Virus record (IMG/VR): IMGVR_UViG_3300028563_000031
Coordinates: 1-45,413 of that record
Strand: one strand, 5' to 3'
Source: a virus
Length of the DNA: 45,413 nt
In this document: positions 1 through 45,413 of the stretch, piece by piece
Numbering within the stretch: position 1 is the stretch's first letter
Layout: each line of letters starts with the position of its first letter
The notes under the pieces: model-generated
Seen by the model: only the letters and a program-made list of their open reading frames with translations
Database searches by the model: none
What the model was told of the DNA's origin: nothing
Position numbers and translations under genes: made by a program

Positions 1-127
1 AATCGAAAATTTCCAGGATTGCATCTTCAAGCAAACGCATTAATCGTTCAGGCCTGACGGCATCAAGTTCGACTTGTCCTAATCCATCCCATTTGGCAGT
101 CCTGGAATCGGTTTTTTTAGCTGGCGC
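1..127. repeat. Direct terminal repeat, copy 1 (circular-assembly overlap)
   Basis: Bases 1-127 are identical to 45287-45413. The TOPRIM gene reads continuously in frame from one end to the other when one copy is removed. An overlap of exactly 127 bp equals a common assembler k-mer size, so I read this as the mark of a closed circle (or a circularly permuted genome) and not as a biological terminal repeat. The unique genome is 45,286 bp. Confidence 0.93.
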
Positions 128-784
128 CGGTGGAAGATCCCATTCAATAACCTGGTGTTTCATTAAGGCCACGCGTTTAACTTCCACGGTTACGCCAAAA
201 CGTTCAATATTTTGCTGGATGGATCGCGGGATATCTTCCCCAGATGGATCATAATCGCCGAAATAGATAATAATGGGGGTTTTGTCTTGAATTACGGCCT
301 CTTTGAATCGAAGTGAAGCTTCATGTAAAAATGTTAATGACGGATATCCTTTACAGGCTCCAAGCGCGATGTCATATTGTCCACAAAGTTCCTGGAATAC
401 TCCTTGTAATGCTTTTTTTTCGATAAAAATTTCCGGATAATACGGCTGGTTTTCCCACCTGTTTTTTCTATAATAATGCATCCAAAAATTAATAGTATCC
501 TTTCCTTTTTCAATTCCTTCGTTAATATTTGTGACTTCAAAATCGGTTTTCCCAACCATGGCCCGATCAAGATCCGAAAAAGTATCAAATTCTATTTGAT
601 CATCCCATCTGGCATCAATCATTGAATTGACTACCCGTTTGTAATGCTGCACATCATTGGTCATTCCCCTACCTACGAGCTGATAGTGCAATGCACGTAA
701 GGTTAAAATTCCTTTCTCATATTCACTGCATATTTCAAGGGAATTAGCTATAATCCATTGTTTTGTAAAAATATCCTTTGCCAT
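1..784 (-). CDS. Topoisomerase VI subunit A-like TOPRIM protein (C-terminus cut by the window edge)
   Basis: Reads from ATG at 784 leftward off the window start and finishes at 45286-45192 on the circle, for 292 residues in total. Residues about 24-40 (LTLRALHYQLVGRG) resemble the winged-helix start of Spo11/Topo VI A proteins. EIFIEK near 119-123 and IIIYFGDYDPSG at 171-182 give the TOPRIM acidic residues (E122, D177, D179). Known relatives cut or bind DNA; phage versions usually lack the B subunit and their reaction is uncertain. It sits 13 nt after the 97-aa gene and 11 nt before the 105-aa gene, so it belongs to the early/replication operon. A role in replication or recombination is inferred. 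Confidence 0.85.
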   Translation of the reverse strand, partial: MAKDIFTKQWIIANSLEICSEYEKGILTLRALHYQLVGRGMTNDVQHYKRVVNSMIDARWDDQIEFDTFSDLDRAMVGKTDFEVTNINEGIEKGKDTINFWMHYYRKNRWENQPYYPEIFIEKKALQGVFQELCGQYDIALGACKGYPSLTFLHEASLRFKEAVIQDKTPIIIYFGDYDPSGEDIPRSIQQNIERFGVTVEVKRVALMKHQVIEWDLPPAPAKKTDSRTAKWDGLGQVELDAVRPERLMRLLEDAILEIFD

Positions 785-797
785 GATTCTAAGTGGT

Positions 798-1091
798 TTA
801 ATTATCGAATTTGTACGATTTGTTGCGATGCTCACTTTTAATTGTGCGCGCATTCTCAATTTCCAAAAGTGATTCCTTTATTTTTGTTTCAGAAAGTGTC
901 ATTGGGGTTCTGTCTGAAGGAGAAAGTTCGCTGTTAAACTTTTTAAGTTCCATCTCGAGACGTAAGGAATCGATTAAGGTTTGAGAAATTGTGCCGATAG
1001 TCCTGGCACGCTCCGGAGTAATTGTTCTTTCCTCAAGTTTTCCGAGCGTTTCAAAAAGCAAATTGCTTACTGATGATATATCCTTATTCAT
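798..1091 (-). CDS. Hypothetical early protein, 97 aa
   Basis: I do not recognise this family. The product is mostly helical by composition, charged and without membrane segments or a signal peptide. The stretch LEERTITPERARTIGTISQTLIDSLRLEMELKK (about residues 19-51) resembles regulatory or DNA-packaging helical bundles only in a general way. The start overlaps the end of the 109-aa gene by 8 nt and the stop lies 13 nt before the TOPRIM gene, which indicates translational coupling in the leftward early operon. No function is claimed. Confidence 0.75.
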   Translation of the reverse strand: MNKDISSVSNLLFETLGKLEERTITPERARTIGTISQTLIDSLRLEMELKKFNSELSPSDRTPMTLSETKIKESLLEIENARTIKSEHRNKSYKFDN

Positions 1092-1413
1092 GTTTTATCT
1101 CTTTTACTCCAATTAGATCTTCACAAAAAGCAATGATGTCGTTTAGTTCCTGTAATGATGTATCAAAACTGTCATTCAGGTGGGATGGTAAGATATGCCT
1201 AAGGCGGTTGCGCACGCAAAGAATTTCGCGGCAAATTTGGGGATAACCGTAGGTCATGCTCAAGCCCTGGGCCATCTCTTTTAAAAAAGAAATATCGTCG
1301 AGTATTTTGGTATAGGATAAACTTTTGGTATACTCACCATAAGCGTTAGAATATACCTTGTCGGAATGACAGATGTATTTGTTAAGTTTGGTTAATAATT
1401 GATATGCTTCCAT
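1084..1413 (-). CDS. Hypothetical early protein, 109 aa
   Basis: No family is recognised. The product looks soluble and alpha-helical, with aromatic N-terminal residues (MEAYQLLTKLNKYI) and several cysteines (C15, C61, C66, C98 by eye) in no evident metal-binding arrangement. It starts 1 nt after the 63-aa gene stops and overlaps the next gene by 8 nt, so it is a tightly packed early-operon member. Small genes of this kind between a phage switch region and the primase often encode host-takeover or regulatory functions; here that is only positional inference. Confidence 0.75.
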   Translation of the reverse strand: MEAYQLLTKLNKYICHSDKVYSNAYGEYTKSLSYTKILDDISFLKEMAQGLSMTYGYPQICREILCVRNRLRHILPSHLNDSFDTSLQELNDIIAFCEDLIGVKEIKHE

Positions 1414-1414
1414 T

Positions 1415-1606
1415 TTATTCTATATTAGCGGTTTCACGTTTAATCATTAATTCTAAGTCATTAAGGTGACTATCCACCTTTTCAATTTCTTCGGCAATGC
1501 TGATATCATCTTCAATTTTTGCCTGTTTATTAAGGTATTCTTTTTTATTAAGTTCGGCTAAATAAGCCACATACGCACGCTTTTCGCGCCTAAAATTACG
1601 GTCCAT
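1415..1606 (-). CDS. Hypothetical coiled-coil early protein, 63 aa
   Basis: A very short, highly charged product. The N-terminus is basic (MDRNFRREKRAY), followed by a heptad-like stretch rich in Glu, Lys, Ile and Leu over residues 15-55. This is consistent with a short coiled coil that could dimerise and bind nucleic acid through the basic end, which is inferred and not shown. It abuts the 109-aa gene with a 1-nt gap. Coding status rests on packing and codon appearance; no family is known to me. Confidence 0.65.
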   Translation of the reverse strand: MDRNFRREKRAYVAYLAELNKKEYLNKQAKIEDDISIAEEIEKVDSHLNDLELMIKRETANIE

Positions 1607-1659
1607 AATTTTTAAGTTTTTAAGTAAGAAATTGGAAATCGTCGGGGAACGGCGGTTAT

Positions 1660-2016
1660 TTAATGTTTAATACATACGATGCCATTATCACGGCACGTTT
1701 TTCGAAACAAGCAATCAACTGTTTCCAGATTGATTGTGCCATTATGGGTTATGTCTGGGATCCGATCCAGTTTACCCAGGTTACATGGTATCCAACGGCG
1801 CAGTTTATTGCGTTTGCTGGTTATACCATTTTGCTGTAACCGTTGCATACCAACACGGCCTTTGTTATTGGGTATTTTTAATACAAGATCGTAAATATCT
1901 TGTATCTGAAGTTCATCAAATTGTTCGAGGGGCTTCCATTCCTTTTCATTTCTGAAATAGGTTGGCGCCTGAAATGCTTTTTCGGCGCCTGGATGCCAAA
2001 ATTCCATTTGTTCCAT
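1660..2016 (-). CDS. Hypothetical early protein, 118 aa, basic central region
   Basis: No family is recognised. The N-terminal half is acidic and aromatic (FWHPGAEKAF, EWKPLEQFDEL). The central part, about residues 50-80, is strongly basic (NNKGRVGMQRLQQNG, KRNKLRRW), and the C-terminus has three cysteines (near C101, C108 and C115). The basic stretch suggests nucleic-acid contact, which is inference only. It is separated by 13 nt from the 75-aa gene upstream and about 53 nt from the 63-aa gene downstream. Confidence 0.7.
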   Translation of the reverse strand: MEQMEFWHPGAEKAFQAPTYFRNEKEWKPLEQFDELQIQDIYDLVLKIPNNKGRVGMQRLQQNGITSKRNKLRRWIPCNLGKLDRIPDITHNGTINLETVDCLFRKTCRDNGIVCIKH

Positions 2017-2029
2017 AGTGGTTGGTTGG

Positions 2030-2257
2030 TTAAAATTTATAAACTGCCTTACAAATTTCCAATTTGGTTTGATCTATGATCTGATTGTAATAATCAGCTT
2101 TTTCAGGGCGGCGTAAAATTAAATCAATAAATCCCTGAATGGCGCCTAGTTTATTGGTTACAACATGGATATTAGCTCCATTTGTTTTTGATAGTATTTC
2201 GTATCTCCAGCATGTAAATTCTTCTTGCGTAAATACCTCGGTTGTGGTTGTGGTCAT
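2030..2257 (-). CDS. Hypothetical early protein, 75 aa
   Basis: A short soluble product beginning MTTTTTEVFTQEEF. No signal peptide, membrane helix or known motif is visible. The C-terminal half (GFIDLILRRPEKADYYNQIIDQ) looks helical. It lies 11 nt after the 80-aa gene and 13 nt before the 118-aa gene in the leftward early operon. Function is unknown; coding call is based on position and a clean ATG start. Confidence 0.65.
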   Translation of the reverse strand: MTTTTTEVFTQEEFTCWRYEILSKTNGANIHVVTNKLGAIQGFIDLILRRPEKADYYNQIIDQTKLEICKAVYKF

Positions 2258-2268
2258 TATCTTAATTA

Positions 2269-2511
2269 TTAATTATTAATGGTTTCAAGAATGGGGAAAA
2301 GTTCTTCAATGGAATCAACCTGATATCCATTTTCATTCAAATAATTGAATGCCCACTTTCTTTCAGCTCCGTTGAAGTCGGAAAAATTGAATTCTTTCCT
2401 GCGGCGATCAAATGTTTGAAGTGAAATATTGAAATCGAGTATGTAACTTTTGCGAAAAGTGACCTTTTCGGATTTCTTCATTGATTTATATACACTTAAT
2501 AAAGTTGGCAT
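2269..2511 (-). CDS. First gene of the early operon, 80 aa; possible Cro-type regulator
   Basis: This is the first leftward gene, transcribed divergently from the HTH repressor across a 119-bp control region. The product is small and basic (KSMKKSEKVTFRKSY, TFDRRRKEF), with a possible helix-turn-helix around residues 18-45 (FRKSYILDFNISLQTFDRRR). The position is that of cro in lambda-like switches, so a second regulator is plausible. No family can be assigned from the sequence, and the Cro role is inference. Confidence 0.65.
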   Translation of the reverse strand: MPTLLSVYKSMKKSEKVTFRKSYILDFNISLQTFDRRRKEFNFSDFNGAERKWAFNYLNENGYQVDSIEELFPILETINN

Positions 2512-2529
2512 AAAAGTTGTTTTTGTTGA

Positions 2530-2619
2530 TTTGATATATTAATTTGATACATCAAAACTACACAATTTTATACATACGGTAAAATAATACAGCTATTATT
2601 TTATATGTTGTGTAACATA
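2530..2619. promoter_or_regulatory. Divergent control region with two palindromic operator candidates
   Basis: Between the repressor and the early operon. Palindrome 1 is TTTGAT-AC-ATCAAA at 2543-2556, with an extra TTTGAT half-site at 2530-2535, 13 bp away. Palindrome 2 is TATGTT-GTGT-AACATA at 2604-2619, ending 11 bp before the repressor ATG. The arms are exact inverted repeats. Placement suggests palindrome 1 controls the leftward early promoter and palindrome 2 autoregulates the repressor; different arms may mean two regulators. The protein that binds each is inferred. Confidence 0.7.
2553..2560 (-). promoter_or_regulatory. Early leftward promoter, -7 box TAGTTTTG
   Basis: On the minus strand 2560-2553 reads TAGTTTTG, an exact match to the Bacteroidota TAnnTTTG -7 consensus, 41 nt before the ATG of the first early gene. 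Its last four bases (TTTG) are part of palindrome 1, so a protein bound there would cover the -7 box. A convincing -33 TTTG is not present; TTTTA lies at about the right distance. Confidence 0.6.
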
Positions 2620-2630
2620 CAATAACGTCA

Positions 2631-2969
2631 ATGAATTACGATAGATTAAAGGAATTATTAAGAAACAATAAGTATAGTATAGCTAAGGCGGCCCATGCAA
2701 TTGGACGGACTGAAGGGTGGTTTCATAAAACAACTAAAATGGAATCCATGACAATTTCAGACCTTGAAAAACTTTTAAAGTTATGTAAGACTAATTTATA
2801 TGAGTATTTCGGAGGTCAACCGAGCAATGTGGTTAATGAACTACAGGCCGAATATGGCAAGGATATTAAAGAACTGGAATTATTGAGAGAAATTCATGAA
2901 TTGAGGATAAGGATCGATGACCTGGAAGCGAAAAAGAAACCTGAGCCGGTTAAAGCAAAGAGCAGTTAA
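2631..2969 (+). CDS. HTH-domain phage repressor (lysogeny regulator)
   Basis: A 112-aa DNA-binding protein. Residues about 15-38 (YSIAKAAHAIGRTEGWFHKTTK) form an XRE-like helix-turn-helix, followed by SDLEKLLKLCKTNL, the third helix typical of such repressors. Residues 68-100 are a coiled coil (ELELLREIHELRIRIDDLEAK) that should dimerise the protein, and the tail is Lys/Pro-rich. It has no cleavable peptidase domain, so induction would not be by LexA-like self-cleavage. It is one of two rightward genes, divergent from the early operon with operator-like palindromes between, and upstream of the integrase. CI-like function is inferred from this context. Confidence 0.8.
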   Translation: MNYDRLKELLRNNKYSIAKAAHAIGRTEGWFHKTTKMESMTISDLEKLLKLCKTNLYEYFGGQPSNVVNELQAEYGKDIKELELLREIHELRIRIDDLEAKKKPEPVKAKSS

Positions 2970-3173
2970 TTGAAAGGCTTATCATTGGCAATATATCTAT
3001 AGTGAAATTAAACATTTTTCCTGAACTGCTTAGTATTTGTGGATTAATTGAAATATGTTTGATAACATACGATTATCTGATAAGTTAGACAAAGTGATTT
3101 TAAAGGAGATGATAATAGATGAAATAGATAAAAACAATGAGCTGACAATTAGATATATAATATAAACGGCGTA

Positions 3174-3190
3174 GACTCTCGTATTCTCCA
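3174..3190 (+). other. Candidate attP core resembling a tRNA 3' end
   Basis: The 17 bases GACTCTCGTATTCTCCA can be laid onto tRNA positions 57-73: the GAnTC of the T-loop, the T-stem 3' strand starting with the invariant C61, a 7-nt acceptor strand ATTCTCC and discriminator A. Upstream bases do not complete a tRNA, as expected for an attP that restores only the 3' end of a host tRNA. It is 119 bp before the integrase start codon. This is a pattern match, not proof. Confidence 0.35.
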
Positions 3191-3199
3191 CAAAAACCA

Positions 3200-3230
3200 C
3201 TGTAATTAATTGATAATAAACTGATTACAG
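3200..3230. repeat. Inverted repeat near integrase, possible arm site
   Basis: CTGTAAT (3200-3206) and ATTACAG (3224-3230) are perfect 7-bp inverted repeats with a 17-bp spacer, immediately after the tRNA-like segment. There is no U-tract, so a terminator is unlikely. It may be an integrase or excision-factor binding site. Confidence 0.4.
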
Positions 3231-3308
3231 CGATAAAAAACATTTAAAAAAGTTTTTCAGACTAAAAACTTGCGGAGAACGTCGGGGGACGCACATTCGA
3301 AGTTATAA

Positions 3309-4529
3309 ATGAAAAAAAAACAGACTGATGTAGACGTAATCATGCCAAAGCTCGTACAGGGCGAAAAGGCTTGGTTTGTGGAATATTGTTGCTTCTGCCC
3401 ACGAACTAATAAATTAGAAAAATTCAGGGTTTACAAAGGCTTCAAAAAGCTGAAGACTGAAAAAGAAAAGATTCATTTTGGAAATGAAATAATTAAAGTC
3501 TTTTCGAAGCAGCTTCTATCCGGTTGGCGACCCTGGGACCATACTGTTTATTTGTATCGTGATGAAATTCAATATAAATCGGTAACAAATAGTTTTGGAA
3601 ACAAAAAAAACAATAGTTCCCACCTCCGAAAATATCTCTCAGATTTTCTAATTGAGACAAAGCGTCGGGTCTCAAAAAAATCATACGAAACTTACCAGGG
3701 GAAAACCCGCTTATTCTGTCAATGGCTCGAAGAAAATGGCTATAAAGACTTACGTGTATTCGAAATACAGAATGCTGTCGTTAAAAAATACTTCAATTAT
3801 CTGATTGATACAAGAAAGTTGGATAAGGTCACGGTTGATAAATACTGTCAGAATATCAATCAATTGTTTAAATTCTTCGTTAAGCAAAAACTTATTGATA
3901 AGAATCCGGTATTTGATATTGTGCTTCCACCGAAACGAAAAGACATGGCCGCGCGCCCGATGGCGGATGATGATATGAAAGTTTTCCTAAATTATGTGGC
4001 GATCAAAGATGAGCAGTTCCTTCTGGCCTGTTTAATGCAATTTTTTTTATGTTGTAGGCCAGGCAATGAATTACGTTTGCTGAAAATACAAGATATTGAC
4101 TTTTACGCCGGAGTAGTACATATTACTCAGGAAGATGGCAAAACCGGCACCCGTAAAATAACAATGCCATCCGCACTAATAGAATTGTGCAATAATTATA
4201 AATTGAGTGATTATCCACGAGCTTATTATGTTTTTTCCATTAATGGAAAGCCTGGAATGAAGGAATTAAGCCGTAACTTTTTTTACAGAAAATTTATAAA
4301 ATATCGTAACGAACTTGGATTGCCACTCATATATAAGTTTTACAGTTTTAAACACACCGGCGCGGGTAAATTGCTGGAAAGTGGCGCAACGCTGAGTGAA
4401 ATAATGAGCCATTTGGGACATACATCGTTGGAAAGTACATGTGCATACGTGAAGCGGCATTTTGGGCAAAAATCAGAAAAGGTGTTGAACTTTAGGCCAG
4501 AGGTGTTAAACGGAATTATTAAGTTTTAA
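3309..4529 (+). CDS. int: Tyrosine recombinase (phage integrase)
   Basis: A 406-aa site-specific recombinase that integrates and excises the phage chromosome. The N-terminal part (about 1-100) is basic and probably arm-binding, residues 105-200 form the core-binding SAM-like domain, and 210-400 the catalytic domain. Catalytic residues visible are R250 (CCRPGNE), H371 (LGHTS) and nucleophile Y380 (TCAYVKR). The usual HxxR box reads YSFK at 345-348, so the second arginine is lysine; I know this K-H-T variant from Bacteroidota integrases. Translated rightward, its 3' end overlaps the convergent tail gene by 11 bp. The attachment site is probably just upstream. Confidence 0.93.
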   Translation: MKKKQTDVDVIMPKLVQGEKAWFVEYCCFCPRTNKLEKFRVYKGFKKLKTEKEKIHFGNEIIKVFSKQLLSGWRPWDHTVYLYRDEIQYKSVTNSFGNKKNNSSHLRKYLSDFLIETKRRVSKKSYETYQGKTRLFCQWLEENGYKDLRVFEIQNAVVKKYFNYLIDTRKLDKVTVDKYCQNINQLFKFFVKQKLIDKNPVFDIVLPPKRKDMAARPMADDDMKVFLNYVAIKDEQFLLACLMQFFLCCRPGNELRLLKIQDIDFYAGVVHITQEDGKTGTRKITMPSALIELCNNYKLSDYPRAYYVFSINGKPGMKELSRNFFYRKFIKYRNELGLPLIYKFYSFKHTGAGKLLESGATLSEIMSHLGHTSLESTCAYVKRHFGQKSEKVLNFRPEVLNGIIKF

Positions 4530-6951
4530 CCAGCGTTGTTTGTCCAAAACTTAAATTTTCACTTTTAGTATGGTTATAAAGTATTTCAGGTACAAGAAAA
4601 TCAATTCCTCTAATCCGATATTTAACAGATCCATCATATTCGTTCAGTAATTTTTTAGGCCAGTAAATGAATGATTTGCAAATTTTAAAAATATCAACAT
4701 TAGAATAAACGGTTTCTTTTAGCATTTTCTCATATAAGCCTTTATTCGTATCCCAACGGATGTAAAAGTTTTCATCCGGATTGAAATTTCCAGCAAATGG
4801 AAAAACATCACCACTGGCCCAGGGTATATTTATATGTCCGGATTCGAAGGGAATTGATAATATTCCATGATAATACAACAACCGCGGTGCCATCTTTACA
4901 TCATTTTCAAAATACTTACATGATAAAGGCACATCCATTTTTGGAGTGAACTGCGTGCCTGATTTTACTGACAATAGCGGTGAAAATGCGCTTTCTACAA
5001 CAAAACCACCATTGCCAACAACCACATCGAGCAGGTTATAACATAAAAATTTCCACGTGTTATCAGGATTTAAAAAGCTTTTTGTAAAATAATAATAAGC
5101 ATTTTCGTCGATTACTAACCTAACATCATTGGTCTGACTATTTGTTAAAGGCAAATTGGCATGGCTGGCAACTGACGGCATTGGATTGTATTTATTCAAA
5201 TCAATAGCTTGCACTGGAAGCATGGTTTTTACAAAATCGTCGTTGCCATCTGCTTTAAAAGTTAACTTGTAGCCATCCAACCCGGGATTTTGAACGTCAG
5301 TAATTTCGCCCGCATATTCGGAAATATCAATAAAATCGGATGATAAAAGAATATCTTTCATCGTCTTGATTTTAACATCATTATTACGAATAAAAGTTAC
5401 AATACCTAATTTTAACCCTTCGTTTAAAAAGTCGTTAATTTTAATAGCAGGCATGTGATTTTTTGGATCAATGCCTGTAAAAACGCAACTTGTATTCAAT
5501 AATAAATTAATTATTCCCTGGTTTGCAATTTTAAAAGCGCTAAATGGATAATCAGGACTATTGGTTGTTGTCCATTTATTAAATAAAATTGAAAGGTTAT
5601 CTAAAGCAATAGTCCATGGCGCCGGTGCGTTTCCTGGGAAATAAATATATGCCTTTTTTGTATCAGCGGTATCGCCTTTAACAAAGACAAAACCAGAATA
5701 ATATTGATTAGTAAGATGATAAATAGCATTATTCCAGCTTCCACCTGGCATTGTAGGTATATCGGCGCCAAATTCAACAATCAATATATTTTCGTGAATA
5801 TATTGGTGAGATGTTGATATATTGCCCTGATCATCGAGAAAAGGAGCATCAGATGTAAGTCCTAATGTAATTGATGACGAAGTAAATGTTGTTTCCGTGT
5901 AAGCGCTACCCGACCAGGAATAATATTTTTGAGTGTCAAGCGCTTTATATATTTTGTCGGTTTCTCCGGGATTTGGAAATGCAGTTAAATTAGCAAATTC
6001 CAACACATCCTCGATTGTTAAAAATGTCGGGGCATATTCGGTGTAAGTTGAAAAATCTTCGCCTGTCAGTTTAAAATTAGTGGCATCCTGTACCTCAATT
6101 TGAAAAATACGGTTATTGATTGGCATTGAAGCAATACCGTCTAATTTTACAAATTGATTGGTAGTTAAATTATGCGGGATTACAGTAGTTGCAACCGGAT
6201 CGGTAGCAGCTGTAATTTTAGATATTATATTGTTTTCTATTTTCACAACGGTTGTATTTAACCCAAATTCATTGATCATGTAATTATTTGGTACTATCAA
6301 CCGACGTAGATCATCATTTTTGGCAAAAACATCCTCTGAAATTGTCATCCCGTTTTTACGGAAAATTGCCTGGTAAATATATTTAAGGTAAAAAAATGGA
6401 ATGATAGGTTTTTGATTTGCTCCGGAATCGTCAACAAAGTTCTTATTGATTGGATCAAATGTCATTACAACGCCCATGGTGGAAGCCGACTTATCACCTA
6501 CAGCAACCTGTGGAAATGCATAATCATATTCAATATCGGTACGGCTTAATTCGAGCATATAATCCCATATTGTGTTATAATTCAACACTGTATCGAATGC
6601 TATTTTATTGAATGAAATATCGGATAACATTTTATCAGCAATTGAAGAATAAAAATCTCCTGATTCTTTGAAATAGAAATGAAGCAAACCTCCTTGCAAA
6701 TCAAATTTAATGGTGCCAATCCTTACAATGATACCATCTGTTATTTTACAAGGCAATTCGTTTGTTTTGTTATCGGAAATATCAGGACGGTTGATAAAAC
6801 CACATATTGCACGGTTATTATCGGTTAAAGGCGCTGTATTTTCTAAGGAATATGATGTTTTTTGAGAAAATAACGGGATTGGCGATGTTAACGTCATTGC
6901 CAGGTCACCATCAAATTCGAATTTTTGGCCGTTTACTTCGATGGTATACAT
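4519..6951 (-). CDS. Large tail/appendage structural protein, 810 aa
   Basis: The last gene of the late cluster. It has no enzymatic motif I recognise and looks beta-rich. Residues about 244-306 (ITAATDPVATTVIPHNL ... GIASMPINNRIFQI) match the FCCH-like module (named after ubiquitin E1) that recurs in phage tail proteins. Residues 315-353 (DVLEFANLTAFP ... YYSWSGSAY) are a module also present in the 671-aa tail fibre. It starts directly at the stop of the 723-aa gene (1-nt overlap), so the two are coexpressed and probably assemble together in the distal tail or baseplate. Exact role is unknown. Confidence 0.75.
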   Translation of the reverse strand: MYTIEVNGQKFEFDGDLAMTLTSPIPLFSQKTSYSLENTAPLTDNNRAICGFINRPDISDNKTNELPCKITDGIIVRIGTIKFDLQGGLLHFYFKESGDFYSSIADKMLSDISFNKIAFDTVLNYNTIWDYMLELSRTDIEYDYAFPQVAVGDKSASTMGVVMTFDPINKNFVDDSGANQKPIIPFFYLKYIYQAIFRKNGMTISEDVFAKNDDLRRLIVPNNYMINEFGLNTTVVKIENNIISKITAATDPVATTVIPHNLTTNQFVKLDGIASMPINNRIFQIEVQDATNFKLTGEDFSTYTEYAPTFLTIEDVLEFANLTAFPNPGETDKIYKALDTQKYYSWSGSAYTETTFTSSSITLGLTSDAPFLDDQGNISTSHQYIHENILIVEFGADIPTMPGGSWNNAIYHLTNQYYSGFVFVKGDTADTKKAYIYFPGNAPAPWTIALDNLSILFNKWTTTNSPDYPFSAFKIANQGIINLLLNTSCVFTGIDPKNHMPAIKINDFLNEGLKLGIVTFIRNNDVKIKTMKDILLSSDFIDISEYAGEITDVQNPGLDGYKLTFKADGNDDFVKTMLPVQAIDLNKYNPMPSVASHANLPLTNSQTNDVRLVIDENAYYYFTKSFLNPDNTWKFLCYNLLDVVVGNGGFVVESAFSPLLSVKSGTQFTPKMDVPLSCKYFENDVKMAPRLLYYHGILSIPFESGHINIPWASGDVFPFAGNFNPDENFYIRWDTNKGLYEKMLKETVYSNVDIFKICKSFIYWPKKLLNEYDGSVKYRIRGIDFLVPEILYNHTKSENLSFGQTTLVKT

Positions 6952-9122
6952 TACGTTATGTTTTCAAGTTTAAGATTATCAATAATAATCCAATCGGTTG
7001 ATCTTAGAACATATGGAAATGAATCAAAGTCTAATACCATGTCTATTTCAGTAGCCAATATATTTGATGTAAAATCTAATGAATAATGACCTGGAGTACT
7101 AGCTTGTATACAATAATCCGGGTTGTAAGGTGTGTCAACATTCAACCCAATTATTACAACCAGGTTACTTCCTGATTTTTTTGAAATTAAATCAAAACTT
7201 AAGCGATATTTATTGCCAGCACGTATTATTTGCCAATTTGATGCCGCCGTATATATATTTCTACTAATGTTACTATCACACGAACATGGCGGGATATGGT
7301 TAGTTGTTGGATCCGGATAGTCTGGTACCGAAATTTTCATTTTATCCGAATCGGTTGAAATAGATACACCATAAAGATTAGGAAGCGTTGGATTTGGCAC
7401 ATTATAATTTGCCAATTGCGCTGTATTTGAAAAATCATCAAAGAAAAATGGAGTTAAAACAACTTCCGGAGGCGCAGGCTCTTCGCCTGTGAAATAATCA
7501 GTATTAAAATCAGGACTGAAATCACCTATTAAAATAGGTTCATTTGCGCTGAATTTTTCGGTAAAATCATCATGTATTGAATGAGTTATCTCTATATCAG
7601 CGTTCGGATTATAATCATCATCATCAATAGCAGTACGCTCATTATTTTGCGTAGTAATAGGGTAAGCCCTTCCAACTTTAAGCCAGTAAGCATCGTCACT
7701 ATCAAGAAACTGTTGTAAATAATCGGAATATTCCTTACTTACATAACCTGTATTGATTGTATAAGCTACAATAGTTGTATTACTTACCTGTATTTCTTCC
7801 TTGTCAAATTCAGAAAAATTAACAGGCAAAGGAATATTAACAATTTCCTTATTGTTTTTTGGTTTTTTTATTGCCTTACCTGTTGTGCGGATAAGATCGT
7901 ACACGCCTAAACTATTCTTAAATAAAAAGTACCTGGCATGTTTTTGATAGGTATAATCTATTATAAATGTACGAATTTCCGAAACAGCGTCGCCGCTATT
8001 ATTAACGATATAAACCTCCCATTTGACTAATTTTTTGGGAGCATTTGTCCTTATTTTATCAAAGCTGACAAAAAATTCACGTACATCATATTGCGCGGCT
8101 GTAAATGTAACTAAGTCGCGTTCGTCAACTGTATTATCTGTATAATATTGTTTTATATGCACTTTGTAAGTGCCGGTTGTTAAAAATGCGAAATAAAGTT
8201 TTTCCGGAGCATATATATCAGTTGTTTTTATGGGCGGGGCAAAGGTCAGGAACATGCCTGTTTCCTGTAATTTATCCAAAAATGTTTTTTGCAGGTCGTT
8301 CAACCGGCCTTGACTAAAATTACTAAACTTCCCCTGAAGAATATTAAAAACTGATGAAAATGCGCCACCACGTTCAATTGGTGGGTTTCCAAACTTTTCG
8401 AAAACATATATCTGGTACGATTCTACAATACTGTGTAAGGTTGTATATCCGCTAGGTACGGGGAAGGTAAAATTACCATTTATGCGTTTTTTTAAAATAT
8501 CAGCTATATCGACATTGATAATGCCGGTTTTATCGAGATCAAAACCAGATGGCAAATCATCATTATAAACAGCATGTTTAACAGGTAAATCGGACTGTGA
8601 AATGACCAACCCATTTTTTAATATATAAAACCCAATTTTGTAAAAATCTTCAATAGCATCTTCAGCAGGTAACTGATTAGTTGATAATAATCCTTCAAAT
8701 AAAGTAAATGTAATATCGTAATCTGAGCCGGGTTGGCGGGCATCAATGTGTATATTATTATTAGGATCGAGATATAAATTAAAATCCCTAACCAGAATTG
8801 CATTTTTAATTAATGAATTAAATACAAAAGCATTATATTCCCATGGATCTATTCGATTTGGAGAAGGAAAAGTAAAAGGGCCATCGATAAGTGGAGATGT
8901 AGAATCTTCACTAACAAGGATTAGTGAATTATTACCCCAGGCAAAAGTTATTGAATCACCCGGATAATAAAGTGTTAATGTTGTTTTGTCATAAAATGAT
9001 AATGTATATGATGCTTTTTGACCTTTGCTAACATATGCGTTTTTCCCGGCAACCTTTACGATCATTTGATTTCCTGTTAAGGATAAAAAGCCTGGCGAAT
9101 TTAGGATTGCGATGTTTGACAT
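6951..9122 (-). CDS. Large tail/appendage protein with C-terminal carbohydrate-binding-like domain, 723 aa
   Basis: A beta-rich structural protein. The N-terminal third (MSNIAILNSPGFLSLTGNQMI) resembles virion proteins of Bacteroidota phages. Residues about 560-723 form a separate domain with alternating strands (YRLSFDLISKKSG, HYSLDFTSNI, DWIIIDNLKLENIT) that reads like a CBM4/9-type jelly roll, a fold that binds sugars. Binding a surface glycan is inferred. The gene sits after a hairpin terminator, and its stop overlaps the start of the 810-aa gene. Together the two are candidates for a receptor-binding complex. Confidence 0.7.
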   Translation of the reverse strand: MSNIAILNSPGFLSLTGNQMIVKVAGKNAYVSKGQKASYTLSFYDKTTLTLYYPGDSITFAWGNNSLILVSEDSTSPLIDGPFTFPSPNRIDPWEYNAFVFNSLIKNAILVRDFNLYLDPNNNIHIDARQPGSDYDITFTLFEGLLSTNQLPAEDAIEDFYKIGFYILKNGLVISQSDLPVKHAVYNDDLPSGFDLDKTGIINVDIADILKKRINGNFTFPVPSGYTTLHSIVESYQIYVFEKFGNPPIERGGAFSSVFNILQGKFSNFSQGRLNDLQKTFLDKLQETGMFLTFAPPIKTTDIYAPEKLYFAFLTTGTYKVHIKQYYTDNTVDERDLVTFTAAQYDVREFFVSFDKIRTNAPKKLVKWEVYIVNNSGDAVSEIRTFIIDYTYQKHARYFLFKNSLGVYDLIRTTGKAIKKPKNNKEIVNIPLPVNFSEFDKEEIQVSNTTIVAYTINTGYVSKEYSDYLQQFLDSDDAYWLKVGRAYPITTQNNERTAIDDDDYNPNADIEITHSIHDDFTEKFSANEPILIGDFSPDFNTDYFTGEEPAPPEVVLTPFFFDDFSNTAQLANYNVPNPTLPNLYGVSISTDSDKMKISVPDYPDPTTNHIPPCSCDSNISRNIYTAASNWQIIRAGNKYRLSFDLISKKSGSNLVVIIGLNVDTPYNPDYCIQASTPGHYSLDFTSNILATEIDMVLDFDSFPYVLRSTDWIIIDNLKLENIT

Positions 9123-9136
9123 TTTTTATGTTTTAA

Positions 9137-9169
9137 AAAATTGCCAGGCCTTTCTCTCCTGGCAATTTT
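9137..9169 (-). terminator. Rho-independent terminator after the 114-aa gene
   Basis: On the minus strand AAAATTGCCAGG pairs with CCTGGCAATTTT (12-bp stem, 9-nt loop), followed by a T-run. It lies between the stop of the 114-aa gene and the start of the 723-aa gene, and may partially separate the last two tail genes. Confidence 0.8.
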
Positions 9170-9176
9170 AAATTTA

Positions 9177-9521
9177 TTACAGATCAGCATTTAAACAATG
9201 AATGATCAAAACCTGACCGGTATTTGAAACTATCATTTGTAATGCGATTAATTCAGATAATCCGATCAATTTAGTATCCAAAACTGGAATATTTAATGTT
9301 ACGTTAGCCGTTGGCGGAAAACTTTTGAAAAATAGTCCATACGCCAATAAAATACCTTTTACTCTCTCCATTTTCAATTCTTCCAATGATGCCGCAAGAT
9401 CGATTTGAGATTGTGCATAGGCGGCTTGTGCGTCTGCCAACTGTTGTTCCATGGTCAATTCTTCAGCCTGCAAATTGGCAATTTCGCCAGCTACGTGGTT
9501 TAAGTCTTCTTTTAGCATCAT
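9177..9521 (-). CDS. Coiled-coil virion-associated protein, 114 aa
   Basis: Residues 5-55 form a clear coiled coil (NHVAGEIANLQAEELTMEQQLADAQ and onward), suggesting oligomerisation. The C-terminal part contains SFPPTANVTLNI, nearly the same as HPPTANLSVTI at the C-terminal end of the neighbouring LRR protein. The two therefore share a small domain, perhaps an attachment or trimerisation element. It starts 1 nt from the end of the 83-aa gene and is followed by a strong terminator. Placement within the tail-fibre set suggests a fibre-associated role. Confidence 0.65.
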   Translation of the reverse strand: MMLKEDLNHVAGEIANLQAEELTMEQQLADAQAAYAQSQIDLAASLEELKMERVKGILLAYGLFFKSFPPTANVTLNIPVLDTKLIGLSELIALQMIVSNTGQVLIIHCLNADL

Positions 9522-9522
9522 A

Positions 9523-9774
9523 TTAAGAATTAAATGGAGTTAAAAAATCGTTTGGATCAGAAATGTTATTGGCAGTGATATAATCTAAAATCTGATTCTT
9601 ATCACCTGACATAACAGTGTTAAATTTAACAGATCCATCAGGATTTTTCGCATCCTGACTGTTGTCAATGCAAGATCCACCACCATAAACCTTGTTTAAT
9701 GATGAAATGGTATTGGGAATAATTTCCACAACCAGCGAATAAAGTGGAACGCCATCGCCTAAAAGTACATTCAT
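9523..9774 (-). CDS. Hypothetical tail-cluster protein, 83 aa
   Basis: A short soluble protein beginning MNVLLGDGVPLYSLVVEI, with a Gly/Asn/Asp-rich middle. No motif, signal peptide or membrane helix is seen. It lies 34 nt after the LRR protein and 1 nt before the coiled-coil protein, all leftward. It is likely coexpressed with the fibre genes; function unknown. Confidence 0.6.
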   Translation of the reverse strand: MNVLLGDGVPLYSLVVEIIPNTISSLNKVYGGGSCIDNSQDAKNPDGSVKFNTVMSGDKNQILDYITANNISDPNDFLTPFNS

Positions 9775-9808
9775 GATTTTTAAATTTAAAAGGTTAATAT
9801 ATAAAATG

Positions 9809-11632
9809 TTAATTATGATTAATTGTTATTGATTTTCCAGCAGCTGTAAATAGCGCATACAAATGGATAATATTAGTGTTACTGTTCCCATTCGTTGGCG
9901 CCGCGTTCGTTCCTGCGTTAATTGTTACGGATAAATTGGCTGTCGGAGGGTGCGCTGTGAAATAAGTATCCAGTGCGGAAAGTAAATTGTTAATGCTGGC
10001 TGTGTTTAGTGCACAATTGCTAAAATTAATATTTGTAAATGACTGATTGATAACCGGCATTGTTAAGGTTGTTAAGCCTGTATTGTTGTAGCCATATAAC
10101 GTACCGCCAAGGTTGCTAATGGTTGATAAATCTAAGGTAGTCAATCCATTTGCATAAACATAATATCGAATAAAGATTGTAGAAGATATTGGGTTTGTAA
10201 TTCCGGTTATTGCAGCAATTCCGGTAACTTCAAAATCAGATAAAACAGTTGCACCACTAATATCAAGAGTTCCGGATAAAGCAAGGGATGTTCCCTGAGC
10301 TAAAAATGTAGTTAATTTAGTTAACCCAGCACTTGATCCATTAATTGTTAAAGCATTTCCAATTAAATATAGAAAGTATAATTGTGGTTTGCTTGCTATT
10401 GATCCTGTAACTGTTAACGAATTACCCACTAATGATAATGCATATAAAGAACTTAATCCAGTAATTGATCCGGAACAAGTCATATTGGCACCAGATATTG
10501 TTAAGCTTTGTACTAAAGTTAAAGTTGATATATCACCTGAAACGGTTAAGGATGCGCCGCTTAAAATAATCGTCGTGGCTTTTGTTAAACCAGCAATTGA
10601 TCCGGAGCATGTCAAACTGGAACCAGTAAGACACAATGTTACAGCATTAACAATATTCGTTATTGAACCAGAAAAATTATAATTGTTTCCACTAATATAT
10701 AAATATGTTAGATTTACTAAACCTGAAATTGATCCTGAAATAGTTGTTGATGGCGTATTATATAATTCTAAAAATGTAAGATTTGAGAAATTATCAATTG
10801 TCCCACTTATTGACATATTGGGACACTCTTGCAAATAAAGTACAGTTAATCCGGTAATACCATTAATTGATCCTGTAAAACTTCCATTTAGACTCCTAAG
10901 TGTTAAAGATGTCAAATTGACTAATCCACTAATTGAACCATTTATTGTACTTGGTGATGCTCCAGCAATTAAAAGATATGTTAAATTAATTAAACCCGTT
11001 ATTGAACCTGAAAAATTAAAACTGGAACCACTCAATGATAAGCTGGTTAAATTGACTAATCCAGTAATTGAGCCTGTGCATAAAATGGAATTTCCATTTA
11101 GTGCCAATGACGTTAAATTAGTAAAATTGGTTAAATCACCTATAACGTTAGAAATGTTATTTATAGATATACTTAAAATCGTTTGGCTTAATTGAGTAAT
11201 ATTTAAATAAGAACATGCAACACTAGAAACAGTAAATTCTAACAGTCCGGTAAAATGTGATACAGAAGTAAAATACCCTAAATCAATATTTGATGATGAC
11301 GTTTCAAAATGCAATACAGAATCTAAGTCGCCAGTTATTGTTATGGTATAAGTTTGATTTTTACCTGCATAATTAGAAGTATATGCGGTATTTGATGTAG
11401 CTGTTACCGGAGTAATTGTACCATTACCCCAATTAATATAAGCGGTTTTGCCAACTGCCATACGCAACGTAATAGCAGATTGAACATTTGATGCGCCCTG
11501 GATGGAATACAAAGTCGGATTAATATTCCTGGATGGAAAATAATAAAATGGTCTTAACACTCTCCTTTTTGGAAATGCATCAAGGCCGCTTTGCAGCTTA
11601 TTTTCAGGAAAGCCAAATAATCCGTTATTCAT
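9809..11632 (-). CDS. Leucine-rich-repeat tail appendage protein, 607 aa
   Basis: An extended repetitive protein. After about 60 residues there is a PKD/BspA-like strand region (INWGNGTITPV ... YTITITGDLDSVLHF). From about residue 150 to 520 come roughly fifteen LRR-like repeats of about 23-24 residues with the pattern GSITGLVNLTSLSLSGSSF. The C-terminal 55 residues form a separate cap with HPPTANLSVTI. LRR solenoids present large binding surfaces, and in Bacteroidota BspA-like LRRs mediate adhesion; here receptor recognition is inferred. It lies between a virion jelly-roll-like gene and two small fibre-associated genes. Repeats make it prone to length change by recombination. Confidence 0.8.
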   Translation of the reverse strand: MNNGLFGFPENKLQSGLDAFPKRRVLRPFYYFPSRNINPTLYSIQGASNVQSAITLRMAVGKTAYINWGNGTITPVTATSNTAYTSNYAGKNQTYTITITGDLDSVLHFETSSSNIDLGYFTSVSHFTGLLEFTVSSVACSYLNITQLSQTILSISINNISNVIGDLTNFTNLTSLALNGNSILCTGSITGLVNLTSLSLSGSSFNFSGSITGLINLTYLLIAGASPSTINGSISGLVNLTSLTLRSLNGSFTGSINGITGLTVLYLQECPNMSISGTIDNFSNLTFLELYNTPSTTISGSISGLVNLTYLYISGNNYNFSGSITNIVNAVTLCLTGSSLTCSGSIAGLTKATTIILSGASLTVSGDISTLTLVQSLTISGANMTCSGSITGLSSLYALSLVGNSLTVTGSIASKPQLYFLYLIGNALTINGSSAGLTKLTTFLAQGTSLALSGTLDISGATVLSDFEVTGIAAITGITNPISSTIFIRYYVYANGLTTLDLSTISNLGGTLYGYNNTGLTTLTMPVINQSFTNINFSNCALNTASINNLLSALDTYFTAHPPTANLSVTINAGTNAAPTNGNSNTNIIHLYALFTAAGKSITINHN

Positions 11633-11635
11633 ATT

Positions 11636-12067
11636 CTAATAGTCTCCGCCTTCAGCAATAATGTCGAATTGGTTACCTGTTGTGTCAGAAATGTGGGATG
11701 TTACCAATAATGATGCGCCATTTTTAAGCGTCAAACCGCCATTTATTGTAGCGGTCGCATCGTTATTAAAACCCGCAACGCTGGCCGATGGTGTTACGGC
11801 AGTGACCGGAATTTCCATATATAAAGTAATTCCGACGGCATCCTTAATAAATATGCGTATCATTCCCGCTGTTGTAATTGCAGCGGTTCCGCAGGCGTGA
11901 ATTCGGATTTTGTCAACATAAGAACCATTAGCTCCCGCCGTGAAAAGAGTAAAAATGTTAGTTGCCAGGGTTCCGGAACCGTCTCTTGCCGTATTAAGGG
12001 CGGCGACACCTGAAATTCTTACTTTTCCCGTATTGGGTATAGCGCAAAATTGTGCAGTTGCTGACAT
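11636..12067 (-). CDS. Small virion/fibre-associated beta protein, 143 aa
   Basis: I start this at ATG 12067 (MSATAQFCAIPNTGKVRISG), 1 nt after the fibre stop. A longer frame to 12172 exists but its first 35 residues overlap the fibre gene and look non-coding. The product is beta-rich, with the pattern AGANGSYVDKIRIHACGT ... GMIRIFIKDAVG ... DIIAEGGDY that I recognise from small phage virion proteins (head-fibre or tail-appendage type). Its exact site on the particle is not known. It lies directly between the tail fibre and the LRR protein, so a role on the same appendage is likely. Confidence 0.75.
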   Translation of the reverse strand: MSATAQFCAIPNTGKVRISGVAALNTARDGSGTLATNIFTLFTAGANGSYVDKIRIHACGTAAITTAGMIRIFIKDAVGITLYMEIPVTAVTPSASVAGFNNDATATINGGLTLKNGASLLVTSHISDTTGNQFDIIAEGGDY

Positions 12068-12068
12068 A

Positions 12069-14084
12069 TTATCTAAAGTTTTGGTATGCGTAAATGACCG
12101 AGAATGTACTTTGTGCTTGTAATGCCGCGTTAATTGCAGCATCAACATCCGATTTATTATAATAATTAGCATGCAAATCGGTAATATCTTCTTTGCCGCT
12201 TAAATCCTGATCGCCAGTGTTGGTACCGGAAATGGCTGCGAGTTTATTTTTTTCGCCCGTGGTATAATCATTTGTTGATAATCCTTTACCAGCAACTTGG
12301 TCCACTTTATTATTTACCTGGCCCTGCAATTTGCCCAAAGAAACTTTTATTGAATCGGTTGCTGATATTGCAGTATTGACAATAAGCCCGGTTAAATCGC
12401 CAATAATTGCACCAATTGCCCTGGCAACGGTAAAATATAAATTTGTGGATCCCTCAGTAACCGAATCAGTACTGCCAGGCGAAGCTGCAATTACAACATA
12501 AACGCTACCAGACCAGCGGTATATTTTATTTGTATCCAGAGCGGTATATATCTTTCCTGTTTCTCCTGTTCCCGGGAAGGCTGCTAAATTTGCAAATTCC
12601 AACACATCATCAACATAACTTGGCAATTGTGCAGCTGCTACTTTACCAGTTGAATCCAACCCGGCATAACCGTTTGCCTGGTTCTTTTCAGATTTTAATT
12701 GTAAACCGGATAAATCCTGATCACCCGTATTTGTTCCGGAAATGGCCGCAAGTTTGTTTTTTTCAGTGGTAGTATAGTCATTTGTTGATAAACCTTTGCC
12801 GTCAATCTTATCAACTTTTCCACTTAGATCCTGATCACCGGTATTAGTTCCGGTGATGGCTGCCAGTTTATTTTTTTCGGTGGTGGTATAGTCATTTGTT
12901 GATAAACCTTTGCCGGTGACCTGATCAACTTTAAGATTAACGGCTGATTGCAGAGCATCAATCAGTACTTTTAACGCATTACCCTGTTTTGCAGATAGCG
13001 GTTTAGTTGAATCAACACTCGTAAGCACATCAATAATATCGCTTGTACTTATTTTGGCACCGATCTGTCCGGATATGGTTGTTGCAAAATTGGGATCATC
13101 TCCCAGGGCATCGGCAAGTTCTTTTAAAGTATCCAAAACACCTGGTGCAGAATTAACCAGGGCTGATACTTTTCCATCAACATAAGAAGTTGAAGCAAGG
13201 AGCGCCATTGCTGAATTAATATCATCAATTAAAGTTTTCAATGCTTTGCCCTGGTTCGCAGATAACGGCTTATCAGTTGCAATACTTGTAAGATTATCAA
13301 TTATATCAGTAATATTTATTTTAGATGCAAGCGCTAAAACTGTAATTGCGTTATTATTTGCATTATCCAGTCCATCCAGGATCGTTTGTATTTGTGGAAA
13401 CCCTGAATTAAAATAAGGAGCATTTACAATATTTTGAATCGCAGATGCATCGAGCTTGTTACCATCAATTGTAATAGATTCTAAAGCTGTTACAATTTCG
13501 TCGGGGCTCTGATCGGCGGTTGCCCCACTTTCAATTGTTGTTAATTTGGTCTCAATAACCGTTAATCGGCTTAAAATTTGAGCTAATTCCTGATCACCTG
13601 GTATGGAATAAAAATCTGATGCTAATACTGCGCCATCTTTACCAGCTACAATAATATCGCCAACATCCAATGTGCTTTTAGGCAATAATCCGGTTATTGC
13701 GGCAGTACTGGCCACAGTTATTCGCCAAAAGTTTCCGTTCTTTATTGCACCTGCCGTACCAGTGCCAACAGTTGGAAGGGTATTTTCGGAAGCATCAAAT
13801 GGCCCGGCTGGACCAGAACCCGAAATAACCAGTGAGACAATATCAATTCCACCGATTTTAAGTGTTTGTCCAGTTAGAAGATTAATACCTGTAACCGGAT
13901 CGTAACCTATTGCGGTTTTATCAAGCTTTGTTGCAGAAAGGTTTGAAATGAAGTTATTCAGCGTATCGGAAATATCATGCAATATTCCTTGCAGGACCGG
14001 TCCTGTAATTAACTGACTGAAATTTGCATAAATATATGCATTAATTCTATTCGAAAGGGCTTGTATACTGCTGAGTATAGACAT
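12069..14084 (-). CDS. Modular tail fibre protein, 671 aa
   Basis: A long, low-aromatic fibre with alternating helical and beta segments. The N-terminal 100 residues probably attach to the tail. Residues about 120-430 hold repeated fibre-shaft motifs (DIIDNLTSIATDKPLSANQGKAL and its copy at DIIDVLTSVDSTKPLSAKQGNAL). Three copies of LSTNDYTTxEKNKLAAIxGTNTGDQDLSG lie further on, two in tandem and one near the C-terminus. Residues about 487-530 carry the DVLEFANLAAFPGTGETGKIY module shared with the 810-aa protein. Such collagen-like or triple-helical shafts present host-binding tips. It begins 2 nt after the 98-aa membrane gene. Confidence 0.88.
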   Translation of the reverse strand: MSILSSIQALSNRINAYIYANFSQLITGPVLQGILHDISDTLNNFISNLSATKLDKTAIGYDPVTGINLLTGQTLKIGGIDIVSLVISGSGPAGPFDASENTLPTVGTGTAGAIKNGNFWRITVASTAAITGLLPKSTLDVGDIIVAGKDGAVLASDFYSIPGDQELAQILSRLTVIETKLTTIESGATADQSPDEIVTALESITIDGNKLDASAIQNIVNAPYFNSGFPQIQTILDGLDNANNNAITVLALASKINITDIIDNLTSIATDKPLSANQGKALKTLIDDINSAMALLASTSYVDGKVSALVNSAPGVLDTLKELADALGDDPNFATTISGQIGAKISTSDIIDVLTSVDSTKPLSAKQGNALKVLIDALQSAVNLKVDQVTGKGLSTNDYTTTEKNKLAAITGTNTGDQDLSGKVDKIDGKGLSTNDYTTTEKNKLAAISGTNTGDQDLSGLQLKSEKNQANGYAGLDSTGKVAAAQLPSYVDDVLEFANLAAFPGTGETGKIYTALDTNKIYRWSGSVYVVIAASPGSTDSVTEGSTNLYFTVARAIGAIIGDLTGLIVNTAISATDSIKVSLGKLQGQVNNKVDQVAGKGLSTNDYTTGEKNKLAAISGTNTGDQDLSGKEDITDLHANYYNKSDVDAAINAALQAQSTFSVIYAYQNFR
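12197..12929 (-). repeat. Three nucleotide-level repeats inside the tail fibre gene
   Basis: Three units of about 109 bp occur at about 12197-12305, 12707-12815 and 12821-12929. Each encodes GKGLSTNDYTTxEKNKLAAIxGTNTGDQDLSG. The latter two are nearly tandem (114-bp period) and highly similar in DNA as well as protein. Unequal recombination between them could shorten or lengthen the fibre. Confidence 0.85.
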
Positions 14085-14086
14085 GC

Positions 14087-14383
14087 TTAAGGAATTAAAT
14101 GAGTTTCGTTTGTTTTATTAGTCAATTGACTTACCAAGTACATGTTAAAAACCTGCATGGCAAATAAAACGGCAATAAGTGCATAAATTATCCGGACATT
14201 TAGAACCAATAATTTTTGTTTATCGGCTATTTCAAATACTACCTTTCGCATAGCTACAACATTGGCAGGTATGCAAATTTCGCGGCAAACTTTTCCCATG
14301 CCTGTTTCAATTTGTGTCTGCAACCTGTCAGCTTCGCTTACCTTATAGGTTTTAGTACGACCTGCTTTTTTAACTTCATCCAT
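14087..14383 (-). CDS. Small membrane protein in the lysis-fibre interval, 98 aa
   Basis: Residues 1-62 are soluble and charged with two cysteines (VCREICIPAN). Residues about 63-84 (VRIIYALIAVLFAMQVFNMYLV) form one transmembrane helix near the C-terminus, so it is a tail-anchored topology with a large cytoplasmic part. It lies 2 nt before the fibre gene and 1 nt after the 153-aa membrane gene. A lysis regulator or holin partner is possible from position, but nothing in the sequence proves it. Confidence 0.65.
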   Translation of the reverse strand: MDEVKKAGRTKTYKVSEADRLQTQIETGMGKVCREICIPANVVAMRKVVFEIADKQKLLVLNVRIIYALIAVLFAMQVFNMYLVSQLTNKTNETHLIP

Positions 14384-14384
14384 G

Positions 14385-14846
14385 TTAGTTATTTGTAAGG
14401 TCTTGCATTAATTCTATGCTGAAATTTTTTTTTTCGTTGTAGGTACTTAGCCCATCTTCAATACATTTTAAAGAGTTATCTATTATATTAAAGGATTGCT
14501 TTAAATTGCTATTATCCTTTATTAATGAATTGAATTTAACGATATTATTTTTATTTGATTCAATAACAATAGTACTAAGGTTGTGTATCCTTTTGGCATT
14601 TGTATCTAATTTCAAATCCAATTTTATTACCAGGTCTTTTACCAAAACTACCTGGACCATTAATAATGAATCCTTTTGAATGCTTACAGGAATATATTGT
14701 TTAGAAGTTTTAATATCAGTCTTATAACTGATAATTACATGTTCGACCGTGATAGTGCCTCCAATTAACAATATTGCTGAAACAATTTTTACTATCACAG
14801 CCTTTGAAGTACCTATTAATGTGAGATATTCGATAATCGTTTTCAT
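14385..14846 (-). CDS. Membrane-anchored periplasmic/coiled protein, 153 aa
   Basis: One N-terminal hydrophobic segment (residues about 17-35, AVIVKIVSAILLIGGTITV) is followed by about 115 residues that are helical and rich in Lys, Asn and Ile, with possible coiled coil at 70-130. The start overlaps the stop of the 184-aa gene by 1 nt. Located among the lysis genes, it could be a spanin or lysis accessory subunit; this is inferred from topology and position only. Confidence 0.65.
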   Translation of the reverse strand: MKTIIEYLTLIGTSKAVIVKIVSAILLIGGTITVEHVIISYKTDIKTSKQYIPVSIQKDSLLMVQVVLVKDLVIKLDLKLDTNAKRIHNLSTIVIESNKNNIVKFNSLIKDNSNLKQSFNIIDNSLKCIEDGLSTYNEKKNFSIELMQDLTNN

Positions 14847-15400
14847 TATTTCAATAATCTAAAATACGATACTCCGAAACTTCTATTAATCAAATCAACA
14901 TTGCACCCAAAACCATTTTTATCACGGATATACATTGCACCGGCGCCTATTCCAAATTTGCTACCAAAGGTTAATTGTGGTCCGATAAATAAGCCAGTTT
15001 GCTGTTGTATAATGGTTGTTTGGTAGGTAACTTGCTTTTCCCGTAGGTTCTGGAACCAGACTTGCCGGTTAACAATGCGGTTCTGACTGATTATTTCCTG
15101 AATAATTGCCCGAACTGTACTATCATTGATTGTATCGCGATAGACATATCGTTTGAAAAAGCAATCGAGGATTTCAGCAGTGTCAATTTTTTGATATTGT
15201 GTAACAGTATCATGTTTAACCGTTTCGCAATAAACTGGAACTGGCACATTTACTTTTACCTGGGTGAAAACTTTATCACCTGGTACCGTGACCGTTTTCG
15301 TAATAGTTGTAACAACCGGCGGTTTGTTACAATATTTCATCATGCCAATGCATCCCAGCAAAAGCACAATTATGACCAACTCAAACTTTTGCGGGTTCAT
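14846..15400 (-). CDS. Candidate unimolecular spanin-like envelope protein, 184 aa
   Basis: Residues 7-22 (ELVIIVLLLGCIGMMKYC) form an N-terminal membrane anchor. The middle is a Thr/Val-rich periplasmic segment (TTITKTVTVPGDKVFTQVKV) with a probable helix around 95-130. The last 50 residues (FIGPQLTFGSKFGIGAGAMYI ... FGVSYFRLL) alternate polar and hydrophobic residues like outer-membrane beta strands. An inner-membrane anchor plus an outer-membrane-like C-terminus is the layout expected of a spanin that links both membranes. It overlaps the holin-like gene by 20 nt and lies in the lysis block. Spanin assignment is inference. Confidence 0.7.
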   Translation of the reverse strand: MNPQKFELVIIVLLLGCIGMMKYCNKPPVVTTITKTVTVPGDKVFTQVKVNVPVPVYCETVKHDTVTQYQKIDTAEILDCFFKRYVYRDTINDSTVRAIIQEIISQNRIVNRQVWFQNLREKQVTYQTTIIQQQTGLFIGPQLTFGSKFGIGAGAMYIRDKNGFGCNVDLINRSFGVSYFRLLK

Positions 15401-15587
15401 CGTCTGTAAACATATTCGTTAAAACTTTGCCAGCAATACCAATACCTAATGCTATATAGGCTATAACTGGATGATTGGAAGTAATTGCTTGTGCGGTAAT
15501 ATAGGCCGCAATGCCTAATAAGGTATCGCCAATTTTCCTCATTTTTGGTGGAGTTGGCTTGTAATAATGTTGGAATCCGAATTTCAT
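15381..15587 (-). CDS. Holin-like protein, 68 aa
   Basis: A short membrane protein directly downstream of the lysozyme. The N-terminus KFGFQHYYKPTPPKMRKIGDTLLG and two hydrophobic stretches (about 23-38 IGDTLLGIAAYITAQAI and 42-58 PVIAYIALGIGIAGKVL) are followed by an acidic tail (FTDDEPAKV). I recognise the YKPTPxxMRKxGD start from small membrane proteins beside endolysins in Bacteroidota phages. A holin would form pores that release the lysozyme. Confidence 0.75.
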   Translation of the reverse strand: MKFGFQHYYKPTPPKMRKIGDTLLGIAAYITAQAITSNHPVIAYIALGIGIAGKVLTNMFTDDEPAKV

Positions 15588-15604
15588 AGTTTTTTGGTTT
15601 TTAG

Positions 15605-16276
15605 TTAAAATTCATCGAAATAATCTTCCTTCATAATGTTTAGATCAACCTCGCCGAGACAACCTTTTACACAACCGGTACCGGAATATTGCCAGATTTT
15701 CCAGTCGTTATATCCGAGAGGTAATTGGGGGAGATTGTGTTCAGGATCGGTTAAGTAAGCTGATAGCCATAGGTCGTTAGGAAACCCGATCTTGTTGGAG
15801 TCATCAAACCATTTATTACCGTAATCAATGATTGAATTTCCTTCAGCTTTTAAGCAAAGGATTAATGTGTTTTTAAAAATACTTAGGTTGGTAACCTTAT
15901 CTTTATCGCTCCAAACCATAGTTTTTGCGTAGGCTTCAAGGTCAATACAAATCGGAAATTGAATATGCTGCAGAATTTTTAAATGAGATAAAATATTGTC
16001 TGCTTCAGCTTTTGCATCCAAGGCTGGATTTATAAGATCGCCTGGGGAGGCGAAATGATAATAACCTAATTTGAAGTATAATTCATTAGCGGCTTTAATG
16101 CGATCGGCAAGTTTGTAAATATTTCCTTCATAACCGGTTGCACCTTGTGTAATCTTTGCAAAGGCAAAAGTAAAACCTTGATCTTTCAATTGCTTCCAGT
16201 CAATATCAGTTTGATAGTGACTTACATCAATTCCATGAATACATTTTAAACTTGCTAACCTTGCTGATGATATCAT
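15605..16276 (-). CDS. GH25 lysozyme (endolysin)
   Basis: A 223-aa peptidoglycan hydrolase of glycoside hydrolase family 25 that cleaves the MurNAc-GlcNAc bond. The hallmark GIDVSHYQTDIDW starts at residue 15 (catalytic-site Asp D17), FAFAKITQGATGY follows near 37-49, YYHFASPGD at 72-80, and ICIDLEA at 109-115 gives the acidic pair D112/E114. The C-terminal WKIWQYSGTG is also typical. No signal peptide is seen, so release depends on the holin-like protein 17 nt downstream. A GTCCTTTA element lies 43 nt upstream of the start, making this the first gene of the lysis-fibre module. Confidence 0.93.
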   Translation of the reverse strand: MISSARLASLKCIHGIDVSHYQTDIDWKQLKDQGFTFAFAKITQGATGYEGNIYKLADRIKAANELYFKLGYYHFASPGDLINPALDAKAEADNILSHLKILQHIQFPICIDLEAYAKTMVWSDKDKVTNLSIFKNTLILCLKAEGNSIIDYGNKWFDDSNKIGFPNDLWLSAYLTDPEHNLPQLPLGYNDWKIWQYSGTGCVKGCLGEVDLNIMKEDYFDEF

Positions 16277-16319
16277 GCTTATGAATTTTAAGCAATGATA
16301 ATTTTTTGAGGGGGAAGGT

Positions 16320-16327
16320 TAAAGGAC
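16320..16327 (-). promoter_or_regulatory. GTCCTTTA late-module element, copy 1
   Basis: Minus-strand GTCCTTTA 43 nt upstream of the lysozyme ATG. The surrounding TTGTCCTTTAACC and the following CTTCC/CTCAA are also shared with the copy at 25607. Confidence 0.6.
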
Positions 16328-16343
16328 AAACGGGAAGGGAAAT

Positions 16344-16370
16344 AAAAAAGCCAGGTGAGTGGCCTGGCTT
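16344..16370 (-). terminator. Rho-independent terminator after the 138-aa gene
   Basis: On the minus strand AAGCCAGG and CCTGGCTT form an 8-bp stem with a 7-nt loop, followed by six T. It closes the moron-like genes before the lysis module begins. Confidence 0.85.
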
Positions 16371-16396
16371 AATTTCTTATTGATATTTTAGAGAGA

Positions 16397-16813
16397 TTAA
16401 ATGACTTCCATTTTATACCTTATTGTTATATCACCGATTAGTGCATGTAATTTAGCAATCAAATATTTTAATGTTACTAATTTTTCAAGTTCAATTTCCG
16501 AAGGTCTTCCCCACGAAAAATAACTTTCAATAGCTCTTAATTTAATTTCTATTGCAAAACGGTCTTCAATACTTTTATTTATAGAAATTAATTCATCAAT
16601 CATTGATGAAGAATTTTCGACTTTAGCCATATCTAAGCACTCAAAGATATAATCAATATGAGTTCCCGGTATCTCAAAATTCTTTATCACATAGATTGAC
16701 AATTCTTCAAAAGCTTTTAAAATTGTTGCATTTTCTGGAAGTTTTAGTCCTATCCGATTTAAATTAAATCTTATATCTCCAATTTGTGAAGCAATTATTT
16801 GATAATCTTCCAT
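16397..16813 (-). CDS. Hypothetical helical protein, moron-like, 138 aa
   Basis: A soluble, all-helical, acidic protein (ENATILKAFEELSIYVIKNFEI ... EIELEKLVTLKYLIAKLHALI). No family is recognised. It is separated from the secreted DUF4468 gene by an 85-nt AT-rich gap and is followed by a strong terminator, and its codons look more AT-rich than the tail genes around it. That independent packaging between tape measure and lysozyme is typical of a moron, a gene that serves the lysogen and not particle assembly; this is inference. Confidence 0.65.
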   Translation of the reverse strand: MEDYQIIASQIGDIRFNLNRIGLKLPENATILKAFEELSIYVIKNFEIPGTHIDYIFECLDMAKVENSSSMIDELISINKSIEDRFAIEIKLRAIESYFSWGRPSEIELEKLVTLKYLIAKLHALIGDITIRYKMEVI

Positions 16814-16898
16814 AATTATAATTATTAGTTTAATTTATTAAGTTATTTGAAGTCATTGAAATAAATGTCAATTCATCTACAAATTTTATTTCAGAACT

Positions 16899-17621
16899 TT
16901 ACCAATTATTGTTTTGACTTACCTTTTTTATATAACTATCGTATTCCGATACAATTATATTAAGTTCATTTTTTACTGATTCTTGTAAAGTTGTATACCT
17001 TTTTTCATTCAATCCTGTTTTCCATAACCCAGGGAATTCACATCCATCACAAATTTTAATTAAAGGCCAAGCATAAGTTTGACACATTGCGGATGAATTA
17101 TAGATATCACTTACAATAATTTTATATTTACCTTCTTTCATTAAAAAATGCACCATATAATCAAATATATATGTATGATCATTCAATTGAAAAAACAGGT
17201 GCTGAATTGTGGCTCCTTTTACTAATATCATTCCTGAAGTCTTATCATCATTTTGAATAACATTTTGAGCTGATTTCCAATATTCAGCAATAAACATCTT
17301 TGTATCAGAATAAATTTGATCTTTGGTTTTAGTTATACTATCAACCTTTTCAATTTTATAGTCAAGTTGGTTTGCATTATTATTTGATTTTTTTTTATCT
17401 TGAAGTAGTTCAATTGATTCTGTTTGATTTTTTAGTATAACATCTTTCTTTCCTTTTTCATTCCAATAATAAATTTTTTCATCAGTAATATTAGTAACAT
17501 CTATAATTTTTTCAGTTTTATCTTTAAAAATTACTTTGTATTTTATTGGTTCATCATCAGATTGTGCTAATAAATTAAAACTGGATAGAAGGATTGTTAA
17601 TAATACTATAAAATTTTTCAT
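16899..17621 (-). CDS. Secreted DUF4468-like protein, 240 aa
   Basis: The N-terminus MKNFIVLLTILLSSFNLLAQ is a classical signal peptide with probable cleavage after LAQ. The middle has strands pairing as KYKVIFKDKTEKIIDV and KIYYWNEKGKKDVIL. Residues about 88-190 (VDSITKTKDQIYSDTKMFIAEYW ... FDYMVHFLMKEGKYKIIVSD) match the DUF4468 pattern, a TBP-like fold common in secreted Bacteroidota proteins. Particle function is unlikely; a lysogen-expressed envelope or periplasmic protein (conversion or superinfection exclusion) is more plausible. It lies between tape measure and lysozyme with intergenic gaps on both sides and is AT-rich. Confidence 0.72.
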   Translation of the reverse strand: MKNFIVLLTILLSSFNLLAQSDDEPIKYKVIFKDKTEKIIDVTNITDEKIYYWNEKGKKDVILKNQTESIELLQDKKKSNNNANQLDYKIEKVDSITKTKDQIYSDTKMFIAEYWKSAQNVIQNDDKTSGMILVKGATIQHLFFQLNDHTYIFDYMVHFLMKEGKYKIIVSDIYNSSAMCQTYAWPLIKICDGCEFPGLWKTGLNEKRYTTLQESVKNELNIIVSEYDSYIKKVSQNNNW

Positions 17622-17688
17622 GGTTATTTTGGTTAATTTAACATACCATAAAACTACAAACTATATTCCAACTTTCAAAATTGATTGG

Positions 17689-20600
17689 TTATGATTTTGT
17701 TACATCAGCTTGTTGAGCTTCCCAACGCGGCTTAACGATGGTTTCAAAAGTATGCATATTGAAATCAGTTTTAATGCCTTTATCTAAGTGATCATTAAAT
17801 TTATTTAAGGCAGCTGTATGTGCGGAAAGTAATATCAAAAACTGGTCATTTCCATTGTTGCGACCAGGAATACCTTGTGATCCTGAACCTGTTTGTGAGG
17901 ATGTATACCCGCCATTTGCAAAGCCCCTATTAACATTTTGTGCCGCTAAAATTGCAGGTAAATTAATGGTATGGATAGTACCTGAGCGCTGGGCAATATC
18001 AATTATATCGAGTACCGGTTTAACGGTTGGGTTACTAACACCATCAGCATTAGCAACAAATTCGTTTGCGTGAACAATTCCTACGGGTTTATCATTCGAT
18101 GAATCAGTATCGGTAAAACCGCCGGTTTTTAAAGCTTTTACCTGTTGACGTTGGGCATTTGCCTGGGCAACTTCAACGCCTCCCAAAACACCTAGCAGAA
18201 CTGCTGAAACTGTTCCTCCAATCGGTCCTAACTGTGCATATCCGGCCATGATTGCTACAGCAGTATTTGCAAGGATTTGCGCTATTTTAACAGCAAAATC
18301 AATATCGGCATATTTCTTCTTAATGCTTTTCTCTTCCTCTTCCTGTTTTGTTGCAATTTCAGTCTTTGTTTTATTATATTCAGTATCGGAAACTATTCCT
18401 TTTTTGTGATTTTCTTCCAGGTCATTAAGGTCTTTTTGATATTTTGTTGTATTATTTGTGATTGCAACATCCTGTAACCCGGTTTCAATATTTGACATTG
18501 TGTTTAATAACGTCACATATTTTTGAACGTACTGCTGTGCATATTTGAGTTTTATAGCCAATAAGGCAGCTTGAAATTTATCCTCATTCCCTTTGAATGC
18601 ATCGTGTTTTGCATTTAATGCAGCAATCTCATCATTTTCTTGTTCTACAAGGCTTTTTAAATTATATTCTTTTACAGTTAATTCATATTCCTTTATTAAA
18701 TCATCCTGTTGTTTAACGGTATCTTTTGTAATTGATACTTTTAAAGCATCAATCTCTTTTTCAGTTGCAACTGTTGATAAACCAAAAGCTTTTTCAATTT
18801 GTAATGTGGTCTGCAACTGCCCCATTTTCATCGTAAGGATATCTTCATTATACTTTTGCTCGATATCCTTGCGGGCGGTTAAGTTATTACCAGCATTGAT
18901 AAGATCTTGCTTATATTGATCTGTGCGGGCATCAATTAATTGTTGTCCGCTTTCGATGTCCATTTGTATAACATCTTGAGCATTGCTTTCTAAATCCTTT
19001 TGATTTTTTGCAGCGGCATCGTAGGCAATTTTATTCAGATTGGCGGCATGGGAGGCTTCCAGAATTTCGAGGGTAGCCTTTTGTTCCTTGGTAAGGTTTG
19101 TTTGGTCAATATTAAATAACCCGGCTTTTTGTAACCGGTCATTATATTCCTGATTCTCAATATCAATAACTGATGTAGCCGATTGAAGGATGGTATTTAT
19201 ATATTCCTGTTGTTTTACTTTAAAATCCAATAATTTACCATTGATATCGGTTATCTTTTTCTCGATATCGGAATACTGGGTTTTATCGTTTACAAAATTT
19301 TCCTTGTTTTTTGCATAGATGGCAGCTTCGGAGCGTAAACGACTTTGGTTGATAATATCCATTTGCATTGCAAATTGCGCATTGGAAGATTGTCCGTCAG
19401 CGTAACGCTTCTTTTCTTTTGCTTCTAACTGGGTATAGTAGTTTGCGCTTTGGTTTAATTCGGTATCGAGGGTTTCCTTACGCAATGCAACTTCATTTTT
19501 ACTATTCATTGCATTAATTTTCTTCAAATTTTCCTTACCCGAAACAGCGGCATCGGTTAGTTTTACCAAAGATTTTGCATAATCTTCGATCATAACGTCA
19601 GATCCTAAACCAAATTTTTTTAAATTTTCTGCATAGGCAACTATTTTAGGATTATATGAAGCTAATTCGGCATCCATGGCTTTTAACTTTGCCACTTCAG
19701 CATCGTTGGTAACAGGAACAGCAACTCCGGATGACATGGCCATGGCGTTTAAACTTTGCATGGCTTTTTCGTAAGTATTGCGTTTTTCTAGTAATTTATT
19801 ATAATCTTCACCCGCCAGGCGTTCCTTTTCGCTATTGAAAGTAATAATATCTTTTATTTCATCTTCGCTTAGTTTTGTTCGGCTTTTCAATTGCAACAAC
19901 TGGGCATCATATTCCTGCTGTGCAACATCAACCCTTTCCTTAACCATTTTTTTCTCGTTTTCAATACGTGCCTTACCAGCCTCTAAGCGTTCAGTCAGAG
20001 ATTTTGTGCGGTCACGCATATCTTCTTCGAGTTGCACATTTTTTGCATGTTCGGCAGCTTCGTTTATAGACAGTGCAATAGTTTTTTCCTTTACCTGGTC
20101 CATCATTTCAGCATATTGATAACCAACTGCAATGGCTTCGGATAAATTGTCAATGAAATTATGCCAATCGCCAGAAACCATGGTTTTATAAAAATATTGT
20201 AAGCCTGATTGCATTCCGGCAACGGCAAAATTGTATTGATCTCCACTGGTTTTAGTGGATTCAACCATTTCGTGAAAATTCTCTTTGAACAGTTCAATGC
20301 CTTTTTTGCCAAGTTCTACCAGGCCAACGCCGGTGAAGATTTCTTTGAGATGAGAGAAGGCGCCGCCGGATTGTTCAGTAGCGCCTTTTAATTCTTTTTG
20401 TCTTGCTGTAACGTCGTCGAGTTCTTTTTTGTAGGATTTAAATGTGTCGGAATCGGGAGCGAGGTTTGCTAAAATAAATTTCAATTCCTTGCTGCGCTGT
20501 CCAAGTTCTTTCATGGTAAGTCCATCCAGGCCGATTTCGTGCCGGATGTCTTCCATTTGTTTTTCGAGGGATTTGAGGGAATCCATTTTAGTAGCCTTTT

Positions 20601-20730
20601 CAAACTCATCCTTGGTACTTTTTATTTCTTTCTTAAGATCTGAAGCTTGTTTGCTTAATTCGGCAAGTTTTAACCGCTGTGGATCGCTGTTAATTAAAAG
20701 ATCGAGTTGTATTTTATCAATTGTAAGCAT
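17689..20730 (-). CDS. Tail tape measure protein, 1013 aa
   Basis: The longest late gene before the lysis region. Residues 1-115 and about 215-640 are long coiled coils rich in Lys, Glu and Gln. A glycine-alanine hydrophobic region at about 800-850 (IAQILANTAVAIMAGYAQLGPIGG) is the membrane-active segment typical of tape measures. The C-terminus is Gly/Ser/Thr-rich and ends with a polar tail. At about 1.5 angstrom per residue this length predicts a tail near 150 nm. It follows the 153-aa gene with a 1-nt gap. The protein sets tail length and is ejected with the DNA. Confidence 0.93.
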   Translation of the reverse strand: MLTIDKIQLDLLINSDPQRLKLAELSKQASDLKKEIKSTKDEFEKATKMDSLKSLEKQMEDIRHEIGLDGLTMKELGQRSKELKFILANLAPDSDTFKSYKKELDDVTARQKELKGATEQSGGAFSHLKEIFTGVGLVELGKKGIELFKENFHEMVESTKTSGDQYNFAVAGMQSGLQYFYKTMVSGDWHNFIDNLSEAIAVGYQYAEMMDQVKEKTIALSINEAAEHAKNVQLEEDMRDRTKSLTERLEAGKARIENEKKMVKERVDVAQQEYDAQLLQLKSRTKLSEDEIKDIITFNSEKERLAGEDYNKLLEKRNTYEKAMQSLNAMAMSSGVAVPVTNDAEVAKLKAMDAELASYNPKIVAYAENLKKFGLGSDVMIEDYAKSLVKLTDAAVSGKENLKKINAMNSKNEVALRKETLDTELNQSANYYTQLEAKEKKRYADGQSSNAQFAMQMDIINQSRLRSEAAIYAKNKENFVNDKTQYSDIEKKITDINGKLLDFKVKQQEYINTILQSATSVIDIENQEYNDRLQKAGLFNIDQTNLTKEQKATLEILEASHAANLNKIAYDAAAKNQKDLESNAQDVIQMDIESGQQLIDARTDQYKQDLINAGNNLTARKDIEQKYNEDILTMKMGQLQTTLQIEKAFGLSTVATEKEIDALKVSITKDTVKQQDDLIKEYELTVKEYNLKSLVEQENDEIAALNAKHDAFKGNEDKFQAALLAIKLKYAQQYVQKYVTLLNTMSNIETGLQDVAITNNTTKYQKDLNDLEENHKKGIVSDTEYNKTKTEIATKQEEEEKSIKKKYADIDFAVKIAQILANTAVAIMAGYAQLGPIGGTVSAVLLGVLGGVEVAQANAQRQQVKALKTGGFTDTDSSNDKPVGIVHANEFVANADGVSNPTVKPVLDIIDIAQRSGTIHTINLPAILAAQNVNRGFANGGYTSSQTGSGSQGIPGRNNGNDQFLILLSAHTAALNKFNDHLDKGIKTDFNMHTFETIVKPRWEAQQADVTKS

Positions 20731-20731
20731 T

Positions 20732-21193
20732 CTATGCGGTTTTAAATGGATCGATCAATCTTTTTCTAAGGTCAAGGCGCACCGATTCAGAAAATCCATA
20801 ACTTATTCGGCCAACAAGTAAATTAAGCCTTCCCCAAACATTTTTATTATACCAGTTAGGCGCCTGTTTTTTATTTTTCTTAGACCTATCTTTAATGCCA
20901 TAAAGAATAGAATTAGTACTTACACGCGAACTTTCCCTTGCGCGTGACCTGTTTTTTCGGTACATTAACTCAACCAACCTACCTTTATCGGGAAATAAAA
21001 ATTTTATCCTGCCTCCCTTTTCGCCTTCTCTTGAGGTTATAAATGAAATTTCATCCCGTAAATGGTCATGGTCCTCTTTGCTTATTATATCCTTATCCAC
21101 AATTGAATTCACCATTAATTCACGAAGCTCAATTCCCCAGCGTTTAAGCTCCATCATTATAAAATTCCATTCCAGGTAATCCGATTCGGTCAT
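20732..21193 (-). CDS. Hypothetical tail-assembly protein, 153 aa, upstream of tape measure
   Basis: A basic protein (REGEKGGRIKFLFPDKGRLVELMYRKNRSRARESS) with a conserved-looking C-terminal segment NKNVWGRLNLLVGRISYGFSESV. Position immediately before the tape measure is that of tail assembly chaperones or minor tail proteins. It overlaps the 182-aa gene by 4 nt (stop and start share ATGA). No slippery frameshift site is evident here. The function is inferred from position only. Confidence 0.65.
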   Translation of the reverse strand: MTESDYLEWNFIMMELKRWGIELRELMVNSIVDKDIISKEDHDHLRDEISFITSREGEKGGRIKFLFPDKGRLVELMYRKNRSRARESSRVSTNSILYGIKDRSKKNKKQAPNWYNKNVWGRLNLLVGRISYGFSESVRLDLRKRLIDPFKTA

Positions 21194-21738
21194 AACAGGT
21201 TCATATAATTAACGTTAATTACCAGTTGCCATCCAATACTTTCACAAAGCCAGAAAGGATCAATTGGATCCAATTGAAAAGGATTGTCTAGCCAACGTTG
21301 TACAGGGCAGTTTTCACGATCGTCTTTTTTAAGAAAATTAATGAGTGTGGTCATGATTTCAAATGCCCTGGATGATTGAAGCATTTCTCCCATCGAATCC
21401 ATTTCTGATCCTGTCCAGTGACTCGCAATTGTTAATTGTACTGTCATCTTTGAGTCGCGAACCCTTACTTCGTTCATCGGACCACCACCAATGCCTCCCG
21501 GTTCAACCAACAGGAAATAACCATCTATGCCAGCAATACTTTCGGCTAACTTCTTATCGTTTGTGTAAACCACAAAATCAGTCAATTCAGGAATCAGGCT
21601 ATTCGGATCCATGGCTGATATATATGCTTTCAGATCGGCATATCCTGGAATGGTATCATCTTCCCGGGCAAAGTTTTTAACTACACCCTCCAATAATGGA
21701 TAACGTGCAAAATATTTTATAATATCAATTGGTACCAT
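21190..21738 (-). CDS. Candidate tail/neck protein, 182 aa
   Basis: A soluble alpha/beta protein. The pattern DGYFLLVEPGGIGGGPMNEVRVRDSKMTVQLTIASHW followed by SSRAFEIMTTLINFLKKDD resembles tail-terminator or neck proteins, which have a strand-rich core and a flanking helix. It lies 3 nt after the 320-aa gene and overlaps the 153-aa gene. Tail completion is a reasonable guess from order and shape, not established. Confidence 0.6.
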   Translation of the reverse strand: MVPIDIIKYFARYPLLEGVVKNFAREDDTIPGYADLKAYISAMDPNSLIPELTDFVVYTNDKKLAESIAGIDGYFLLVEPGGIGGGPMNEVRVRDSKMTVQLTIASHWTGSEMDSMGEMLQSSRAFEIMTTLINFLKKDDRENCPVQRWLDNPFQLDPIDPFWLCESIGWQLVINVNYMNLL

Positions 21739-21741
21739 GTA

Positions 21742-22704
21742 TCAGAGTTTTAAAACAGTTTCAATTGGCAACTTTAAATCGATGGATATTTCACCATTGT
21801 TTTTTTTCATTCCGCGAAGCGAAACAACAGCCTCCTGAATGCTTTTTACCTGTATGTTAAAAAAATCGGTAATTGGCATCATTACCACATCATCAATTTT
21901 CCCATAACCATCTTTACTCATTGTATAAACATGTCCATAAGAACCGAGGGATATTTTATCCGGATCGCTTTCCCCGGATCCTGAAAACAGGATTCCAAAC
22001 ACAGGATGGTTATAAAAATAGTTCTGCCAGCAAATCAGCATGAACCATATTGCCTTTAATTCTTTATTGAGATGTTCCTGGAATAATATGGCACGCTGTT
22101 GTGCTTCAAAAGTGTTATATTTTTGCCTGTTTTGGCGATAAAGACAAGCGGCCATATTAGCCAGGTACTTTGTATCTTTTGTTTGAGCGTAAATATGTTG
22201 GTATTCATAAGCGTCAAGGTATTCTCCAACGGTTATATCGGTTTCAAGAATTCCGAATTTGTCAATATTGAATACCGGGCCATGAAATTTTTTCTTTCCA
22301 ATACTGATTTCTGGTAATAAATTGCTAGTAAGTGCAAGATTAAAACCAAATTTAGGTTGGATGATCGATTTAACTGTTTCAAGTTCCTTCAGCAGTGTTT
22401 TATCATCAATCTCATCAGGTAAGGCATAAGTCAGTATATTTTTAAGCTTATTGCTTAAAACCTGCACAACATCATCATTTATGCTGATGCTGAAGACAAA
22501 TTTTGTCCATTCGGCCAGGCATTGATGGCAGCAAATTTCAACTTTAGGCTTTGGAAGTTTCTCACCAACCAATATTTCAAGAATTTTAAAGCGTAGTTCT
22601 GCTTTTGCCATTGATCCGGCATCAAATAATAAATTTACAACCTCTTTAAATTTTGAAGGTGTAAGTTCGTCCCAGGCTGTTTCTATCTTATATTCCTTCA
22701 TCAT
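21742..22704 (-). CDS. Hypothetical morphogenesis protein, 320 aa
   Basis: No family is recognised with certainty. The protein has cysteines in ICCHQCLAEW (about 57-66) that could bind metal, a predicted soluble helical N-terminal half, and a C-terminal part with FSGSGESDPDKISLGSYGHVYTMSKDGYGKIDDV and DFFNIQVKSIQEAVV. It is transcribed between the connector-like gene (1-nt overlap) and the tail/neck candidate. Tail assembly or chaperone function is inferred from order. Confidence 0.65.
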   Translation of the reverse strand: MMKEYKIETAWDELTPSKFKEVVNLLFDAGSMAKAELRFKILEILVGEKLPKPKVEICCHQCLAEWTKFVFSISINDDVVQVLSNKLKNILTYALPDEIDDKTLLKELETVKSIIQPKFGFNLALTSNLLPEISIGKKKFHGPVFNIDKFGILETDITVGEYLDAYEYQHIYAQTKDTKYLANMAACLYRQNRQKYNTFEAQQRAILFQEHLNKELKAIWFMLICWQNYFYNHPVFGILFSGSGESDPDKISLGSYGHVYTMSKDGYGKIDDVVMMPITDFFNIQVKSIQEAVVSLRGMKKNNGEISIDLKLPIETVLKL

Positions 22705-23654
22705 TAAATCATTGAAACAAATTTGTCGTTCTCGTTGTGCCTTCTTTTTTCACATGGGTTATATTCACTTGGCTTATCGGGAACCTGTGAATCTGCCTTA
22801 GTTTTAATATCCATCCCCCGGAGTACGGATTCTGCCATATTCCGATATTTAAATGATAGTTTATCCTTTACATCTTCTGAAGTAAGTCTCGGGTTATTAC
22901 TGGCATCGTTGGCCATATTCCTGCGAAGGGTAGAAGGAAGGTAATAATTATCCCATTCGGATATTGCACGGCTAACAGTAATATAAGCCAATGCACGTTT
23001 CAATTTACTTATCATTACCGGATCAGGAGTTGTAGCATCCAGTATAGTTTTAATTTTAATGTGTGCATTGATCTCGTCATAGGCTTCCTGCTGAAATACA
23101 CGCGAGCGGATAAAAAATGCGGCGTTACCTTCTGTTTGAAAGCAATTGTCAAAATCACGATAGGTTTTAATAAGGAGATTGTTAAATGCAGTGCTTTGTG
23201 GGCTTTCTGCCCATGCTGTAAAAGTCTCTTTATCTGAATCCAGAGAATCAATAAGTTCCTTGGTAAATAAGCCATAACTGATTAGAAGGCTTTCGCGGGC
23301 TTCATCAGTTTGATATTTAAACGCTGTTGTTTCTTTATCAGTCTTATAAGTTGTGATGCTATTAGGGCTTACCCTTATCTGTAACCATATAAAATGATGA
23401 TATAACGCCAGGGGAACGATAGCAAAACGCAATAATTCCAACACTTCAGCATATTTCTTCGCTTCATCTTCATCAGTGGGTGGAGTCGTCATTTTATCAA
23501 TGATATCGTCATACATTTCAGGAGAAATGATTTCGCGGATATCATTGGCAGCAACAATCATACTGCTATTGATATTTTCGAGTTTCAGCGTAACATCAAT
23601 TCCCGAAACATAGTTTTTAAGGCTGACTGTGGGTGTAAAAGGTAATTTTATCAT
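22704..23654 (-). CDS. Connector-like head-tail protein, 316 aa (DUF6712-type candidate)
   Basis: I start this at ATG 23654 (MIKLPFTPTVSLKNYVSG), two nt past the portal stop (TGATATG). A longer frame from 23732 would overlap the portal by 77 nt and its extra 26 residues look like frame shadow. The protein is helical, with a long acidic region (MTTPPTDEDEAKKYAEVLELLRFAIVPLALYHHF) that resembles adaptor proteins bound beneath portals. Position immediately after the portal supports a head completion or adaptor role; the family name is a tentative recognition. Confidence 0.68.
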   Translation of the reverse strand: MIKLPFTPTVSLKNYVSGIDVTLKLENINSSMIVAANDIREIISPEMYDDIIDKMTTPPTDEDEAKKYAEVLELLRFAIVPLALYHHFIWLQIRVSPNSITTYKTDKETTAFKYQTDEARESLLISYGLFTKELIDSLDSDKETFTAWAESPQSTAFNNLLIKTYRDFDNCFQTEGNAAFFIRSRVFQQEAYDEINAHIKIKTILDATTPDPVMISKLKRALAYITVSRAISEWDNYYLPSTLRRNMANDASNNPRLTSEDVKDKLSFKYRNMAESVLRGMDIKTKADSQVPDKPSEYNPCEKRRHNENDKFVSMI

Positions 23655-23655
23655 A

Positions 23656-25215
23656 TCAATTGATATTATTTTGTATGCGATTTTGTGGCGAAGTATCTTG
23701 CTGGCGTTCCGGAGCAAAGCGTTTAAACCCAATTTTTACGTTGTTGGTTACCAGACGGGGAAAATTGAGCCAAAGGGCACGATTTAAATCTTCCAGAATA
23801 AATTCTTCAGCATAACCCAGGGTGTCTAAATAAACCAGGTATGAATAATAAACTTGAGCTCCGGAATTAAAAACCCCTTCGTTGCTTAAATTTGAGATAG
23901 CCGGATCAAGACCTTTCCCGGCAACAATCATTCTTGTGCTTTCCTTGTTAAAATCAATAACTGATTTAATAAATTCGGAATACTTAACCGGTATATCCTC
24001 GAACGTCCATTTTTCAATCCCATGTTCAGTTAAAAATGAACGGCTCCAATATGCTTTACCTTGATTTTTACCAGCTCCGGAAAGCACTGCAGTAACCATC
24101 TCAATTTTTTTATTAATGACTGCAGTCAAAAGTTCATAAGAGAAGTCGGTGCCAATTTCCTTAACCCCTTCAAATTCGGTTTGCAAAGGTTTACCTGCAG
24201 TTTTGCGGGCTTCATTATCCCTGCAAATGTTCTTGAGGGTTTCTTCAATTTGTTTTATCCAGGCATCTGGAATAATTACATGAATCTTGGCCGAAAGTGA
24301 ATTTTCGAGGTAAGAATTTATGTATTTCGGATTAAGGTTAGTGCCTTTAATCCATTCCTTTAATCCATAAAAGTAAGTTGGGGTGCTGTAAATATCCTCG
24401 TCGAATGAACGATCACGGACATAGTTAACCGATGAAGGATAACGAAAAGGATCGGAACGGACGAAACGAGGCCATTGGTCGAGATCGTACATGTTAAGTT
24501 TAGTCCAGTCACCAACCAATACAATATCAAGGTCGGAATCTAGGATCCGGGCGCGCCTGTCAATTGTTTTTGTGGTACCCAAACGACAATGGGCGCCGTT
24601 TAAATATTTTAATCCGCGAACAGGCATGGAACCATTAACCCGGCGTGATTTGTTAAAAAAATATTGGTTATAACCATCCTCCATATAATAATATTCATGA
24701 ATGGCCTGTTTAGCATAAGTATGCAAAGGTTCTAAATCAGGATCCCGATCCCACGAGTTTAACCAGGCCCATACTTCAGGATATGTTTTCTTTGATACCC
24801 ATCTACGGATTTTTCCGTCTGATGGCTGGGTACTTGCTCCAGGAGTGATGTCTTCAATATCATCAATATATAATTCTGGACCACGGCCATACATCATACG
24901 TGCTTGTTTTGCAAGTATTTCTGGTAAAAAGGGATTATATTTTACATATTGTTTAGCTTCGTTCGGCAGGTAATTATTATTTCCATTGGTAGCAATTGTA
25001 AAACCCTCAAAATTAATTCGATCTCCAACAACAATGAACCGGTTATAGTTCATTTTTTCTCTTTCCATCTCCCAGGTATCTTCAGATGTCCCAAGCGCAA
25101 ATGTCATATAGGCTTTACCATCCTTGGAAGAATAGCCATAAGAACCGTAATTTTGAACATCAATATTATCACTGGCCGTATTAAAGCCTTTAATTTCTTT
25201 TTTCATATTAATCAT
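23656..25215 (-). CDS. Portal protein, 519 aa
   Basis: The dodecameric DNA entry/exit vertex is predicted here. Length near 500 residues, placement two genes after TerL, and the mixed helical and beta composition with PFLPEILAKQARMMYGRGPELYIDD (wing region) and a long helical C-terminus ending in a disordered Gln/Asn-rich tail (PERQQDTSPQNRIQNNIN) fit portals of Bacteroidota phages. The start at 25215 overlaps the 117-aa gene by 8 nt; ATG 25206, one nt past that gene's stop, is an equally good alternative. Confidence 0.8.
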   Translation of the reverse strand: MINMKKEIKGFNTASDNIDVQNYGSYGYSSKDGKAYMTFALGTSEDTWEMEREKMNYNRFIVVGDRINFEGFTIATNGNNNYLPNEAKQYVKYNPFLPEILAKQARMMYGRGPELYIDDIEDITPGASTQPSDGKIRRWVSKKTYPEVWAWLNSWDRDPDLEPLHTYAKQAIHEYYYMEDGYNQYFFNKSRRVNGSMPVRGLKYLNGAHCRLGTTKTIDRRARILDSDLDIVLVGDWTKLNMYDLDQWPRFVRSDPFRYPSSVNYVRDRSFDEDIYSTPTYFYGLKEWIKGTNLNPKYINSYLENSLSAKIHVIIPDAWIKQIEETLKNICRDNEARKTAGKPLQTEFEGVKEIGTDFSYELLTAVINKKIEMVTAVLSGAGKNQGKAYWSRSFLTEHGIEKWTFEDIPVKYSEFIKSVIDFNKESTRMIVAGKGLDPAISNLSNEGVFNSGAQVYYSYLVYLDTLGYAEEFILEDLNRALWLNFPRLVTNNVKIGFKRFAPERQQDTSPQNRIQNNIN

Positions 25216-25561
25216 TTAAATTCTGTGCTTTGCCATCTATTTTAGGGGTGAGCCAATCAACTTTTAACATTTCGAATTCGGGGGGAAATGCAACATATCT
25301 GACCAATCTTTTGCGGCATATCCGGTTTTGATTGACTTTTGCAGCGTCGAGGTCGGTATATGGAAGAAATAAATCAGGGTGCGGTTCCATACTGTCATCG
25401 GGAAGAGCCGGACGTAATCGGCAACGACGAACAACACGAATACCATCAGTTTGACAACGACGTTCCTGCCAGGTAAGATGCTGCATAATAAAAAAGAAAT
25501 CATCAGAATGCCTCAAGGCACGCATACGGGCTAATGCTTCATAACCGTTGATTGTTGTCAT
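25208..25561 (-). CDS. Hypothetical packaging-cluster protein, 117 aa
   Basis: A small Arg-rich protein (EALARMRALRHSDDFFFIMQHLTWQERRCQTDGIRVVRRCRLRPAL) with three cysteines. It sits between terminase and portal. A GTCCTTTA element lies 45 nt upstream, so transcription of the portal-tail module may begin here. No family recognised. Basic charge suggests contact with DNA or RNA, which is inference. Confidence 0.65.
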   Translation of the reverse strand: MTTINGYEALARMRALRHSDDFFFIMQHLTWQERRCQTDGIRVVRRCRLRPALPDDSMEPHPDLFLPYTDLDAAKVNQNRICRKRLVRYVAFPPEFEMLKVDWLTPKIDGKAQNLND

Positions 25562-25606
25562 TCACTCAGCTATTTTATGCTAAGGAAATATATTGAGAGG
25601 AAGGGT

Positions 25607-25614
25607 TAAAGGAC
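25607..25614 (-). promoter_or_regulatory. GTCCTTTA late-module element, copy 2
   Basis: Minus-strand GTCCTTTA 45 nt upstream of the 117-aa gene and overlapping the end of the terminase region. It shares the longer context TTGTCCTTTAACC with the copy before the lysozyme. Confidence 0.6.
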
Positions 25615-25622
25615 AATGATAA

Positions 25623-27557
25623 TTATAAACCAGTAATATGTGCGCTATCCGGAATAGCTTTTGGTTTATATTGTTCACCATATAAACCCCATAATAGGTA
25701 CATTAAAGCTGAAGGTAGTTGCGTAGAAAACCAAACCTGATCTTCATATTCCAGTTTTACTTCGCTGGTTTTGTCAAGTTCAATTCCAAAACCTTTCTCT
25801 CTTTTTAGCGGGCTCATATAAATACAAGAGATTAATTGTTCACACTCATACTGGCAAATTCCTATGCGTGGGGTACGTTTCTCACGTTCACTGAGCAATA
25901 TTTCAAGTAACATAAAATGTTCCCAATAGAATATAGTGCGCTGATCGGAAGGTGTGCAAAGTTCAACCCTCCATCCGAGATCCTCCAGACAACGTTTTAA
26001 AATCGCTATGTCAGTCTTACCTTTTGGGTTATTTGCATATATTTCTTTGCGTTGATTACCGGCACGATCGTAATATATCCGCATGTATTTCTTTTGATGT
26101 GGCCTGAAGAATTCATTTATCTCCAGAGCTAAATCAAAATGTTGCCTGGGAGTCCAGACAAAGAAGTTTTTTAATACTTTGAGGTCATTTCCTTTCTCCT
26201 GGGCGATAACGCAACTCATAAAGTTGCCCGGATCGAATCCCATAAGCAAAGGTTTGCATGTATCGCAGTATTTAAGGTCAGCGCTAGTTCGCTTATATTC
26301 TCCCGCTACGTTTACATCATCAAAACCACCAGGTCCTTTATCATATTTATAACTGTCAGTAAAAATATGTTGCTTTCCAAACCAGGCAAAGAACATTTCT
26401 TTAACCCTGTCAGGCCTTATGCCTAAAATAGACAATAAAAACTTTGAAACGTTACTTTTAGCGCCTTTGAACTGACGTGTAATATAATCATTGCCCAAAA
26501 CAGCCAGATTACTGAAGGATGAACCTTTAATATATGACCATAATCCGGATTCTTCCTTACGTTTTTCGAGTAGAAAAGCCTTCCAACGATTAATAAACCT
26601 TGTTAATCGTAATATTTCGGCCTCCGCAGACTTAATTTTGGTTAATAAACCTGATTTTCTGGCTTCTTCAAGGTCTACTTCAGCATTTAAAAGCTCTCCT
26701 TCAGCTTTTAGAGTACGAAAAGCAATGTATTCAATCAAATCAAGTGCCGATCGGTTAACATTTTCTTCGTAATGCGTCCACCAGTCTTCATCGTTTTCAA
26801 AATTTGGAGTACTTGAGAATCCTGTCATTCCACCGAAATAGTGAGAATGGCCATATATTTCCCTGTCTTCACGTAAAGTTGGAAATACCCGTTCAACAAA
26901 ATCGGTTTCTTTAATGCGTAAAAGTTCGTCAACAAACACATGTACAACGCTTTTACCAATAATACTTTCAGGACGGTCAAGGCTTCCAAATAACAAAACG
27001 GTTCCCCACGCAAATGAAATGGTATGTTTCCATGATCCAACCGGAGTCAACGGCCTTTTAAAATGTTTGGGCGGCTCCTTGCCGTATTCATAATGTATAC
27101 CTCTAGTATAATGCTTACCCAAATATGTAATGATGCCTGGTACAATTGTATCCATGGCAAACGTATAAGTTGGAGCAACCAGCAACATTGTACTCCTGGG
27201 CATATCATAAGTAATGCGAACAATGCGGGGAGCGAACATCTCAGTAGTTTTGCCGGATCCTCGACCAACTTCACCAAGCAAATTTTGAGTGTCTGATAAT
27301 AAAACATGATGCTGAACAACAGTATTATATTTATCAATAAATTCTATATTACTGTTATAAAATCCAGCGACCATGCTCATTGCAAAAACACTCGACCCGG
27401 AGAAGTCAAAAAAACTATCTAAATTTAAGTGAGGAAGTATTGATATGATTAAGGAGAAAGCAACAATGGCGATGAGTAGCAAAGCAAATTTTCTCAGTAA
27501 TTTAAGTCTATAAAGAAAAATATTGCTTTGGCTTCTGGCTAATTGCTTTTTATTCAT
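25623..27557 (-). CDS. terL: Terminase large subunit with an unusual N-terminal membrane-anchor module, 644 aa
   Basis: The ATPase-nuclease that packages DNA. Walker A is GRGSGKTT at 98-105, Walker B is in VVHVFVDELLR around 203-213, and the nuclease acidic residues lie in MGFDPGNFMS (near 415) and MRIYYDRAGN (near 470). Unusually, the first about 70 residues precede the normal start of the domain and contain a basic patch (NKKQLARSQ), a hydrophobic helix at about 23-41 and SFFDFSGSSVFAMSMVAGF. This module recurs at the start of the 337-aa virion protein. A shorter start at M60 or M62 would remove it. It overlaps the upstream gene by 8 nt. Confidence 0.93.
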   Translation of the reverse strand: MNKKQLARSQSNIFLYRLKLLRKFALLLIAIVAFSLIISILPHLNLDSFFDFSGSSVFAMSMVAGFYNSNIEFIDKYNTVVQHHVLLSDTQNLLGEVGRGSGKTTEMFAPRIVRITYDMPRSTMLLVAPTYTFAMDTIVPGIITYLGKHYTRGIHYEYGKEPPKHFKRPLTPVGSWKHTISFAWGTVLLFGSLDRPESIIGKSVVHVFVDELLRIKETDFVERVFPTLREDREIYGHSHYFGGMTGFSSTPNFENDEDWWTHYEENVNRSALDLIEYIAFRTLKAEGELLNAEVDLEEARKSGLLTKIKSAEAEILRLTRFINRWKAFLLEKRKEESGLWSYIKGSSFSNLAVLGNDYITRQFKGAKSNVSKFLLSILGIRPDRVKEMFFAWFGKQHIFTDSYKYDKGPGGFDDVNVAGEYKRTSADLKYCDTCKPLLMGFDPGNFMSCVIAQEKGNDLKVLKNFFVWTPRQHFDLALEINEFFRPHQKKYMRIYYDRAGNQRKEIYANNPKGKTDIAILKRCLEDLGWRVELCTPSDQRTIFYWEHFMLLEILLSEREKRTPRIGICQYECEQLISCIYMSPLKREKGFGIELDKTSEVKLEYEDQVWFSTQLPSALMYLLWGLYGEQYKPKAIPDSAHITGL

Positions 27558-28197
27558 CAGATTCCTCCGTATCTGTAATATTCATACTGAGTGCGGCTTC
27601 TTCTTTTAACTTATCTTTTTGTTCAGTATTGATTGGGTAAGAATCAATGTTTTTGCAGGCATCCTTATATTGTTTTAAACGCTCACCGGCAATACTTTTA
27701 AGGTTGTATTCCTTTTTTCCTCCGAGCATTTTCCATGTTACTTCGGGCGAAAGAACGTGAACAATAGGATGAAGTTTTGTAGTATCAATTTCGTTTTCAT
27801 TAGGATTTTGCCTAAGTCTTGCGGCATCGATAAGACAACGGCGAGCGACTCCAAGGTTATCGGAGACAAGAGCGATATTGCTTAATTCTTCAAGTTTGTC
27901 AGCATAATAATCATTCCAGGCAGAATTCCGGACTGTACTATTGAGATGAAAATAGTTAATTGCCTCCCATATAATTTCACGGGCAGTATTAAAAGCTAAA
28001 TTAAAGTCAGGATATTTTTTAATTAATTCCCTTGCACACCTTGAAACTGAAGGATAACGACGTTGTAATTCAGGTACCCTATCCAATAAAAAGATATAGC
28101 GTTGCAGATCCTCCGCAATAGCATCACTTTTATTCGTAGTTAAAAAGGATTTAACGATATCAGGATGCAAACTTTCGAATCTTTCATGTAAACTCAT
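27550..28197 (-). CDS. Candidate terminase small subunit, 215 aa
   Basis: An all-helical soluble protein whose stop overlaps the TerL start by 8 nt. The region QRRYPSVSRCARELIKKYPDFNLAFNTAREII (about 44-75) reads like a DNA-binding helix-turn-helix as in small terminases, and the C-terminal part is acidic (KEEAALSMNITDTEESDE) as in subunits that contact TerL. No specific family can be named. pac or cos recognition is inferred from position and shape. Confidence 0.68.
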   Translation of the reverse strand: MSLHERFESLHPDIVKSFLTTNKSDAIAEDLQRYIFLLDRVPELQRRYPSVSRCARELIKKYPDFNLAFNTAREIIWEAINYFHLNSTVRNSAWNDYYADKLEELSNIALVSDNLGVARRCLIDAARLRQNPNENEIDTTKLHPIVHVLSPEVTWKMLGGKKEYNLKSIAGERLKQYKDACKNIDSYPINTEQKDKLKEEAALSMNITDTEESDE

Positions 28198-28490
28198 ATT
28201 GAATCGCTTATAGTTTCACCCAGATAATCGGAGATCATAAGGTTTGCCCTCATTTGTCTTTTAAGATTGATGGTTTCAATCTCTGCCTTGGCTGATAGAA
28301 GTTTAATATCTGGTCCCATTGTTGAATTGCCAAGCCGAAAAGCATCAAATAATTCAGAATCTTTGTTGGAGAATTCCATCATTATTTCAGATGGATTATC
28401 AGGATTGAGATAATCGGAAATTTCCTGCATGGTTTTGCCATGTTGAGCCATCTTTATAACTTCATTCAGTATATCAGCATCAAGGTTCAT
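28194..28490 (-). CDS. Small HTH-like packaging-cluster protein, 98 aa
   Basis: Residues about 10-30 (EVIKMAQHGKTMQEISDYLN) look like a helix-turn-helix, followed by a helical region (KLLSAKAEIETINLKRQMRANLM). It overlaps the 215-aa gene by 4 nt. A GTCCTTTA element is 42 nt upstream. A DNA-binding role in packaging, possibly as the small terminase itself with the 215-aa protein as an accessory, is an alternative reading. Confidence 0.65.
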   Translation of the reverse strand: MNLDADILNEVIKMAQHGKTMQEISDYLNPDNPSEIMMEFSNKDSELFDAFRLGNSTMGPDIKLLSAKAEIETINLKRQMRANLMISDYLGETISDSI

Positions 28491-28532
28491 TCAGTATTTT
28501 TGCTGCTAAATAACAACGGTTATGCCTGATAA

Positions 28533-28540
28533 TAAAGGAC
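28533..28540 (-). promoter_or_regulatory. GTCCTTTA late-module element, copy 3
   Basis: Minus-strand GTCCTTTA 42 nt upstream of the 98-aa gene, the first gene of the packaging module. Confidence 0.6.
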
Positions 28541-28605
28541 GATTGATAAAGTAGATTTTAATGGTAATATTTGACTTATTGCTTTTTTCATCATACTTTT
28601 GACCC

Positions 28606-28732
28606 GACGATTTTCAACATTCAAAAGTTTAGGCCTTATTACCCAAAGATAAAGAAGGTCTGGACGCATCAAAGGCCATGCGAAAGCATGGCTGTGGGTG
28701 TTGAAAATCGTCAATTTTCTGTCCAGGCCTTC
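28606..28732. other. Structured intergenic region with mutually exclusive stems
   Basis: Stem A pairs GACGATTTTCAACA (28606-28619) with TGTTGAAAATCGTC (28699-28712), a perfect 14-bp inverted repeat. Stem B pairs GAAGGTCTGGAC (28654-28665) with GTCCAGGCCTTC (28721-28732), 11 Watson-Crick pairs plus one position that is a G-U wobble only in plus-strand RNA. Inside is a hairpin GCCATGC-GAAA-GCATGGC with a GNRA loop on the plus strand. Stems A and B interlock, so the RNA would form a pseudoknot or switch. It could also be a cos/pac site beside the terminase genes. Confidence 0.6.
28620..28644. repeat. Imperfect direct repeat flanking the methyltransferase, copy 1
   Basis: The 25-nt segment ending in GCCTTATTACCC matches 29551-29576 with two substitutions and a 1-nt gap. 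The pair brackets the methyltransferase gene, suggesting the gene was gained or can be lost by recombination between them. Confidence 0.55.
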
Positions 28733-28738
28733 CCTCTT

Positions 28739-29541
28739 TTAAACTAAAGAATAATTCATTGTAAGTACTTCCGTTTTTTTCTTACCGTTTCCGGAGCCTT
28801 TATTGACACTTACTTCCATGTTAAAAGTTTTATTAATCCATTTGTTTCTCTTAGTATATTCAGTAAGTAAATCAGAAGGATAAGAACTTAGTATAAACTT
28901 GCCTTTAACTTCAGATAAAAGTTTTAGAAGGTTTTCAAAATCATCCTTTGAATATCCATCGTAATGGCCACAATCTGAATTATAATAAGGAGGATCACAA
29001 TAAAAAAATGAATCAATACTATCCCTGGAGTTTATAATTCGAAGCGCATCAGTGCATTCAATTTGAACATTCTGCAAACGAATTGCAAAGTCTTCGGTAA
29101 ATGATTCCCGCTTGTTTCTGATCTTCTTTGATGTTGTACATTTTTTGATATCATAACCCCAGGATCCGTCTAGTATTGAACTGAAACTTTGTGCAGCCAA
29201 TGCCCAAACCGCCCATGCTCTTTTAACTTCAGAAAACATGTGCGGATTGTTATAAATAACATCGGCATCTTTGTGCAATCTGCGACTGTGAAGCGAGATC
29301 CTTACTTCCTTCTCCAATCCGACAAAATCGTTCTGGACCACTCGGTAAAAGTTTATTAACTCATTGTTCGTATCGTTTATCACTTCAACCGCTGAAGGAT
29401 CCTTAGCGAAGAAAACGGCTGCTCCTCCAATAAAAGGTTCACAATAAAGTGAGTGTGGAGGAATTAATTCAATAATTCTTGTACATAGTTTTTGTTTTCC
29501 ACCATAATAACTGATTGGTGTTTTGAGGACTTTTTTTTCAT
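28739..29541 (-). CDS. D12-class adenine-N6 DNA methyltransferase (Dam type), start out of frame across an A8 tract
   Basis: Reading upstream of GTG 29383 in the same frame gives VLKTPISYYGGKQKL, then YCEPFIGGAAVFFAK (AdoMet-binding FxGGxA motif), VINDTNNELINFYR, and the catalytic DPPYY in FFYCDPPYYNSD. This is the motif set and order of D12 Dam methyltransferases. The only suitable ATG (29541-29539) is followed by eight A (29538-29531) and is one base out of frame. Nine A would give MKKKVLKTP and a 267-aa protein, the usual Dam length. A product begun at GTG 29383 would lack the cofactor motif. So the gene is phase-OFF, frameshift-dependent, or a homopolymer miscall. Confidence 0.88.
29531..29538 (-). 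repeat. A8 homopolymer after the methyltransferase start codon
   Basis: Eight adenines on the coding strand directly after ATG. One more base restores the frame of a full-length D12 methyltransferase. Such a tract is a typical slipped-strand phase-variation site. Confidence 0.8.
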
Positions 29542-29865
29542 TATAAAAGATTTAAAAGGTTAGTGCCTTATTACCCGTTAAATCAATTATTCAAATATTC
29601 ACTATTTATTTAGCCTCGGAAAAGACAAAACACTGAATAAAGTTATCATATGGAGGTTCTTTGCTGCTGATTTTAGTATTAAACCATTTAATTTCAAATT
29701 TTTGGTTCAAAAAATAAATTTTTCAAAAAATTTGTATCAATTTATTTAGCGCACCGCTGATAATTGGGTTTGTAATACAATGAACTTTCAAAACACAGAT
29801 ATATGACAAGCATTACTTTTTCAATTACTTACACTATAGATTTAATTTGAATTTTTTTTGGTAGT
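29542..29865. other. AT-rich non-coding gap upstream of the methyltransferase
   Basis: I see no credible gene in these 324 bp. They hold one copy of the direct repeat (29551-29576) and a very AT-rich stretch near 29690-29745 with a weak internal complementarity (CAAATT...AATTTG types). It is probably a promoter or leader for the methyltransferase. Confidence 0.45.
29551..29576. repeat. Imperfect direct repeat flanking the methyltransferase, copy 2
   Basis: Partner of 28620-28644. On the minus strand both copies read GGGTAATAAGGC, then a C/T-rich stretch and a short distance to ATGAAAAAA, so they could also be duplicated leader sequences. Confidence 0.55.
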
Positions 29866-30231
29866 TTATTTCGATATAAGTTGTTTCATCAACGATAATT
29901 TAGAAGAGTACTCTTCAATGATATGCATCCAGTCTGCACGTTCATCATCGTTCTTATACTTCTTATTGCTTATTTGAGAACGATATCGAGTAATGCTCTT
30001 ATCTGCATTGATCAAGTCACGCATAAACTTTTCAGGATCAAGTTTGCGCAATTGTTCTAATTCTTTTTCTAACTTATATTCTATTAATAGAGGGTGTTTG
30101 TATAGAAAGGTTTTGTTCTTCTCGTAATGGGATAGTTCGAGAAAGGCAATATGGTTACGTGTATCAGCATTAACAAAGGTCTGTGCAGTTTCATCATTAG
30201 CAGAATCAAGAATCGCGTCTAATCTTACCAT
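29866..30231 (-). CDS. Helical protein, 121 aa, probably the -1 frameshift extension of the upstream gene
   Basis: From ATG 30231 this gives a charged helical protein (EKELEQLRKLDPEKFMRDLI ... EEYSSKLSLMKQLISK). Its frame stays open 5' of that ATG through YPGINWTDINDKEIQLCHLLYEDRVYSYE with no start codon, right into the 3' end of the 247-aa gene and its A9 tract (30341-30349). A -1 slip there would fuse the two into a product near 398 residues. This resembles the G/GT tail-chaperone arrangement of lambda, though it sits in the head region here. Independent initiation at ATG 30231 is the alternative. Confidence 0.7.
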   Translation of the reverse strand: MVRLDAILDSANDETAQTFVNADTRNHIAFLELSHYEKNKTFLYKHPLLIEYKLEKELEQLRKLDPEKFMRDLINADKSITRYRSQISNKKYKNDDERADWMHIIEEYSSKLSLMKQLISK

Positions 30232-30308
30232 TGTTTCGTAAGAATAAACGCGATCTTCATATAGTAAATGACAGAGTTGTATTTCTTTGTCATTAATATC
30301 AGTCCAGT

Positions 30309-31052
30309 TTATACCTGGGTATTCTGTTCTTGGTCCCCGCTTTTTTTTTCTTTACTACCAGGGATAACAGTATCAGTTCCTTTGACCACTTCCTTAACAG
30401 GATCAACTACATCAGTCCCTTTTACTTCTTCCTTAATGGGTTCAGTTGTAGTAGTCCCTTGCCCTTCTTCTATATTATTGGTACTTGCATCAGTTCCTTG
30501 GCCTATGGTATTGAGTTCAGTCATGGTTGATTCTGTTGAACTATCAGGATACCCATTGTCTTGATCCTTTTCAGACTCTAATCCTGATTCAACTTGCTCT
30601 TCTGTTAATGATGCTGCAGTCAATAACAATTCGGCTTTCTTTGCTTTTAAAGCAGCCAAATAAGTATCGCCTTTATTATCTGAAGTTGGCAATAACAACC
30701 CAAATACCAAAGTCTTTAAAACATTGTATTTGTGTTTACCATCAAGATCGATTGCTAATAACTCAGTTTCAAACTCATTTAATTCTCCAACCTTTTTAAG
30801 AGGCACGATAAAGTTGTCTTTATCTTTTGTAAATCCTCTGCCTTCCCAAATGGTACAATCACAAACTGCGCTATTCATTAATTCATAACACATTCTTTCA
30901 TCCAATTCCTTTTTGTTGTATTTACCTGCCAATTCAAGATCAGGTAATAACTTGGAAGCCGGAAAAATCTTTTTATAAAGCTCCTTGTCGGCATCAAACC
31001 ACTTTTCGTCTGTGTGGTTCATTAAAAAATGATTGATTTCTTTGAATTCCAT
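30309..31052 (-). CDS. Late virion-assembly protein, 247 aa, with slippery 3' end
   Basis: The N-terminal 150 residues are soluble and look folded (EINHFLMNHTDEKWFDADKELYKKIFPASK ... YNVLKTLVFGLLLP). From about 165 it becomes low-complexity, with a repeat EEVKGTDVVDPV / EVVKGTDTVIPG, and ends in KEKKSGDQEQNTQV. GAA AAA AAA AGC (30350-30339) contains the heptamer A AAA AAA in the correct phase for -1 slippage. A GTCCTTTA element is 63 nt upstream, so it begins its own module after the virion protein terminator. Scaffold or tail chaperone are possible roles, not shown. Confidence 0.7.
   Translation of the reverse strand: MEFKEINHFLMNHTDEKWFDADKELYKKIFPASKLLPDLELAGKYNKKELDERMCYELMNSAVCDCTIWEGRGFTKDKDNFIVPLKKVGELNEFETELLAIDLDGKHKYNVLKTLVFGLLLPTSDNKGDTYLAALKAKKAELLLTAASLTEEQVESGLESEKDQDNGYPDSSTESTMTELNTIGQGTDASTNNIEEGQGTTTTEPIKEEVKGTDVVDPVKEVVKGTDTVIPGSKEKKSGDQEQNTQV
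30341..30349 (-). promoter_or_regulatory. Putative -1 ribosomal frameshift site (A9)
   Basis: Nine adenines on the coding strand, read GAA AAA AAA AGC in the 247-aa frame, allow tandem -1 slippage. The -1 frame then runs AAG CGG GGA CCA without stops into the 121-aa frame. A G-rich stretch follows at once, but I cannot define a stimulatory structure. Confidence 0.6.
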
Positions 31053-31115
31053 ATCGATAAGATTTAAAGTTAAAATTTAATATTTATTCAAATTAATGGT
31101 TTGGTTTTCAAACCT

Positions 31116-31123
31116 TAAAGGAC
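31116..31123 (-). promoter_or_regulatory. GTCCTTTA late-module element, copy 4
   Basis: Minus-strand GTCCTTTA 63 nt upstream of the 247-aa gene and immediately after the terminator U-tract of the preceding gene. This is the only copy with a longer spacing. Confidence 0.55.
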
Positions 31124-31125
31124 AT

Positions 31126-31155
31126 AAAAAACCCGCCCTGGCAAAAGGCGGGTTT
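31126..31155 (-). terminator. Rho-independent terminator after the 337-aa virion protein
   Basis: AAACCCGCC and GGCGGGTTT form a 9-bp GC-rich stem followed by T6 on the minus strand. It isolates the virion protein from the 247-aa gene. Confidence 0.88.
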
Positions 31156-31180
31156 AAAACTAACTAATCGAAACTAACAC

Positions 31181-32194
31181 CTAATTTCGGGATCCTGCAA
31201 CTTCGACAAATACATATGTTGCACCTCCAAATATTTTAAAGGAAATCTGTTTTCCTGCATTTGCAGTCCAGGTTGCACCACCAATTAGTAAAAATGTAGC
31301 TGAAGCTGCAATTGTACTTGGAAATGCCCCTCCAGATCCTTGAAGTGTAATAATCCTTCCGACATCAGAATCGGATGTTCCTGTTATTGCTGTAATTGCT
31401 TTTGCCGATGTGGCAGCTGTTGTTAATTGATAAACTGGATTAGAGGTAAGCAAAATAGTCGTTGCATCTGCAGCGACGGTTACTGGATCAGCTATTGGCG
31501 TACTACCAACATATTTATTCAGAATATCACCACATTCATTGGCAAAAGTGATTGTTGTGGCTGTTTTGTCTTTATCAGATCCACCATCAAATTTCGTCAT
31601 TCGAAGCGGCTTGCAGGAATTACCACCAATATAATTCTCACTTGTGGCACATATTTGCAAAACAACGTAAAACCCTTTGCCTATTCCAATCTTAAGATAA
31701 TTGAAAATATCTGTTGACATTCCTCCGATAATCAGAGTAATTTCAGTATTTATAACTGCAGCTATTTCACCTTGAGTACCTGACCATTTTAATGAAGGCG
31801 TATCAATAACGGAATCTATATATTTCCATTTTTCGCCCGCTTTTAAAGGAATATTGGCAACTTCGCCATTAATGGCTGCTGGAAATTGTTGTGTATCGTC
31901 CACCTGGGCCTGCTCAATAAACCATAATCGCGCTTTGATCTGCTTACCAATTTTTTGTGTATTATCCGGATCACCGTCAATATTTCCAAATCCACTGACC
32001 ACTCCTGCAGTTATTACACTTCCCGAACCGGCCAGGTCAAAAAAATGATCCATGCTCAAATTACCTGTAATTACTGAGCCAATAACATAAATGGCTAATA
32101 TAACCCCTATCGCAATGGCAAAGTTTTGTATGATTTTCATCCTGGAGCGTAAAACCTTGTTCTGGCTCCAGGCCAATTGTTTTTTATTTTTCAT
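31181..32194 (-). CDS. Mosaic membrane-anchored virion protein, 337 aa
   Basis: Residues 1-71 repeat the terminase N-terminal module: NKKQLAWSQ, a hydrophobic helix at 25-42, then DHFFDLAGSG ... VVSGFGN. Residues about 75-235 are a soluble domain with no family I recognise (KARLWFIEQAQVDD ... FYVVLQICATSENYIGG). Residues about 240-337 (AADATTILLTS ... AITAITGTSDSDVGRIITL ... FVEVAGSRN) match the C-terminal domain of the neighbouring capsid protein. It is flanked by its own terminator on each side. A capsid decoration or tail tube protein is possible; the membrane anchor is odd for either. Confidence 0.78.
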   Translation of the reverse strand: MKNKKQLAWSQNKVLRSRMKIIQNFAIAIGVILAIYVIGSVITGNLSMDHFFDLAGSGSVITAGVVSGFGNIDGDPDNTQKIGKQIKARLWFIEQAQVDDTQQFPAAINGEVANIPLKAGEKWKYIDSVIDTPSLKWSGTQGEIAAVINTEITLIIGGMSTDIFNYLKIGIGKGFYVVLQICATSENYIGGNSCKPLRMTKFDGGSDKDKTATTITFANECGDILNKYVGSTPIADPVTVAADATTILLTSNPVYQLTTAATSAKAITAITGTSDSDVGRIITLQGSGGAFPSTIAASATFLLIGGATWTANAGKQISFKIFGGATYVFVEVAGSRN

Positions 32195-32235
32195 TTACGA
32201 ATTTTTCAGTTGTGAATTTTTATGGATTAAAACTT

Positions 32236-32271
32236 AAAAAAATACCTGGCAATAGGATGCCTATTGCCAGG
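32236..32271 (-). terminator. Rho-independent terminator after the major capsid gene
   Basis: CCTGGCAATAGG and CCTATTGCCAGG form a perfect 12-bp stem with a 3-nt loop, followed on the minus strand by a run of seven T. A strong stop between capsid and the mosaic virion protein would set their relative amounts. Confidence 0.92.
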
Positions 32272-32279
32272 ATTAATGA

Positions 32280-34247
32280 TTATGTAGTTACCTTACGGCC
32301 AACTTCAACAAATTTGTTGTTCGATGCGTCAGTACTGTCGTCTCTGTTTAAATACAGATAAACTTCAAGGTAATCACCTACTGCGGTTGGAATCCATGCA
32401 TCAACCAGTGAAAATTTACCTGATTTTGCCGTTACGGAAGGATATGTTGCGCTTCCGCAGGTTATTCTGTAAACAATTCCTGCAACTGCATTCGTTATAT
32501 CCGTAATGGTGGGTGCCGATACTGCGTTAGCAATAGTTTGGAAAAACATTCCTTTGCTGGCATCACAGGTAGTTGCATTTGCTGCCAGAGCTATTGTAGG
32601 ATCAGTCATGAAAATGTACTGGTTCTGATAATTATCTGCTGTTAATGCAGCCAATGTTGCAAACTTTTTACCAACCATAATAGCATTTACGCCTTCTTTC
32701 CAGTAGCTATAAACCATCAGTTCTTCAAGATCGCGTTGCATTCCAATTTTTGCCATTTCACCGGCTTTATTTTCGATCAACTCAATATTACCTGGCATGG
32801 TAAGCCACATAAAACATAAATTACCCATGTTTGGAACACCCTGAATACTAACATCAGGATAATTCATTATAGTTGATTTATTTCCGGAATAATCCTGTTG
32901 TAATGCATAAGCGGCTCTAAATGCTGCATTGTACCAAGGTAAATGTTTTTCATTAACGTGCAGAACCATACCTTTTAATGAAGGAAGAACTTTATTCACA
33001 TCTTCAACAAAACTTTCAACATAAGTAAGAACAGTACTTTTTGTGTAAGTTGTATAAGCAGTAAAAGGTTGAAGACGGAAATCATTCCATGCCCATTTCA
33101 ACAATTTACGAATAACACCTGTAGAACCGTGCAAATGATGTCCTGCTTTTGTTAAAGTAGGTTCAACCCTGCAACCTAAGATACGGCGTTCATTCCATTC
33201 GTTCATCAGAACTTCAAGAATACGTGCCAACATCCATTCAATCCAGGTCCATTTCATAGGGTCACTGCCTTCACGATTCAGGTAACCAATGTATTCTTTT
33301 TCCAATTCTTTAAGATTTGAAAACTTATGTTTAAACATAAGGTCGAATACTTCAGCTTCGATTGGCTCAACTGATGCGCCACCTTTGAAAACACGGCCTC
33401 CTTGAAAAGATTGAGAGAAACTGGTTAAAAAAGCATTTGTCAATACTTCTTTATTCTGAACTCCATATCTTGTTGGAAAGATACCTGCAATTGAATTCAA
33501 AGTTCGGATATAAGCTATTAACGCATCCTGACGGCGAATAATATATTCTTCACCCCAACCGGTATTATCAAATCCCGTAAAATCAATGTCCTGCATTTTG
33601 ATTGAACCAAGCTTTCCTTCAGCTTGCAATTCACCCATACGGTTAGCCAATGTTTTGGCATAAGAACCAAGTGCTTTTTTAAAATCACTTTCGTACTCTT
33701 CCCAATTACCTTCCATTCCTTTATCAGCTGCAAATACTTCTAAAGGCCTACGGGTTGCAGCAACTATGTTCCAAGGTTTATCCATTGCAAATAAAGGAGC
33801 TTCAATGCCAAAAAGGTACTTTTCGGTAGTTTTACCGCCAGTAATTGGAATAACTTTTCCTTTTGGAACCACTTTTTTAGGTTCAGATGCTTCAGGTTCT
33901 TTTTTCAAAGCTTCAATTGTTTTTTCCTGTTCAACTACTTTTGTTTTAATTTCAATGACAGCCTCTGCAGTCGTTTTTGTTGGTTTTTCATCACCAAAAA
34001 CAGCCTTGATCGTTTCTTTTTGATCATCGGCCAAAGCCTGAATTTCCGTGTCAGTTTTATCACTACCATCGTCAGCGTCTCCGCCTTCCATAATAGCTTT
34101 TAGAACATCAGAAAAACTCATTTTAAGTTCTTCCTGGCATTTAGCCTCAATTTTTGCGAGTTCTTCTTTGGAAAGATCATCACCGCCGGTTTTCATTTTT
34201 GCGGTATATCCCAAAGCCGCAATAATTACTTTAAACTTCTTTTTCAT
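32280..34247 (-). CDS. Major capsid protein with fused N-terminal scaffold, 655 aa
   Basis: Residues 1-135 are acidic, with coiled-coil segments (KVVEQEKTIEALKKEPEASEPKK), and look like a scaffolding/delta domain to be removed by the adjacent protease. The main body (about 140-560) has features of HK97-fold capsid proteins of Bacteroidota phages (YIIRRQDALIAYIRTLNSIAGIFPTRYGVQ, RRILGCRVEPT, MVLHVNEKHLPWYNAAF). Residues about 560-655 form an added beta domain shared with the 337-aa protein. It follows the S49 protease with a 10-nt gap. Cleavage near KKVVPKGKVIPITGG is plausible. Confidence 0.88.
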   Translation of the reverse strand: MKKKFKVIIAALGYTAKMKTGGDDLSKEELAKIEAKCQEELKMSFSDVLKAIMEGGDADDGSDKTDTEIQALADDQKETIKAVFGDEKPTKTTAEAVIEIKTKVVEQEKTIEALKKEPEASEPKKVVPKGKVIPITGGKTTEKYLFGIEAPLFAMDKPWNIVAATRRPLEVFAADKGMEGNWEEYESDFKKALGSYAKTLANRMGELQAEGKLGSIKMQDIDFTGFDNTGWGEEYIIRRQDALIAYIRTLNSIAGIFPTRYGVQNKEVLTNAFLTSFSQSFQGGRVFKGGASVEPIEAEVFDLMFKHKFSNLKELEKEYIGYLNREGSDPMKWTWIEWMLARILEVLMNEWNERRILGCRVEPTLTKAGHHLHGSTGVIRKLLKWAWNDFRLQPFTAYTTYTKSTVLTYVESFVEDVNKVLPSLKGMVLHVNEKHLPWYNAAFRAAYALQQDYSGNKSTIMNYPDVSIQGVPNMGNLCFMWLTMPGNIELIENKAGEMAKIGMQRDLEELMVYSYWKEGVNAIMVGKKFATLAALTADNYQNQYIFMTDPTIALAANATTCDASKGMFFQTIANAVSAPTITDITNAVAGIVYRITCGSATYPSVTAKSGKFSLVDAWIPTAVGDYLEVYLYLNRDDSTDASNNKFVEVGRKVTT

Positions 34248-34257
34248 ATTGATTGAT

Positions 34258-35148
34258 TTAAGAATTAAATAATGATTTTATTTGTTGATTTTGAGCCTTA
34301 TTAAAGGCAAGTTGTATAATTTCATCGAATGGCATTACATTATCAATGAGGCCATTCATTTTTGCATTTATTTCGCCATAATTGGCAAAAAAGGTGCGCC
34401 CATTAAGCGTTCCTTCAACTGCGGGGTTAACGTTTGGCCGGTTAGTCTTAACTGTTTCCTGAAAATGAGTAGCCCATGGAGTGAGTTCTTCACTGATCAA
34501 TAATTCGGGGTTTCCTTTTTGGGCTTCAGTAATGGCTTTGTTTTTCCAATTGCTTTCGGGAGGTGTAACACGAATGAGTTTAATACCCATTTGTTTGTAC
34601 ATTTCATCATAGTTTGGAATATCGGCCATTACACCAATACTACCTACCTGGCACATTGGATCAATAGCGTTGATACTATCAAAGAATGAAGAGATGTAAT
34701 AAGCTGAACTCATGTCAATATTATCCACTGCAGCCAGGCATGGTTTGTTTTTCTTTGCCATGATCGCTTTCATTGGAAATATTGAATCAACTGTTCCACC
34801 AGGAGAGTTAACACGTGCCACAATTGCTTTGATGGCATCATTTTCAAATGCATCCTCGAACATGGCAGCAATATCTTCAGTGCCATAATCCCACCATGAT
34901 CCGGAACGAGTCAAAACTCCAGAAATGGGAATAACAGCAACGCCTTCCATTTCCTTGTCATCATCATTATTGCAGGGGTTGAGCATGTCATCGAAAATGC
35001 TCATTTTTAAAACAGGCTTATCAGGCAAGGTAAGAACCTGACCTTTGCTGATTGCTAATAAATAAGGATAGTATTTTACCATTGCTTCTGGAGTGACCAA
35101 AAGCGTACTGGTAAAAATTTCATCGAAGAATTTGGAATATTTCTGCAT
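34258..35148 (-). CDS. S49-family (SppA/protease C-like) prohead protease, 296 aa
   Basis: A ClpP/crotonase-fold serine protease. VNSPGG at 113-118 gives the oxyanion strand, MSSAYYISS at 146-154 contains the nucleophile Ser (S148), and GSIGVMADIPNY at 169-180 is the conserved loop; a Lys near 198-200 would complete the dyad. It precedes the scaffold-capsid fusion directly, as head-maturation proteases do. Its start codon lies 3 nt from the foot of a 15-bp perfect hairpin, and a GTCCTTTA element overlaps the other foot, so translation of the head operon may be controlled there. Confidence 0.9.
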   Translation of the reverse strand: MQKYSKFFDEIFTSTLLVTPEAMVKYYPYLLAISKGQVLTLPDKPVLKMSIFDDMLNPCNNDDDKEMEGVAVIPISGVLTRSGSWWDYGTEDIAAMFEDAFENDAIKAIVARVNSPGGTVDSIFPMKAIMAKKNKPCLAAVDNIDMSSAYYISSFFDSINAIDPMCQVGSIGVMADIPNYDEMYKQMGIKLIRVTPPESNWKNKAITEAQKGNPELLISEELTPWATHFQETVKTNRPNVNPAVEGTLNGRTFFANYGEINAKMNGLIDNVMPFDEIIQLAFNKAQNQQIKSLFNS

Positions 35149-35151
35149 AGA

Positions 35152-35192
35152 AGCAATTTTAATGCAATGCTATACAATGCATTAAAATTGCT
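35152..35192 (-). promoter_or_regulatory. 15-bp perfect hairpin in the head-operon leader
   Basis: AGCAATTTTAATGCA (35152-35166) and TGCATTAAAATTGCT (35178-35192) are perfectly complementary, with an 11-nt loop. Its 3' foot on the minus strand is 3 nt before the protease ATG. No U-tract follows, so it is not a terminator. It would bury the ribosome-binding region or serve as a protein-binding operator. Confidence 0.75.
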
Positions 35193-35199
35193 AAAGGAC
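35192..35199 (-). promoter_or_regulatory. GTCCTTTA late-module element, copy 5
   Basis: Minus-strand GTCCTTTA 43 nt upstream of the protease start and touching the leader hairpin. Confidence 0.6.
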
Positions 35200-35235
35200 T
35201 ATATTTTAAGAGGTAGAATATTAAAGTTCAATCAA

Positions 35236-35622
35236 TTAAAATAAAAAATCAGTTGATTGACGTAAAAAAGTGTATTTAGTTTCTGATATTTTACGGGAGT
35301 TTGCAGAATAAACTACTGGATTATCCAGACTGCCCCAAATGGCTATTTGACCATCAGAAGTGCGTAATCTGAATATTTGCGGTTGTCTGGTTAGGTCAGT
35401 ATTAGTTAAAGGATTAATATTGCCATTAACAGCCAGTTTCTCATCTATCAGTAAACCGGCAGGTGTATTTTTAGCATCTTGAGTAAAAGTTGCAGGCATT
35501 ATATTTTCAATTTCACTAAATGAAAATCCTGGATAAAATGTTACAACCTGATCAGTAATATCTTTAACTGCGCTAAAGTTCACTCTTTCAATTTTATCAC
35601 ATAAATAAATTGTTGTGTTCAT
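35236..35622 (-). CDS. Hypothetical beta-rich protein, 128 aa
   Basis: A small soluble protein (MNTTIYLCDKIERVNF ... LTRQPQIFRLRTSDGQIAIWGSLDNPVVYSANSRKI) with alternating strands. No signal peptide or known motif is seen. It lies just upstream of the head operon, separated by a 87-nt leader with hairpin. A virion or assembly role is possible; otherwise unknown. Confidence 0.65.
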   Translation of the reverse strand: MNTTIYLCDKIERVNFSAVKDITDQVVTFYPGFSFSEIENIMPATFTQDAKNTPAGLLIDEKLAVNGNINPLTNTDLTRQPQIFRLRTSDGQIAIWGSLDNPVVYSANSRKISETKYTFLRQSTDFLF

Positions 35623-35728
35623 GGCAAAAAGTTTAATGAAGTTTAATAAAGTTTAATCGTGAGGACAATTAGCCCGGTTTCGTCTATGTAATTATTTTTT
35701 AACTCATTGATAATCAATATTAATATTT

Positions 35729-36235
35729 TTAGCAAATAATTCGATTTTGTGATTGTGCTTTTTGCTGATTTTTTCGAACCGAAACTAATATTTTCCAGCG
35801 TTGATAATCTTTGATTGCCCGATCAGAATATTTTGAATCAATATTACATTCATCAAGAAATAAATTAACACATTCCTTGTATGAAAAACCGCCATTTCTA
35901 AAATCTTTCATGCGCTCATGAAAATAAAAGCGGTAAGCCTTCTCAATTGCCCTTGCTAATACTTCATTTCGAGTAGTGCTGATGTAATTATAATAAAATG
36001 GATCCTTATCCGGTTGAAAAGGGGTCTCAATTATAAACATTTCCTCTCCAAAATCCGGGGTTTTATAATTTGGTGGGCTTGGCATCAAAAGATTATTGAA
36101 TTTATATGCCAAACAAAGCTCATCAGCATCAGCCCTGGGAAATTTAAAAACCGGTTCACTTATCTGGTAGTAACCTCTTAAAAATTGTTGATAGAATGGT
36201 TCTAAACGAATGCGGGTTAGGATTCCACTGCTCAT
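35729..36235 (-). CDS. Hypothetical helical protein, 168 aa
   Basis: A soluble protein beginning MSSGILTRIRLEPFYQQFLRGYY. The C-terminal half is helical and basic (NEVLARAIEKAYRFYFHERMKDFRNGG ... DYQRWKILVSVRKNQQKAQSQNR). It stands between the anti-defence genes and the head genes, with gaps on both sides. Its position before the late modules makes a late regulator conceivable; nothing in the sequence demonstrates it. Confidence 0.62.
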   Translation of the reverse strand: MSSGILTRIRLEPFYQQFLRGYYQISEPVFKFPRADADELCLAYKFNNLLMPSPPNYKTPDFGEEMFIIETPFQPDKDPFYYNYISTTRNEVLARAIEKAYRFYFHERMKDFRNGGFSYKECVNLFLDECNIDSKYSDRAIKDYQRWKILVSVRKNQQKAQSQNRIIC

Positions 36236-36318
36236 AGTTTTTTGGTTTTGTGTTAATATTAAATGATTAATTGTTAATAATAAAGGAAAGGATATATACG
36301 CATTGATTACAATCCTGT

Positions 36319-36386
36319 TACCTTTGCAATGCTTTTAACACTAGACAAAACCGTCACATTGCCCCGGCTGGTACCGGGGCTTTTTT
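36319..36386 (+). ncRNA. Candidate rightward small RNA with strong terminator
   Basis: On the plus strand TACCTTTG (36319-36326) matches the Bacteroidota TAnnTTTG -7 box, and about 35-55 nt later a perfect terminator follows: GCCCCGG-6 nt-CCGGGGC then T6 (36361-36386). Every annotated gene here is leftward, so a rightward terminator has no mRNA to serve. A transcript of about 55-60 nt is predicted. No clear -33 element is seen, so the promoter is uncertain. Confidence 0.4.
36361..36386 (+). terminator. Rightward rho-independent terminator
   Basis: GCCCCGG (36361-36367) pairs with CCGGGGC (36374-36380), followed by six T on the plus strand only. The opposite strand lacks a U-tract. It may end a small RNA or protect against rightward transcription. 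Confidence 0.8.
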
Positions 36387-36453
36387 ATTATATAGAAATA
36401 GCCTCTATCGGTGATTTTGGGGCAAGCATAAGAACATCCTGCCCCGATAATCA

Positions 36454-36801
36454 TTACTCCAAAATCGTCCAGTCATTTGAAAGCATATCGGTTTGAGATG
36501 CTAACCAGCCATTAACGATTGTTCCATCAGCAGCTTTCATACATAGATAAGCAGTAAACTTAACTTTGTCGTCTTCATCTGCTGGAGAAATGCGATTACC
36601 ATTACCATCTAAAACATCTTTTAGATAAAAGTCCTTTACACTTTGTGGCAATGATTTAACCTTGTCAATTACCATGTCAATGTGTAGTTCATCGGCTGGC
36701 CGCATAAAAACAAACATGCCTTTACCGTTCCAACCTTGTCGAGCAATTCGCCCACCCGCTTTTGCAACTTCTAAAGCTGCACCAAAAGATAAATTTTCCA
36801 T
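36454..36801 (-). CDS. DUF2829 protein, Tad2-like candidate Thoeris inhibitor, 115 aa
   Basis: SFGAALEVAKAGGRIARQGWNGKGMFVFM (residues 5-33) and the C-terminal AYLCMKAADGTIVNGWLASQTDMLSNDW (84-111) are the two hallmark segments of DUF2829. In that family phage Tad2 proteins bind and sequester the cyclic ADP-ribose signal made by Thoeris TIR enzymes. Length near 115 fits, and the GWN and SQTDM residues are intact. An extra 30-residue insertion (PADELHIDMVIDKVKSLPQSVKDFYLK) between the segments is longer than I remember for small members. It lies next to an ASCH gene and the DGR. Anti-defence activity is inferred from family membership. Confidence 0.85.
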   Translation of the reverse strand: MENLSFGAALEVAKAGGRIARQGWNGKGMFVFMRPADELHIDMVIDKVKSLPQSVKDFYLKDVLDGNGNRISPADEDDKVKFTAYLCMKAADGTIVNGWLASQTDMLSNDWTILE

Positions 36802-36898
36802 AAAATTGATTTTTAAATTATTAATATATAGTGAAATAAAAACTCATAATAATGCCAGCCCATAACAACAGCTGCGGCTCGTTAGGGCTCAATCTGAG

Positions 36899-37456
36899 TC
36901 ATTTTTTAAAAATTAGTTTGGATCCACCATCCCCCTTAAATGGCAAATAGTAACCCTGCCCATTTTTATAAGGTATTGGCTCCATCAGGATACGATGGTT
37001 GGAACCTAACCAGGCGAAGCGACCAGGAGTGTAATCGCCAAAAGATAATTCGGGTTCGATTATACGTGTCCAAACCATTTCGTGGTTATGAATCCAAAAG
37101 TAACCATCGGACCAGGAGTAAATTTTGGCGCATCGTTCGATATCTACTGCCCCAATGATGAAACCCATGGGAAAGCTGAAATAATAGCCTTTATATCCAT
37201 CATCTTCGCTTTCGTGTTTGTGGAGATAACCTATTTGAACCAACGCGCTTTTGAATGGCTCACGGATGCAAATTTCTGCCTGTTCCTTACTCCATTTTTG
37301 GGCAGAATGTATTAAATAAGTGCCTCGATGAGAAGTTTCCTTTGGGCGTGTTTCTAATTTTTTAATTTTATGTACATATAAGGTTGCCCAGGGTTGCCAC
37401 AATGTTAAGACCTTTGGAACATCAGTATTCATCTGATCAATCATTAAATCTTTCAT
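36899..37456 (-). CDS. ASCH-domain protein, 185 aa
   Basis: VLTLWQPWATLYVHKIKKLETRPKETSHRGTYLIHSAQKW (about 16-55), GFIIGAVDIERC (97-108), SFGDYTPGRFAWLGSNHRIL (137-156) and PYKNGQGYY give the ASCH/PUA-like pattern in order. ASCH proteins bind RNA or nucleotides, and some hydrolyse modified cytidine; their phage roles are mostly unknown. It sits between the DUF2829 gene and the small gene downstream of the reverse transcriptase, separated by short gaps. RNA binding is inferred from the fold. Confidence 0.85.
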   Translation of the reverse strand: MKDLMIDQMNTDVPKVLTLWQPWATLYVHKIKKLETRPKETSHRGTYLIHSAQKWSKEQAEICIREPFKSALVQIGYLHKHESEDDGYKGYYFSFPMGFIIGAVDIERCAKIYSWSDGYFWIHNHEMVWTRIIEPELSFGDYTPGRFAWLGSNHRILMEPIPYKNGQGYYLPFKGDGGSKLIFKK

Positions 37457-37471
37457 ATCTAATAATTTAGT

Positions 37472-37777
37472 TCATGTAAATTTAAATCTCTCATTATCTT
37501 TAACTATAGTAGTCGTAAATGGAAATCCTTCATCCGGTATCTGTTGAATTACCTCAATTAAACCTCCTGCTGAAGTAAAAACGATGTGCTTTTCATTATC
37601 AACAGAGATCTGAAGCTGCAAACATTTACCGCTTCCACGTTCCTTGAAACATTTAGAGTCATCAATTTTGAAATGATATACCACGATTTCGCGGTTTAGG
37701 ATCTTCGACATTTTAATTTTATCACCTTCGTATCCTTTTGAGGGTTCTTTAATTTTAAACTGACTAAAATTATTCAT
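37472..37777 (-). CDS. Small beta-rich protein coupled to the DGR reverse transcriptase, 101 aa
   Basis: Its start overlaps the reverse transcriptase stop by 8 nt, so it is translated with it. The sequence alternates strands (REIVVYHFKIDDS, KCLQLQISVDNEKHIVFTS, PFTTTIVKDNERFKF) with SKCFKERGSGKCLQLQI, consistent with a small beta-barrel (OB-like) protein. It is not the usual helical Avd accessory protein of DGRs by composition. It could replace Avd as an RNA- or DNA-binding partner; this is speculation from coupling. Confidence 0.7.
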   Translation of the reverse strand: MNNFSQFKIKEPSKGYEGDKIKMSKILNREIVVYHFKIDDSKCFKERGSGKCLQLQISVDNEKHIVFTSAGGLIEVIQQIPDEGFPFTTTIVKDNERFKFT

Positions 37778-38723
37778 GTAATAACTTCTTTAATAAATGT
37801 ATACTATTACAATGACTAGCCCAGCCATTGTATGATGCTATGGATTGTTTATTCTTATTGTTTACCAACATCCTGGCAAAGTTCTGTTTAATGCTTTTCC
37901 TTAAAAGAGTATGTGTATGATGGAAAACGTAACCTACAAAATCAATTCCCCTGGCCTTTACCGGAAAGATTTGATAATTATCCTTTATTTGCAGTTTAAG
38001 CCTTTCATTCATATATATTTTTATGTCTGCAAGCAATTTGTGTAAGTACGGTTTGCTATTCGATAAAATAACCAGGTCATCAGCATATCTGAAGTAATAT
38101 TGTACATGCTTTTCTTCTTTCATCCAGTGATCAAAATATGACAAATAGAAATTTGCGAAATATTGGCTGAGATAATTGCCAATGGGTAATCCATCAGTGC
38201 TGTCAATAATTTCATCAAGGAGCCATAATAGATCCAGGTCTTTAAACTTTCGGCGAAGCAATTGCTTCAAAATATTATGATTTATGTTCGGATAGAACTT
38301 TTTAATGTCGAGTTTCATACAATATTGCGTTGCATCTTTATCTTTTAATGCATTTTTAACTGCATTAGCGCAAGCGTGAATTCCCCTTTTTTTAATACAA
38401 CTATAAGTATCGGCGGTAAATGTTGATACAAAAATAGGTTCAAGTATATGCATAATTGCATGGTGAGTGATGCGATCAGGAAAATATGGCAACCTGAATA
38501 TAATCCTTTCTTTTGGTTCGTGTATTGTAAAGGTTGTATAATCAGAAGTTTTGTAAGTTTTATTTATAAGCATTTCGTGAAGCTTCACTATGTTTTCATC
38601 CCTGTTTTTATCGTGTTCAATTATACCAGGTTGTTTTGATTTCCCTTTTCGGGCAATAATATCAGCCAATTGAATATTTTCAATGCTGCAGATCTGTTCG
38701 TATAAATTATTAATCCTTTTCAT
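37770..38723 (-). CDS. Diversity-generating retroelement reverse transcriptase, 317 aa
   Basis: Motifs occur in RT order: KERIIFRLPYFPDRITHHAI (71-90), YCMKLDIKKFYPNI (134-147, catalytic D139), DGLPIGNYLSQYFANFYL (177-194), and FRYADDLVIL (211-220, catalytic D215/D216), then GIDFVGYVF. IGNYLSQ, in place of the QGxxxSP of retroviral enzymes, is the DGR signature in motif 4. No integrase or maturase domain is present. It is transcribed after the two target genes and the 82-nt template 101 bp upstream. It would copy the template RNA with errors at adenines and write the cDNA into the variable repeats. Confidence 0.97.
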   Translation of the reverse strand: MKRINNLYEQICSIENIQLADIIARKGKSKQPGIIEHDKNRDENIVKLHEMLINKTYKTSDYTTFTIHEPKERIIFRLPYFPDRITHHAIMHILEPIFVSTFTADTYSCIKKRGIHACANAVKNALKDKDATQYCMKLDIKKFYPNINHNILKQLLRRKFKDLDLLWLLDEIIDSTDGLPIGNYLSQYFANFYLSYFDHWMKEEKHVQYYFRYADDLVILSNSKPYLHKLLADIKIYMNERLKLQIKDNYQIFPVKARGIDFVGYVFHHTHTLLRKSIKQNFARMLVNNKNKQSIASYNGWASHCNSIHLLKKLLHE

Positions 38724-38824
38724 TTGCCTTTGCTTTTAAAAGATCGCATTCCCCGAAAGTACCAGCGCTCTTTATGGTAATGTTATTTTTTGCCATGCGG
38801 GCAAGGTTTATGTTGCAAATATTC

Positions 38825-38906
38825 GCATAGGTGAGAACTGACGTTCGTATTCGTGTTCGTATAGTTGTAATTCGAATTCGACAAAACGAACCTGGAACCG
38901 GAAGAC
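38825..38906 (-). ncRNA. DGR template repeat (TR), 82 nt
   Basis: Read on the minus strand it encodes SSGSRFVLSNSNYNYTNTNTN. It has 21 adenines, six AAY codons among them. Compared with VR1 it differs at 13 positions and with VR2 at 15; every difference is at a template adenine, and all 61 non-adenine bases are identical in all three. It lies between the first target gene and the reverse transcriptase. Confidence 0.97.
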
Positions 38907-38942
38907 ACTAGCAGCTCTGGCAACATACAACCTTAATATCAA

Positions 38943-39356
38943 TTAAAAAAAATAGTCCTGGTATTCGGCCTTAAACTGCTTTGCAATGTATAATGACTTT
39001 TCAGATGTATCAGTGCAAAGGCGAGAACCGACGTACGTAAACGCGATCGTATAGTCGTAACCCGAATCCGACAAAACGAACCCGGAACCGGAAGACTTAA
39101 CTTCATACCATGGATAGTATTTATATTGATTCCAATCGGTATAATCAGCAATCCATCCATTGTTAATTGCCTGAAAGATGATCATCAGTTTATAAGCATT
39201 AATTATTGCTTTTCTTAAACCTTCAGGTAACATGGATACATCTGGAAGTTTTTCAGGATCCACATTTTCTTTTTTACAGGCGTCTTCAAAGCTTTTAATC
39301 ATTTTAAAATTGAACTCGACCGTCTTTTTAACTGTTTTTTTTGCTTTAGTTTCCAT
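38943..39356 (-). CDS. DGR target protein 1, 137 aa
   Basis: A small soluble protein with no signal peptide or membrane helix. The N-terminus is Lys-rich, and a helical part follows to about residue 70. Then comes the conserved frame YYPWYEVKSSGSGFVLS, the variable region, and VGSRLC followed by a helix (SEKSLYIAKQFKAEYQDYFF). I know this PW.. GSGF .. VGSRLCF pattern from short Bacteroidota phage proteins. Template-encoded NSNYNYTNTNTNVSSH is here DSGYDYTIAFTYVGSR, so most template Asn codons have been changed. It is 17 nt after target 2 and precedes the template. Confidence 0.92.
   Translation of the reverse strand: METKAKKTVKKTVEFNFKMIKSFEDACKKENVDPEKLPDVSMLPEGLRKAIINAYKLMIIFQAINNGWIADYTDWNQYKYYPWYEVKSSGSGFVLSDSGYDYTIAFTYVGSRLCTDTSEKSLYIAKQFKAEYQDYFF
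39015..39096 (-). repeat. DGR variable repeat 1 (VR1), 82 nt
   Basis: Aligned without gaps to TR 38825-38906 (constant offset 190). Thirteen of 21 template adenines are substituted (to G or T), with no other change. It ends 23 codons before the gene end. Confidence 0.97.
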
Positions 39357-39373
39357 TGTTTATTTGGTTTAGA

Positions 39374-39829
39374 TTATAAAAAATAGTTGTAAAGATCAAT
39401 GAATTGCTGTGCTACGTAGTTTGATTTTTCTTCGCTTTCAAAGCAAAGGCGAGAACCGACGTACGTAAACGCGTACGTACAGTCGGAATCCGAAGACGAC
39501 AAAACGAACCCGGAACCGGAAGACTTTGTAAATACCGGGAACCATTTGGGTTGATTAGGATTGTTAAAGTCTGGAACAAAATTGCCATTTACTGCACTGA
39601 TAACTACTTTTAATTTTTTATAGGCAATTTCATCAGGCGTATCAGAAGAATTGAAAACGATATCTTCCGGTTTAATGCCTTTAAATACACAGGCATCTTC
39701 TAAAGTTTTAATGTCCTCAAAACTTTGTTTATTGAAGGTTTTCTCTCCAAATTCTGAAACCAATTGTTCTTTGAACCAATCAGGTGAATCAGAATAGATC
39801 CTTTTTGCAACTGTTTTTGTTATTTCCAT
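39374..39829 (-). CDS. DGR target protein 2, 151 aa
   Basis: A paralogue of target 1. The N-terminal 80 residues diverge, but KWFPVFTKSSGSGFVLS, the variable region and VGSRLCFESEEKSNYVAQQFIDLYNYFL align directly. The variable residues are SSDSDCTYAFTYVGSR against the template NSNYNYTNTNTNVSSH. No signal peptide is seen. One template therefore serves two different scaffolds. It lies 36 nt after the membrane zinc-finger gene. Ligand-binding diversification is the known DGR purpose; what this protein binds is unknown. Confidence 0.92.
   Translation of the reverse strand: MEITKTVAKRIYSDSPDWFKEQLVSEFGEKTFNKQSFEDIKTLEDACVFKGIKPEDIVFNSSDTPDEIAYKKLKVVISAVNGNFVPDFNNPNQPKWFPVFTKSSGSGFVLSSSDSDCTYAFTYVGSRLCFESEEKSNYVAQQFIDLYNYFL
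39443..39524 (-). repeat. DGR variable repeat 2 (VR2), 82 nt
   Basis: Aligned without gaps to TR; 15 of 21 template adenines are substituted (to G, T or C), nothing else. VR1 and VR2 differ from each other at 7 positions, all template adenines and all in the 5' two-thirds, while the last 30 nt are identical. Confidence 0.97.
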
Positions 39830-39865
39830 AGTACTTAATTTAAATTATTAATAAATTGATTTATA

Positions 39866-40483
39866 TTAATTTAATGTTGATTTTTTACAGTTAGCCATAT
39901 GTCCCCGTTTTGAATTTTCTGAAGGAAAGGTTTCATTACAATGTGGGCATATGCGTTTGGATAGCTCAAAAGCCTTAAATATCCTTAGCTCTTCGAGTTC
40001 AGTTTTCATTGCATCGAATAAGATCAGTTTATTTTCAGCTTCCAAAAGCATTTTAGTAGTATCAACATGTCTTTTCTTGATATCTGATTCATTATTGACA
40101 TCCTTTTTTTCAGCAGCTAAAATGGCAAAATAGTAAATGGATATCGTGAACATGAAGCTGAAAACTATAGCAGCTATCAGGTTTCCCCAAGCGGCTTGCA
40201 GAACATAATCATATAATGGATAATAAATGAGACTGAGAATGAAAAGGCAGAATGTGTAAAAACCTGCAAAGCTTATTTTACCACGCCTTACCAGCTCAAT
40301 AATTGATAATTCAATAATAACTACTACTACAACACTATGTAAATGATTCATCCAGTCGTAACTGAACCAATGCCGGGCAATGTTATAATGAACAAAGGCA
40401 AGGTGTTCAATATTATTGGTCATGACCAAAACTATAACCAAATAAGTAAATGTTCCTGAAGGAAGGTTTTTTAAAAGTTTCAT
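39866..40483 (-). CDS. Multi-pass membrane protein with C-terminal zinc finger, 205 aa
   Basis: I start at ATG 40483 (MKLLKNLPSGTFTYLVIVLV); a longer frame to 40597 runs into the repeat-rich origin region. Four hydrophobic segments lie at about 11-25, 47-63, 72-90 and 100-125, followed by a coiled coil (TTKMLLEAENKLILFDAMKTELEELRIF) and a zinc-binding CPHCNETFPSENSKRGH-type end (C-x2-C-x12-H-x4-C). A membrane domain with a cytoplasmic zinc finger is unusual. It is the first gene after the origin and leads the DGR cassette. A host membrane or exclusion role is conceivable only. Confidence 0.75.
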   Translation of the reverse strand: MKLLKNLPSGTFTYLVIVLVMTNNIEHLAFVHYNIARHWFSYDWMNHLHSVVVVVIIELSIIELVRRGKISFAGFYTFCLFILSLIYYPLYDYVLQAAWGNLIAAIVFSFMFTISIYYFAILAAEKKDVNNESDIKKRHVDTTKMLLEAENKLILFDAMKTELEELRIFKAFELSKRICPHCNETFPSENSKRGHMANCKKSTLN

Positions 40484-40951
40484 TTTATGGTTTGGTTTTA
40501 AAAATGTAAAAAAAATCTCTTTTTTGAATTTGTGTTTTTTCTGCTCCAACGCTCCAACGATCCAACAGAAAATCATTAAATCATTAAATATTAACAATAT
40601 AACTCTTTATTTTTGTTGGAGCAGTCCTAAAAAAATTGGTTTTGACGTTCCAACAGAAATTTTTAAAAAAAAGGGGTGTTCCAACAAAAAACCAACGGTG
40701 TTCCAACAGAAAAATAAAATAAAATTTACACCCATATATATATATTATTTATTATTAACTATTTATATTATTATTATATGGCTCATTTAAAATCTTGTTG
40801 GATCGTTGGAGCGTTGGAACACCTTTTTCGGTTTTCAATTTTTGGTTTTTAAAAGTCTTTTTTTTGATGTCCTGGACTCCCATTTTTGAAAAAATTTCGA
40901 ACACTGCATTTTTTTATGATGGGGGTAACAGGGGGAAAATTGATAATAACC
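40484..40951. other. Iteron-rich intergenic region between primase-helicase and membrane gene
   Basis: A 468-bp stretch with no credible gene. It contains the TCCAAC/GTTGGA array at 40545-40818, an extremely AT-rich core (about 40735-40785, including ATATATATATATTATTTATT) and two G-runs near 40919-40936. The membrane protein reading frame can be extended into it, but the extension looks non-coding. Confidence 0.75.
40545..40818. other. Predicted replication origin: mirror-image iterons around an AT-rich core
   Basis: TCCAAC occurs at 40545, 40553 and 40561, exactly 8 bp apart, and GTTGGA at 40797, 40805 and 40813, again 8 bp apart. The two triplets make an inverted repeat of about 22 bp. Between them are further copies at 40615 (GTTGGA), 40649, 40680 and 40702 (TCCAAC), most inside TTCCAACA(G)AA. 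The interval includes a long A/T-only stretch suited to unwinding. It lies directly downstream of the primase-helicase. Iterons plus a DNA-unwinding element are the known make-up of origins. Confidence 0.72.
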
Positions 40952-43900
40952 TTAAAAGGGTAAATCATCCTTATTGCCGTTTCCATTATTATTAAAATCC
41001 ATCTTTATTTGTGACTCGTCAGCCGGACCATAATCAACTGCTATTTGAGGCGTACCGTCGCCATATTTTTCCAGGTCAATCATATCTTCGAGCAATTCAT
41101 AATCTAATGCCAGGGCGCTTGTATTAGCAGTTGCTTCCCTTGCTATCTTTGTTACCCTTTTTTCAATCGGATCAAATTGCTCTTCAATTTCTGTCCATGA
41201 AAACCGGGTACTTTTAACTGTACCAATATAACTGACATGATCCTTCAAGTAATTCATCAGGTTGTTAAGCTTCAGAGATTCTGTTTTTCGTACATCCTGA
41301 TACATGGCATGCAAAATATTGATGCGTAGGAATAATATCTTTTTTTCAGAAAAATTACGTTCTGCGGTTTCGTTCCGGTTCTCCATTACGGTTATTTTGC
41401 TCAGTTTTTCAATCTTAAATTCTTTACCAGGCTTAATTCCGTTTGGCCGATTCAATAGAAATACAATGGTGTCAAAGAATACGCTTACTCTATTGGTCGA
41501 GTTAATGGCCTCGCTCTGGGCAATTATCTTTGCCTTGGCGATATCATGAAAAGTTTTATAGGTAAATGGCAGTTTTAGCGATGGAACATGAACTTCCCAG
41601 AGTTTACACATAGCTGCAAAAAGCGAAACTGTGTTAAGAATACGTGTCTGGTGTGGCATGCCGCTTTTTGTCAAATCATCCTTTAATTGTTTGAATACAG
41701 CACGCTGGATCTTCTGGAAGTTATTGGATATAATGTCTCGTTGTTTGAGTACTTCAAGCAAAACATTTGATAATCCGGCTTTCTCTTTTTCCTTAAGCAA
41801 CCTGAACCATATGGACTCATTTTCACTCCAGTCATCCTTTTTTGGGACATGGCAGATTATACACCGATTGCCTAATGATCCGTCATCCCGTTCTGGTCCT
41901 TCCTGACCTAAAAGAACCGGCACTGCATTCACTTTTGTAATATCAAGATCTTTACTGGTTGCATCCTTTCGCTTTTGCTTTCCTTCACCATCGTATACCG
42001 CTGCCTTAAGTCCCTGAAATTTAATGTCGGATATCTGGTAATCGTTATATTCTTCATAAACTACCGGAACATCCCTATAGCGTTCCAGGGTTGTAAAAAA
42101 GGCGGCATCGGTACCTGAATTTAAGTTAAAAAGGGGAGCATCTGGTTTCATGTATAAACTCCGGATTGATATGGCAATTTGCGACTTGCCTGATTCAGTA
42201 GGACCAATAAAAAAGAGCGAAGTGAATAACCTGTCTATTGGATAAATGATTGACCGAAAGGCTGCCATCAAACTAAATAAGATTGCCCATTTACCATTGT
42301 CGCTGAGCTTGTAAACATCATCCATTAATTTTGCCCATTCGGCAAAGGTTGTCTCATTGTTTTCGCGATAAACAAAGAATCGGTCGTTCTCGAATTTGTC
42401 ATTATCCTGGCGTAAACCTGAAAAGATCTTGGAGAAGGCTGGTGAGTAATATGTTTTATCTTTAAAAGGCGCCAGGCCAAGATCATCAACATAGGTTATT
42501 TTATTATCGGCAAATATGGCGTTGGTGAATGCCCAGAAACCTTCATGTTGCTGCCCGAAAACATTCAACTCCCAACATTCCGGGAAATCTTTTGCAATGC
42601 TGGCTAGTATGGTTTCATGATGGTTCGATTTGCCTTTGGTAAATATGTTTCCGCCTTCATTAAATAATACCTTTTTGAACATTGCAAAATCGATCATGGC
42701 CGATGAGTTCATTTCAACATAATTGCTCCGGCATTGCTCTGCATTATTGATCTTTATAACACGTTTGTTTTTATTTGGGTCAGGATCCTTAATGTGAAAA
42801 AGAGGTTCTATATAGAAATTTCCTATTACCTGTAAACCGCCTTCCTGTGTGCGAAAAACATATCTTACTTTGTCGCCTTTGCTATTCTGATAGGGAAAAT
42901 AACCCCAGCGAGCATAAAATTGCTGATCAACATATTCTGGCAACCGGTCGGGTTCAAATCGCATATTCTCAGCTTCTTCAAATACTTCATTTTGCAGGGC
43001 ATACCTTGATTTATTCTTCTCCAGGAAGGGTTTCATTACCTTTTTAAAATCAGCTTCCTTTATGCCCAGCTTTCCCGCGTATGTTTTTGTATTTACATTA
43101 ATATTGGTATTGTCCGATCCGGATAGAAGTTCTGCAGCGTCTTCGATGGCTTTGTTTCGTAACTCCTGATCGTACAAATTGGCGTTGATAAACTTTCCAG
43201 TAAGATAAAAGTAGTGTTCCATAAAAGAAATGGTTTCGGATACATACTTTTCATCGTCGGCATTTACTTTAAGGTTAAATTTGAAATTGTATAGTTGTTT
43301 GCAGAACTGTATTTGATCGGTAAGTTTATTGTCTTCTGTGTAAATCAAATCGATTGAATCTAAAAGATTGAGATTATGTGTTAAACTGTTAAGTTCCTGT
43401 ATCTGGCTAAAAGTTAAATTACCACGGTAGGATATTGTATTTTCTATGCCTTCATCCCATTTTCGATACATCAACTCAAGGTCTAACGTGATAAAAACTT
43501 CGTCCTGTTCCCTGATTGGTTCAGTTGCCCAGTCGAGATAGATCCAACCTGATTTTATGTTCTCCTGGCTGGGTTCTTTATGCTTGATATTACGTATTGT
43601 CTTATCTACCAGCTTCACATCAATCTTAAATTTTTCAATGCATAACCTTTTATACATATCCCGGGTAACAGGGTCCCGGATGAGAGATATTGAAGTTAAT
43701 AATTCCCTGATAAAATCAGCTTCCTTGAGCGGGTCCTTATCAGTTTCGGCCTTTAAAATTTCCTGTTTGAAAGTGATAAAGTCTTTTCTATGATCTTCAA
43801 TATAGTCAGCAAGTTCTTTTGAAGTTTTTCGACGGGCGAAACTATCAGGATCGTCACCTGTAGGAAGTGCAATTGCACGGACGTTTATATCTTCTCCAAG

Positions 43901-44863
43901 CATCAGATCAATGCTCTTGAATGATGCCTTAATCCCTGCGATATCACCATCATAAATAATAGTGATGTTATTGGTAAACCTCCGGATCAATCTTATTTGA
44001 TCAATTGTAAATGCTGTTCCGGATCCACAAACTGTATTTTCAATACCTGCCTGGTGAAAAGATGTAACATCAAAATTGCCTTCAACCAGATAACATTCAT
44101 CTTCTTTTATGATTGCCTGTTTAGCCTGGTATAATCCGAAAAGAGCCTTTCCTTTGCTGAATAACTTAGTGTCCTTACTATTTAGATATTTTGCATCCTT
44201 TTCAGTCGCCTCCAGGATACGGCCAGTAAAACCAATTACATTACCTGATAAGTCGAGAAAAGGAAATATAACACGGTTCCTGAAGTAATCATAAGCGTTT
44301 TTTTCGTTCCTTCCAATAAGTGATGAATCAAGTAAGAATGATTCTTTAAATCCTTTTTTGCGGGCGTTCTCCAGTAAATCGTTCCAGGATGATATTGCAA
44401 AACCAAGCTTAAACTTTTCAATGATGGCGCTTCCCTGTTGACGTTCCAAAAGATATTTTTTAACCTCCGGATTATCAATATTCGAATGGAAATAACCAAC
44501 TCCCCATTCATGAACTAGTTTAAGCGATTCGCGTTCATCGGCGTGGGCTTTTTCTTCAGGTGAAAGGTCTTTTTGTTCCACCTCAATGCCGTACTTTTTG
44601 CCCAACCATTTAACCGATTCAATAAATGTAAGGTTTTCGTGCGCCTGGATAAAGTCAATTGCATTGTTGCCGCCTTTGCCACAGCCAAAACATTTATATA
44701 TGCCTTTAGACTGGCTAACGGTAAAAGATGGTGTTTTCTCGGAGTGAAAAGGGCAGCAACCGATATAATTAACGCCGCGTTTTTTTAATGAAACAAATTC
44801 TGAGACAACATCTACAATGGAAGATGCCTGTATAATTTTATCAATCGTTTCTTGTGGGATCAT
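40952..44863 (-). CDS. Fused DnaG-type primase and helicase with SSB-like C-terminal tip, 1303 aa
   Basis: The CHC2 zinc finger spans about 37-61 (CPFH ... CFGC). The DnaG core includes YFRNRVIFPFLDLSGNVIGFTGR (about 193-215), and TOPRIM motifs EGNFD (261-265) and DGD (305-307). A long middle region is followed by Walker A GPTESGKS near 886-893 and LLGQEGPERDDGSLGNRCI, giving an AAA+/SF3-like helicase. The protein ends NNGNGNKDDLPF, the conserved acidic tip of bacterial SSB. No polymerase gene is visible, so it must prime and unwind for the host replisome. It overlaps the 105-aa gene by 1 nt and is followed by the predicted origin. Confidence 0.93.
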   Translation of the reverse strand: MIPQETIDKIIQASSIVDVVSEFVSLKKRGVNYIGCCPFHSEKTPSFTVSQSKGIYKCFGCGKGGNNAIDFIQAHENLTFIESVKWLGKKYGIEVEQKDLSPEEKAHADERESLKLVHEWGVGYFHSNIDNPEVKKYLLERQQGSAIIEKFKLGFAISSWNDLLENARKKGFKESFLLDSSLIGRNEKNAYDYFRNRVIFPFLDLSGNVIGFTGRILEATEKDAKYLNSKDTKLFSKGKALFGLYQAKQAIIKEDECYLVEGNFDVTSFHQAGIENTVCGSGTAFTIDQIRLIRRFTNNITIIYDGDIAGIKASFKSIDLMLGEDINVRAIALPTGDDPDSFARRKTSKELADYIEDHRKDFITFKQEILKAETDKDPLKEADFIRELLTSISLIRDPVTRDMYKRLCIEKFKIDVKLVDKTIRNIKHKEPSQENIKSGWIYLDWATEPIREQDEVFITLDLELMYRKWDEGIENTISYRGNLTFSQIQELNSLTHNLNLLDSIDLIYTEDNKLTDQIQFCKQLYNFKFNLKVNADDEKYVSETISFMEHYFYLTGKFINANLYDQELRNKAIEDAAELLSGSDNTNINVNTKTYAGKLGIKEADFKKVMKPFLEKNKSRYALQNEVFEEAENMRFEPDRLPEYVDQQFYARWGYFPYQNSKGDKVRYVFRTQEGGLQVIGNFYIEPLFHIKDPDPNKNKRVIKINNAEQCRSNYVEMNSSAMIDFAMFKKVLFNEGGNIFTKGKSNHHETILASIAKDFPECWELNVFGQQHEGFWAFTNAIFADNKITYVDDLGLAPFKDKTYYSPAFSKIFSGLRQDNDKFENDRFFVYRENNETTFAEWAKLMDDVYKLSDNGKWAILFSLMAAFRSIIYPIDRLFTSLFFIGPTESGKSQIAISIRSLYMKPDAPLFNLNSGTDAAFFTTLERYRDVPVVYEEYNDYQISDIKFQGLKAAVYDGEGKQKRKDATSKDLDITKVNAVPVLLGQEGPERDDGSLGNRCIICHVPKKDDWSENESIWFRLLKEKEKAGLSNVLLEVLKQRDIISNNFQKIQRAVFKQLKDDLTKSGMPHQTRILNTVSLFAAMCKLWEVHVPSLKLPFTYKTFHDIAKAKIIAQSEAINSTNRVSVFFDTIVFLLNRPNGIKPGKEFKIEKLSKITVMENRNETAERNFSEKKILFLRINILHAMYQDVRKTESLKLNNLMNYLKDHVSYIGTVKSTRFSWTEIEEQFDPIEKRVTKIAREATANTSALALDYELLEDMIDLEKYGDGTPQIAVDYGPADESQIKMDFNNNGNGNKDDLPF

Positions 44864-45180
44864 TAAAGACGTTTTAAAAGCCAGTATTCAATAGTAGAGT
44901 TTTCCTTTAATTCAGGATATTTATGGAACATCGCCTTTTTAAGTTCAACGGCTGATATGCCATAAGCAAGCATTGAAAATCCGTTCATCTTTTCAAAATC
45001 GTCCATGCTAACCGGCCACATACTAATAAAAACGGCTTTTGTTACCAGCTTTTTGTTTTTGGGGTCAGTCATTTCAACCAATGGACTGGCTCCGATCCGG
45101 GGTTCCTGGTATTCCCGCCTTGGTTGGGCTATAATGAAATAGTCGTTGTTTGGCGATCCGTGTTGAATTTTAATTGTCAT
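44863..45180 (-). CDS. Hypothetical early protein, 105 aa, coupled to primase-helicase
   Basis: A soluble alpha/beta protein (HGSPNNDYFIIAQPRREYQEPRIG ... FEKMNGFSMLAYGISAVELKKAMFHKYPEL). Its stop overlaps the primase ATG by 1 nt (TAATG), and it starts 11 nt after the TOPRIM gene. That strict coupling suggests a replication accessory, perhaps a partner of the primase. No family recognised. Confidence 0.72.
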   Translation of the reverse strand: MTIKIQHGSPNNDYFIIAQPRREYQEPRIGASPLVEMTDPKNKKLVTKAVFISMWPVSMDDFEKMNGFSMLAYGISAVELKKAMFHKYPELKENSTIEYWLLKRL

Positions 45181-45191
45181 TGCGTTGGTTG

Positions 45192-45413
45192 TTAGTCTTT
45201 AAGATTGTTAACATATTCCTTTAATTCCCTGCGATATTCAATTCGTTCCGTTTCTTCCATTTCCTGTAATTCGTCATATAATTGGGAATCGAAAATTTCC
45301 AGGATTGCATCTTCAAGCAAACGCATTAATCGTTCAGGCCTGACGGCATCAAGTTCGACTTGTCCTAATCCATCCCATTTGGCAGTCCTGGAATCGGTTT
45401 TTTTAGCTGGCGC
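45192..45413 (-). CDS. Topoisomerase VI subunit A-like TOPRIM protein (N-terminus cut by the window edge)
   Basis: This is the C-terminal part of the gene described at 1-784. It enters at the window end, repeats bases 1-127 of the window, and ends with QLYDELQEMEETERIEYRRELKEY and a stop at 45194-45192. The residues after the repeat form a charged helix. Joined at the circle the protein is 292 residues and has no internal stop. Confidence 0.85.
   Translation of the reverse strand, partial: APAKKTDSRTAKWDGLGQVELDAVRPERLMRLLEDAILEIFDSQLYDELQEMEETERIEYRRELKEYVNNLKD
45287..45413. repeat. Direct terminal repeat, copy 2 (circular-assembly overlap)
   Basis: Identical to bases 1-127. It shows that the contig closes into a circle. 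Confidence 0.93.

Follow-up and report, generated by a model that had tools for sequence, protein, structure and literature searches.

The octamer GTCCTTTA, which precedes the late gene modules of the virus analyzed here, is supported by sequence comparison as the −33 half of a two-box late promoter. That this promoter class exists as a sequence entity is near certain, and from its features we infer that it is active in transcription. As the explanation of the whole pattern we consider it likely that a phage activator, the 168-aa protein, acts together with the host primary sigma factor at these promoters in a MotA-like manner. The promoter type appears from the compared sequences to be common to a large group of Bacteroidota viruses. 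It is previously undescribed: we found no paper describing the element in the open literature searched, a coverage that takes in few of the subscription journals, and no late promoter is named in the deposited annotation of the phages 6H, Ingeline and laban or of the P. gingivalis siphophages. Little seems to have been described of how late genes are controlled in phages and prophages of Bacteroides, Prevotella, Porphyromonas and Flavobacterium; the gain from this analysis is a concrete promoter class, a candidate activator family and a proposed residue-to-base rule.

Predicted two-box promoters before the late modules

The analyzed stretch of DNA (the window) is an IMG/VR virus record of 45,413 nt. 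We observed 127 identical bases at its two ends, and it is therefore probably a complete, circularly permuted genome. No close relatives of the whole window were found by DNA in the phage collection, and scans with single proteins gave just one near-identical fragment and otherwise no match. Rfam and tRNA scans of the window returned no matches, and a scan for sigma-70-type promoters showed no excess over shuffles.

Five copies of GTCCTTTA lie on the minus (coding) strand, each 5′ of a late module, and all five positions given in the original prediction were verified in the sequence. Between the octamer's end and the ATG we measured 43, 45, 42, 63 and 43 nt, distances that had been described as four of 42–45 nt and one of 63 nt. 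Both strands together have 7 copies, a number not reached in any of 100 shuffles (expected 1.6 ± 1.25); the remaining two copies (26333 and 36631) are on the plus strand, antisense within genes. Octamers with one mismatch are not over-represented (48 versus 40 expected). It is thus the exact octamer, in its context, that carries the signal, and we rejected the one-mismatch octamer as the motif.

When the sites were aligned on the octamer, we observed that a host-type −7 box (TAnnTTTG-like) begins exactly 19 nt downstream of every copy. The summed match to TAnnTTTG over the five sites is 23/30 at offset 19 (second-best offset, 16), and a score of 23 at any offset was reached in none of 20,000 dinucleotide shuffles and in none of 20,000 sets of other gene starts. 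With this single spacing, all five −7 boxes match the pattern at 4–5 of 6 positions, two of them being weaker boxes with only 4 of 6. The host −33 element TTTG is missing at these promoters and its place is held by GTCCTTTA. After four further nucleotides 3′ of the −7 box comes the predicted start base, which is A in 5 of 5 window promoters. Promoters 4 and 5 share 78% identity over a stretch of 45 nt. The putative promoters and their parts are as follows:

35165–35199, minus strand: late promoter 1, protease/capsid module; octamer 35199–35192, 19-nt spacer
35172–35165, minus strand: −7 box of late promoter 1, TAGCATTG; predicted start 35160 (A), leader 12 nt
31089–31123, minus strand: late promoter 2, gene for a 247-aa protein; octamer 31123–31116
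31096–31089, minus strand: −7 box of late promoter 2, TTAATTTG; predicted start 31084 (A), leader 32 nt
28506–28540, minus strand: late promoter 3, gene for a 98-aa protein, then packaging genes including the large terminase; octamer 28540–28533
28513–28506, minus strand: −7 box of late promoter 3, TTATTTAG; predicted start 28501 (A), leader 11 nt
25580–25614, minus strand: late promoter 4, gene for a 117-aa protein, then a portal-like 519-aa gene; octamer 25614–25607
25587–25580, minus strand: −7 box of late promoter 4, TTCCTTAG; predicted start 25575 (A), leader 14 nt
16293–16327, minus strand: late promoter 5, GH25 lysozyme module; octamer 16327–16320
16300–16293, minus strand: −7 box of late promoter 5, TATCATTG; predicted start 16288 (A), leader 12 nt

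Conservation among related viruses

The original prediction had proposed a motif search in related phages, and this search showed the motif to be conserved before late modules throughout the clade. In total the comparison covered about 220 related loci. The first viral set was composed of 79 loci obtained via a terminase profile, together with the window and eight named phage records. In this set a −7 box (at least 5 of 6 positions) lies at exactly 19 nt for 141 of 185 late-strand copies of GTCCTTT, while every other offset accounts for at most 4 copies and the opposite strand for 5 of 81. A search seeded with the −7 box alone returned GTCCTTT as the top upstream word (111 versus 4 on the other strand), followed by GTCTTTT and GTCACAA. 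The second set consisted of 70 loci from bacterial genomes, retrieved with an alignment of closer terminases, some of which are the same prophages as in the first set. Here we counted 130 versus 5 before redundancy was removed; afterwards 88 of 169 copies had the box at offset 19, compared to 5 of 202 on the opposite strand and a mean of 0.9 at the other offsets of the new loci.

The large terminase of the window shows 28–37% identity to those of the P. gingivalis siphophages, the Bacteroides phage BT-TP2 and the Duneviridae phages, and the late gene order is similar in all of them. We observed the same promoter design before the syntenic late modules of the named relatives, with GTCCTTTA as the box in the P. 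gingivalis phages, GTCCTTTT in BT-TP2 and Ingeline, GTCTTAA in 6H and GTCACAA in laban; the element of the protease promoter also occurs 5′ of the protease in the P. gingivalis phages L006/L007. In flavobacterial relatives the counts were 54 versus 0 for TGTCACA and 18 versus 0 for TGTTACA. Altogether the box takes the lineage variants GTCYTTT, GTCACA, GTTACA, GTAACA, GATACA and GTCTTAA, with constant spacing throughout. The −7 box is near-invariant in the relatives, both in the scan and in the consensus, and G is avoided at its two free positions. The consensus of 142 non-redundant sites has A at the predicted start, and an A is found there in 73 of the 110 sites that carry no ATG at that position. 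These comparative tests fit the earlier reading of the octamer as a late promoter element or an operator for a phage activator, with the refinement that it is one of two boxes, the −33 element of a promoter, and no free-standing operator.

A candidate activator family and its covariation with the box

The putative reader of the box is encoded by the following gene:

35729–36235, minus strand: 168-aa candidate late activator with a C-terminal region resembling a helix-turn-helix; recognition helix predicted to begin at residue 137

Homologues occupy the same position in the P. gingivalis phages and BT-TP2, and those of 6H, laban and Ingeline were found via an iterated profile. The window and each of the six named relatives that were examined in full carry a member of the family, which also occurs in essentially every record with enough sequence 5′ of the terminase, in about 140 loci. 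Boxes are concentrated on one side of its gene: we counted 318 in 2166 kb 3′ of it, compared to 3 in 299 kb 5′ of it. A near match to the octamer, TTCCTTTA, does exist at 36281–36288 before the 168-aa gene as had been described, but it is probably not functional, because none of 111 relatives shows a box within 160 nt 5′ of the family's gene. Autoregulation of the 168-aa gene via this near match was rejected for the same reason.

Searches with 32 members of the family gave no Pfam match and no Sigma70 match at E values up to 1. The sole strong PHROG match, obtained by one member, is a family of unknown function, and we found no known sequence relative. The structural model of the 168-aa protein has a pLDDT of 88.6 and places C-terminal helices at residues 87–114, 119–129 and 137–167, which we read as a helix-turn-helix with a recognition helix beginning at residue 137. 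Weak structural matches to DNA-binding domains cover this C-terminal part. Foldseek returned no match at E ≤ 0.001, and the best VIA-align match (Z 5.2 over 53 residues) is too little to name a fold. Residues 103–155 show a weak structural match to the LuxR/GerE-type protein VpsT (Z 3.5), with no Pfam GerE match.

We next compared residues of the regulator with bases of the box in 107 non-redundant regulators, counting loci with at least 2 copies of their commonest box. In the flavobacterial set, the column of K142 ranks first of 179 for association with box base 3. K or R in this column occurs with GTC in 76 of 76 cases, V with GTT in 3 of 3, M with GTA in 2 of 2 and L with GAT in 1 of 1; exceptions are Q, found with GTT in 3 and with GTC in 4 cases, and T, found with GTC (1 of 1). 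For the regulators L177, L224 and L171 the residue was known before the boxes were examined and suggested a base other than C, and base 3 was non-C in 3 of 3. A terminase tree, whose branching does not depend on the regulator, implies about 7 changes of base 3 and puts M, V and Q each on separate branches. A tree-aware sign test gave 5–6 independent pairs, of which 3–4 agree and none disagrees (p 0.125–0.5), which is not significant alone. We regard the covariation as good but not decisive evidence that the 168-aa protein reads the box. Since the family changes in step with the box, the 168-aa protein is probably the switch that reads it; the original prediction, which had named it as a candidate activator, fits the covariation of box base 3 with one residue.

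Proposed mechanism and alternative explanations

Conservation of the −7 box points to the primary sigma factor of the host, and replacement of the −33 box to a specificity protein of the phage at this position. Host RNA polymerase with sigma-ABfr, the primary sigma factor of Bacteroidota, would recognize the −7 box, while the 168-aa protein would replace or support the usual contact to the −33 TTTG. Its C-terminal helix-turn-helix region may bind the asymmetric box, and the bound protein may then recruit or position the polymerase; we infer both the box binding and the mode of polymerase contact. The activator gene would form the end of an earlier transcription unit, and once the activator is made the separate late modules would be turned on together by one promoter copy each, these promoters often being placed just 3′ of the terminator of the preceding module.

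The promoter could be real and its −33 box be read by another phage protein, such as a LuxR-type protein near the primase or an undetected sigma factor, with the 168-aa protein as a mere neighbour. A LuxR/GerE protein indeed adjoins the primase in some flavobacterial relatives, and no DNA-binding domain is annotated in the 168-aa family. However, the tested proteins of the window and their tested Porphyromonas/Bacteroides counterparts gave no GerE or sigma domain, every lineage with the box has the 168-aa family, none of the 179 columns fits base 3 better than column 142, and the residues paired with non-C boxes recur on separate branches. We consider this reading unlikely. Less likely again is that the family is itself a divergent sigma factor that reads both boxes in place of sigma-ABfr, in the way that T4 gp55 takes over from sigma-70: the exact 19-nt spacing would suit one rigid complex on both boxes and 168 aa fits a small ECF-type sigma factor, but the absence of any detectable sigma domain (Sigma70 Pfam match in 0 of 32 members) speaks against it, as does a −7 box that stays at the host consensus, including the avoidance of G at free positions, while the −33 box varies by lineage.

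An element of a host alternative sigma factor or host regulator, borrowed by the phages, would agree with the host-type −7 half. For this reading we looked at ten whole host genomes and found 22 strict matches versus 2 with a shifted spacer; most of them are clustered on prophage-carrying contigs, the remainder is about as frequent as control patterns, and no regulon of this promoter was found outside prophages in the ten genomes. As the box also varies together with a phage protein, we judge such a borrowing very improbable. Finally, the octamers could have arisen by chance, or they could be repeats that serve structure or packaging and not transcription. The window by itself offers five copies only, and one-mismatch copies are not enriched; the spacing statistics, the relatives and the redundancy-filtered new set leave this reading next to no probability, and chance is refuted by the comparative data.

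Predicted leaders and hairpins at the start codons

In 46 of 142 non-redundant sites the ATG lies 3–6 nt past the −7 box, and the mRNA is therefore predicted to be leaderless or nearly so. For comparison, about 3.7% of 5′ UTRs in B. thetaiotaomicron are shorter than 10 nt (PMC7366714). The window promoters are not of this kind, with leaders of 11–32 nt. We further observed three hairpins at the promoters of the window:

35153–35191, minus strand: hairpin across the protease promoter; arms 35191–35178 and 35166–35153, ending beside the ATG
31129–31155, minus strand: terminator-like hairpin directly 5′ of late promoter 2
16348–16370, minus strand: terminator-like hairpin directly 5′ of late promoter 5

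The hairpin across the protease promoter is an inverted repeat with a minimum free energy of −21.4 kcal/mol (z −4.33), and it is predicted to be possible in read-through RNA only, not in RNA begun at 35160. Of 276 sites compared, 35, the window's protease promoter among them, have an untranscribed promoter part that could pair with the start region over 8 nt or more, compared to 5.6 expected, and none of 500 re-paired controls was as high. A palindrome at the protease promoter that serves as a common operator is unsupported, as the sequences differ between phages and strong repeats occur in a minority; the predicted masking of the start codon in read-through RNA is the better fit.

The fuller claim, which we put forward tentatively and with doubt slightly outweighing belief, would be that a previously undescribed activator family redirects sigma-ABfr at clade-wide late promoters, that one residue of the recognition helix sets base 3 (K/R for C, V/L for T, M for A) in activator–promoter pairs that have diverged naturally, and that about a third of the promoters start leaderless RNA, 0–2 nt from the ATG, and about a tenth hide the start codon in read-through RNA. 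If the promoter class, the candidate activator and the residue-to-base rule are right, an uncharacterized family would gain a function, genes could be dated as late from the sequence alone, and regulator–promoter pairs would become available for bacteria in which E. coli promoters fail.

Comparison with known systems

Primary (sigma-ABfr) promoters of Bacteroidota consist of −33 TTTG and −7 TAnnTTTG (PMC7366714, PMC6847099), and many mapped starts of F. johnsoniae lie 4–5 nt from the −7 box (PMC6847099). The phage promoters have in common with them the −7 box, the G-poor free positions and the distance of about 4 nt to an A start, which is predicted here. In host promoters, however, the −33 box is weak or variable and its spacing is not constant, whereas the phage box is almost invariant with exact spacing.

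Among phages, the late gene order and the promoter architecture of the window are found in the Duneviridae 6H, Ingeline and laban and in the P. gingivalis siphophages, likewise with a gene of the 168-aa family before the late genes; unlike the window, the three Duneviridae use the box variants GTCTTAA, GTCCTTTT and GTCACAA. The closest functional parallel would be the middle promoters of T4, which work by sigma appropriation through MotA/AsiA (PMC2988021). As in those promoters, the downstream box of the host is retained, and its upstream element gives way to a short, asymmetric box of the phage. The MotA box, (a/t)(a/t)(a/t)TGCTTtA, is centred at −30, lies 12 ± 1 bp from the sigma-70 −10 box and serves a small monomeric phage activator at many promoters (PMC2988021), whereas here GTCCTTT or a lineage variant lies 20 bp from the sigma-ABfr −7 box, the spacing from the octamer being 19 nt, and precedes late genes. 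The resemblance of TGCTTTA to GTCCTTTA is probably a coincidence. No Pfam match to MotA or AsiA was obtained in the 168-aa family or the other window proteins tested; a relative of either was not recognized, and the protein family differs as far as can be judged from sequence.

The hairpins recall the read-through hairpins of the T4 genes e, soc, 49 and I-TevI (PMC3014915). As in T4 gene e, the promoter would be contained in the 5′ arm of a hairpin masking the start codon, and translation would be open only to late RNA that begins at the promoter. The T4 hairpins are experimental and paired with gp55 late promoters, whereas those described here are predictions from the DNA, and unlike T4 they would operate in Bacteroidota, where translation proceeds without Shine–Dalgarno pairing.

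Promoters in the window and in related loci

A possible sixth late promoter lies upstream of the D12 methyltransferase gene. The start listed for this gene (29383) probably lies downstream of the true one. The promoter's two elements are spaced as in a late promoter, although their pairing here may instead have arisen by chance.

29592-29626, minus strand: GTCTTTTC box and AATATTTG at 19 nt

Among related loci, promoters with a host-type -7 box were found immediately 5' of the gene for the regulator, the candidate late activator, at L149:3917, L152:3907 and L122:3752 (locus:position). In L149 and L152 the upstream box is palindromic (TTGTGCC...GGCACAA) and might be an operator controlling the activator itself. 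At four further promoters (L141:16599, L144:16622, L012:12496 and L131:3735) 10-14 nt of the spacer could pair with the beginning of the first late gene, and the start codon would then be hidden in read-through RNA.

Genome ends and other genes

The window probably represents a complete circularly permuted genome, because its two ends (1-127 and 45287-45413) carry an identical 127-base repeat. A Tad2-like (Thoeris anti-defence) gene occupies 36454-36801 on the minus strand; it seems to carry an insertion, since 109 of its residues are aligned to a profile of 73 positions. The N-terminal ~70 residues of the large terminase (25623-27557, minus strand) fall outside the matches to its relatives and share 42% identity with the start of a 337-aa late protein (31181-32194, minus strand).

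Adjoining the reverse transcriptase gene (phrog_1423), a 125-nt repeat occurs in three copies within the window.

37770-39829, minus strand: reverse transcriptase and repeat region
38784-38908, minus strand: repeat copy beside the reverse transcriptase
38943-39356, minus strand: paralogous gene holding one copy
39374-39829, minus strand: paralogous gene holding another copy

Compared with the reverse transcriptase-side copy, A positions take the most mismatches in both in-gene copies (23 of 43 and 22 of 44). In these A-biased differences within two paralogous genes, the arrangement resembles a diversity-generating retroelement with two putative target genes.

Follow-up and report, generated by a model that had tools for sequence, protein, structure and literature searches.

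A membrane-type leader of a predicted phage tail-tube protein is also carried by the large terminase subunit

Phage tail tubes, like terminases, are regarded as cytosolic. Why, then, would the large terminase subunit (TerL) of a phage share a membrane-anchor-like N-terminus with one of its virion proteins? The question was raised by the 45,413 nucleotides of IMG/VR virus record IMGVR_UViG_3300028563_000031, analyzed here over their whole length (the window). A first-pass annotation, made from the sequence alone, had paired TerL with a 337-aa protein that it took for a head protein. Both open reading frames were confirmed at the coordinates given in Table 1.

Table 1. Features of the window that bear on the shared N-terminal module
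Feature	Position	Strand	Basis
TerL, large terminase subunit with N-terminal module, 644 aa	25623..27557	-	PHROG_2 E 6.5e-8; AlphaFold2 fold match
TerL ATPase and nuclease part, aa 70-644	25626..27350	-	81/73/50% identity to L009/L010/L011; fold match
TerL module, aa 1-69	27351..27557	-	homology to tail-protein module
Gene directly upstream of TerL, TerS position, 215 aa	27550..28197	-	sequence; stop TAA overlaps TerL start (ATGAATAA)
Predicted tail-tube (major tail) protein with N-terminal module, 337 aa	31181..32194	-	AlphaFold2 pLDDT 85.9; structural alignment
C-terminal Ig-like beta domain, aa 234-337	31184..31495	-	aligned to tailspike C-terminal domain, Z 8.9
Predicted tail-tube domain, aa 84-235	31490..31945	-	structural alignment range
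Tail-protein module, aa 1-75, hydrophobic helix aa 25-43	31970..32194	-	kept in 45 relatives; purifying selection
Major capsid protein, 655 aa	32280..34247	-	orthologous position and annotation in Porphyromonas phage032a; PHROG_21862, unknown function
Head maturation protease	34258..35148	-	PHROG_53 E 2.4e-39

The two proteins do have a homologous N-terminal module of ~70 residues in common, as the first-pass annotation had claimed. Aligning TerL residues 2-68 with residues 3-71 of the 337-aa protein gave a BLOSUM62 score of 125, against a mean of 24.5 (sd 4.6, maximum 46) for 1000 shuffles. In a phmmer search of 11,501 ORFs from the window and its relatives, the TerL module had one strong match besides itself, the 337-aa protein (E 8e-10). 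When both window proteins were left out, a profile of the relatives' modules still found the 337-aa protein (i-E 1.3e-7) as well as TerL (i-E ~1e-6). Pfam holds no family for the module and returned scattered weak matches only. The order of its parts is a basic stretch, a strongly hydrophobic helix, a short loop, and a second, weakly hydrophobic segment. The hydrophobic helix proposed earlier was found, but with this second segment the shared part looks more like a hairpin than a lone helix. On TerL, the helix spans aa 24-42 and lies between the basic stretch and DSFFDFSGS, which the weak segment follows. AlphaFold2 placed helices at residues 3-40 and 56-76 of TerL, with low confidence at 44-67.

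Over 69 aligned codons, the two copies of the module differ 29, 15, and 41 times at codon positions 1, 2, and 3, respectively (chi-square p = 4e-5). Their pS of 0.72 equals that of random pairing (0.74), whereas pN is 0.33 versus 0.71. Saturation at synonymous sites, together with retention of the amino acids, shows that the module is coding on both proteins. Hydrophobic segments look alike in general and the TerL fusion is known in one lineage only, which would suit a chance similarity or an assembly chimera. However, the score lies far beyond the shuffles and TerL is recognized by an independent family profile, which rules out chance. As for a chimera, it is ruled out by a second IMG/VR contig (L003, 10,735 bp), identical along its full length including the TerL module, and by the divergence of the two copies, 41% of whose bases differ with a codon-position pattern not expected of a chimera. 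We consider either origin scarcely credible.

What is the protein that shares its N-terminus with TerL? Structural alignment of its AlphaFold2 model with VIA gave Z scores of 9.4 to 80alpha (rmsd 3.3, 122 aligned; model residues 84-235), 8.9 to SPP1, and 8.4 to lambda gpV. Of the 50 best VIA matches, nearly all were tail-tube, neck-cap, or Hcp proteins, which points to the tail-tube beta-sandwich fold, and "major tail" and "tail tube protein" were among the names of the BFVD matches. Foldseek against the PDB returned no match below E 0.001, the PDB sequence search no match, and the PHROG search no family for the protein itself; 21 of 38 relatives matched PHROG 19897, of unknown function. The phage has a tape-measure gene, and PHROG names no further tail-tube gene in that position, although several tail-region proteins are without any PHROG match; an 810-aa protein (4519-6951) has a weak major-tail match, restricted to residues 243-326. 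From its fold, the 337-aa protein is predicted to be a tail-tube (major tail) protein that ends in an Ig-like domain, which moves it from the head, where it had first been placed, to the tail. Its Ig-like domain is partly similar to the C-terminus of the capsid protein.

The siphophage proteins gpV (lambda) and pb6 (T5) likewise combine a tail-tube fold with an Ig-like domain at the C-terminus. In contrast with lambda gpV, SPP1 gp17.1, and T5 pb6, the 337-aa protein adds a basic and hydrophobic N-terminal module of ~75 residues, and its gene immediately follows that of the capsid protein, at a distance from the tape-measure gene. The word "transmembrane" is absent from a review covering these three proteins (PMC8718954). 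Closer in organization are Porphyromonas gingivalis prophages (such as phage032a_KCOM2801, BK068113; PMC10367356), which have, like here, the protease, the capsid protein, a module-bearing tail-tube protein, and then TerS, TerL, and portal. In prophages of this type the module-bearing protein is annotated as hypothetical, the module is shorter, and TerL is without it.

Later iterations of a broader profile search drifted to capsid and terminase via shared domains, and relatives of the tail-tube protein were counted by a profile search with the tube domain only. The module proved near-universal in this family, being kept in ~45 diverse Bacteroidota relatives, where it is under purifying selection (pN/pS 0.07-0.38). 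All 47 modules have a hydrophobic helix of ~19 residues with a positive-inside flank: Kyte-Doolittle hydrophobicity is at least 2.0 (range 2.0-3.1 over 19 residues), the N-terminal net charge at least +5, and the loop almost free of lysine and arginine. A few relatives (L063, L066, L077, L094, L095, and Ingeline_1) cleanly lack the module and begin where it ends, which indicates that it is not required for tail assembly in all relatives. These module-free relatives were also searched for the module as a separate gene, and none was found. In IMG/VR, neither the 337-aa protein nor the capsid protein, each used as the only query, retrieved close relatives. Judged by its distribution, the module belongs to the tail-tube protein.

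Beyond residue 69 of TerL lies its ATPase and nuclease part. The AlphaFold2 model of TerL matches the solved large terminases D6E (Foldseek E 1e-11), Sf6 gp2, and T4 gp17, with which TerL shares the ATPase/nuclease fold, and its Walker A motif is GRGSGKTT (aa 98-105). It differs from all other TerLs examined by the extra membrane-like module: ~85 related TerLs are without it, among them those 81%, 73%, and 50% identical (L009, L010, and L011). This rules out the module as a general terminase feature; among the relatives examined, it occurred in the tail-tube family and in no other TerL. From these comparisons, the TerL module is a lineage-specific addition, present in one lineage and two identical contigs. 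In a tree, it is sister to the tail-protein module of this very phage (support 0.90), and an in-frame duplication of the start of the tail-tube gene onto TerL appears to be the best explanation. Compared with the relatives' modules, the TerL copy and the tail copy reach similar mean scores (36.9 and 39.6, respectively), so that a long decay of the TerL copy seems unlikely. Synonymous sites are saturated between this TerL and its nearest relatives too, so that the duplication carries no date.

No other TerL fusion came up in a tblastn search of phages with the TerL module. The DNA pattern for NKKQLAxSQ occurred in IMG/VR in the TerL contig and in one unrelated chance match (L102) only. Within the limited sensitivity of ~15 candidates scored per genome, the module profile found no further TerL fusion in 395 Bacteroidia genomes; it returned one tail protein (G001) and three weak matches with internal stops. 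One more weak match of this profile (L100) lies on a contig stretch whose long ORFs resemble outer-membrane proteins.

We propose, at about even odds (roughly 50%), that the module is a membrane hairpin which tethers tail-tube precursors, and whose copy, duplicated onto TerL, brings the packaging motor to the membrane. In a broad group of Bacteroidota siphophages, the hairpin would be a native part of the tail-tube protein. Its basic N-terminus would stay in the cytoplasm, the helix would cross the membrane, and after a short acidic periplasmic turn the weak segment would lead back to the cytoplasm. Because that segment is weakly hydrophobic (mean 1.5), a single-pass topology is possible too, and the following domain may then be periplasmic. 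The module would keep new tail-tube subunits in an assembly-controlled state at the inner membrane, and would probably be removed either before the tube grows or while it does. In the lineage of this phage, an in-frame copy would have passed from the tail-tube gene to the start of TerL; membrane tethering of TerL is plausible, and its benefit would be a packaging motor near the site where tails, and perhaps proheads, are made.

Part of the same evidence would suit a propeptide or leader that is always cleaved, by the phage protease or by a signal peptidase of the host, and that only prevents premature tail-tube polymerization. On TerL it would be a tolerated passenger, cleaved likewise, and mature TerL would be soluble and ordinary. 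The end of the module coincides with the start of module-free relatives, and in some relatives EPASA, a signal-peptidase-like motif, follows the helix. Of the three parts of a Sec signal peptide, the basic n-region and the hydrophobic h-region are present, while a small-residue cleavage site (EPASA-like) occurs in some relatives only and is not clear in the window proteins. A head maturation protease is encoded beside the capsid gene and is, speculatively, a candidate for removing the leader; in P. gingivalis prophages, core phage proteins are reported to have predicted signal peptides, with prohead proteases as the presumed cleaving enzymes (PMC10367356). However, the two window copies have no conserved cleavage motif, and TerL has kept more of the module's amino acids than a pure passenger would need. 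We regard this reading as possible but rather doubtful.

Internal initiation seems unlikely. According to this explanation, TerL would be made mostly from M60 or M62, the module being vestigial or confined to a minor membrane form, and the tail protein would exist in long and short forms. Two ATG codons are indeed present where the TerL module ends, and in 30 of 45 tail-protein relatives a Met occurs no more than 8 residues from the module end, but the tail protein of the window has no ATG there. Moreover, the first ATG of TerL keeps the overlap with the stop codon of the upstream gene (GATGAATAA), a putative small terminase (TerS) by position, without family match. The same junction is used by the closest relative, L009, which lacks the module, and module-free TerL relatives likewise begin at the end of TerS. 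The first-pass annotation had reasoned that a start at M60 or M62, with upstream similarity decaying in relatives, would mean a non-coding segment. In the relatives that segment is wholly absent rather than decayed, and in this phage it retains its coding signature, the codon-position pattern and a pN well below random indicating that the module is translated. Less probable still is a helix buried in a protein complex, docking for example on the portal, the tape measure, or a chaperone. The weak second segment would agree with this, and the membrane location is predicted from sequence, yet the hydrophobicity, basic flanks, and nearly lysine/arginine-free loop in 47 of 47 modules are those of typical membrane segments.

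For the membrane hairpin, the T4 prohead (gp20/gp40) offers a model of how it might work, with no homology claimed: it is assembled membrane-bound and released by proteolysis (PMC8718954). T4 uses a separate membrane chaperone, and for the head, whereas in this phage the tail-tube subunit and TerL would each carry the anchor as a fused part. In the literature searched, neither a tail-tube protein nor a terminase was found to be described as having a membrane leader.

The shared leader on the tail protein and TerL suggests that virus particles may be built at the host inner membrane. It is a tentative and less probable extension that tails are built there from anchored tail-tube precursors, the packaging motor being co-localized via a transferable targeting module. 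A conserved membrane-type leader on the tail-tube protein would imply an assembly step absent from textbook siphophages, in a phage group that is widespread in gut, oral, and environmental settings. Bacteroidota prophages with the module on their tail protein make the tail part testable in culture, and the leader naturally transplanted onto TerL provides a ready-made test of moving packaging to the membrane.

Both the large terminase subunit (TerL) and the 337-aa protein were found where the first-pass annotation had placed them, and the membrane-anchor-like N-terminal module of about 70 residues that it had seen in both is real. Indeed, TerL residues 2-68 aligned to residues 3-71 of the 337-aa protein with a score of 125, whereas no shuffled alignment scored above 46, and a module profile that drew on relatives alone and excluded the two window proteins matched the 337-aa protein at i-E 1.3e-7 and TerL at about 1e-6. 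The module is also coding. Between the two copies, synonymous sites were saturated (pS 0.72, against 0.74 for random pairing) whereas non-synonymous sites were not (pN 0.33, against 0.71), and differences at codon positions 1/2/3 numbered 29/15/41 (p = 4e-5). This indicated that the module has long been maintained as a protein. A second IMG/VR contig was identical across 10.7 kb around TerL.

The same annotation had taken the 337-aa protein for a head protein, but its predicted fold and architecture make a good, if not final, case for a tail-tube protein. The AlphaFold2 model, obtained from a 38-sequence alignment, had a mean pLDDT of 85.9, and almost all of the 50 best structural matches aligned residues 84-235 with a tail-tube or Hcp protein (Z 9.4 for 80alpha, 8.9 for SPP1, 8.6 for Hcp1, and 8.4 for lambda gpV). 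BFVD matches of similar fold, two of them named major tail or tail tube protein, were mostly about 170-200 aa, that is, too short to hold module plus domain. Residues 234-337 fold into a beta domain that is related to the capsid protein C-terminus as well. The protein resembles lambda gpV and T5 pb6, in which a tube domain combined with an Ig-like domain is the known architecture (PMC8718954). Since Foldseek against the PDB returned no match below E 0.001, the assignment stands on the consistency of the VIA ranking, together with BFVD and this architecture.

The window is a virus record of 45,413 bp in which family matches identified genes for an integrase, primase, head maturation protease, terminase, tape-measure protein, and endolysin; capsid and portal genes were identified by position and orthology. 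This gene content is that of a temperate siphophage, and its relatives infect Bacteroidota. Incidentally, the likeness between the Ig-like domain and the capsid C-terminus (score 71; shuffles mean 33, maximum 61), present in relatives too, is a second case of a domain common to proteins within this phage. Strong hairpins flank the tail-tube gene, placed as if the capsid and tail-tube genes were separately controlled, highly expressed units. The N-terminal part of a methyltransferase (SYYGGKQKL...EPFIGGAAVFFAK) is intact and in frame with no ATG close by; because the nearest ATG lies in another frame, ahead of a run of eight A, that run looks like the site of a frameshift or of phase variation in the gene.

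Coordinates of the features discussed
Feature	Location	Strand	Remark
TerL	window 25623-27557	-	644 aa; module at aa 1-69
Tail-tube protein	window 31181-32194	-	337 aa; module at aa 1-75
Ig-like domain	window 31283-31495	-	tail-tube C-terminus; stretch resembling capsid C-terminus
Capsid C-terminus	window 32403-32612	-	resembles Ig-like domain
Terminator-like hairpins	window 32245-32271, 31129-31155	-	12 and 11 pairs; one after capsid gene, other after tail-tube gene
Dam-type DNA methyltransferase	window about 28739-29540	-	PF02086
Tail-tube genes of L024	L024 6482-7498, 20656-21660	+	module on both

When the core domain of the 337-aa protein alone served as the query of an iterative search, relatives turned up in about 45 distinct loci, and their tail-tube gene lay directly downstream of the capsid gene wherever position was checked. 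Nearly all N-termini showed, in order, a basic stretch (often KKQxAxS), a hydrophobic helix, a short acidic loop, and a second weakly hydrophobic segment, followed by a motif like IGNIDDVSD and then the core. In all, 47 modules were compared, those of TerL, the window tail protein, and 45 relatives; each had a helix with a Kyte-Doolittle mean of at least 2.0 and an N-terminal net charge of at least +5. In pairs of relatives, module pN/pS was 0.07-0.38, that is, purifying selection, similar to or somewhat weaker than on the remainder of the gene. A few relatives (L063, L066, L077, L094, L095, and Cellulophaga phage Ingeline_1) lack exactly the module and begin at the core, and a search of module-free loci (these five L-numbered ones and L008) found no separate gene for the module, indicating that the module acts as a unit gained or lost whole. 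The L008 relative likewise begins exactly at the core; L024 has two tail-tube genes about 13 kb apart.

None of about 85 related TerLs, a set including many near-duplicates, had the module, and roughly 28-65 residues separated their first Met from the Walker A motif. The L009 TerL (81% identical) lacks it, begins MNNNTEFIKKYN, and overlaps the stop of TerS, the gene directly upstream, in the same kind of junction as in the window; the L010 TerL (73% identical) is module-free with the same starting place. The TerLs of six genome-derived relatives (L090-L095) are also without the module. In the window TerL, an insertion of about 66 residues separates the start codon from the sequence matching the L009 start. 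As judged from these comparisons, the TerL module is an addition. In the module tree, the TerL copy was sister to the same phage's tail-protein copy (support 0.90), and the simplest history would be an in-frame duplication of the tail-tube gene start onto TerL in the window lineage, at a date beyond the resolution of sequence comparison. The donor could instead have been a close relative; contigs of the nearest TerL relatives are too short to include their tail-tube genes, and the fusion is known from a single lineage.

We found no membrane-anchored terminase or tail-tube protein in the literature searched, which is weak evidence since most subscription papers lay outside it. The nearest hint of precedent is in Porphyromonas prophages, in which core phage proteins, major capsid proteins included, carry predicted signal peptides whose removal is attributed to the prohead protease (PMC10367356).

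The charge pattern of the module fits an N-in membrane hairpin, a topology inferred from sequence that would leave the following domain in the cytoplasm. In the AlphaFold2 model, the module of TerL consists of two helices (3-40 and 56-76) connected through a low-confidence linker and stands apart from the confidently modelled terminase core. Because a tail tube filled with uncleaved hydrophobic helices would be crowded, we infer that the module most likely serves as an anchor during assembly and would be removed later or retained on a minor form only. T4 heads are assembled membrane-bound and then proteolytically released (PMC8718954), yet that precedent concerns the head, whereas our proposal concerns the tail-tube protein and TerL. 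On TerL, the module might be a cleaved passenger, but its conserved amino acids argue for a function there, where the same anchor would draw the packaging motor to the membrane.

Follow-up and report, generated by a model that had tools for sequence, protein, structure and literature searches.

Described systems close to the locus

In phage Mu, the modification gene mom lies at the right end of the genome, as do many of the DNA methyltransferase (MTase) genes considered here; its regulator is the Com protein and not an antisense RNA, and mom does not encode a D12-class MTase. Antisense RNAs tied to a DNA modification gene have been described for the EcoRI (Rna0) and Eco29kI systems, which are complete restriction-modification systems, where reverse promoters lie inside the R or M genes and the RNAs act by overlap and promoter interference (PMC3874152, PMC12707154). 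In the par system of pAD1 from Enterococcus (Fst; RNAI/RNAII), convergent transcripts meet at a structured end, and repeats complementary to the translation start of the mRNA make contact through a stem-loop (PMC7472228). The DonS-type cis-antisense RNAs of Bacteroides are 78-128 nt long and run divergent to their targets, and the primary sigma factor of Bacteroides has a consensus of TAnnTTTG together with TTTG at -33 (PMC7366714).

The locus studied here lies in a 45,413-nt stretch of viral DNA (IMG/VR record IMGVR_UViG_3300028563_000031, analysed in full and termed the window), where crossing stems at 28606-28732 probably represent an antisense sRNA that folds on itself and represses the translation of a DNA-modifying phage enzyme.

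Architecture of the element

The features of the element and of its predicted target are as follows.

28570-28601, plus strand: predicted Bacteroidota promoter, with -33 TTTG at 28570-28573, a 20-nt spacer and the -7 box TACTTTTG at 28594-28601
28606-28738, plus strand: predicted antisense sRNA of ~130 nt that opens with stem A and closes with a short U-rich tail
28606-28623, plus strand: stem A, 5' arm, with partner 28695-28712; perfect over 28606-28619; seen in the pair types of relatives
28628-28665, plus strand: hp1, putative recognition hairpin, from the minimum-energy fold; position kept in the family
28633-28644, plus strand: predicted antisense site GCCUUAUUACCC against the leader of the MTase mRNA, with covariation in 25 pairs
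28654-28665, plus strand: stem B, 5' arm, overlapping the 3' arm of hp1
28675-28692, plus strand: hairpin C with GAAA loop, from sequence and fold
28695-28712, plus strand: stem A, 3' arm, pairing with 28606-28623
28721-28740, plus strand: stem B, 3' arm (28721-28732), then U-rich tail CCUCUUUU, from sequence; T-rich stretch in most members
28739-29541, minus strand: MTase gene (Pfam MethyltransfD12, E 6e-11, from profile position 47; PHROG 56)
29549-29584, minus strand: predicted MTase mRNA leader hairpin, whose loop and inner stem contain the target GGGUAAUAAGGC (29565-29576), 23 nt before the ATG

Stem A is a perfect 14-bp helix between GACGATTTTCAACA (28606-28619) and TGTTGAAAATCGTC (28699-28712), which continues inward beyond the 14 bp with mismatches, and stem B joins GAAGGTCTGGAC (28654-28665) to GTCCAGGCCTTC (28721-28732) over 12 bp including one U-G. 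The arms of the two stems interlock, and inside stem A lies hairpin C, GCCATGC-GAAA-GCATGGC, with 7 bp (28675-28692). The two crossing stems and the GNRA-capped hairpin had been described in the original prediction and were recovered in place. Its strand argument held as well, the U-G of stem B being a pair in plus-strand RNA only. The plus strand also folds better (-51.0 kcal/mol, z = -7.6, a value equalled by 0 of 200 shuffles) than the minus strand (-37.8 kcal/mol, z = -3.3). A second copy of the stems was not found elsewhere in the window.

In a third hairpin, hp1, absent from the original prediction, GAAGGTCTGGAC can pair alternatively with GTTTAGGCCTT (28628-28638), so that stem B competes with hp1. 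The 3' arm of stem B together with the U-rich tail is a probable terminator, to judge by its sequence.

All genes near the element run leftward. The gene to its right, which ends at the 3' edge of the element, encodes a D12-class N6-adenine DNA MTase, and to its left follow two small ORFs and then the gene for the terminase large subunit. The clean MTase ORF spans 28739-29383 with GTG at 29383 as the listed start; homology runs upstream of 29383, towards an ATG at 29539-29541, and on the minus strand the frame is broken in a run of eight A (29531-29538) directly after this ATG. The A8 run may reflect an assembly error, decay or a phase-variable tract.

Relatives downstream of methyltransferase genes

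A search with the MTase yielded hundreds of relatives, and in many of them the interlocking arrangement was found right after the MTase stop codon, with differing arm sequences. The collection comprises 36 distinct members, each immediately 3' of an MTase gene of a Bacteroidota phage and always on the opposite strand; some of them are closely related, and the counts depend on the detection thresholds. The order of parts is stem A (10-22 bp), hp1, stem B, hairpin C, the closing arm of A, a spacer and the closing arm of B, with a T-rich end at the MTase stop codon in most members. Single positions of stem A show up to six pair types among the 36 members. The covariance model R2 matches 28607-28737 of the window (63 bits, E 2e-13), the window being among the sequences from which R2 was built.

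As the arms were found by complementarity, the 99.7% pairing of the stems holds by construction, and the choice of stem arms and duplex registers for complementarity inflates all percentages paired. The argument rests on the variety of pairs, the crossing arrangement, the control windows from the same loci, 0 of 641 of which showed the architecture, and the non-cognate and slid or shuffled controls given below. When 395 Bacteroidia genomes were searched with the downstream model, one weak match was obtained, with no MTase nearby; the genome-wide match L252, lacking both an MTase and a promoter, was discarded as chance.

The original prediction had also considered a pac or cos site, or a bistable leader of the packaging module. 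For a packaging signal by the terminase genes speaks the position in the window, where the element is 116 bp from the first of the two small genes upstream of the terminase. In the relatives, however, the element follows the MTase and a position beside the terminase is not kept: in the nearest relative (L011/L226), the MTase is followed by the element, a small ORF and the portal gene (called from its likeness to the protein of the window), and no terminase intervenes; the transposable phage Peternella_1 has the MTase as its final gene and its terminase mid-genome; and phage-end-like repeats occur in several members, at most about 260 nt beyond the MTase stop. Given this gene order, packaging hypotheses are not supported, and a role as packaging signal is considered extremely improbable. 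The term "bistable" is reasonable because stem B and hp1 share a strand, whereas the assignment to the packaging module fell away, the element being tied to the MTase. Searches with the terminase and the neighbouring ORF215 returned only one near-identical fragment, which ends before the element.

Relatives upstream of methyltransferase genes

The model derived from the downstream RNAs also matched just upstream of other MTases, and a direct scan revealed 44 RNAs with this architecture immediately 5' of other MTase genes in the clade. These lie on the opposite strand, divergent from the MTase, and have their 5' ends about 10-68 nt upstream of the ATG. The two layouts almost exclude each other, L153 being the only locus to have both, which suggests that they are variants of a single regulator; neither RNA was seen at about 45% of the MTases. 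Among Mucilaginibacter or Pedobacter prophages, L096 and L092-L094 have the downstream type and L095 and L097 the upstream type. The upstream-type RNA would overlap the leader of a read-through MTase mRNA and would thus be antisense by position, which is the sole ground for assigning it an antisense action. A separate leader match was not found for upstream-type RNAs.

At L159:4189-4302, an upstream-type RNA is followed by a thymidylate-synthase-like ORF (a resemblance by eye) and then the MTase, and L148 and L171 have upstream-type RNAs at a similar distance. The upstream sRNA at L153:4768-4888 faces a lipoprotein-like gene, the leader of which resembles the 5' arm of the sRNA.

With the upstream model (R3), the best match in the 395 Bacteroidia genomes was beside a relative of the MTase, and five of the seven R3 matches look like chance. 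A further match of the upstream model, L254 (G204:C19:224200-224319), has plausible arms and no MTase in the 3.1 kb covered; from this locus, the family may also serve other genes.

Promoter motif and strand

A TAnnTTTG-like box was found a few nt before the 5' arm of stem A in every member, on the strand opposite the MTase. An exact TAnnTTTG at most 14 nt 5' of stem A was present in 60 of 79 selected elements and on the opposite strand in 0 of 79. Because the detector itself demanded the box, the search was repeated without the promoter requirement. Crossing stems were recovered in the 79 elements, while the remaining 66 MTases yielded one downstream and three upstream loci with crossing stems, and control windows 2 of 90.

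Predicted pairing with the methyltransferase mRNA leader

In the window, the hp1 loop GCCUUAUUACCC (28633-28644) is the exact antisense of the leader segment GGGUAAUAAGGC, giving 12 perfect bp, and the match extends to about 20 of 22 bp. The duplex of sRNA and leader has a predicted energy of -27.4 kcal/mol, and the leader folds into a hairpin. Matches are kept in relatives despite sequence change, as in L044 (GGGTAAACAAAGC), L163 (AGGGAAAACATGC) and L125 (TTTAAGAATTGTTGGC), and reach lengths of 19 nt in L215 and 23 nt in L062.

Prediction of long-range duplexes with the whole RNA gave uninformative global pairings, and local scoring was used instead. Scored by the same procedure, cognate pairs had a mean of 29.8 versus 18.3 for non-cognate pairs. 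In 25 distinct concatenated leader/RNA pairs, 95.1% of the cells of a 13-bp duplex were paired (inflated by the choice of register) versus 69.7% after shuffling and 38-54% after sliding. Double-sided changes amounted to 84 versus 23 in shuffled pairs, and 0 of 500 shuffles reached 84. With the pair types of stem A, this is the covariation in relatives that the original prediction had proposed looking for. Together with the promoter on the equivalent of the plus strand in relatives and the match to the MTase leader, it supports the proposed antisense structured RNA.

The target site lies 19-50 nt before the MTase ATG in nearly all cases, usually within the loop of a predicted leader hairpin. 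Leader hairpins score moderately better than shuffles (17.3 versus 12.1, the observed score being reached by 21% of shuffles), and in L201 the ATG is inside the hairpin stem. Three members deviate from the hp1 match; among them are L065 and L080, in which the 5' arm of the RNA is antisense to MTase codons 1-5, a different contact in the same region. The leader motif was present for 24 of 35 MTases with a downstream sRNA versus 10 of 85 without (p = 3e-9). Covarying complementarity to the translation-initiation region, by which an antisense sRNA regulator is recognised, was thus found.

Proposed function and alternatives

As the loop matches the start region of the MTase mRNA, the RNA most likely switches enzyme production off. 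The plus strand from 28606 to ~28738 would give a stand-alone small RNA, transcribed towards the MTase gene and convergent with it, in which the long closing stem A would hold hp1 and the GAAA hairpin, and the 3' end would fold back into stem B, forming a pseudoknot that doubles as the RNA end. The C-rich hp1 loop would pair with the G-rich loop of the MTase leader, about 20-45 nt before the start codon, and this loop-loop contact would grow to a duplex of 12-23 bp, most likely blocking translation and/or triggering mRNA decay. The phage MTase would stay low, for instance in the prophage state, until its mRNA outruns the sRNA. When stem B forms, the 5' arm of hp1, a part of the 13-nt antisense site, is released, so that stem B may gate the site. 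Architecture, promoter motif, genomic association and covariation are read from the sequences; that the sRNA is transcribed, binds, represses and is timed in this way is what we infer.

Repression instead of activation is assumed here, on the strength of precedent. The same antisense RNA might activate, by opening the leader hairpin and freeing the MTase start codon, and the leader hairpins near the ATG, the position of the ATG within a stem in L201 and the control of Mu mom, an analogous modification gene at the right end, at the level of translation would suit such a role. Most sRNAs, however, pair with the leader loop and barely with the stem, and the antisense match of L065 and L080 to codons 1-5 fits blocking; because this contact covers the first codons, blocking is favoured, and activation is regarded as unlikely. 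It is quite unlikely that the RNA primarily binds the MTase or a host protein, as a decoy or in the manner of a type III antitoxin, with antisense pairing being secondary: the conserved pseudoknot and the GNRA/UUCG-type hairpins do exceed what antisense action needs, and upstream-type RNAs have no leader match of their own, but stems A and B change rapidly in sequence, and the strongest covariation is with the leader.

Two further explanations were weighed. The two window copies of the matching stretch are direct repeats 932 bp apart and the modules are common to unrelated phages, as would be expected of DNA repeats or operators before and after the MTase, serving protein binding or recombination, with the RNA match as a by-product. 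Yet the shared stretch is confined to loops whose stems are unrelated, includes G-U pairs, is free to vary from phage to phage and covaries, the match in L065 and L080 involves other parts of both RNA and mRNA, and the promoter is found on the antisense strand only, which leaves this explanation very unlikely. The position immediately behind the stop codon, where convergent transcription units meet, would also suit a bidirectional terminator or a 3' UTR structure of the MTase mRNA that acts from the minus strand. This is judged highly improbable, since some 55-90 nt separate the arms of stem B, folding is poorer for the minus strand, it is the plus strand that carries the promoter, and a minus-strand RNA would be identical to the leader and not complementary to it.

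Beyond the antisense repression proposed above, a bolder extension is offered tentatively, as a possibility that we ourselves hold in some doubt: a large family of self-gated pseudoknot antisense RNAs might be the standard regulator of orphan MTases in Bacteroidota phages, with two layouts that can replace each other (an overlapping antisense RNA upstream, a loop-targeting one downstream) and with stem B and hp1 as a conformational switch that times methylation between the prophage and the lytic state. A dedicated RNA regulator appears to have evolved in a single clade of Bacteroidota phages, where about half of these MTase genes have it as a neighbour, and the contact between sRNA and target is visible by covariation in dozens of phages. 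The natural compensatory pairs are ready for loop-loop antisense tests, in a phylum with few understood sRNAs.

Other features of the window

In the region of 37770-38723 and 38943-39829, a reverse transcriptase (RVT_1, E 4e-17) lies beside two proteins that share a variable-looking C-terminal segment (SSGSGFVLS...YVGSRLC), which looks like a diversity-generating retroelement. The ORF at 36454-36801 encodes a Tad2-like protein (E 4.5e-22), a candidate anti-Thoeris protein. The terminase large subunit (25623-27557) and an unrelated protein (31181-32194) resemble each other in an N-terminal segment of membrane type (M(K)NKKQLA.SQ...), an unusual feature in a terminase. Long inverted repeats (26 nt, 96%) with TCCAAC units are clustered at 40542-40821, downstream of the DnaG-type primase gene, and form a possible origin or operator region.

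Comparison with known systems

At the gathering threshold, Rfam gave no match for the window or for 11 upstream-type loci, and with relaxed thresholds the window region and 13 loci of both types gave only matches at chance level. The literature covered, which took in few subscription papers, contained no account of this RNA. The element is, as far as found, an undescribed small pseudoknotted RNA gene of Bacteroidota phages, most likely antisense.

An HDV-like ribozyme was rejected: the crossing stems resemble P1/P2, but greatly exceed them in length, conservation of the core nucleotides is lacking and none of the Rfam ribozyme models matched. For a retron, attC, MITE or tRNA/tmRNA, no supporting features were found beside the element, the reverse transcriptase of the window being 9 kb away. 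BLAST matches of the 3' part to Acinetobacter phages fell in unrelated coding regions and covered the 3' end only.

The EcoRI and Eco29kI RNAs share with the present RNA the tie to a DNA modification gene (PMC3874152, PMC12707154). Unlike in these systems, the MTase here is an orphan phage enzyme, the RNA is separate and structured, and the predicted pairing is through a short loop. DonS-type RNAs, also from Bacteroidota, resemble the upstream type in general position and size, and their targets are susC homologues of polysaccharide loci, with no MTase (PMC7366714). With pAD1 par, the likeness lies in convergent transcripts meeting at a structured end, here by sequence layout, and in repeats at the translation start with stem-loop contact (PMC7472228). 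For an Fst-type system, convergent layout and repeats thus fit at the sequence level, whereas the small hydrophobic peptide toxin expected as target was not found, the target being a D12 MTase. The pAD1 target is a toxin of 33 residues and that of the present RNA a DNA MTase of ~270 residues, with no shared sequence, and the pAD1 RNA of about 40 nt compares with one of about 130 nt here, which is pseudoknotted.

Follow-up and report, generated by a model that had tools for sequence, protein, structure and literature searches.

What is the protein encoded directly after the major capsid protein (MCP) gene of this phage? We call it X. Its beginning resembles that of the large terminase subunit (TerL) of the same genome and its end resembles that of the MCP. 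Such a pattern can be read as a recent mosaic of two neighbours, as an earlier note on this DNA proposed. It can also be read the other way around, with one of the neighbours as the recipient. Where do the two ends come from, and what does the protein between them do?

We think it quite probable that X serves a siphophage of Bacteroidota as its major tail-tube protein, displaced to a place beside the capsid gene and fitted with a decoration domain and a leader, and that a copy of this leader was grafted onto TerL. The protein would consist of three modules: a conserved core that would form the tail tube, a C-terminal beta domain that would decorate the surface of the tube (domains of this kind occur as decorations on tails and capsids), and a basic-hydrophobic N-terminal leader that appears typical of this family of tail-tube proteins. 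Its gene would thus follow the capsid gene instead of preceding the tape measure gene. In the lineage of this phage, TerL would have received a leader copy and would now carry the leader of a tail-tube protein. Both homologies, the modularity and the TerL insertion are clear at the level of sequence comparison. A hydrophobic N-terminal helix is unusual for a tail-tube protein, and among the literature matches listed we found nothing on leader-bearing tail-tube proteins or leader-bearing TerL.

The phage and its structural genes

The window, by which we mean the whole stretch of 45,413 nucleotides that was analysed, begins and ends with the same 127 bases (positions 1-127 and 45287-45413), which suggests that the sequence is complete and circular. 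Open reading frame (ORF) calls and profile searches identify a tailed phage with its structural genes all on the minus strand (Table 1). TerL matches phrog_2 (E 6.5e-8), and its relatives in the same gene position are annotated as terminase large subunits. The MCP has an N-terminal region, an HK97-type fold at about residues 190-553 and then the appended C-terminal domain. Its structure model (pLDDT 82) finds its matches among encapsulins and capsids of the HK97 fold (VIA Z up to 13.7; Foldseek E 6e-8), and on this model the protein is an HK97-fold major capsid protein.

Table 1. Positions in the window of X, its modules and the structural genes discussed in the text
Feature	Positions	Strand	Evidence
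X, 337 aa, predicted major tail-tube protein with leader and decoration-type C-terminal domain	31181..32194	-	fold model, homologue census
X leader, residues 1-71	31982..32194	-	leader profile, hydropathy
X core, residues 83-232, predicted tail-tube/Hcp-type fold	31499..31948	-	AlphaFold2, VIA-align; conserved in relatives
X C-terminal domain, residues 233-337	31184..31498	-	hhalign, profile matches, structure match
MCP, 655 aa	32280..34247	-	structure model, HK97-type fold
MCP C-terminal domain, residues 546-655	32283..32612	-	hhalign, profile matches, tree
TerL, 644 aa, with grafted leader	25623..27557	-	PHROG terminase match
TerL grafted leader, residues 1-67	27357..27557	-	missing in L008, L095; synteny break 27547/27350
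Putative small terminase; 3' end overlaps TerL start	27550..28197	-	position alone
S49-family prohead protease, adjoins MCP gene	34258..35148	-	PF01343 E 2e-16; phrog_53 head maturation protease E 2e-39
128-aa protein upstream of protease, distant X-core relative	35236..35622	-	hhalign probability 92%, E 6e-7
Tape measure protein	17689..20730	-	phrog_25337 E 6e-14
Portal-type protein	23656-25215	-	named by place relative to annotated relatives

Some other genes of the minus strand deserve mention. A methyltransferase-like ORF (28739-29383) matches a PADLOC type II methyltransferase profile from profile position 55 on; its N-terminal part may sit upstream in a different frame. A 607-residue leucine-rich-repeat protein is encoded among the tail genes (9809-11632). 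Two tail-region proteins (4519-6951 and 12069-14084) have in common a 39-residue stretch (72% identity) that is also matched by several phage tail and head-decoration families. Further on lie a reverse transcriptase gene (37770-38723), a repeat (38784-38908) and two tandem paralogous genes (38943-39356 and 39374-39829). The paralogues are 45% identical, and where their C-terminal repeats depart from the repeat at 38784-38908, it is mostly at adenines of the latter. This group is a likely diversity-generating retroelement, with the repeat at 38784-38908 as its template repeat and the tandem genes as targets that end in variable repeats.

Two shared ends

Residues 2-68 of TerL and 3-71 of X are 42% identical when the proteins of the window are compared with one another (E 6e-11). 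Their local alignment score of 125 was reached by none of 5000 shuffles (best 58) and by none of 5000 within-segment shuffles (best 73); 259 other ORFs with a hydrophobic N-terminus gave a best score of 46, against 125 for the X/TerL pair. A profile of the X leaders of other phages, built without the window X, recovered the window X at E 1e-7 and the window TerL about as strongly, at E 1.5e-7. By hydropathy, the X leader has a basic N-terminus, a predicted membrane-type helix spanning roughly residues 25-45 and another hydrophobic stretch that is weaker; the helix scores 2.53 in X and 2.82 in TerL. At the DNA level, identity between the two leaders is merely scattered. The two agree at 57% of first, 76% of second and 38% of third codon positions, against 27-29% by chance, which points to conservation at the protein level. 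We conclude from these comparisons that the N-terminal 70 or so residues of X are homologous to the N-terminus of TerL.

On which protein did the leader originate? The gene immediately behind that of the MCP encodes an X relative in Porphyromonas gingivalis phages (219 aa), Cellulophaga phage Ingeline_1 (273 aa) and the gut contig MT838327.1, and many Bacteroidota phages encode the X core next to the capsid protein. When X itself or its first alignment served as the query, no viral relatives were found. The homologues were collected from viral and genome contigs fetched through TerL (one TerL listing comprising the best 80 of 271 relatives), together with the P. gingivalis, gut and Ingeline_1 records. 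At a core score of at least 80 bits we counted 68 distinct homologues, a count biased to phages with this TerL type because the relatives came through TerL. Leader, core and C-terminal domain are all present in 30; 21 have leader and core, seven core and C-terminal domain, nine the core alone, and one is truncated. Since the core is present in every class, it is the constant part of X. Eight loci that repeat earlier contigs (L087, L096-L101 and L104) were left out of the counts given here and below; among the loci kept, some contigs still occur a second time with other flanks, L115 and L066 being one example. Five ORFs of 119-124 residues that match the core profile fall below the cut-off and are not X; they represent the paralogue encoded upstream.

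The leader was present on 51 of the 67 untruncated distinct homologues in this collection. The collection also offered 139 TerL ORFs whose N-terminus could be read, among them repeat contigs and two more copies of the window sequence (L002 and L007); here the window's own sequence alone had the leader. When all ORFs were searched with the leader profile (E <0.05), the matches were X proteins, in 59 rows, many of them inevitably so, X leaders having served to build the profile, and the window TerL, in three rows that are one sequence (the window, L002 and L007). A hydrophobic N-terminus was flagged in six TerLs. Three of these are again the window sequence; the other three (L090, L017 and L091) gave no leader-profile match. 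Comparison of these sequences indicates that the leader is at home on X and was added to TerL in the lineage of the window phage.

Two relatives mark where it was added. The TerLs of L008 (80% identical) and L095 (74%) have no leader and begin where the window leader ends. L008 DNA aligns to the window on either side of a gap between 27547 and 27350, and the L008 and window TerL starts have the same GGAGGA and ATGAATAA. This evidence places the insertion of the leader directly behind the native start codon of TerL, in frame, and the ancestral start at about residue 68 of the window TerL. The graft is known from one sequence, L007 being an identical contig and not an independent one. No known leader comes closer to that of TerL than the one on the window X (score 125, next 68); at only 42% identity, the donor may have been either the phage's own X or that of a relative. 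We do not favour misassembly of TerL through a repeat, given the scattered DNA identity, the conservation at the protein level and the in-frame junction, albeit a junction known from a single sequence.

The other end of X tells a different story. As single sequences, X 226-304 and MCP 542-615 are 36% identical (E 0.003). Profile-profile comparison with hhalign aligns X 233-337 with MCP 546-655 at a probability of 95.8% (E 8e-9); seven control pairs gave 0.1-0.4%. The X domain profile also matches 34 of 89 MCP-matching ORFs (E up to 0.01), and all 34 matches overlap the region matched by the MCP C-terminal profile. The last 105 or so residues of X are thus, by profile comparison, homologous to the C-terminus of the MCP. 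In a tree of 28 X and 42 MCP domains the two sets form separate clades with 100/100 support; the sharing is therefore ancient and predates the divergence of these phages. It follows from the tree that X did not recently take its domain from the MCP next to it.

These results bear on the proposal of the earlier note that X was assembled from its neighbours by duplication and fusion. The two similarities it described, X to TerL at one end and X to the capsid protein at the other, are borne out by profile searches, in which both are significant. X is also modular, with one module common to TerL and one to the MCP, so the mosaic stands as a description; the direction and age that the note gave it are wrong. 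A recent fusion of a TerL N-terminus with a capsid C-terminus would have to account for a leader that none of the other TerLs examined has and that X proteins commonly carry, for C-terminal domains in separate clades, and for a conserved tail-tube-like core between the two ends. That both end similarities exist speaks in its favour, and we nevertheless consider it extremely improbable. As for the suggestion that X links the capsid surface to the membrane or the motor, we found no result in support.

What might the C-terminal domain be for? Passages of PMC9022992 describe Ig-like decoration domains on both tail-tube and capsid proteins; likewise, one domain type ends both X and the MCP here. 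The domain differs in that neither X, the MCP nor 47 X homologues gave a Pfam match to the Ig-like families Big_1, Big_2, I-set or FN3, and in structure comparison the X domain comes closest to the C-terminal region of a tailspike from an Acinetobacter phage (24qj, Z 8.8). By analogy, it may play the same architectural part as the Ig-like domains. In the Ingeline_1 capsid protein (L006 6137-8296) there are apparently two tandem copies of it.

The core and the tail tube

The identity of X would lie in its middle 150 or so residues, which the earlier note passed over and which have a predicted tail-tube fold. In the AlphaFold2 model of X (mean pLDDT 86), VIA-align places residues 84-235 on tail-tube and Hcp chains: phage 80alpha 6v8i (Z 9.7, rmsd 3.3 over 122 residues), the monocin tube (Z 9.0), SPP1 6yeg (Z 8.9) and lambda chains (Z up to 8.6). 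Most of the 50 rows listed are tube or Hcp proteins, rows 8 and 18 bearing no tube name. With all Z-scores under 10, the match of this predicted model is moderate. Below E 0.001, Foldseek gave no PDB match and 44 matches in a viral library, mostly unnamed and one of them a major tail protein; a tail tube protein came up at E 1e-3. Pfam, PHROGs and NCBIfam searches with the window X found no match, and phrog_19897, a family without assigned function, was matched by 24 of 47 homologues. A sequence search of the PDB yielded weak antibody matches only, which we treat as chance.

Gene content points the same way. The tape measure gene was found among the tail genes scanned, and PHROGs identified no full-length major tail protein there. 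An 810-residue tail protein that matches phrog_584 ('major tail protein') was discarded as the tail tube; the match covers a shared small module only. From the predicted fold and this gene content we infer a role for X as the major tail-tube protein. Could it instead be a head decoration or head-fibre protein? Its gene directly follows that of the MCP, with which it has a C-terminal domain in common. The core nevertheless aligns to tail-tube and Hcp structures and the tail genes scanned offered no other full-length candidate for the tube, a point tempered by the 128-residue relative of the core, which might be a second tube-type protein. We regard a role on the head as very unlikely. The 128-residue protein is conserved upstream of the protease gene.

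Comparison with known systems shows what X has in common with them and where it differs. The siphophage tail-tube proteins 80alpha gp53, SPP1 gp17.1 and lambda gpV resemble the X core in structure comparison, and those of lambda and SPP1 have an extra C-terminal domain as X does (described in passages of PMC9022992). X differs from all three in its hydrophobic leader, in the place of its gene beside the capsid gene and in matching no named family by sequence. The P. gingivalis phage protein of 219 residues (for example, BK068113.1, DBA56369.1) follows the MCP gene and has leader and core as X has, but lacks the C-terminal domain; the TerL of this phage, unlike that of the window, has no leader. 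Ingeline1_44 of phage Ingeline_1 (Duneviridae) has the C-terminal domain and the gene position of X but no leader, and the Ingeline_1 MCP, like that of the window, also ends in the C-terminal domain. Ingeline virions are siphoviral by electron microscopy, according to passages of PMC8776804.

What the leader may do

The leader would either anchor its protein in the membrane or be removed before assembly. Across the 51 leader-bearing X proteins the helix has a hydropathy of at least 2.16, the mean charge on its N-terminal side is +6.5 and that of the loop that follows is -1.3, and a second stretch is moderately hydrophobic. Most leaderless homologues start 12-17 residues before the start of the core. 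At the corresponding junction, a hydrophobic motif is conserved in the leader-bearing proteins, and in 37 of the 51 it contains a Met (at -16, with a second Met at -15 in ten of the 37).

These features accommodate several readings. The leader may be a removable pro-sequence, cut from X, and from the window TerL, by the S49 prohead protease or a host peptidase, so that the assembled proteins would resemble the leaderless homologues. Those homologues mostly start at the junction, where the motif is conserved, and the protease gene adjoins that of the MCP. PMC10367356 describes signal peptides on P. gingivalis phage proteins, both capsid proteins and others of unknown function, and proposes prohead protease cleavage of the signal-peptide-like N-termini of the capsid proteins. 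The cleavage site in X is putative, however, and the motif is not invariant, 14 of the 51 having no Met; we hold this reading tentatively, at somewhat less than an even chance. A lasting membrane anchor, either a signal anchor or a hairpin, would hold tube subunits, and in the window phage the motor as well, at the inner membrane. The hydropathy of the helix, the charges on its two sides and the second stretch are what such an anchor would have. Against it, a simple N-in anchor would place the X core and the TerL motor outside the cytoplasm, and the membrane character of the leader is predicted from hydropathy alone. We find it possible and on balance doubtful. A second translation start at the junction could give two forms, one with the leader and a leaderless one for the tube. 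The junction Met sits at the natural start position of the leaderless homologues, and in TerL two Mets, M60 and M62, remain shortly ahead of the ancestral start. We demote this idea to quite unlikely because the DNA that precedes the junction Met lacks the A-rich character of the annotated start regions (for example, A 0.08 at -6, compared with 0.46); the motif, moreover, looks like one conserved at the protein level.

A further speculation, which we consider unlikely, is that the leader serves as a portable address tag that sends the tube subunits of many Bacteroidota siphophages to a site at the inner membrane, the copy on TerL sending the motor there too. If this were true, DNA packaging and tail assembly would be coupled in space in the window phage.

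The assignment of X as a tail-tube protein proposes a function for an unannotated phrog_19897-like family encoded beside the capsid gene in many Bacteroidota phages, and it would bring to light tail-tube-type proteins with a conserved membrane-type leader. The TerL of the window would provide a cleanly placed case in which the leader of a virion protein has moved onto the packaging motor. End pieces of this kind, it appears, can be passed among virion and packaging proteins that are otherwise unrelated. Should the leader be functional, it may offer a direct test of whether these phages assemble their tails, and perhaps package their DNA, at the membrane.

Follow-up and report, generated by a model that had tools for sequence, protein, structure and literature searches.

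The DNA studied here, called the window below, is a 45 413-base virus record that codes for an integrase, a terminase, a head protease, a tape measure protein and tail proteins, and is the whole or most of a temperate phage genome. Its minus strand carries a diversity-generating retroelement (DGR) in which one template repeat (TR) stands beside two genes with variable repeats (VRs). The genes and elements of the locus are, along transcription:

39374..39829, minus strand: target gene 1, an ORF of 151 aa with its VR near the C-terminus (SGSGF...VGSRLC), the same place as in relatives
39443..39524, minus strand: VR of target 1, with 15 substitutions, all at TR adenines
39440..39450, minus strand: 3' end of the target-1 VR, GCCTTTGCTTT (IMH), the exact reverse complement of the spacer element
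38943..39356, minus strand: target gene 2, an ORF of 137 aa, paralogue of target 1 by alignment
39015..39096, minus strand: VR of target 2, with 13 substitutions, all at TR adenines
39015..39022, minus strand: 3' end of the target-2 VR, GCCTTTGC (IMH), an 8-nt reverse complement of the spacer element
38825..38906, minus strand: TR, 82 nt, non-coding, with 21 adenines (17 ordinary; two before G, at 38893 and 38839; two in the 3' boundary, at 38832 and 38828)
38825..38832, minus strand: 3' end of the TR, ACCTATGC (IMH*), which has A at 38832 and at 38828, against G and T, respectively, in both VRs
38724..38824, minus strand: structured spacer RNA of 101 nt between TR and reverse transcriptase (RT), with compensatory pairs and similarity to RT-17
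38726..38736, minus strand: proposed primer/recognition element AAAGCAAAGGC, 2 nt upstream of the RT start codon
37770..38723, minus strand: DGR reverse transcriptase, 317 aa (PF00078; phrog_1423, E 1e-120; PDB 8ub7, E 1e-39)
37472..37777, minus strand: proposed accessory protein, 101 aa (phrog_19665), with an 8-nt overlap with the RT stop

The TR and both VRs align without gaps over 82 nt, and all of the 28 mismatches are found at the 21 TR adenines, exactly as the initial annotation had read them (its VR1 is the repeat of target 2). If the mismatches are taken as independent, the probability of 28 out of 28 falling on 21 of 82 positions is about 3e-17. The RT, which lies outside the interval delimited in that annotation, does carry the motifs YADD and IGNYLSQ noted there, the latter within the DGR-type LPIGNYLSQ, and both are intact. 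Its best sequence match in the PDB, 8ub7, is titled reverse transcriptase; we take it to be the RT of the Bordetella phage BPP-1 DGR. With a DGR-type RT, a nearby TR from which the VRs differ only at adenines, and a 3' difference between IMH and IMH*, the locus is a complete DGR of a known kind, with one TR and two targets as originally described. There are no further TR copies or remote VRs elsewhere in the record. The phage that carries it is a temperate phage of Bacteroidota.

The two target proteins had been thought to have unrelated N-termini. This is incorrect: both match phrog_11581 (residues 2–101 of target 1, E 2e-23; residues 7–85 of target 2, E 4e-21), they are about 40 per cent identical, and their alignment extends through the N-terminal helical region, so that only an N-terminal extension of some 35 residues in target 1 sets them apart. 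Two AlphaFold predictions are confident for the N- and C-terminal helices and poor across the VR region. Searches for a known fold around the VR, such as that of C-type lectins, with these models, confident only outside the VR, gave no Foldseek match at E 0.001 and no credible VIA match; a search with protein P0001 among viral contigs and phages found no match. If other phage DGRs are a guide, the targets most likely bind receptors and expose a variable surface at the C-terminus. They are not the obvious tail fibre of the phage, since the 671-aa tail-fibre-like protein (12069–14084, minus strand), which has many weak matches to tail PHROGs, lacks a VR. The tail region also encodes a 607-aa protein with leucine-rich-repeat-like repeats (9809–11632, minus strand; phrog_6688).

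Searches with the RT and the targets yielded about 220 loci from viruses and 80 from bacterial genomes, mostly Bacteroidota, from which a script for ungapped TR/VR pairs extracted 144 non-redundant sets. There are 72 sets with one VR (some of which may miss a second VR because the contig is short), 63 with two and nine with three. As 72 of the 144 sets have two or three tandem targets, the two-target layout is typical of this family, and the novelty claimed for it in the initial annotation does not hold: DGRs with several VRs have long been known, at a seventh (PMC3521204) or 28.6 per cent (PMC6642488) of DGRs, and phages with two targets have been published (PMC10743442, PMC8143477). The number of targets can differ between near-identical phages; L053, L054 and L056 share the same TR and have two or three targets, and the flank of the middle VR of L053 is the same as that of the near VR of L056, suggesting gain or loss of targets by recombination.

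Adenine-specific variation is also seen between relatives. Eight VR comparisons could be made between loci with an identical TR and a target flank at least 90 per cent identical (identical in five). Differences between the VRs are found at 92 of 160 ordinary TR adenines and two of 16 adenines before G, versus three of 411 other positions. The comparison of adenine and non-adenine sites that the initial annotation had set as a test of its reading thus favours a working DGR in these relatives. Ongoing adenine-specific diversification is thus documented among close relatives of one another and not in the window itself, for which no close relative with the same TR was found among the loci collected. 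That circumstance is what would speak for an inactive relic, or for ordinary paralogous repeats, rather than a working DGR; the intact RT motifs, the adenine-only changes and the active relatives make this reading extremely unlikely, and the DGR of the window is probably active as well. The suggestion that one RNA diversifies two proteins also appears to be right. Over 90 pairs of VRs from the same locus, 489 variable-adenine sites are identical, compared with 461 expected; the VRs of a locus thus behave like independent draws, and one RNA appears to serve both genes separately. The window taken by itself could be read otherwise, as its two VRs agree at 10 of the 17 variable sites (nominal p 0.03), suggestive of homogenization through VR-to-VR gene conversion or one cDNA used twice. 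Since there is no excess across the 90 pairs, only eight of which fall below p 0.05, we rejected the shared sites as a sign of a cDNA used twice and consider homogenization of either kind very unlikely.

Not all of the 28 changes, taken together as diversification in the initial annotation, are of the same nature. Eight of them, at four sites in each of the two VRs, are invariant or nearly so in the relatives. One class concerns TR adenines followed by G, which in the window are 38893 and 38839. At such adenines the VR has G in about 90 per cent of cases (480 cells in the short-TR sets and 108 in the long-TR sets); elsewhere in the short-TR sets, G is found at about 30 per cent of adenines before A and 36 per cent of those before C. 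The pattern persists at fourfold-degenerate sites, with G in 124 of 129 cases before G, 11 of 50 before A and 12 of 23 before C (23 of 73 for the last two together), which argues that selection on the protein is not behind the bias. We also considered that sites at the edge of the repeat might simply not be overwritten, but adenines before G that are flanked on both sides by hypermutated adenines behave alike (G in 44 of 49). Dislocation slippage was rejected as a general rule, as adenines before C rarely become C. Nor is the bias common to all DGRs: it is also found in the crAss-like phage LMMB (seven of nine) and in the archaeal virus vir525 (four of four), and is absent from the VHML-like (0.19 G, n = 72) and BPP-1-like (0.48 G, n = 27) sets. 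On the basis of these repeats we take it to be a property of the RT specific to certain clades. The 3' neighbour also matters to the BPP-1 RT, in a different way, an adenine before C raising the misincorporation of G (PMC12875486). The rules of misreading are thus not the same in all DGR clades, and a good part of what looks like mutation in such repeats may be fixed, which matters when diversity is counted.

The other class of fixed differences forms the 3' boundary: at 38832 the TR has A and the VRs G, and at 38828 the TR has A and the VRs T, a synonymous change in a Leu codon. At the second site, T is present in 138 of the 148 VRs belonging to TRs anchored on CTAT, an anchor which itself demands A in the TR, so that TRs with another base there are left uncounted. 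This boundary faces the spacer, a conserved structured RNA with compensatory changes in nine of 16 consensus pairs. It resembles the Rfam RNA RT-17 (RF03020), which it matches at 38720–38808 with 33.5 bits, under the gathering score of 40.4.

In the window, the spacer element AAAGCAAAGGC (38736–38726) is the exact reverse complement, over 11 nt, of the VR end of target 1, and the TR end is mismatched to it; the VR end of target 2 (39022–39015) is complementary to the same element over 8 nt. The same relation is found throughout the family. Over 220 VRs from 142 loci, the mean length of the longest complementary run is 8.1 nt for the VR, 5.0 for the TR and 5.06 for shuffled spacers; runs of at least 8 nt occur in 149 VRs versus 11 TRs, and the run is longer for the VR in 186 cases and shorter in 16. 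A gap of 0–3 nt separates the element from the RT start in 117 of 127 cases, and the TR has at least two mismatches to the element in 121 of 127.

The two partners also vary together. Where the spacer reads CAAGGC, the VR has GCCTTG in 13 of 15 cases and GCCTTTG in none; where it reads CAAAGGC, the VR has GCCTTTG in 75 of 87 and GCCTTG in two. The spacer variants GACAAGAC and TGCACGGA, each found in a single case, match their own VRs. Since the loci share common descent, nominal p-values for these counts are too strong, and the CAAGGC class may represent few events. Some 30 VR/spacer combinations have a CAAAGC spacer with a VR that mostly keeps CCTTTG, giving a pairing shorter by 1–2 nt; for these VRs a canonical spacer would be at least as good a match, and non-canonical spacers as a whole match their own VR no better than canonical ones do (7.03 vs 7.54). 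No VR–spacer signal was found in the VHML-like and hankyphage-like DGR sets, so the pairing rule should not be called universal. A hairpin or cruciform downstream of the VR was also sought; a stem of at least 7 occurs beside 18 of 225 VRs, with 18 in shuffles, and none is present in the window.

Other causes can be imagined for both kinds of fixed difference. The replacement of A by G before G could arise not from the RT but from strand-biased mismatch repair, or from A-to-I editing of the TR RNA, given that inosine is read as G. The bias follows the RT clade, and no deaminase was noticed among the cassette genes (although none was searched for specifically), and we regard this origin as rather unlikely. 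Selection on the proteins would account for fixed Gly and Arg residues in an otherwise normally randomized repeat, as AGN to GGN (Gly) and CAC to CGC (Arg) fall within the conserved motifs GSGF and GSRL; it is improbable in view of the fourfold-degenerate sites before G and of the synonymous change from CTA to CTT, near-universal in the anchored loci. As for the spacer element, its position just upstream of the start codon could mark it as a translation signal of the RT whose complementarity to the VR is incidental. A Shine–Dalgarno site needs more distance from the start codon than this element has. The element moreover covaries with the VR and is mismatched to the TR in nearly all loci, and its BPP-1 counterpart is located far upstream of the RT gene; a role in translation alone is therefore unlikely.

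We thus favour a reading in which the spacer element acts in the transfer itself. The RT would reverse transcribe the TR and spacer RNA, probably together with an accessory protein that replaces Avd, copying ordinary template adenines inaccurately and reading adenines before G nearly always as G. The element AAAGCAAAGGC would fold back, with mismatches, onto the 3' end of the TR and prime cDNA synthesis there. The RNA-primed cDNA would then begin with a 5' stretch that matches the VR exactly and the TR poorly, and its annealing to either target would be favoured over annealing to the template. Being exactly complementary to the VR ends and not to the TR, the element would set the direction of transfer, and the fixed 3' differences would be explained at the same time. 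Within one phage, the pairing spans 11 nt for target 1 and 8 for target 2, which argues that the element is not simply copied into the VR; the VR ends look like resident recognition sites rather than copies of the primer. Taken as a whole, this explanation (an active DGR with the bias before G, priming by the element and annealing to the VR, an accessory protein and receptor-binding targets) is the best that we can offer and seems to us likely. The sequences themselves show the anatomy of the locus, the restriction to adenines, activity in relatives, the bias before G and the complementarity between VR and spacer, whereas the site of priming, the annealing, the role of the accessory and the binding of receptors are inferred. 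For its more specific component, direction as a base-pairing code in which a spacer element of 7–11 nt primes imperfectly on the TR and recruits the cDNA perfectly to the VR, we see the chances as even. Such a code, if true, would account, in at least two DGR lineages whose sequences are unrelated, for the distinction between IMH and IMH*, and a DGR could be retargeted by altering one short element. How target and template are discriminated, and how the cDNA enters the target, is incompletely understood (PMC12875486). The genetic element itself being of a known kind, the VR–spacer pairing and the bias before G are the points that deserve a second look.

The second of these lineages is that of BPP-1 (mtd/avd/TR/brt), which shares with the family the RT class, the adenine-specific transfer from TR to VR and a spacer RNA following the TR. 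Nucleotides 48–56 of its spacer, AGGTGGTCA, are the exact complement of VR positions 118–126, where the TR differs. This stretch ends at A56, which we take to be the priming nucleotide, with the cDNA presumably starting at TR position 117. Among 37 BPP-1-like VRs that carry TGACCAC (or TGATCAC), 33 have a spacer that keeps the exact complement, always GTGGTCA, and the TR is mismatched in all 33. An internal adenine of the spacer has been reported to prime cDNA at IMH* (PMC12875486), and directionality to be set by a 21-bp VR segment with five mismatches to the TR (PMC3240598). In contrast to the family described here, which has two or three small targets, no detected Avd (the controls were weak) and no excess of hairpins, BPP-1 has one large tail-fibre target, Avd and a hairpin downstream of the VR.

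The DGRs of crAss-like phages (LMMB and relatives) have RTs 50–59 per cent identical to that of the window, and LMMB, as mentioned above, has the bias before G. However, LMMB has one large tail-collar target, and it is the end of its TR, not of its VR, that pairs with the spacer. The DGR of the Bacteroides hankyphage p00 also has a single large target and a DGR RT, 34 per cent identical, and shows no VR–spacer signal. The tentaclin phage DGRs have one TR and two targets as here, but their targets are of different topology, one with the VR near the N-terminus, whereas those of the window are small paralogues with C-terminal VRs (PMC10743442).

The gene that follows the RT codes for 101 amino acids, and 220 of the 255 eligible loci have it beside the RT; the other neighbours in the window are not conserved. 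The protein has no relative in Pfam or the PDB. A domain homologous to it makes up the C-terminal part of both the phrog_1423 profile and the hankyphage RT, whose reading frame (L300:6001–7302) ends in this domain. From its conservation and this homology, we propose that the 101-aa protein is a conserved accessory. Avd is not universal among DGRs; no Avd (PF05635) was detected in the window or in 12 relatives, in searches where the controls were themselves detected weakly or not at all, and no HRDC domain was found in the window, in a search that detected its controls. The 101-aa protein is a candidate partner for RTs without Avd, and may correspond to the one DGR accessory without a Pfam family that is mentioned in a survey (PMC10053308).

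Three other genes surround the DGR. Upstream of the targets, a predicted membrane protein whose tail resembles a C2H2 zinc finger (39866–40480, minus strand) is found only in L013 and L270 among the loci fetched. On the other side, the gene at 36899–37456 (minus strand; phrog_3193) has a weak match to the ASCH domain, below the Pfam cut-off, and is not kept beside the RT in relatives. The gene at 36454–36801 (minus strand) codes for a Tad2-like domain (PF11195, E 5e-22), whose fold is known in proteins that counter the Thoeris defence.

Follow-up and report, generated by a model that had tools for sequence, protein, structure and literature searches.

What is the function of a short array of GTTGGA repeats, arranged in mirror image beside a primase-helicase gene, and which protein reads it? 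The locus lies in a single IMG/VR record of 45,413 bp, analysed over its whole length and called the window here. We consider it likely that a temperate Bacteroidota phage starts its replication at this array and that the adjacent primase-helicase acts as initiator and binder; that the array works as an origin, taking all candidate binders together, is highly probable. The first-pass annotation of the window had proposed a probable origin, and this is still the best-supported reading, given a conserved architecture, a near-obligatory primase-helicase partner, AT-rich spacers and a helicase fold resembling that of SaPI Rep and Cch.

A mirrored array of five parts

The array consists of an arm, an AT-rich spacer, a block of central iterons, a second AT-rich spacer and a second arm (Table 1). 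As 26-nt segments (40542-40567 and 40796-40821) the outer arms are 96% complementary. The triplet pattern GTTGGANNGTTGGANNGTTGGA occurs exactly twice in the 45,413 bases and not once in 100 shuffles of the window, which bears out the earlier judgement that the order is too regular for chance, and 10 of the 39 GTTGGA copies in the window fall inside the 274 bp of the array. Two inverted triplets at exact 8-bp spacing with four copies between them had been described in the first-pass annotation, and these coordinates are correct to the base. Its AT-rich core requires amendment, as AT-rich DNA is indeed present but takes the form of two spacers of 88% AT around a central repeat block of 63% AT; the 75-bp stretch richest in AT anywhere in the window starts at 40705 and overlaps the second of these spacers. 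Its statement that the triplets point towards each other holds when the core is read as TCCAAC, whereas read as GTTGGA they point away from the centre.

The array lies directly beside the primase-helicase gene, as first described, about 134 bp 3' of the stop codon, and the gene behind it in the window is a membrane zinc-finger gene. GC skew had been suggested as a check on origin function, and it shows no turn: neither the window nor a Porphyromonas phage has a change of sign where the array lies, and skew lends the origin no support. A near-identity DNA search among phages returned no match. The window also carries a diversity-generating retroelement at 37770-39829, with a reverse transcriptase at 37770-38723, a template repeat at 38825-38906 and variable repeats at 39015-39096 and 39443-39524, the latter two inside the neighbouring open reading frames 38943-39356 and 39374-39829; every difference between template and variable repeats falls at a template adenine, on the minus strand.

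Table 1. Coordinates of the array, its proposed initiator and other genes in the window.
Feature	Position	Strand	Remarks
Tyrosine integrase	3309-4529		
Terminase	25623-27557		
Head protease	34258-35148		
c4 family protein	35729-36235	-	168 aa; rival binder or accessory
Whole mirrored iteron array	40542-40821	none assigned	proposed replication origin; same layout in relatives
Outer arm 1	40545-40566	-	three GTTGGA octamers (GTTGGATC GTTGGAGC GTTGGA), 8-bp spacing; GTTGGA starts 40545, 40553, 40561
AT-rich spacer	40567-40614	none assigned	48 bp, 88% AT; candidate unwinding element
Central iteron block	40615-40707	none assigned	GTTGGA at 40615 (+), 40649 (-), 40680 (-), 40702 (-)
AT-rich spacer	40708-40796	none assigned	89 bp, 88% AT; candidate unwinding element
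Outer arm 2	40797-40818	+	three GTTGGA octamers, 8-bp spacing, inverted relative to arm 1; GTTGGA starts 40797, 40805, 40813
Primase-helicase	40952-44863	-	1303 aa
C-terminal helix-helix domain with long beta-hairpins	41084-41443	-	residues ~1141-1260; proposed iteron-binding domain
Beta-hairpin	41324-41413	-	residues 1151-1180; sequence changes with the iteron core in relatives

Recurrence in relatives and the tie to the primase-helicase

The same layout is found in scores of related viruses whose Bacteroidota hosts come from the gut, the mouth or the environment, with a core that differs from phage to phage. One relative, 53% identical, has GTTGGA repeats at the same place, and similar arrays are found in Porphyromonas phages, human gut phages, Cellulophaga phage Ingeline and a Flavobacterium phage, some of them built on GTAGGA, GTTCCA or GTTGAGA instead. 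Relatives of the primase-helicase were fetched from viral contigs and bacterial genomes and scanned with a detector blind to the core, which accepted any hexamer found twice at 8-bp spacing whose complement likewise occurred twice, 8 bp apart, at a distance of 120-700 bp. A mirrored array was detected in 86 of the 144 fetched loci, against 0.33 expected from shuffles, and in all 86 it lies 3' of the primase-helicase gene, at 38 bp to 6 kb, and never 5'. Some of these loci are the same phage in two collections, and counts of representatives were made after removal of primase-helicases at least 90% identical. Of the non-redundant relatives, 67 have at least 4 kb of 3' DNA; 62 of these carry either the strict mirror array or a dense iteron cluster, defined as one hexamer occurring at least seven times within 360 bp; by this density measure the 3' side scores in 61 of 67, the 5' side in 5 of 37 and shuffled sequence in 0 of 67.

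The median layout, computed from the 40 arrays with a clear core and centre, follows the same plan: three octamers, 83 bp at 83% AT, a centre of about 110 bp, 77 bp at 74% AT and three octamers. The median centre contains six core copies, preferably spaced at 10 and 8 bp, and is 59% AT, compared with 57% for the loci overall. The iteron unit approximates TGTWGGNC, and outside the arms there is often GC followed by an A/T tract. In the Porphyromonas phage027a record (L014) two annotated hypothetical genes, 9916-10008 and 10051-10311, overlap the iteron array (9916-10311) and are probably spurious.

The primase-helicase is present in all 89 representatives and is the only gene family of which this is true, a result that follows by construction, the relatives having been found through this protein; the independent evidence comes from the reverse search. 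When 2.9 million viral contigs were scanned twice with only the mirrored pattern as query, 31 contigs were recovered and 27 encode the primase-helicase family, most of them inside the fetched stretch; five of the 27 were assigned by contig identity, being already among the fetched relatives. In three of the 27 (G001-G003) the array lies 8-30 kb from the primase-helicase, and with 27 of 31 array-only contigs encoding the protein the tie does not depend on adjacency. Three of the four contigs in which it was not found are fragments of 4.4-7.8 kb with arrays resembling that of G002. The fourth, an 11.5-kb viral contig (L177), has another setting, with four GTTGGA triplets at 8-bp spacing and alternating direction at 3755-4077, and is probably unrelated. 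The full mirrored pattern is needed for such searches, since GTTGGA triplets alone as query matched octanucleotide repeats in viral contigs without the primase-helicase; these microsatellites of CGTTGGAN (L009, 4993-5134; L007, 6245-6290) belong to unrelated contigs in which no primase-helicase was found.

In the unlinked group the array (L174, 6100-6426; L156, 9194-9529; L180, 1982-2308) occupies a gap that separates a portal-like gene from the terminase genes. Since the gene bordering the array in G001-G003 lies directly upstream of the large terminase gene, and by position would encode the small terminase, this placement invites a reading as a packaging site, pac or cos, recognised by that protein. 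We regard this as very unlikely: adjacency to terminase genes is confined to this group and is not the constant association expected of such a site, in both the window and Porphyromonas phage027a 8-13 kb separate it from the terminase genes, the constant partner in the array-only scan is the primase-helicase, and directional packaging needs neither two-fold symmetry nor AT-rich spacers. A role as operator or enhancer, with a transcription factor as binder, would suit the array's place in a gene-poor gap upstream of a gene. It is disfavoured by the gene behind the array, which is not the same in all groups: c4 in most, the membrane zinc-finger gene in the window and one linked to the terminase in G001-G003. 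Nor is any regulator universal among the relatives, and this explanation, too, is highly improbable. An attachment site for the tyrosine integrase, which in a prophage would be split into attL and attR at the two ends, was considered and rejected, because long bacterial contigs such as L122 carry the array undivided, with primase-helicase and c4 on either side, and the annotated integrases of phage027a are more than 30 kb from it.

The candidate initiator and the proposed reading of the core

The first-pass annotation had found no dedicated Rep protein, a view now superseded, as the 1303-residue primase-helicase is itself Rep-like, with the predicted fold of Cch and SaPI Rep. Its N-terminal part comprises a DnaG-type zinc finger, a primase core and a toprim domain. 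The C-terminal half, the AAA+ helicase, contains the P-loop GPTESGKS at residues 887-894 and has no Pfam match. Modelled from 75 relatives (pLDDT 91; model m572fc3a560f7), this half best matches SCCmec Cch (5dgk; Z 23.6 over 473 residues), followed by SaPIBov1 Rep (8tch; Z 21.6 over 456 residues), with MCM helicases next at Z 16.2. A profile of the helicase half from 75 relatives, searched against PDB sequences at E up to 10, retrieved neither a SaPI Rep nor a Cch chain; these relatives emerged from the fold comparison alone. Of the binders first suggested, the helicase, the membrane zinc-finger protein or an early small protein, the helicase is favoured; the membrane zinc-finger protein is not among the conserved families near the array.

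Variation in the iteron core, which includes GTTGGA, GTAGGA, GTTGGT and GTAGGG, offers a view of which part of the protein may read it. Substitutions at the sixth base go together with changes in a segment of the C-terminal domain that forms a beta-hairpin in the predicted model. Across 311 close pairs, which share ancestry and are not independent, divergence of residues 1151-1180 best follows core change (partial r 0.61), amounting to 0.21 between phages with the same core and 0.45 between phages with different cores. Within one clade, in a tree built from residues 1-1100, the sixth base is G on four separate branches (L106; L108; L111/L024/L133; L107/L136/L142), and the hairpin motif MDGG is present in all G members and absent from every other member. 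Among the unlinked arrays, G003 and G002 differ at base 3 of the core and have 34 of their approximately 62 substitutions in the last 200 residues, whereas G001 and G003, with a core in common, have 20 of 148 there. A single recombination tract in L108/L104 spans both hairpin and array, so that physical linkage explains part of the covariation. Among close pairs the AAA+ region follows core change about as closely as the hairpin does, a linker near residues 350-400 tracks base 3 better, and in nearest-neighbour prediction of the core the hairpin performed no better than the whole protein. From this covariation and the fold, we propose the C-terminal domain of the primase-helicase as the part that binds the GTTGGA octamers.

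The array could also be an origin at which another phage protein, above all c4 (about 170 aa), binds the iterons and recruits the primase-helicase in the manner of lambda O. The c4 family (~170-180 aa) is the most conserved after the primase-helicase and is usually encoded just after the array. It is encoded in 45 of 54 strict-array representatives, its gene usually starts within about 100 bp of the array, as is often the case for the genes of iteron-binding Rep proteins, and among close pairs it diverges more where the core has changed (partial r 0.37). Against this, c4 is not beside the array in the window, where it lies 4.2 kb away, nor in L137, L116 or G001-G003; it tracks the core weakly over all pairs (0.02 and 0.14; 0.15 up to 45% divergence), below the hairpin; and its confident model (pLDDT 94) gave no convincing DNA-binding match among solved structures, Foldseek returning nothing at E below 0.001 and VIA-align nothing with a Z of 5 or more. 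We think it unlikely that c4 or another such protein is the binder, keep it as a rival, and favour the primase-helicase in that role.

Proposed working and comparison with known systems

In the mechanism that we propose, the C-terminal domain of the primase-helicase would engage the octamers, the AT-rich spacers would melt, the AAA+ domain would unwind the DNA in both directions, and the fused DnaG-type domain, judged by its domain content, would make the primers. We further suggest, tentatively and with rather more doubt than conviction, that one five-part origin is common to these phages, its two inverted triplets seeding a pair of primase-helicase rings set head to head, that the hairpin is an exchangeable reader of the core, and that hairpin and core have diversified together, giving mutually exclusive origins to co-resident prophages. 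Literature searches found no description of such arrays, nor did they yield a replication origin already described for these Bacteroides, Prevotella and Porphyromonas phages. The array provides a signature by which the probable origin can be recognised across a large lineage of Bacteroidota phages, with a likely initiator named; its natural core variants form a ready set for testing the recognition code, and the self-contained cassette of initiator and origin is a possible base for replicating vectors in laboratory strains of these hosts.

Several known systems join short iterons to an initiator. In satellite phage P4, the alpha protein unites primase, helicase and origin binding and works with short iterons, a combination like the one proposed here; ori and crr are, however, separate sites kilobases apart, and the alpha primase domain is of another class. 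No P4 entry is among the fold matches listed for the helicase half. Lambda-type origins likewise place short repeats beside AT-rich DNA, but in lambda the iterons are part of the O gene itself, and the O protein has no helicase function.

The closer parallels are staphylococcal. SCCmec Cch, the best fold match, and Cch2, with its putative origin, resemble the present system in that Cch2 needs short direct repeats downstream of its own gene and binds them through its C-terminal domain (PMC7581432). Three AAGTG iterons are present in SCCmec, compared with about ten octamers here, and the SCCmec primase is a separate CCPol-MP complex. In the same published work SaPI Rep is reported to recognise, through its C-terminal domain, an iteron origin directly downstream of its own gene, and appears to bind it as two hexamers (PMC7581432). 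The likeness to SaPI Rep and its origin extends to a helicase fold over almost the whole modelled half, an iteron array directly 3' of the initiator gene (except in G001-G003), iterons accompanied by AT-rich DNA and element-specific cores, and may include a C-terminal domain as the recognition part. The phage protein differs in its N-terminally fused DnaG-type primase and in lacking sequence similarity detectable by profile search, and the phage array in its two octamer triplets, central block and two AT-rich spacers; the carriers here are full temperate phages of Bacteroidota, whereas SaPIs are satellites in Staphylococcus. We do not file the phage protein as a SaPI Rep member, because sequence similarity was not found and the fused primase and mirrored five-part layout set it apart. 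Our best reading, by analogy, is that this origin would be melted by its own primase-helicase and would work much as SaPI Rep and its ori do, the fused DnaG-type primase and the mirrored layout of five parts coming in addition.

Follow-up and report, generated by a model that had tools for sequence, protein, structure and literature searches.

Bacteroidota phages of the gut and mouth are abundant, and the way in which temperate phages without a polymerase hand their origins over to the host replisome is known mainly from well-studied models. The question of this handover is raised by one gene of the phage sequence analysed here, record IMGVR_UViG_3300028563_000031, positions 1 to 45,413 (the whole 45,413-nt stretch, hereafter the window). 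Its primase-helicase (40952-44863, minus strand) ends in DDLPF, exactly as the initial annotation had read it, with DFNNNGNGNKDDLPF running directly into the stop codon. This ending resembles the C-terminal tip of bacterial SSB (SSB-Ct). If this one conserved six-residue helicase peptide provides the link to the host, it would give a directly testable answer on the handover.

DnaG primase and MCM-like helicase in a single chain

The gene encodes 1303 amino acids between an ATG start and a TAA stop, matches the PHROG primase family at 1.4e-115, and has full-length relatives at 35-53% identity. Residues 1-420 (43604..44863, minus strand) form the DnaG part. The three elements expected of a DnaG primase are all present in Pfam matches, namely the CHC2 zinc ribbon, the DNAG_N core and the Toprim domain, followed by a partly matched DnaB-binding domain at residues 382-415. 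TIGR01391 matches residues 1-408 (E 4.9e-122, 407.8 bits against a cut-off of 283.6), and the PDB DnaG structure 2au3 is matched at E 1e-105 over profile positions 6-420.

The remainder of the protein was assigned by its predicted fold. An AlphaFold model of residues 560-1303 only, leaving out the DnaG part and built on an alignment of 35 relatives without the GenBank phage rows, has a pLDDT of 86.5. In a fold search, residues ~649-1269 (41057..42919, minus strand) resemble most closely SCCmec Cch (5dgk, Z 23.3 over 480 residues) and SaPIBov1 Rep (8tch, Z 21.3), with MCMs ranking next at Z of about 16, which places this part among the MCM-like helicases of the DUF927/Cch/SaPIBov1 Rep group, with the AAA+ fold of both proteins. 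The fold search alone provided this match, as searching PDB sequences with the helicase profile returned nothing credible. The DUF927 domain is already known in Cch and SaPIBov1 Rep (PMC10061031, PMC7581432); in Pfam it is matched in 15/40 members of the phage family (best E 4.6e-5) and not in the window's own primase-helicase. The Walker A sequence GPTESGKS occupies residues 887-894 (42182..42205, minus strand), and G887, P888, S891, G892 and K893 are invariant in alignment A1. Taken together, the matches describe a DnaG primase that continues into an MCM-like AAA+ helicase, presumably ring-forming and probably self-loading, and that ends in a loose tail.

This tail comprises the last 34 residues (1270-1303; 40955..41056, minus strand), which AlphaFold predicts to be disordered (pLDDT 34-41) and without secondary structure, as is typical of the linker that carries an SSB-Ct. 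From the translation and the comparison of linkers, DFNNNGNGNKDDLPF (40955..40999, minus strand) consists of a G/N-rich linker and the tip KDDLPF (40955..40972, minus strand), with Phe at the free C-terminus. E. coli SSB-Ct reads DDDIPF. The window tip likewise has a free terminal Phe, Pro at −2, a hydrophobic residue at −3 and an acidic residue at −4, and its DDLPF thereby has the final Phe, the Pro at −2 and the preceding acidic residues of the SSB-Ct motif. A scan for a terminator beside the tip found none.

A temperate phage without detectable SSB or polymerase

A 127-bp direct terminal repeat (positions 1-127 and 45287-45413) makes it probable that the contig covers the whole genome of the phage, assembled as a circle, so that the absence of genes from it carries weight. 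The presence of an integrase at 3309-4529 indicates that the phage is temperate. A protein that PHROGs lists as "topoisomerase" (phrog_6247) spans the contig junction, and it has no match in PDB or NCBIfam, nor one above the cut-off in Pfam.

The initial annotation had found neither a phage SSB nor a phage polymerase, and this holds up in profile searches: the window has no detectable SSB (PF00436), Pol A or Pol III alpha, the Pfam scan of the primase-helicase itself gives no PF00436 match, and PHROG scans of the other main open reading frames give no SSB or polymerase save a reverse transcriptase at 37770-38723. The same is seen more widely, as SSB was found in 0/50 related phage records, where highly diverged SSBs could escape PF00436, and Pol A or Pol III alpha in 0/44 records including the window, where highly diverged polymerases could escape as well.

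The reverse transcriptase (minus strand) belongs to a diversity-generating retroelement at 37770-39829 (minus strand) that adjoins the replication module. Its template repeat lies at 38784-38908, and its two variable repeats (38974-39098 and 39402-39526) each lie in the 3' end of one of two related genes, tandem phrog_11581 paralogues of unassigned function (38943-39356 and 39374-39829), all on the minus strand. Each copy has 43-44 mismatches on the coding strand, 22-23 of them on template A, and over the first ~82 bases nearly all mismatches are at template A.

The tip is kept while the tail around it changes

The initial annotation had staked its reading on relatives keeping the tip, and they do. 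Among 124 distinct C-termini of relatives, drawn from viral contigs, bacterial genomes and phage records, 105/124 end in F and 77/124 in PF. When the relatives were clustered at 70% identity and compared with 719 other phage open reading frames of the same loci, a terminal F was found in 32/45 clusters against 38/719 (5.3%) in the background (binomial p 5e-31), and a terminal PF in 26/45 clusters against 7/719 (1.0%; Fisher p 6e-30), both tests taking the clusters as independent. By position, the 45 clusters have F at the end in 71%, P at −2 in 67% (30/45), L at −3 in 40% (18/45) and an acidic residue at −4 in 58%, and none of the deeper positions is conserved. The codons at the tip vary, with both TTT and TTC for Phe, every Pro codon and three different stops in use, and this synonymous and stop codon variety indicates that selection acts on the peptide and not on the DNA. 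Between the last conserved helix and the tip lie anywhere from 9 to >40 residues, and the tip stays terminal throughout. As far as can be read from these alignments, the peptide is kept at the very C-terminus while the length and sequence of the tail vary, and conservation of the tip on the primase-helicase reaches beyond the window to a large phage family. Such an ending is hardly to be expected from chance or functionless inheritance: terminal Phe does change often on the tree (19-25 changes), but an enrichment of p about 1e-30, with retention across helicases 24-40% alike despite synonymous codon turnover and linker indels, already refutes this explanation, to which we give next to no credence.

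The last 15 residues had been described as a copy of both the linker and the tip of SSB. The tip is indeed SSB-Ct-like and conserved, whereas the G/N-richness of the linker is peculiar to the window phage, the linkers of its relatives being rich in E, P, S, Q and A; the G/N-rich linker is therefore rejected as a copied SSB feature.

The tip is nevertheless not universal. Terminal F is missing from about 15% of the distinct close relatives, 29% of the clusters and 40% of the far relatives, which shows that terminal Phe is not essential everywhere. Porphyromonas phages have tips without Pro (EEDTF, EEMF), and 13 sequences that do not end in Phe still contain the PF, followed by a short extension, as in PFS or PFD. 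Two tips are present in 18 sequences; tandem tips occur in phages of Prevotella and its relatives (the primase C-termini at loci L118, L120, L141 and L024), for example QDLPFEPADGSAEPF. In a separate phage locus, L078:11113-11484, a 124-aa protein of unassigned function (phrog_36980), encoded 3' of the primase, ends in DGSDLPF, and is possibly, judging by this ending, a second carrier of an SSB tip.

The tip follows the helicase

Two further scans added families with helicases 24-40% alike, and among these far relatives a terminal F is found in 47/79 and PF in 39/79. This set includes helicases of ~710 residues that have no primase part and retain the tip, such as that of a Microcystis (cyanobacterial) phage, which ends in KPELPF. 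Since split helicases without the primase domain keep the tip, it follows the helicase and not the primase, which makes a coupling of the helicase to a polymerase or to restart proteins likelier than a primase-specific role. On a tree of 122 rows, built with the tail excluded, the tip is found in nearly all larger clades and requires 25 changes against 36.0 in shuffles; terminal Phe has been lost or gained many times, with 19-25 changes. It appears from these comparisons that the tip is widely retained, yet dispensable or replaceable in some lineages. The family that bears it is a large temperate phage group, mostly of Bacteroidota.

SSB tips and SSB-reading proteins of the hosts

The SSB of most genomes that carry the related prophages ends in DDLPF, EDDLPF or near it, and the window tip DDLPF is the commonest host SSB ending. 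The initial annotation had named host partners that are those of E. coli. PriA and RecO from this list are each encoded in 8/8 hosts tested, whereas the chi subunit of the clamp loader, a classic SSB partner on the polymerase side, is absent from 8/8 and is thus rejected as the clamp-loader contact. The earlier interpretation is therefore partly supported: its general outline is sound, but neither the argument from the linker nor the list of E. coli partners can be transferred to these phages and hosts.

The primase Phe is missing in 3/5 cases where the host SSB has no tip against 7/37 where the host tip is present (Fisher p 0.08). The covariation between host and phage tips in these sequences is weak, and since tip losses are at most weakly linked it was rejected as proof of mimicry. 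Some Bacteroidales genomes (L154, L155, L176, L167, L172) have an apparently single SSB without the usual tip; these SSBs stop at about 115-127 residues (TDNQ, TQA, ETAL) or end in LFR, and no tip was found nearby in another frame.

Proposed recruitment of host proteins and its alternatives

The retention of the tip amid scrambled surroundings indicates that it is probably the link of the phage to the host replication machinery. SSB-Ct pockets read the carboxylate of the terminal Phe and the preceding acidic residues (PMC5872125). We favour, with some reserve, the reading that the SSB-Ct-type tip recruits SSB-reading replication or restart proteins of the host to the helicase of a phage without a polymerase, and, jointly with it, that this protein initiates replication in a temperate Bacteroidota-group phage. 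A ring helicase that is a hexamer, as we infer, would show about six tips at the phage fork. These tips would dock in the basic pockets with which host proteins that find forks via SSB read the carboxylate; PriA and RecO, both present in the hosts, are candidates, and such docking would bring the host synthesis or restart machinery to the phage helicase. Pocket binding, the purpose of recruitment and the identity of the partners are likewise inferred.

The main rival is a direct, T7-type contact with the polymerase, in which the acidic Phe tail would touch a basic patch on the host polymerase and the likeness to SSB would be convergence. In T7 itself, the gp4 tail binds the phage's own polymerase and helps to sustain processive synthesis (PMC8472574). 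Gp4 ends in ..STDWSNDTDF, the gp2.5 tail of T7 is likewise acidic with a final Phe, and the EEDTF and EEMF members of the present family look closer to T7 DTDF than to SSB DDLPF. Polymerase docking would also be consistent with a tip that follows the helicase module, split helicases included. However, the Pro at −2 (30/45) and the Leu at −3 (18/45) copy the SSB tip and are absent from both T7 tails, and with no phage polymerase the partner must be that of the host, which is already selected for other use. We consider this explanation unlikely, though not negligible.

Alternatively, the tip may regulate its own protein by binding the DnaG part or the ring, blocking the binding of single-stranded DNA or loading until it is displaced by host SSB partners or DNA. 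Acidic SSB tails do fold back onto their own DNA-binding surface. In addition, E. coli DnaG is among the SSB-Ct binders (PMC5872125). The tail is, however, disordered and undocked in the model of residues 560-1303, a model that does not contain the DnaG part, and helicases without a primase keep the tip, though a separately encoded primase could be bound. Such self-regulation appears improbable.

The same peptide evidence that suggests recruitment would also suit a decoy that sequesters SSB-dependent repair or nuclease proteins of the host and so protects phage DNA, as nucleases and recombination mediators are among the partners of SSB (PMC5872125). A low-copy initiator would nevertheless be a poor competitor against abundant SSB, and the location of the tip on a fork helicase favours local recruitment, making a decoy very improbable.

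It is scarcely credible that the tip is instead a sliding-clamp-binding motif of the Q-x-x-L-P-F or Q-x-L-x-F kind, although some tips (QNELPF, QKELPF, QTEMPF) look like one. Gln is rare, with 16% of clusters having it at −5 and 13% at −6, compared with 58% that have an acidic residue at −4, and the window tip has no Gln, so that a beta-clamp motif is rejected as a general explanation. A clamp motif can lie inside a protein, but the Phe of the tip is the last residue, and this strict terminality fits the carboxylate chemistry of the SSB-Ct and thus argues against clamp binding.

Recruitment through the SSB-Ct-type tip may be extended, tentatively and at somewhat less than even odds, to a general strategy of temperate phages of the Bacteroidota group: the host SSB peptide would be copied onto an MCM-like primase-helicase, the fork would be read as SSB-coated, and the host polymerase or restart machinery would be taken over without a phage polymerase, SSB or helicase loader. 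Phage helicases would then borrow the interaction code of SSB, and the tip would be the counterpart of the T7 helicase tail on an unrelated helicase, aimed at the SSB-reading pockets of the host. No report of an SSB-Ct tip on phage primase-helicases was found in the open-access literature searched, and the subscription literature may differ.

Comparison with known systems

The phage tip shares with the bacterial SSB-Ct the acidic residues, the hydrophobic residue at −3, the Pro at −2, the free-carboxylate Phe and the disordered linker. It differs in standing on a primase-helicase that lacks the SSB OB-fold family and in its looser Pro and acidic content in some phage clades.

With T7 gp4, the window protein has in common a primase and a ring helicase in one chain and a flexible acidic tail ending in Phe, as in the window KDDLPF, and the gp4 tail offers a functional precedent for a tip-bearing phage helicase. 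The helicases themselves are unrelated: that of T7 gp4 is RecA-like SF4, a domain not found in the window protein, which gives a positive match to MCM-like AAA+ instead, and T7 gp4 chains are matched only weakly in the PDB search and over the Toprim part only. The gp4 primase is not a full bacterial DnaG, its tail has no Pro-Phe, and T7 encodes a polymerase and an SSB of its own, neither of which was detected in the window phage.

SCCmec Cch and SaPIBov1 Rep, MCM-like helicases of a class characterised by self-loading at a specific origin and 3'-5' unwinding, share the helicase fold, but their solved chains have no DnaG fusion. Bacterial DnaG, conversely, shares the zinc-binding and polymerase domains in full, and in the phage protein its C-terminal helicase-binding domain is swapped for the fused helicase.
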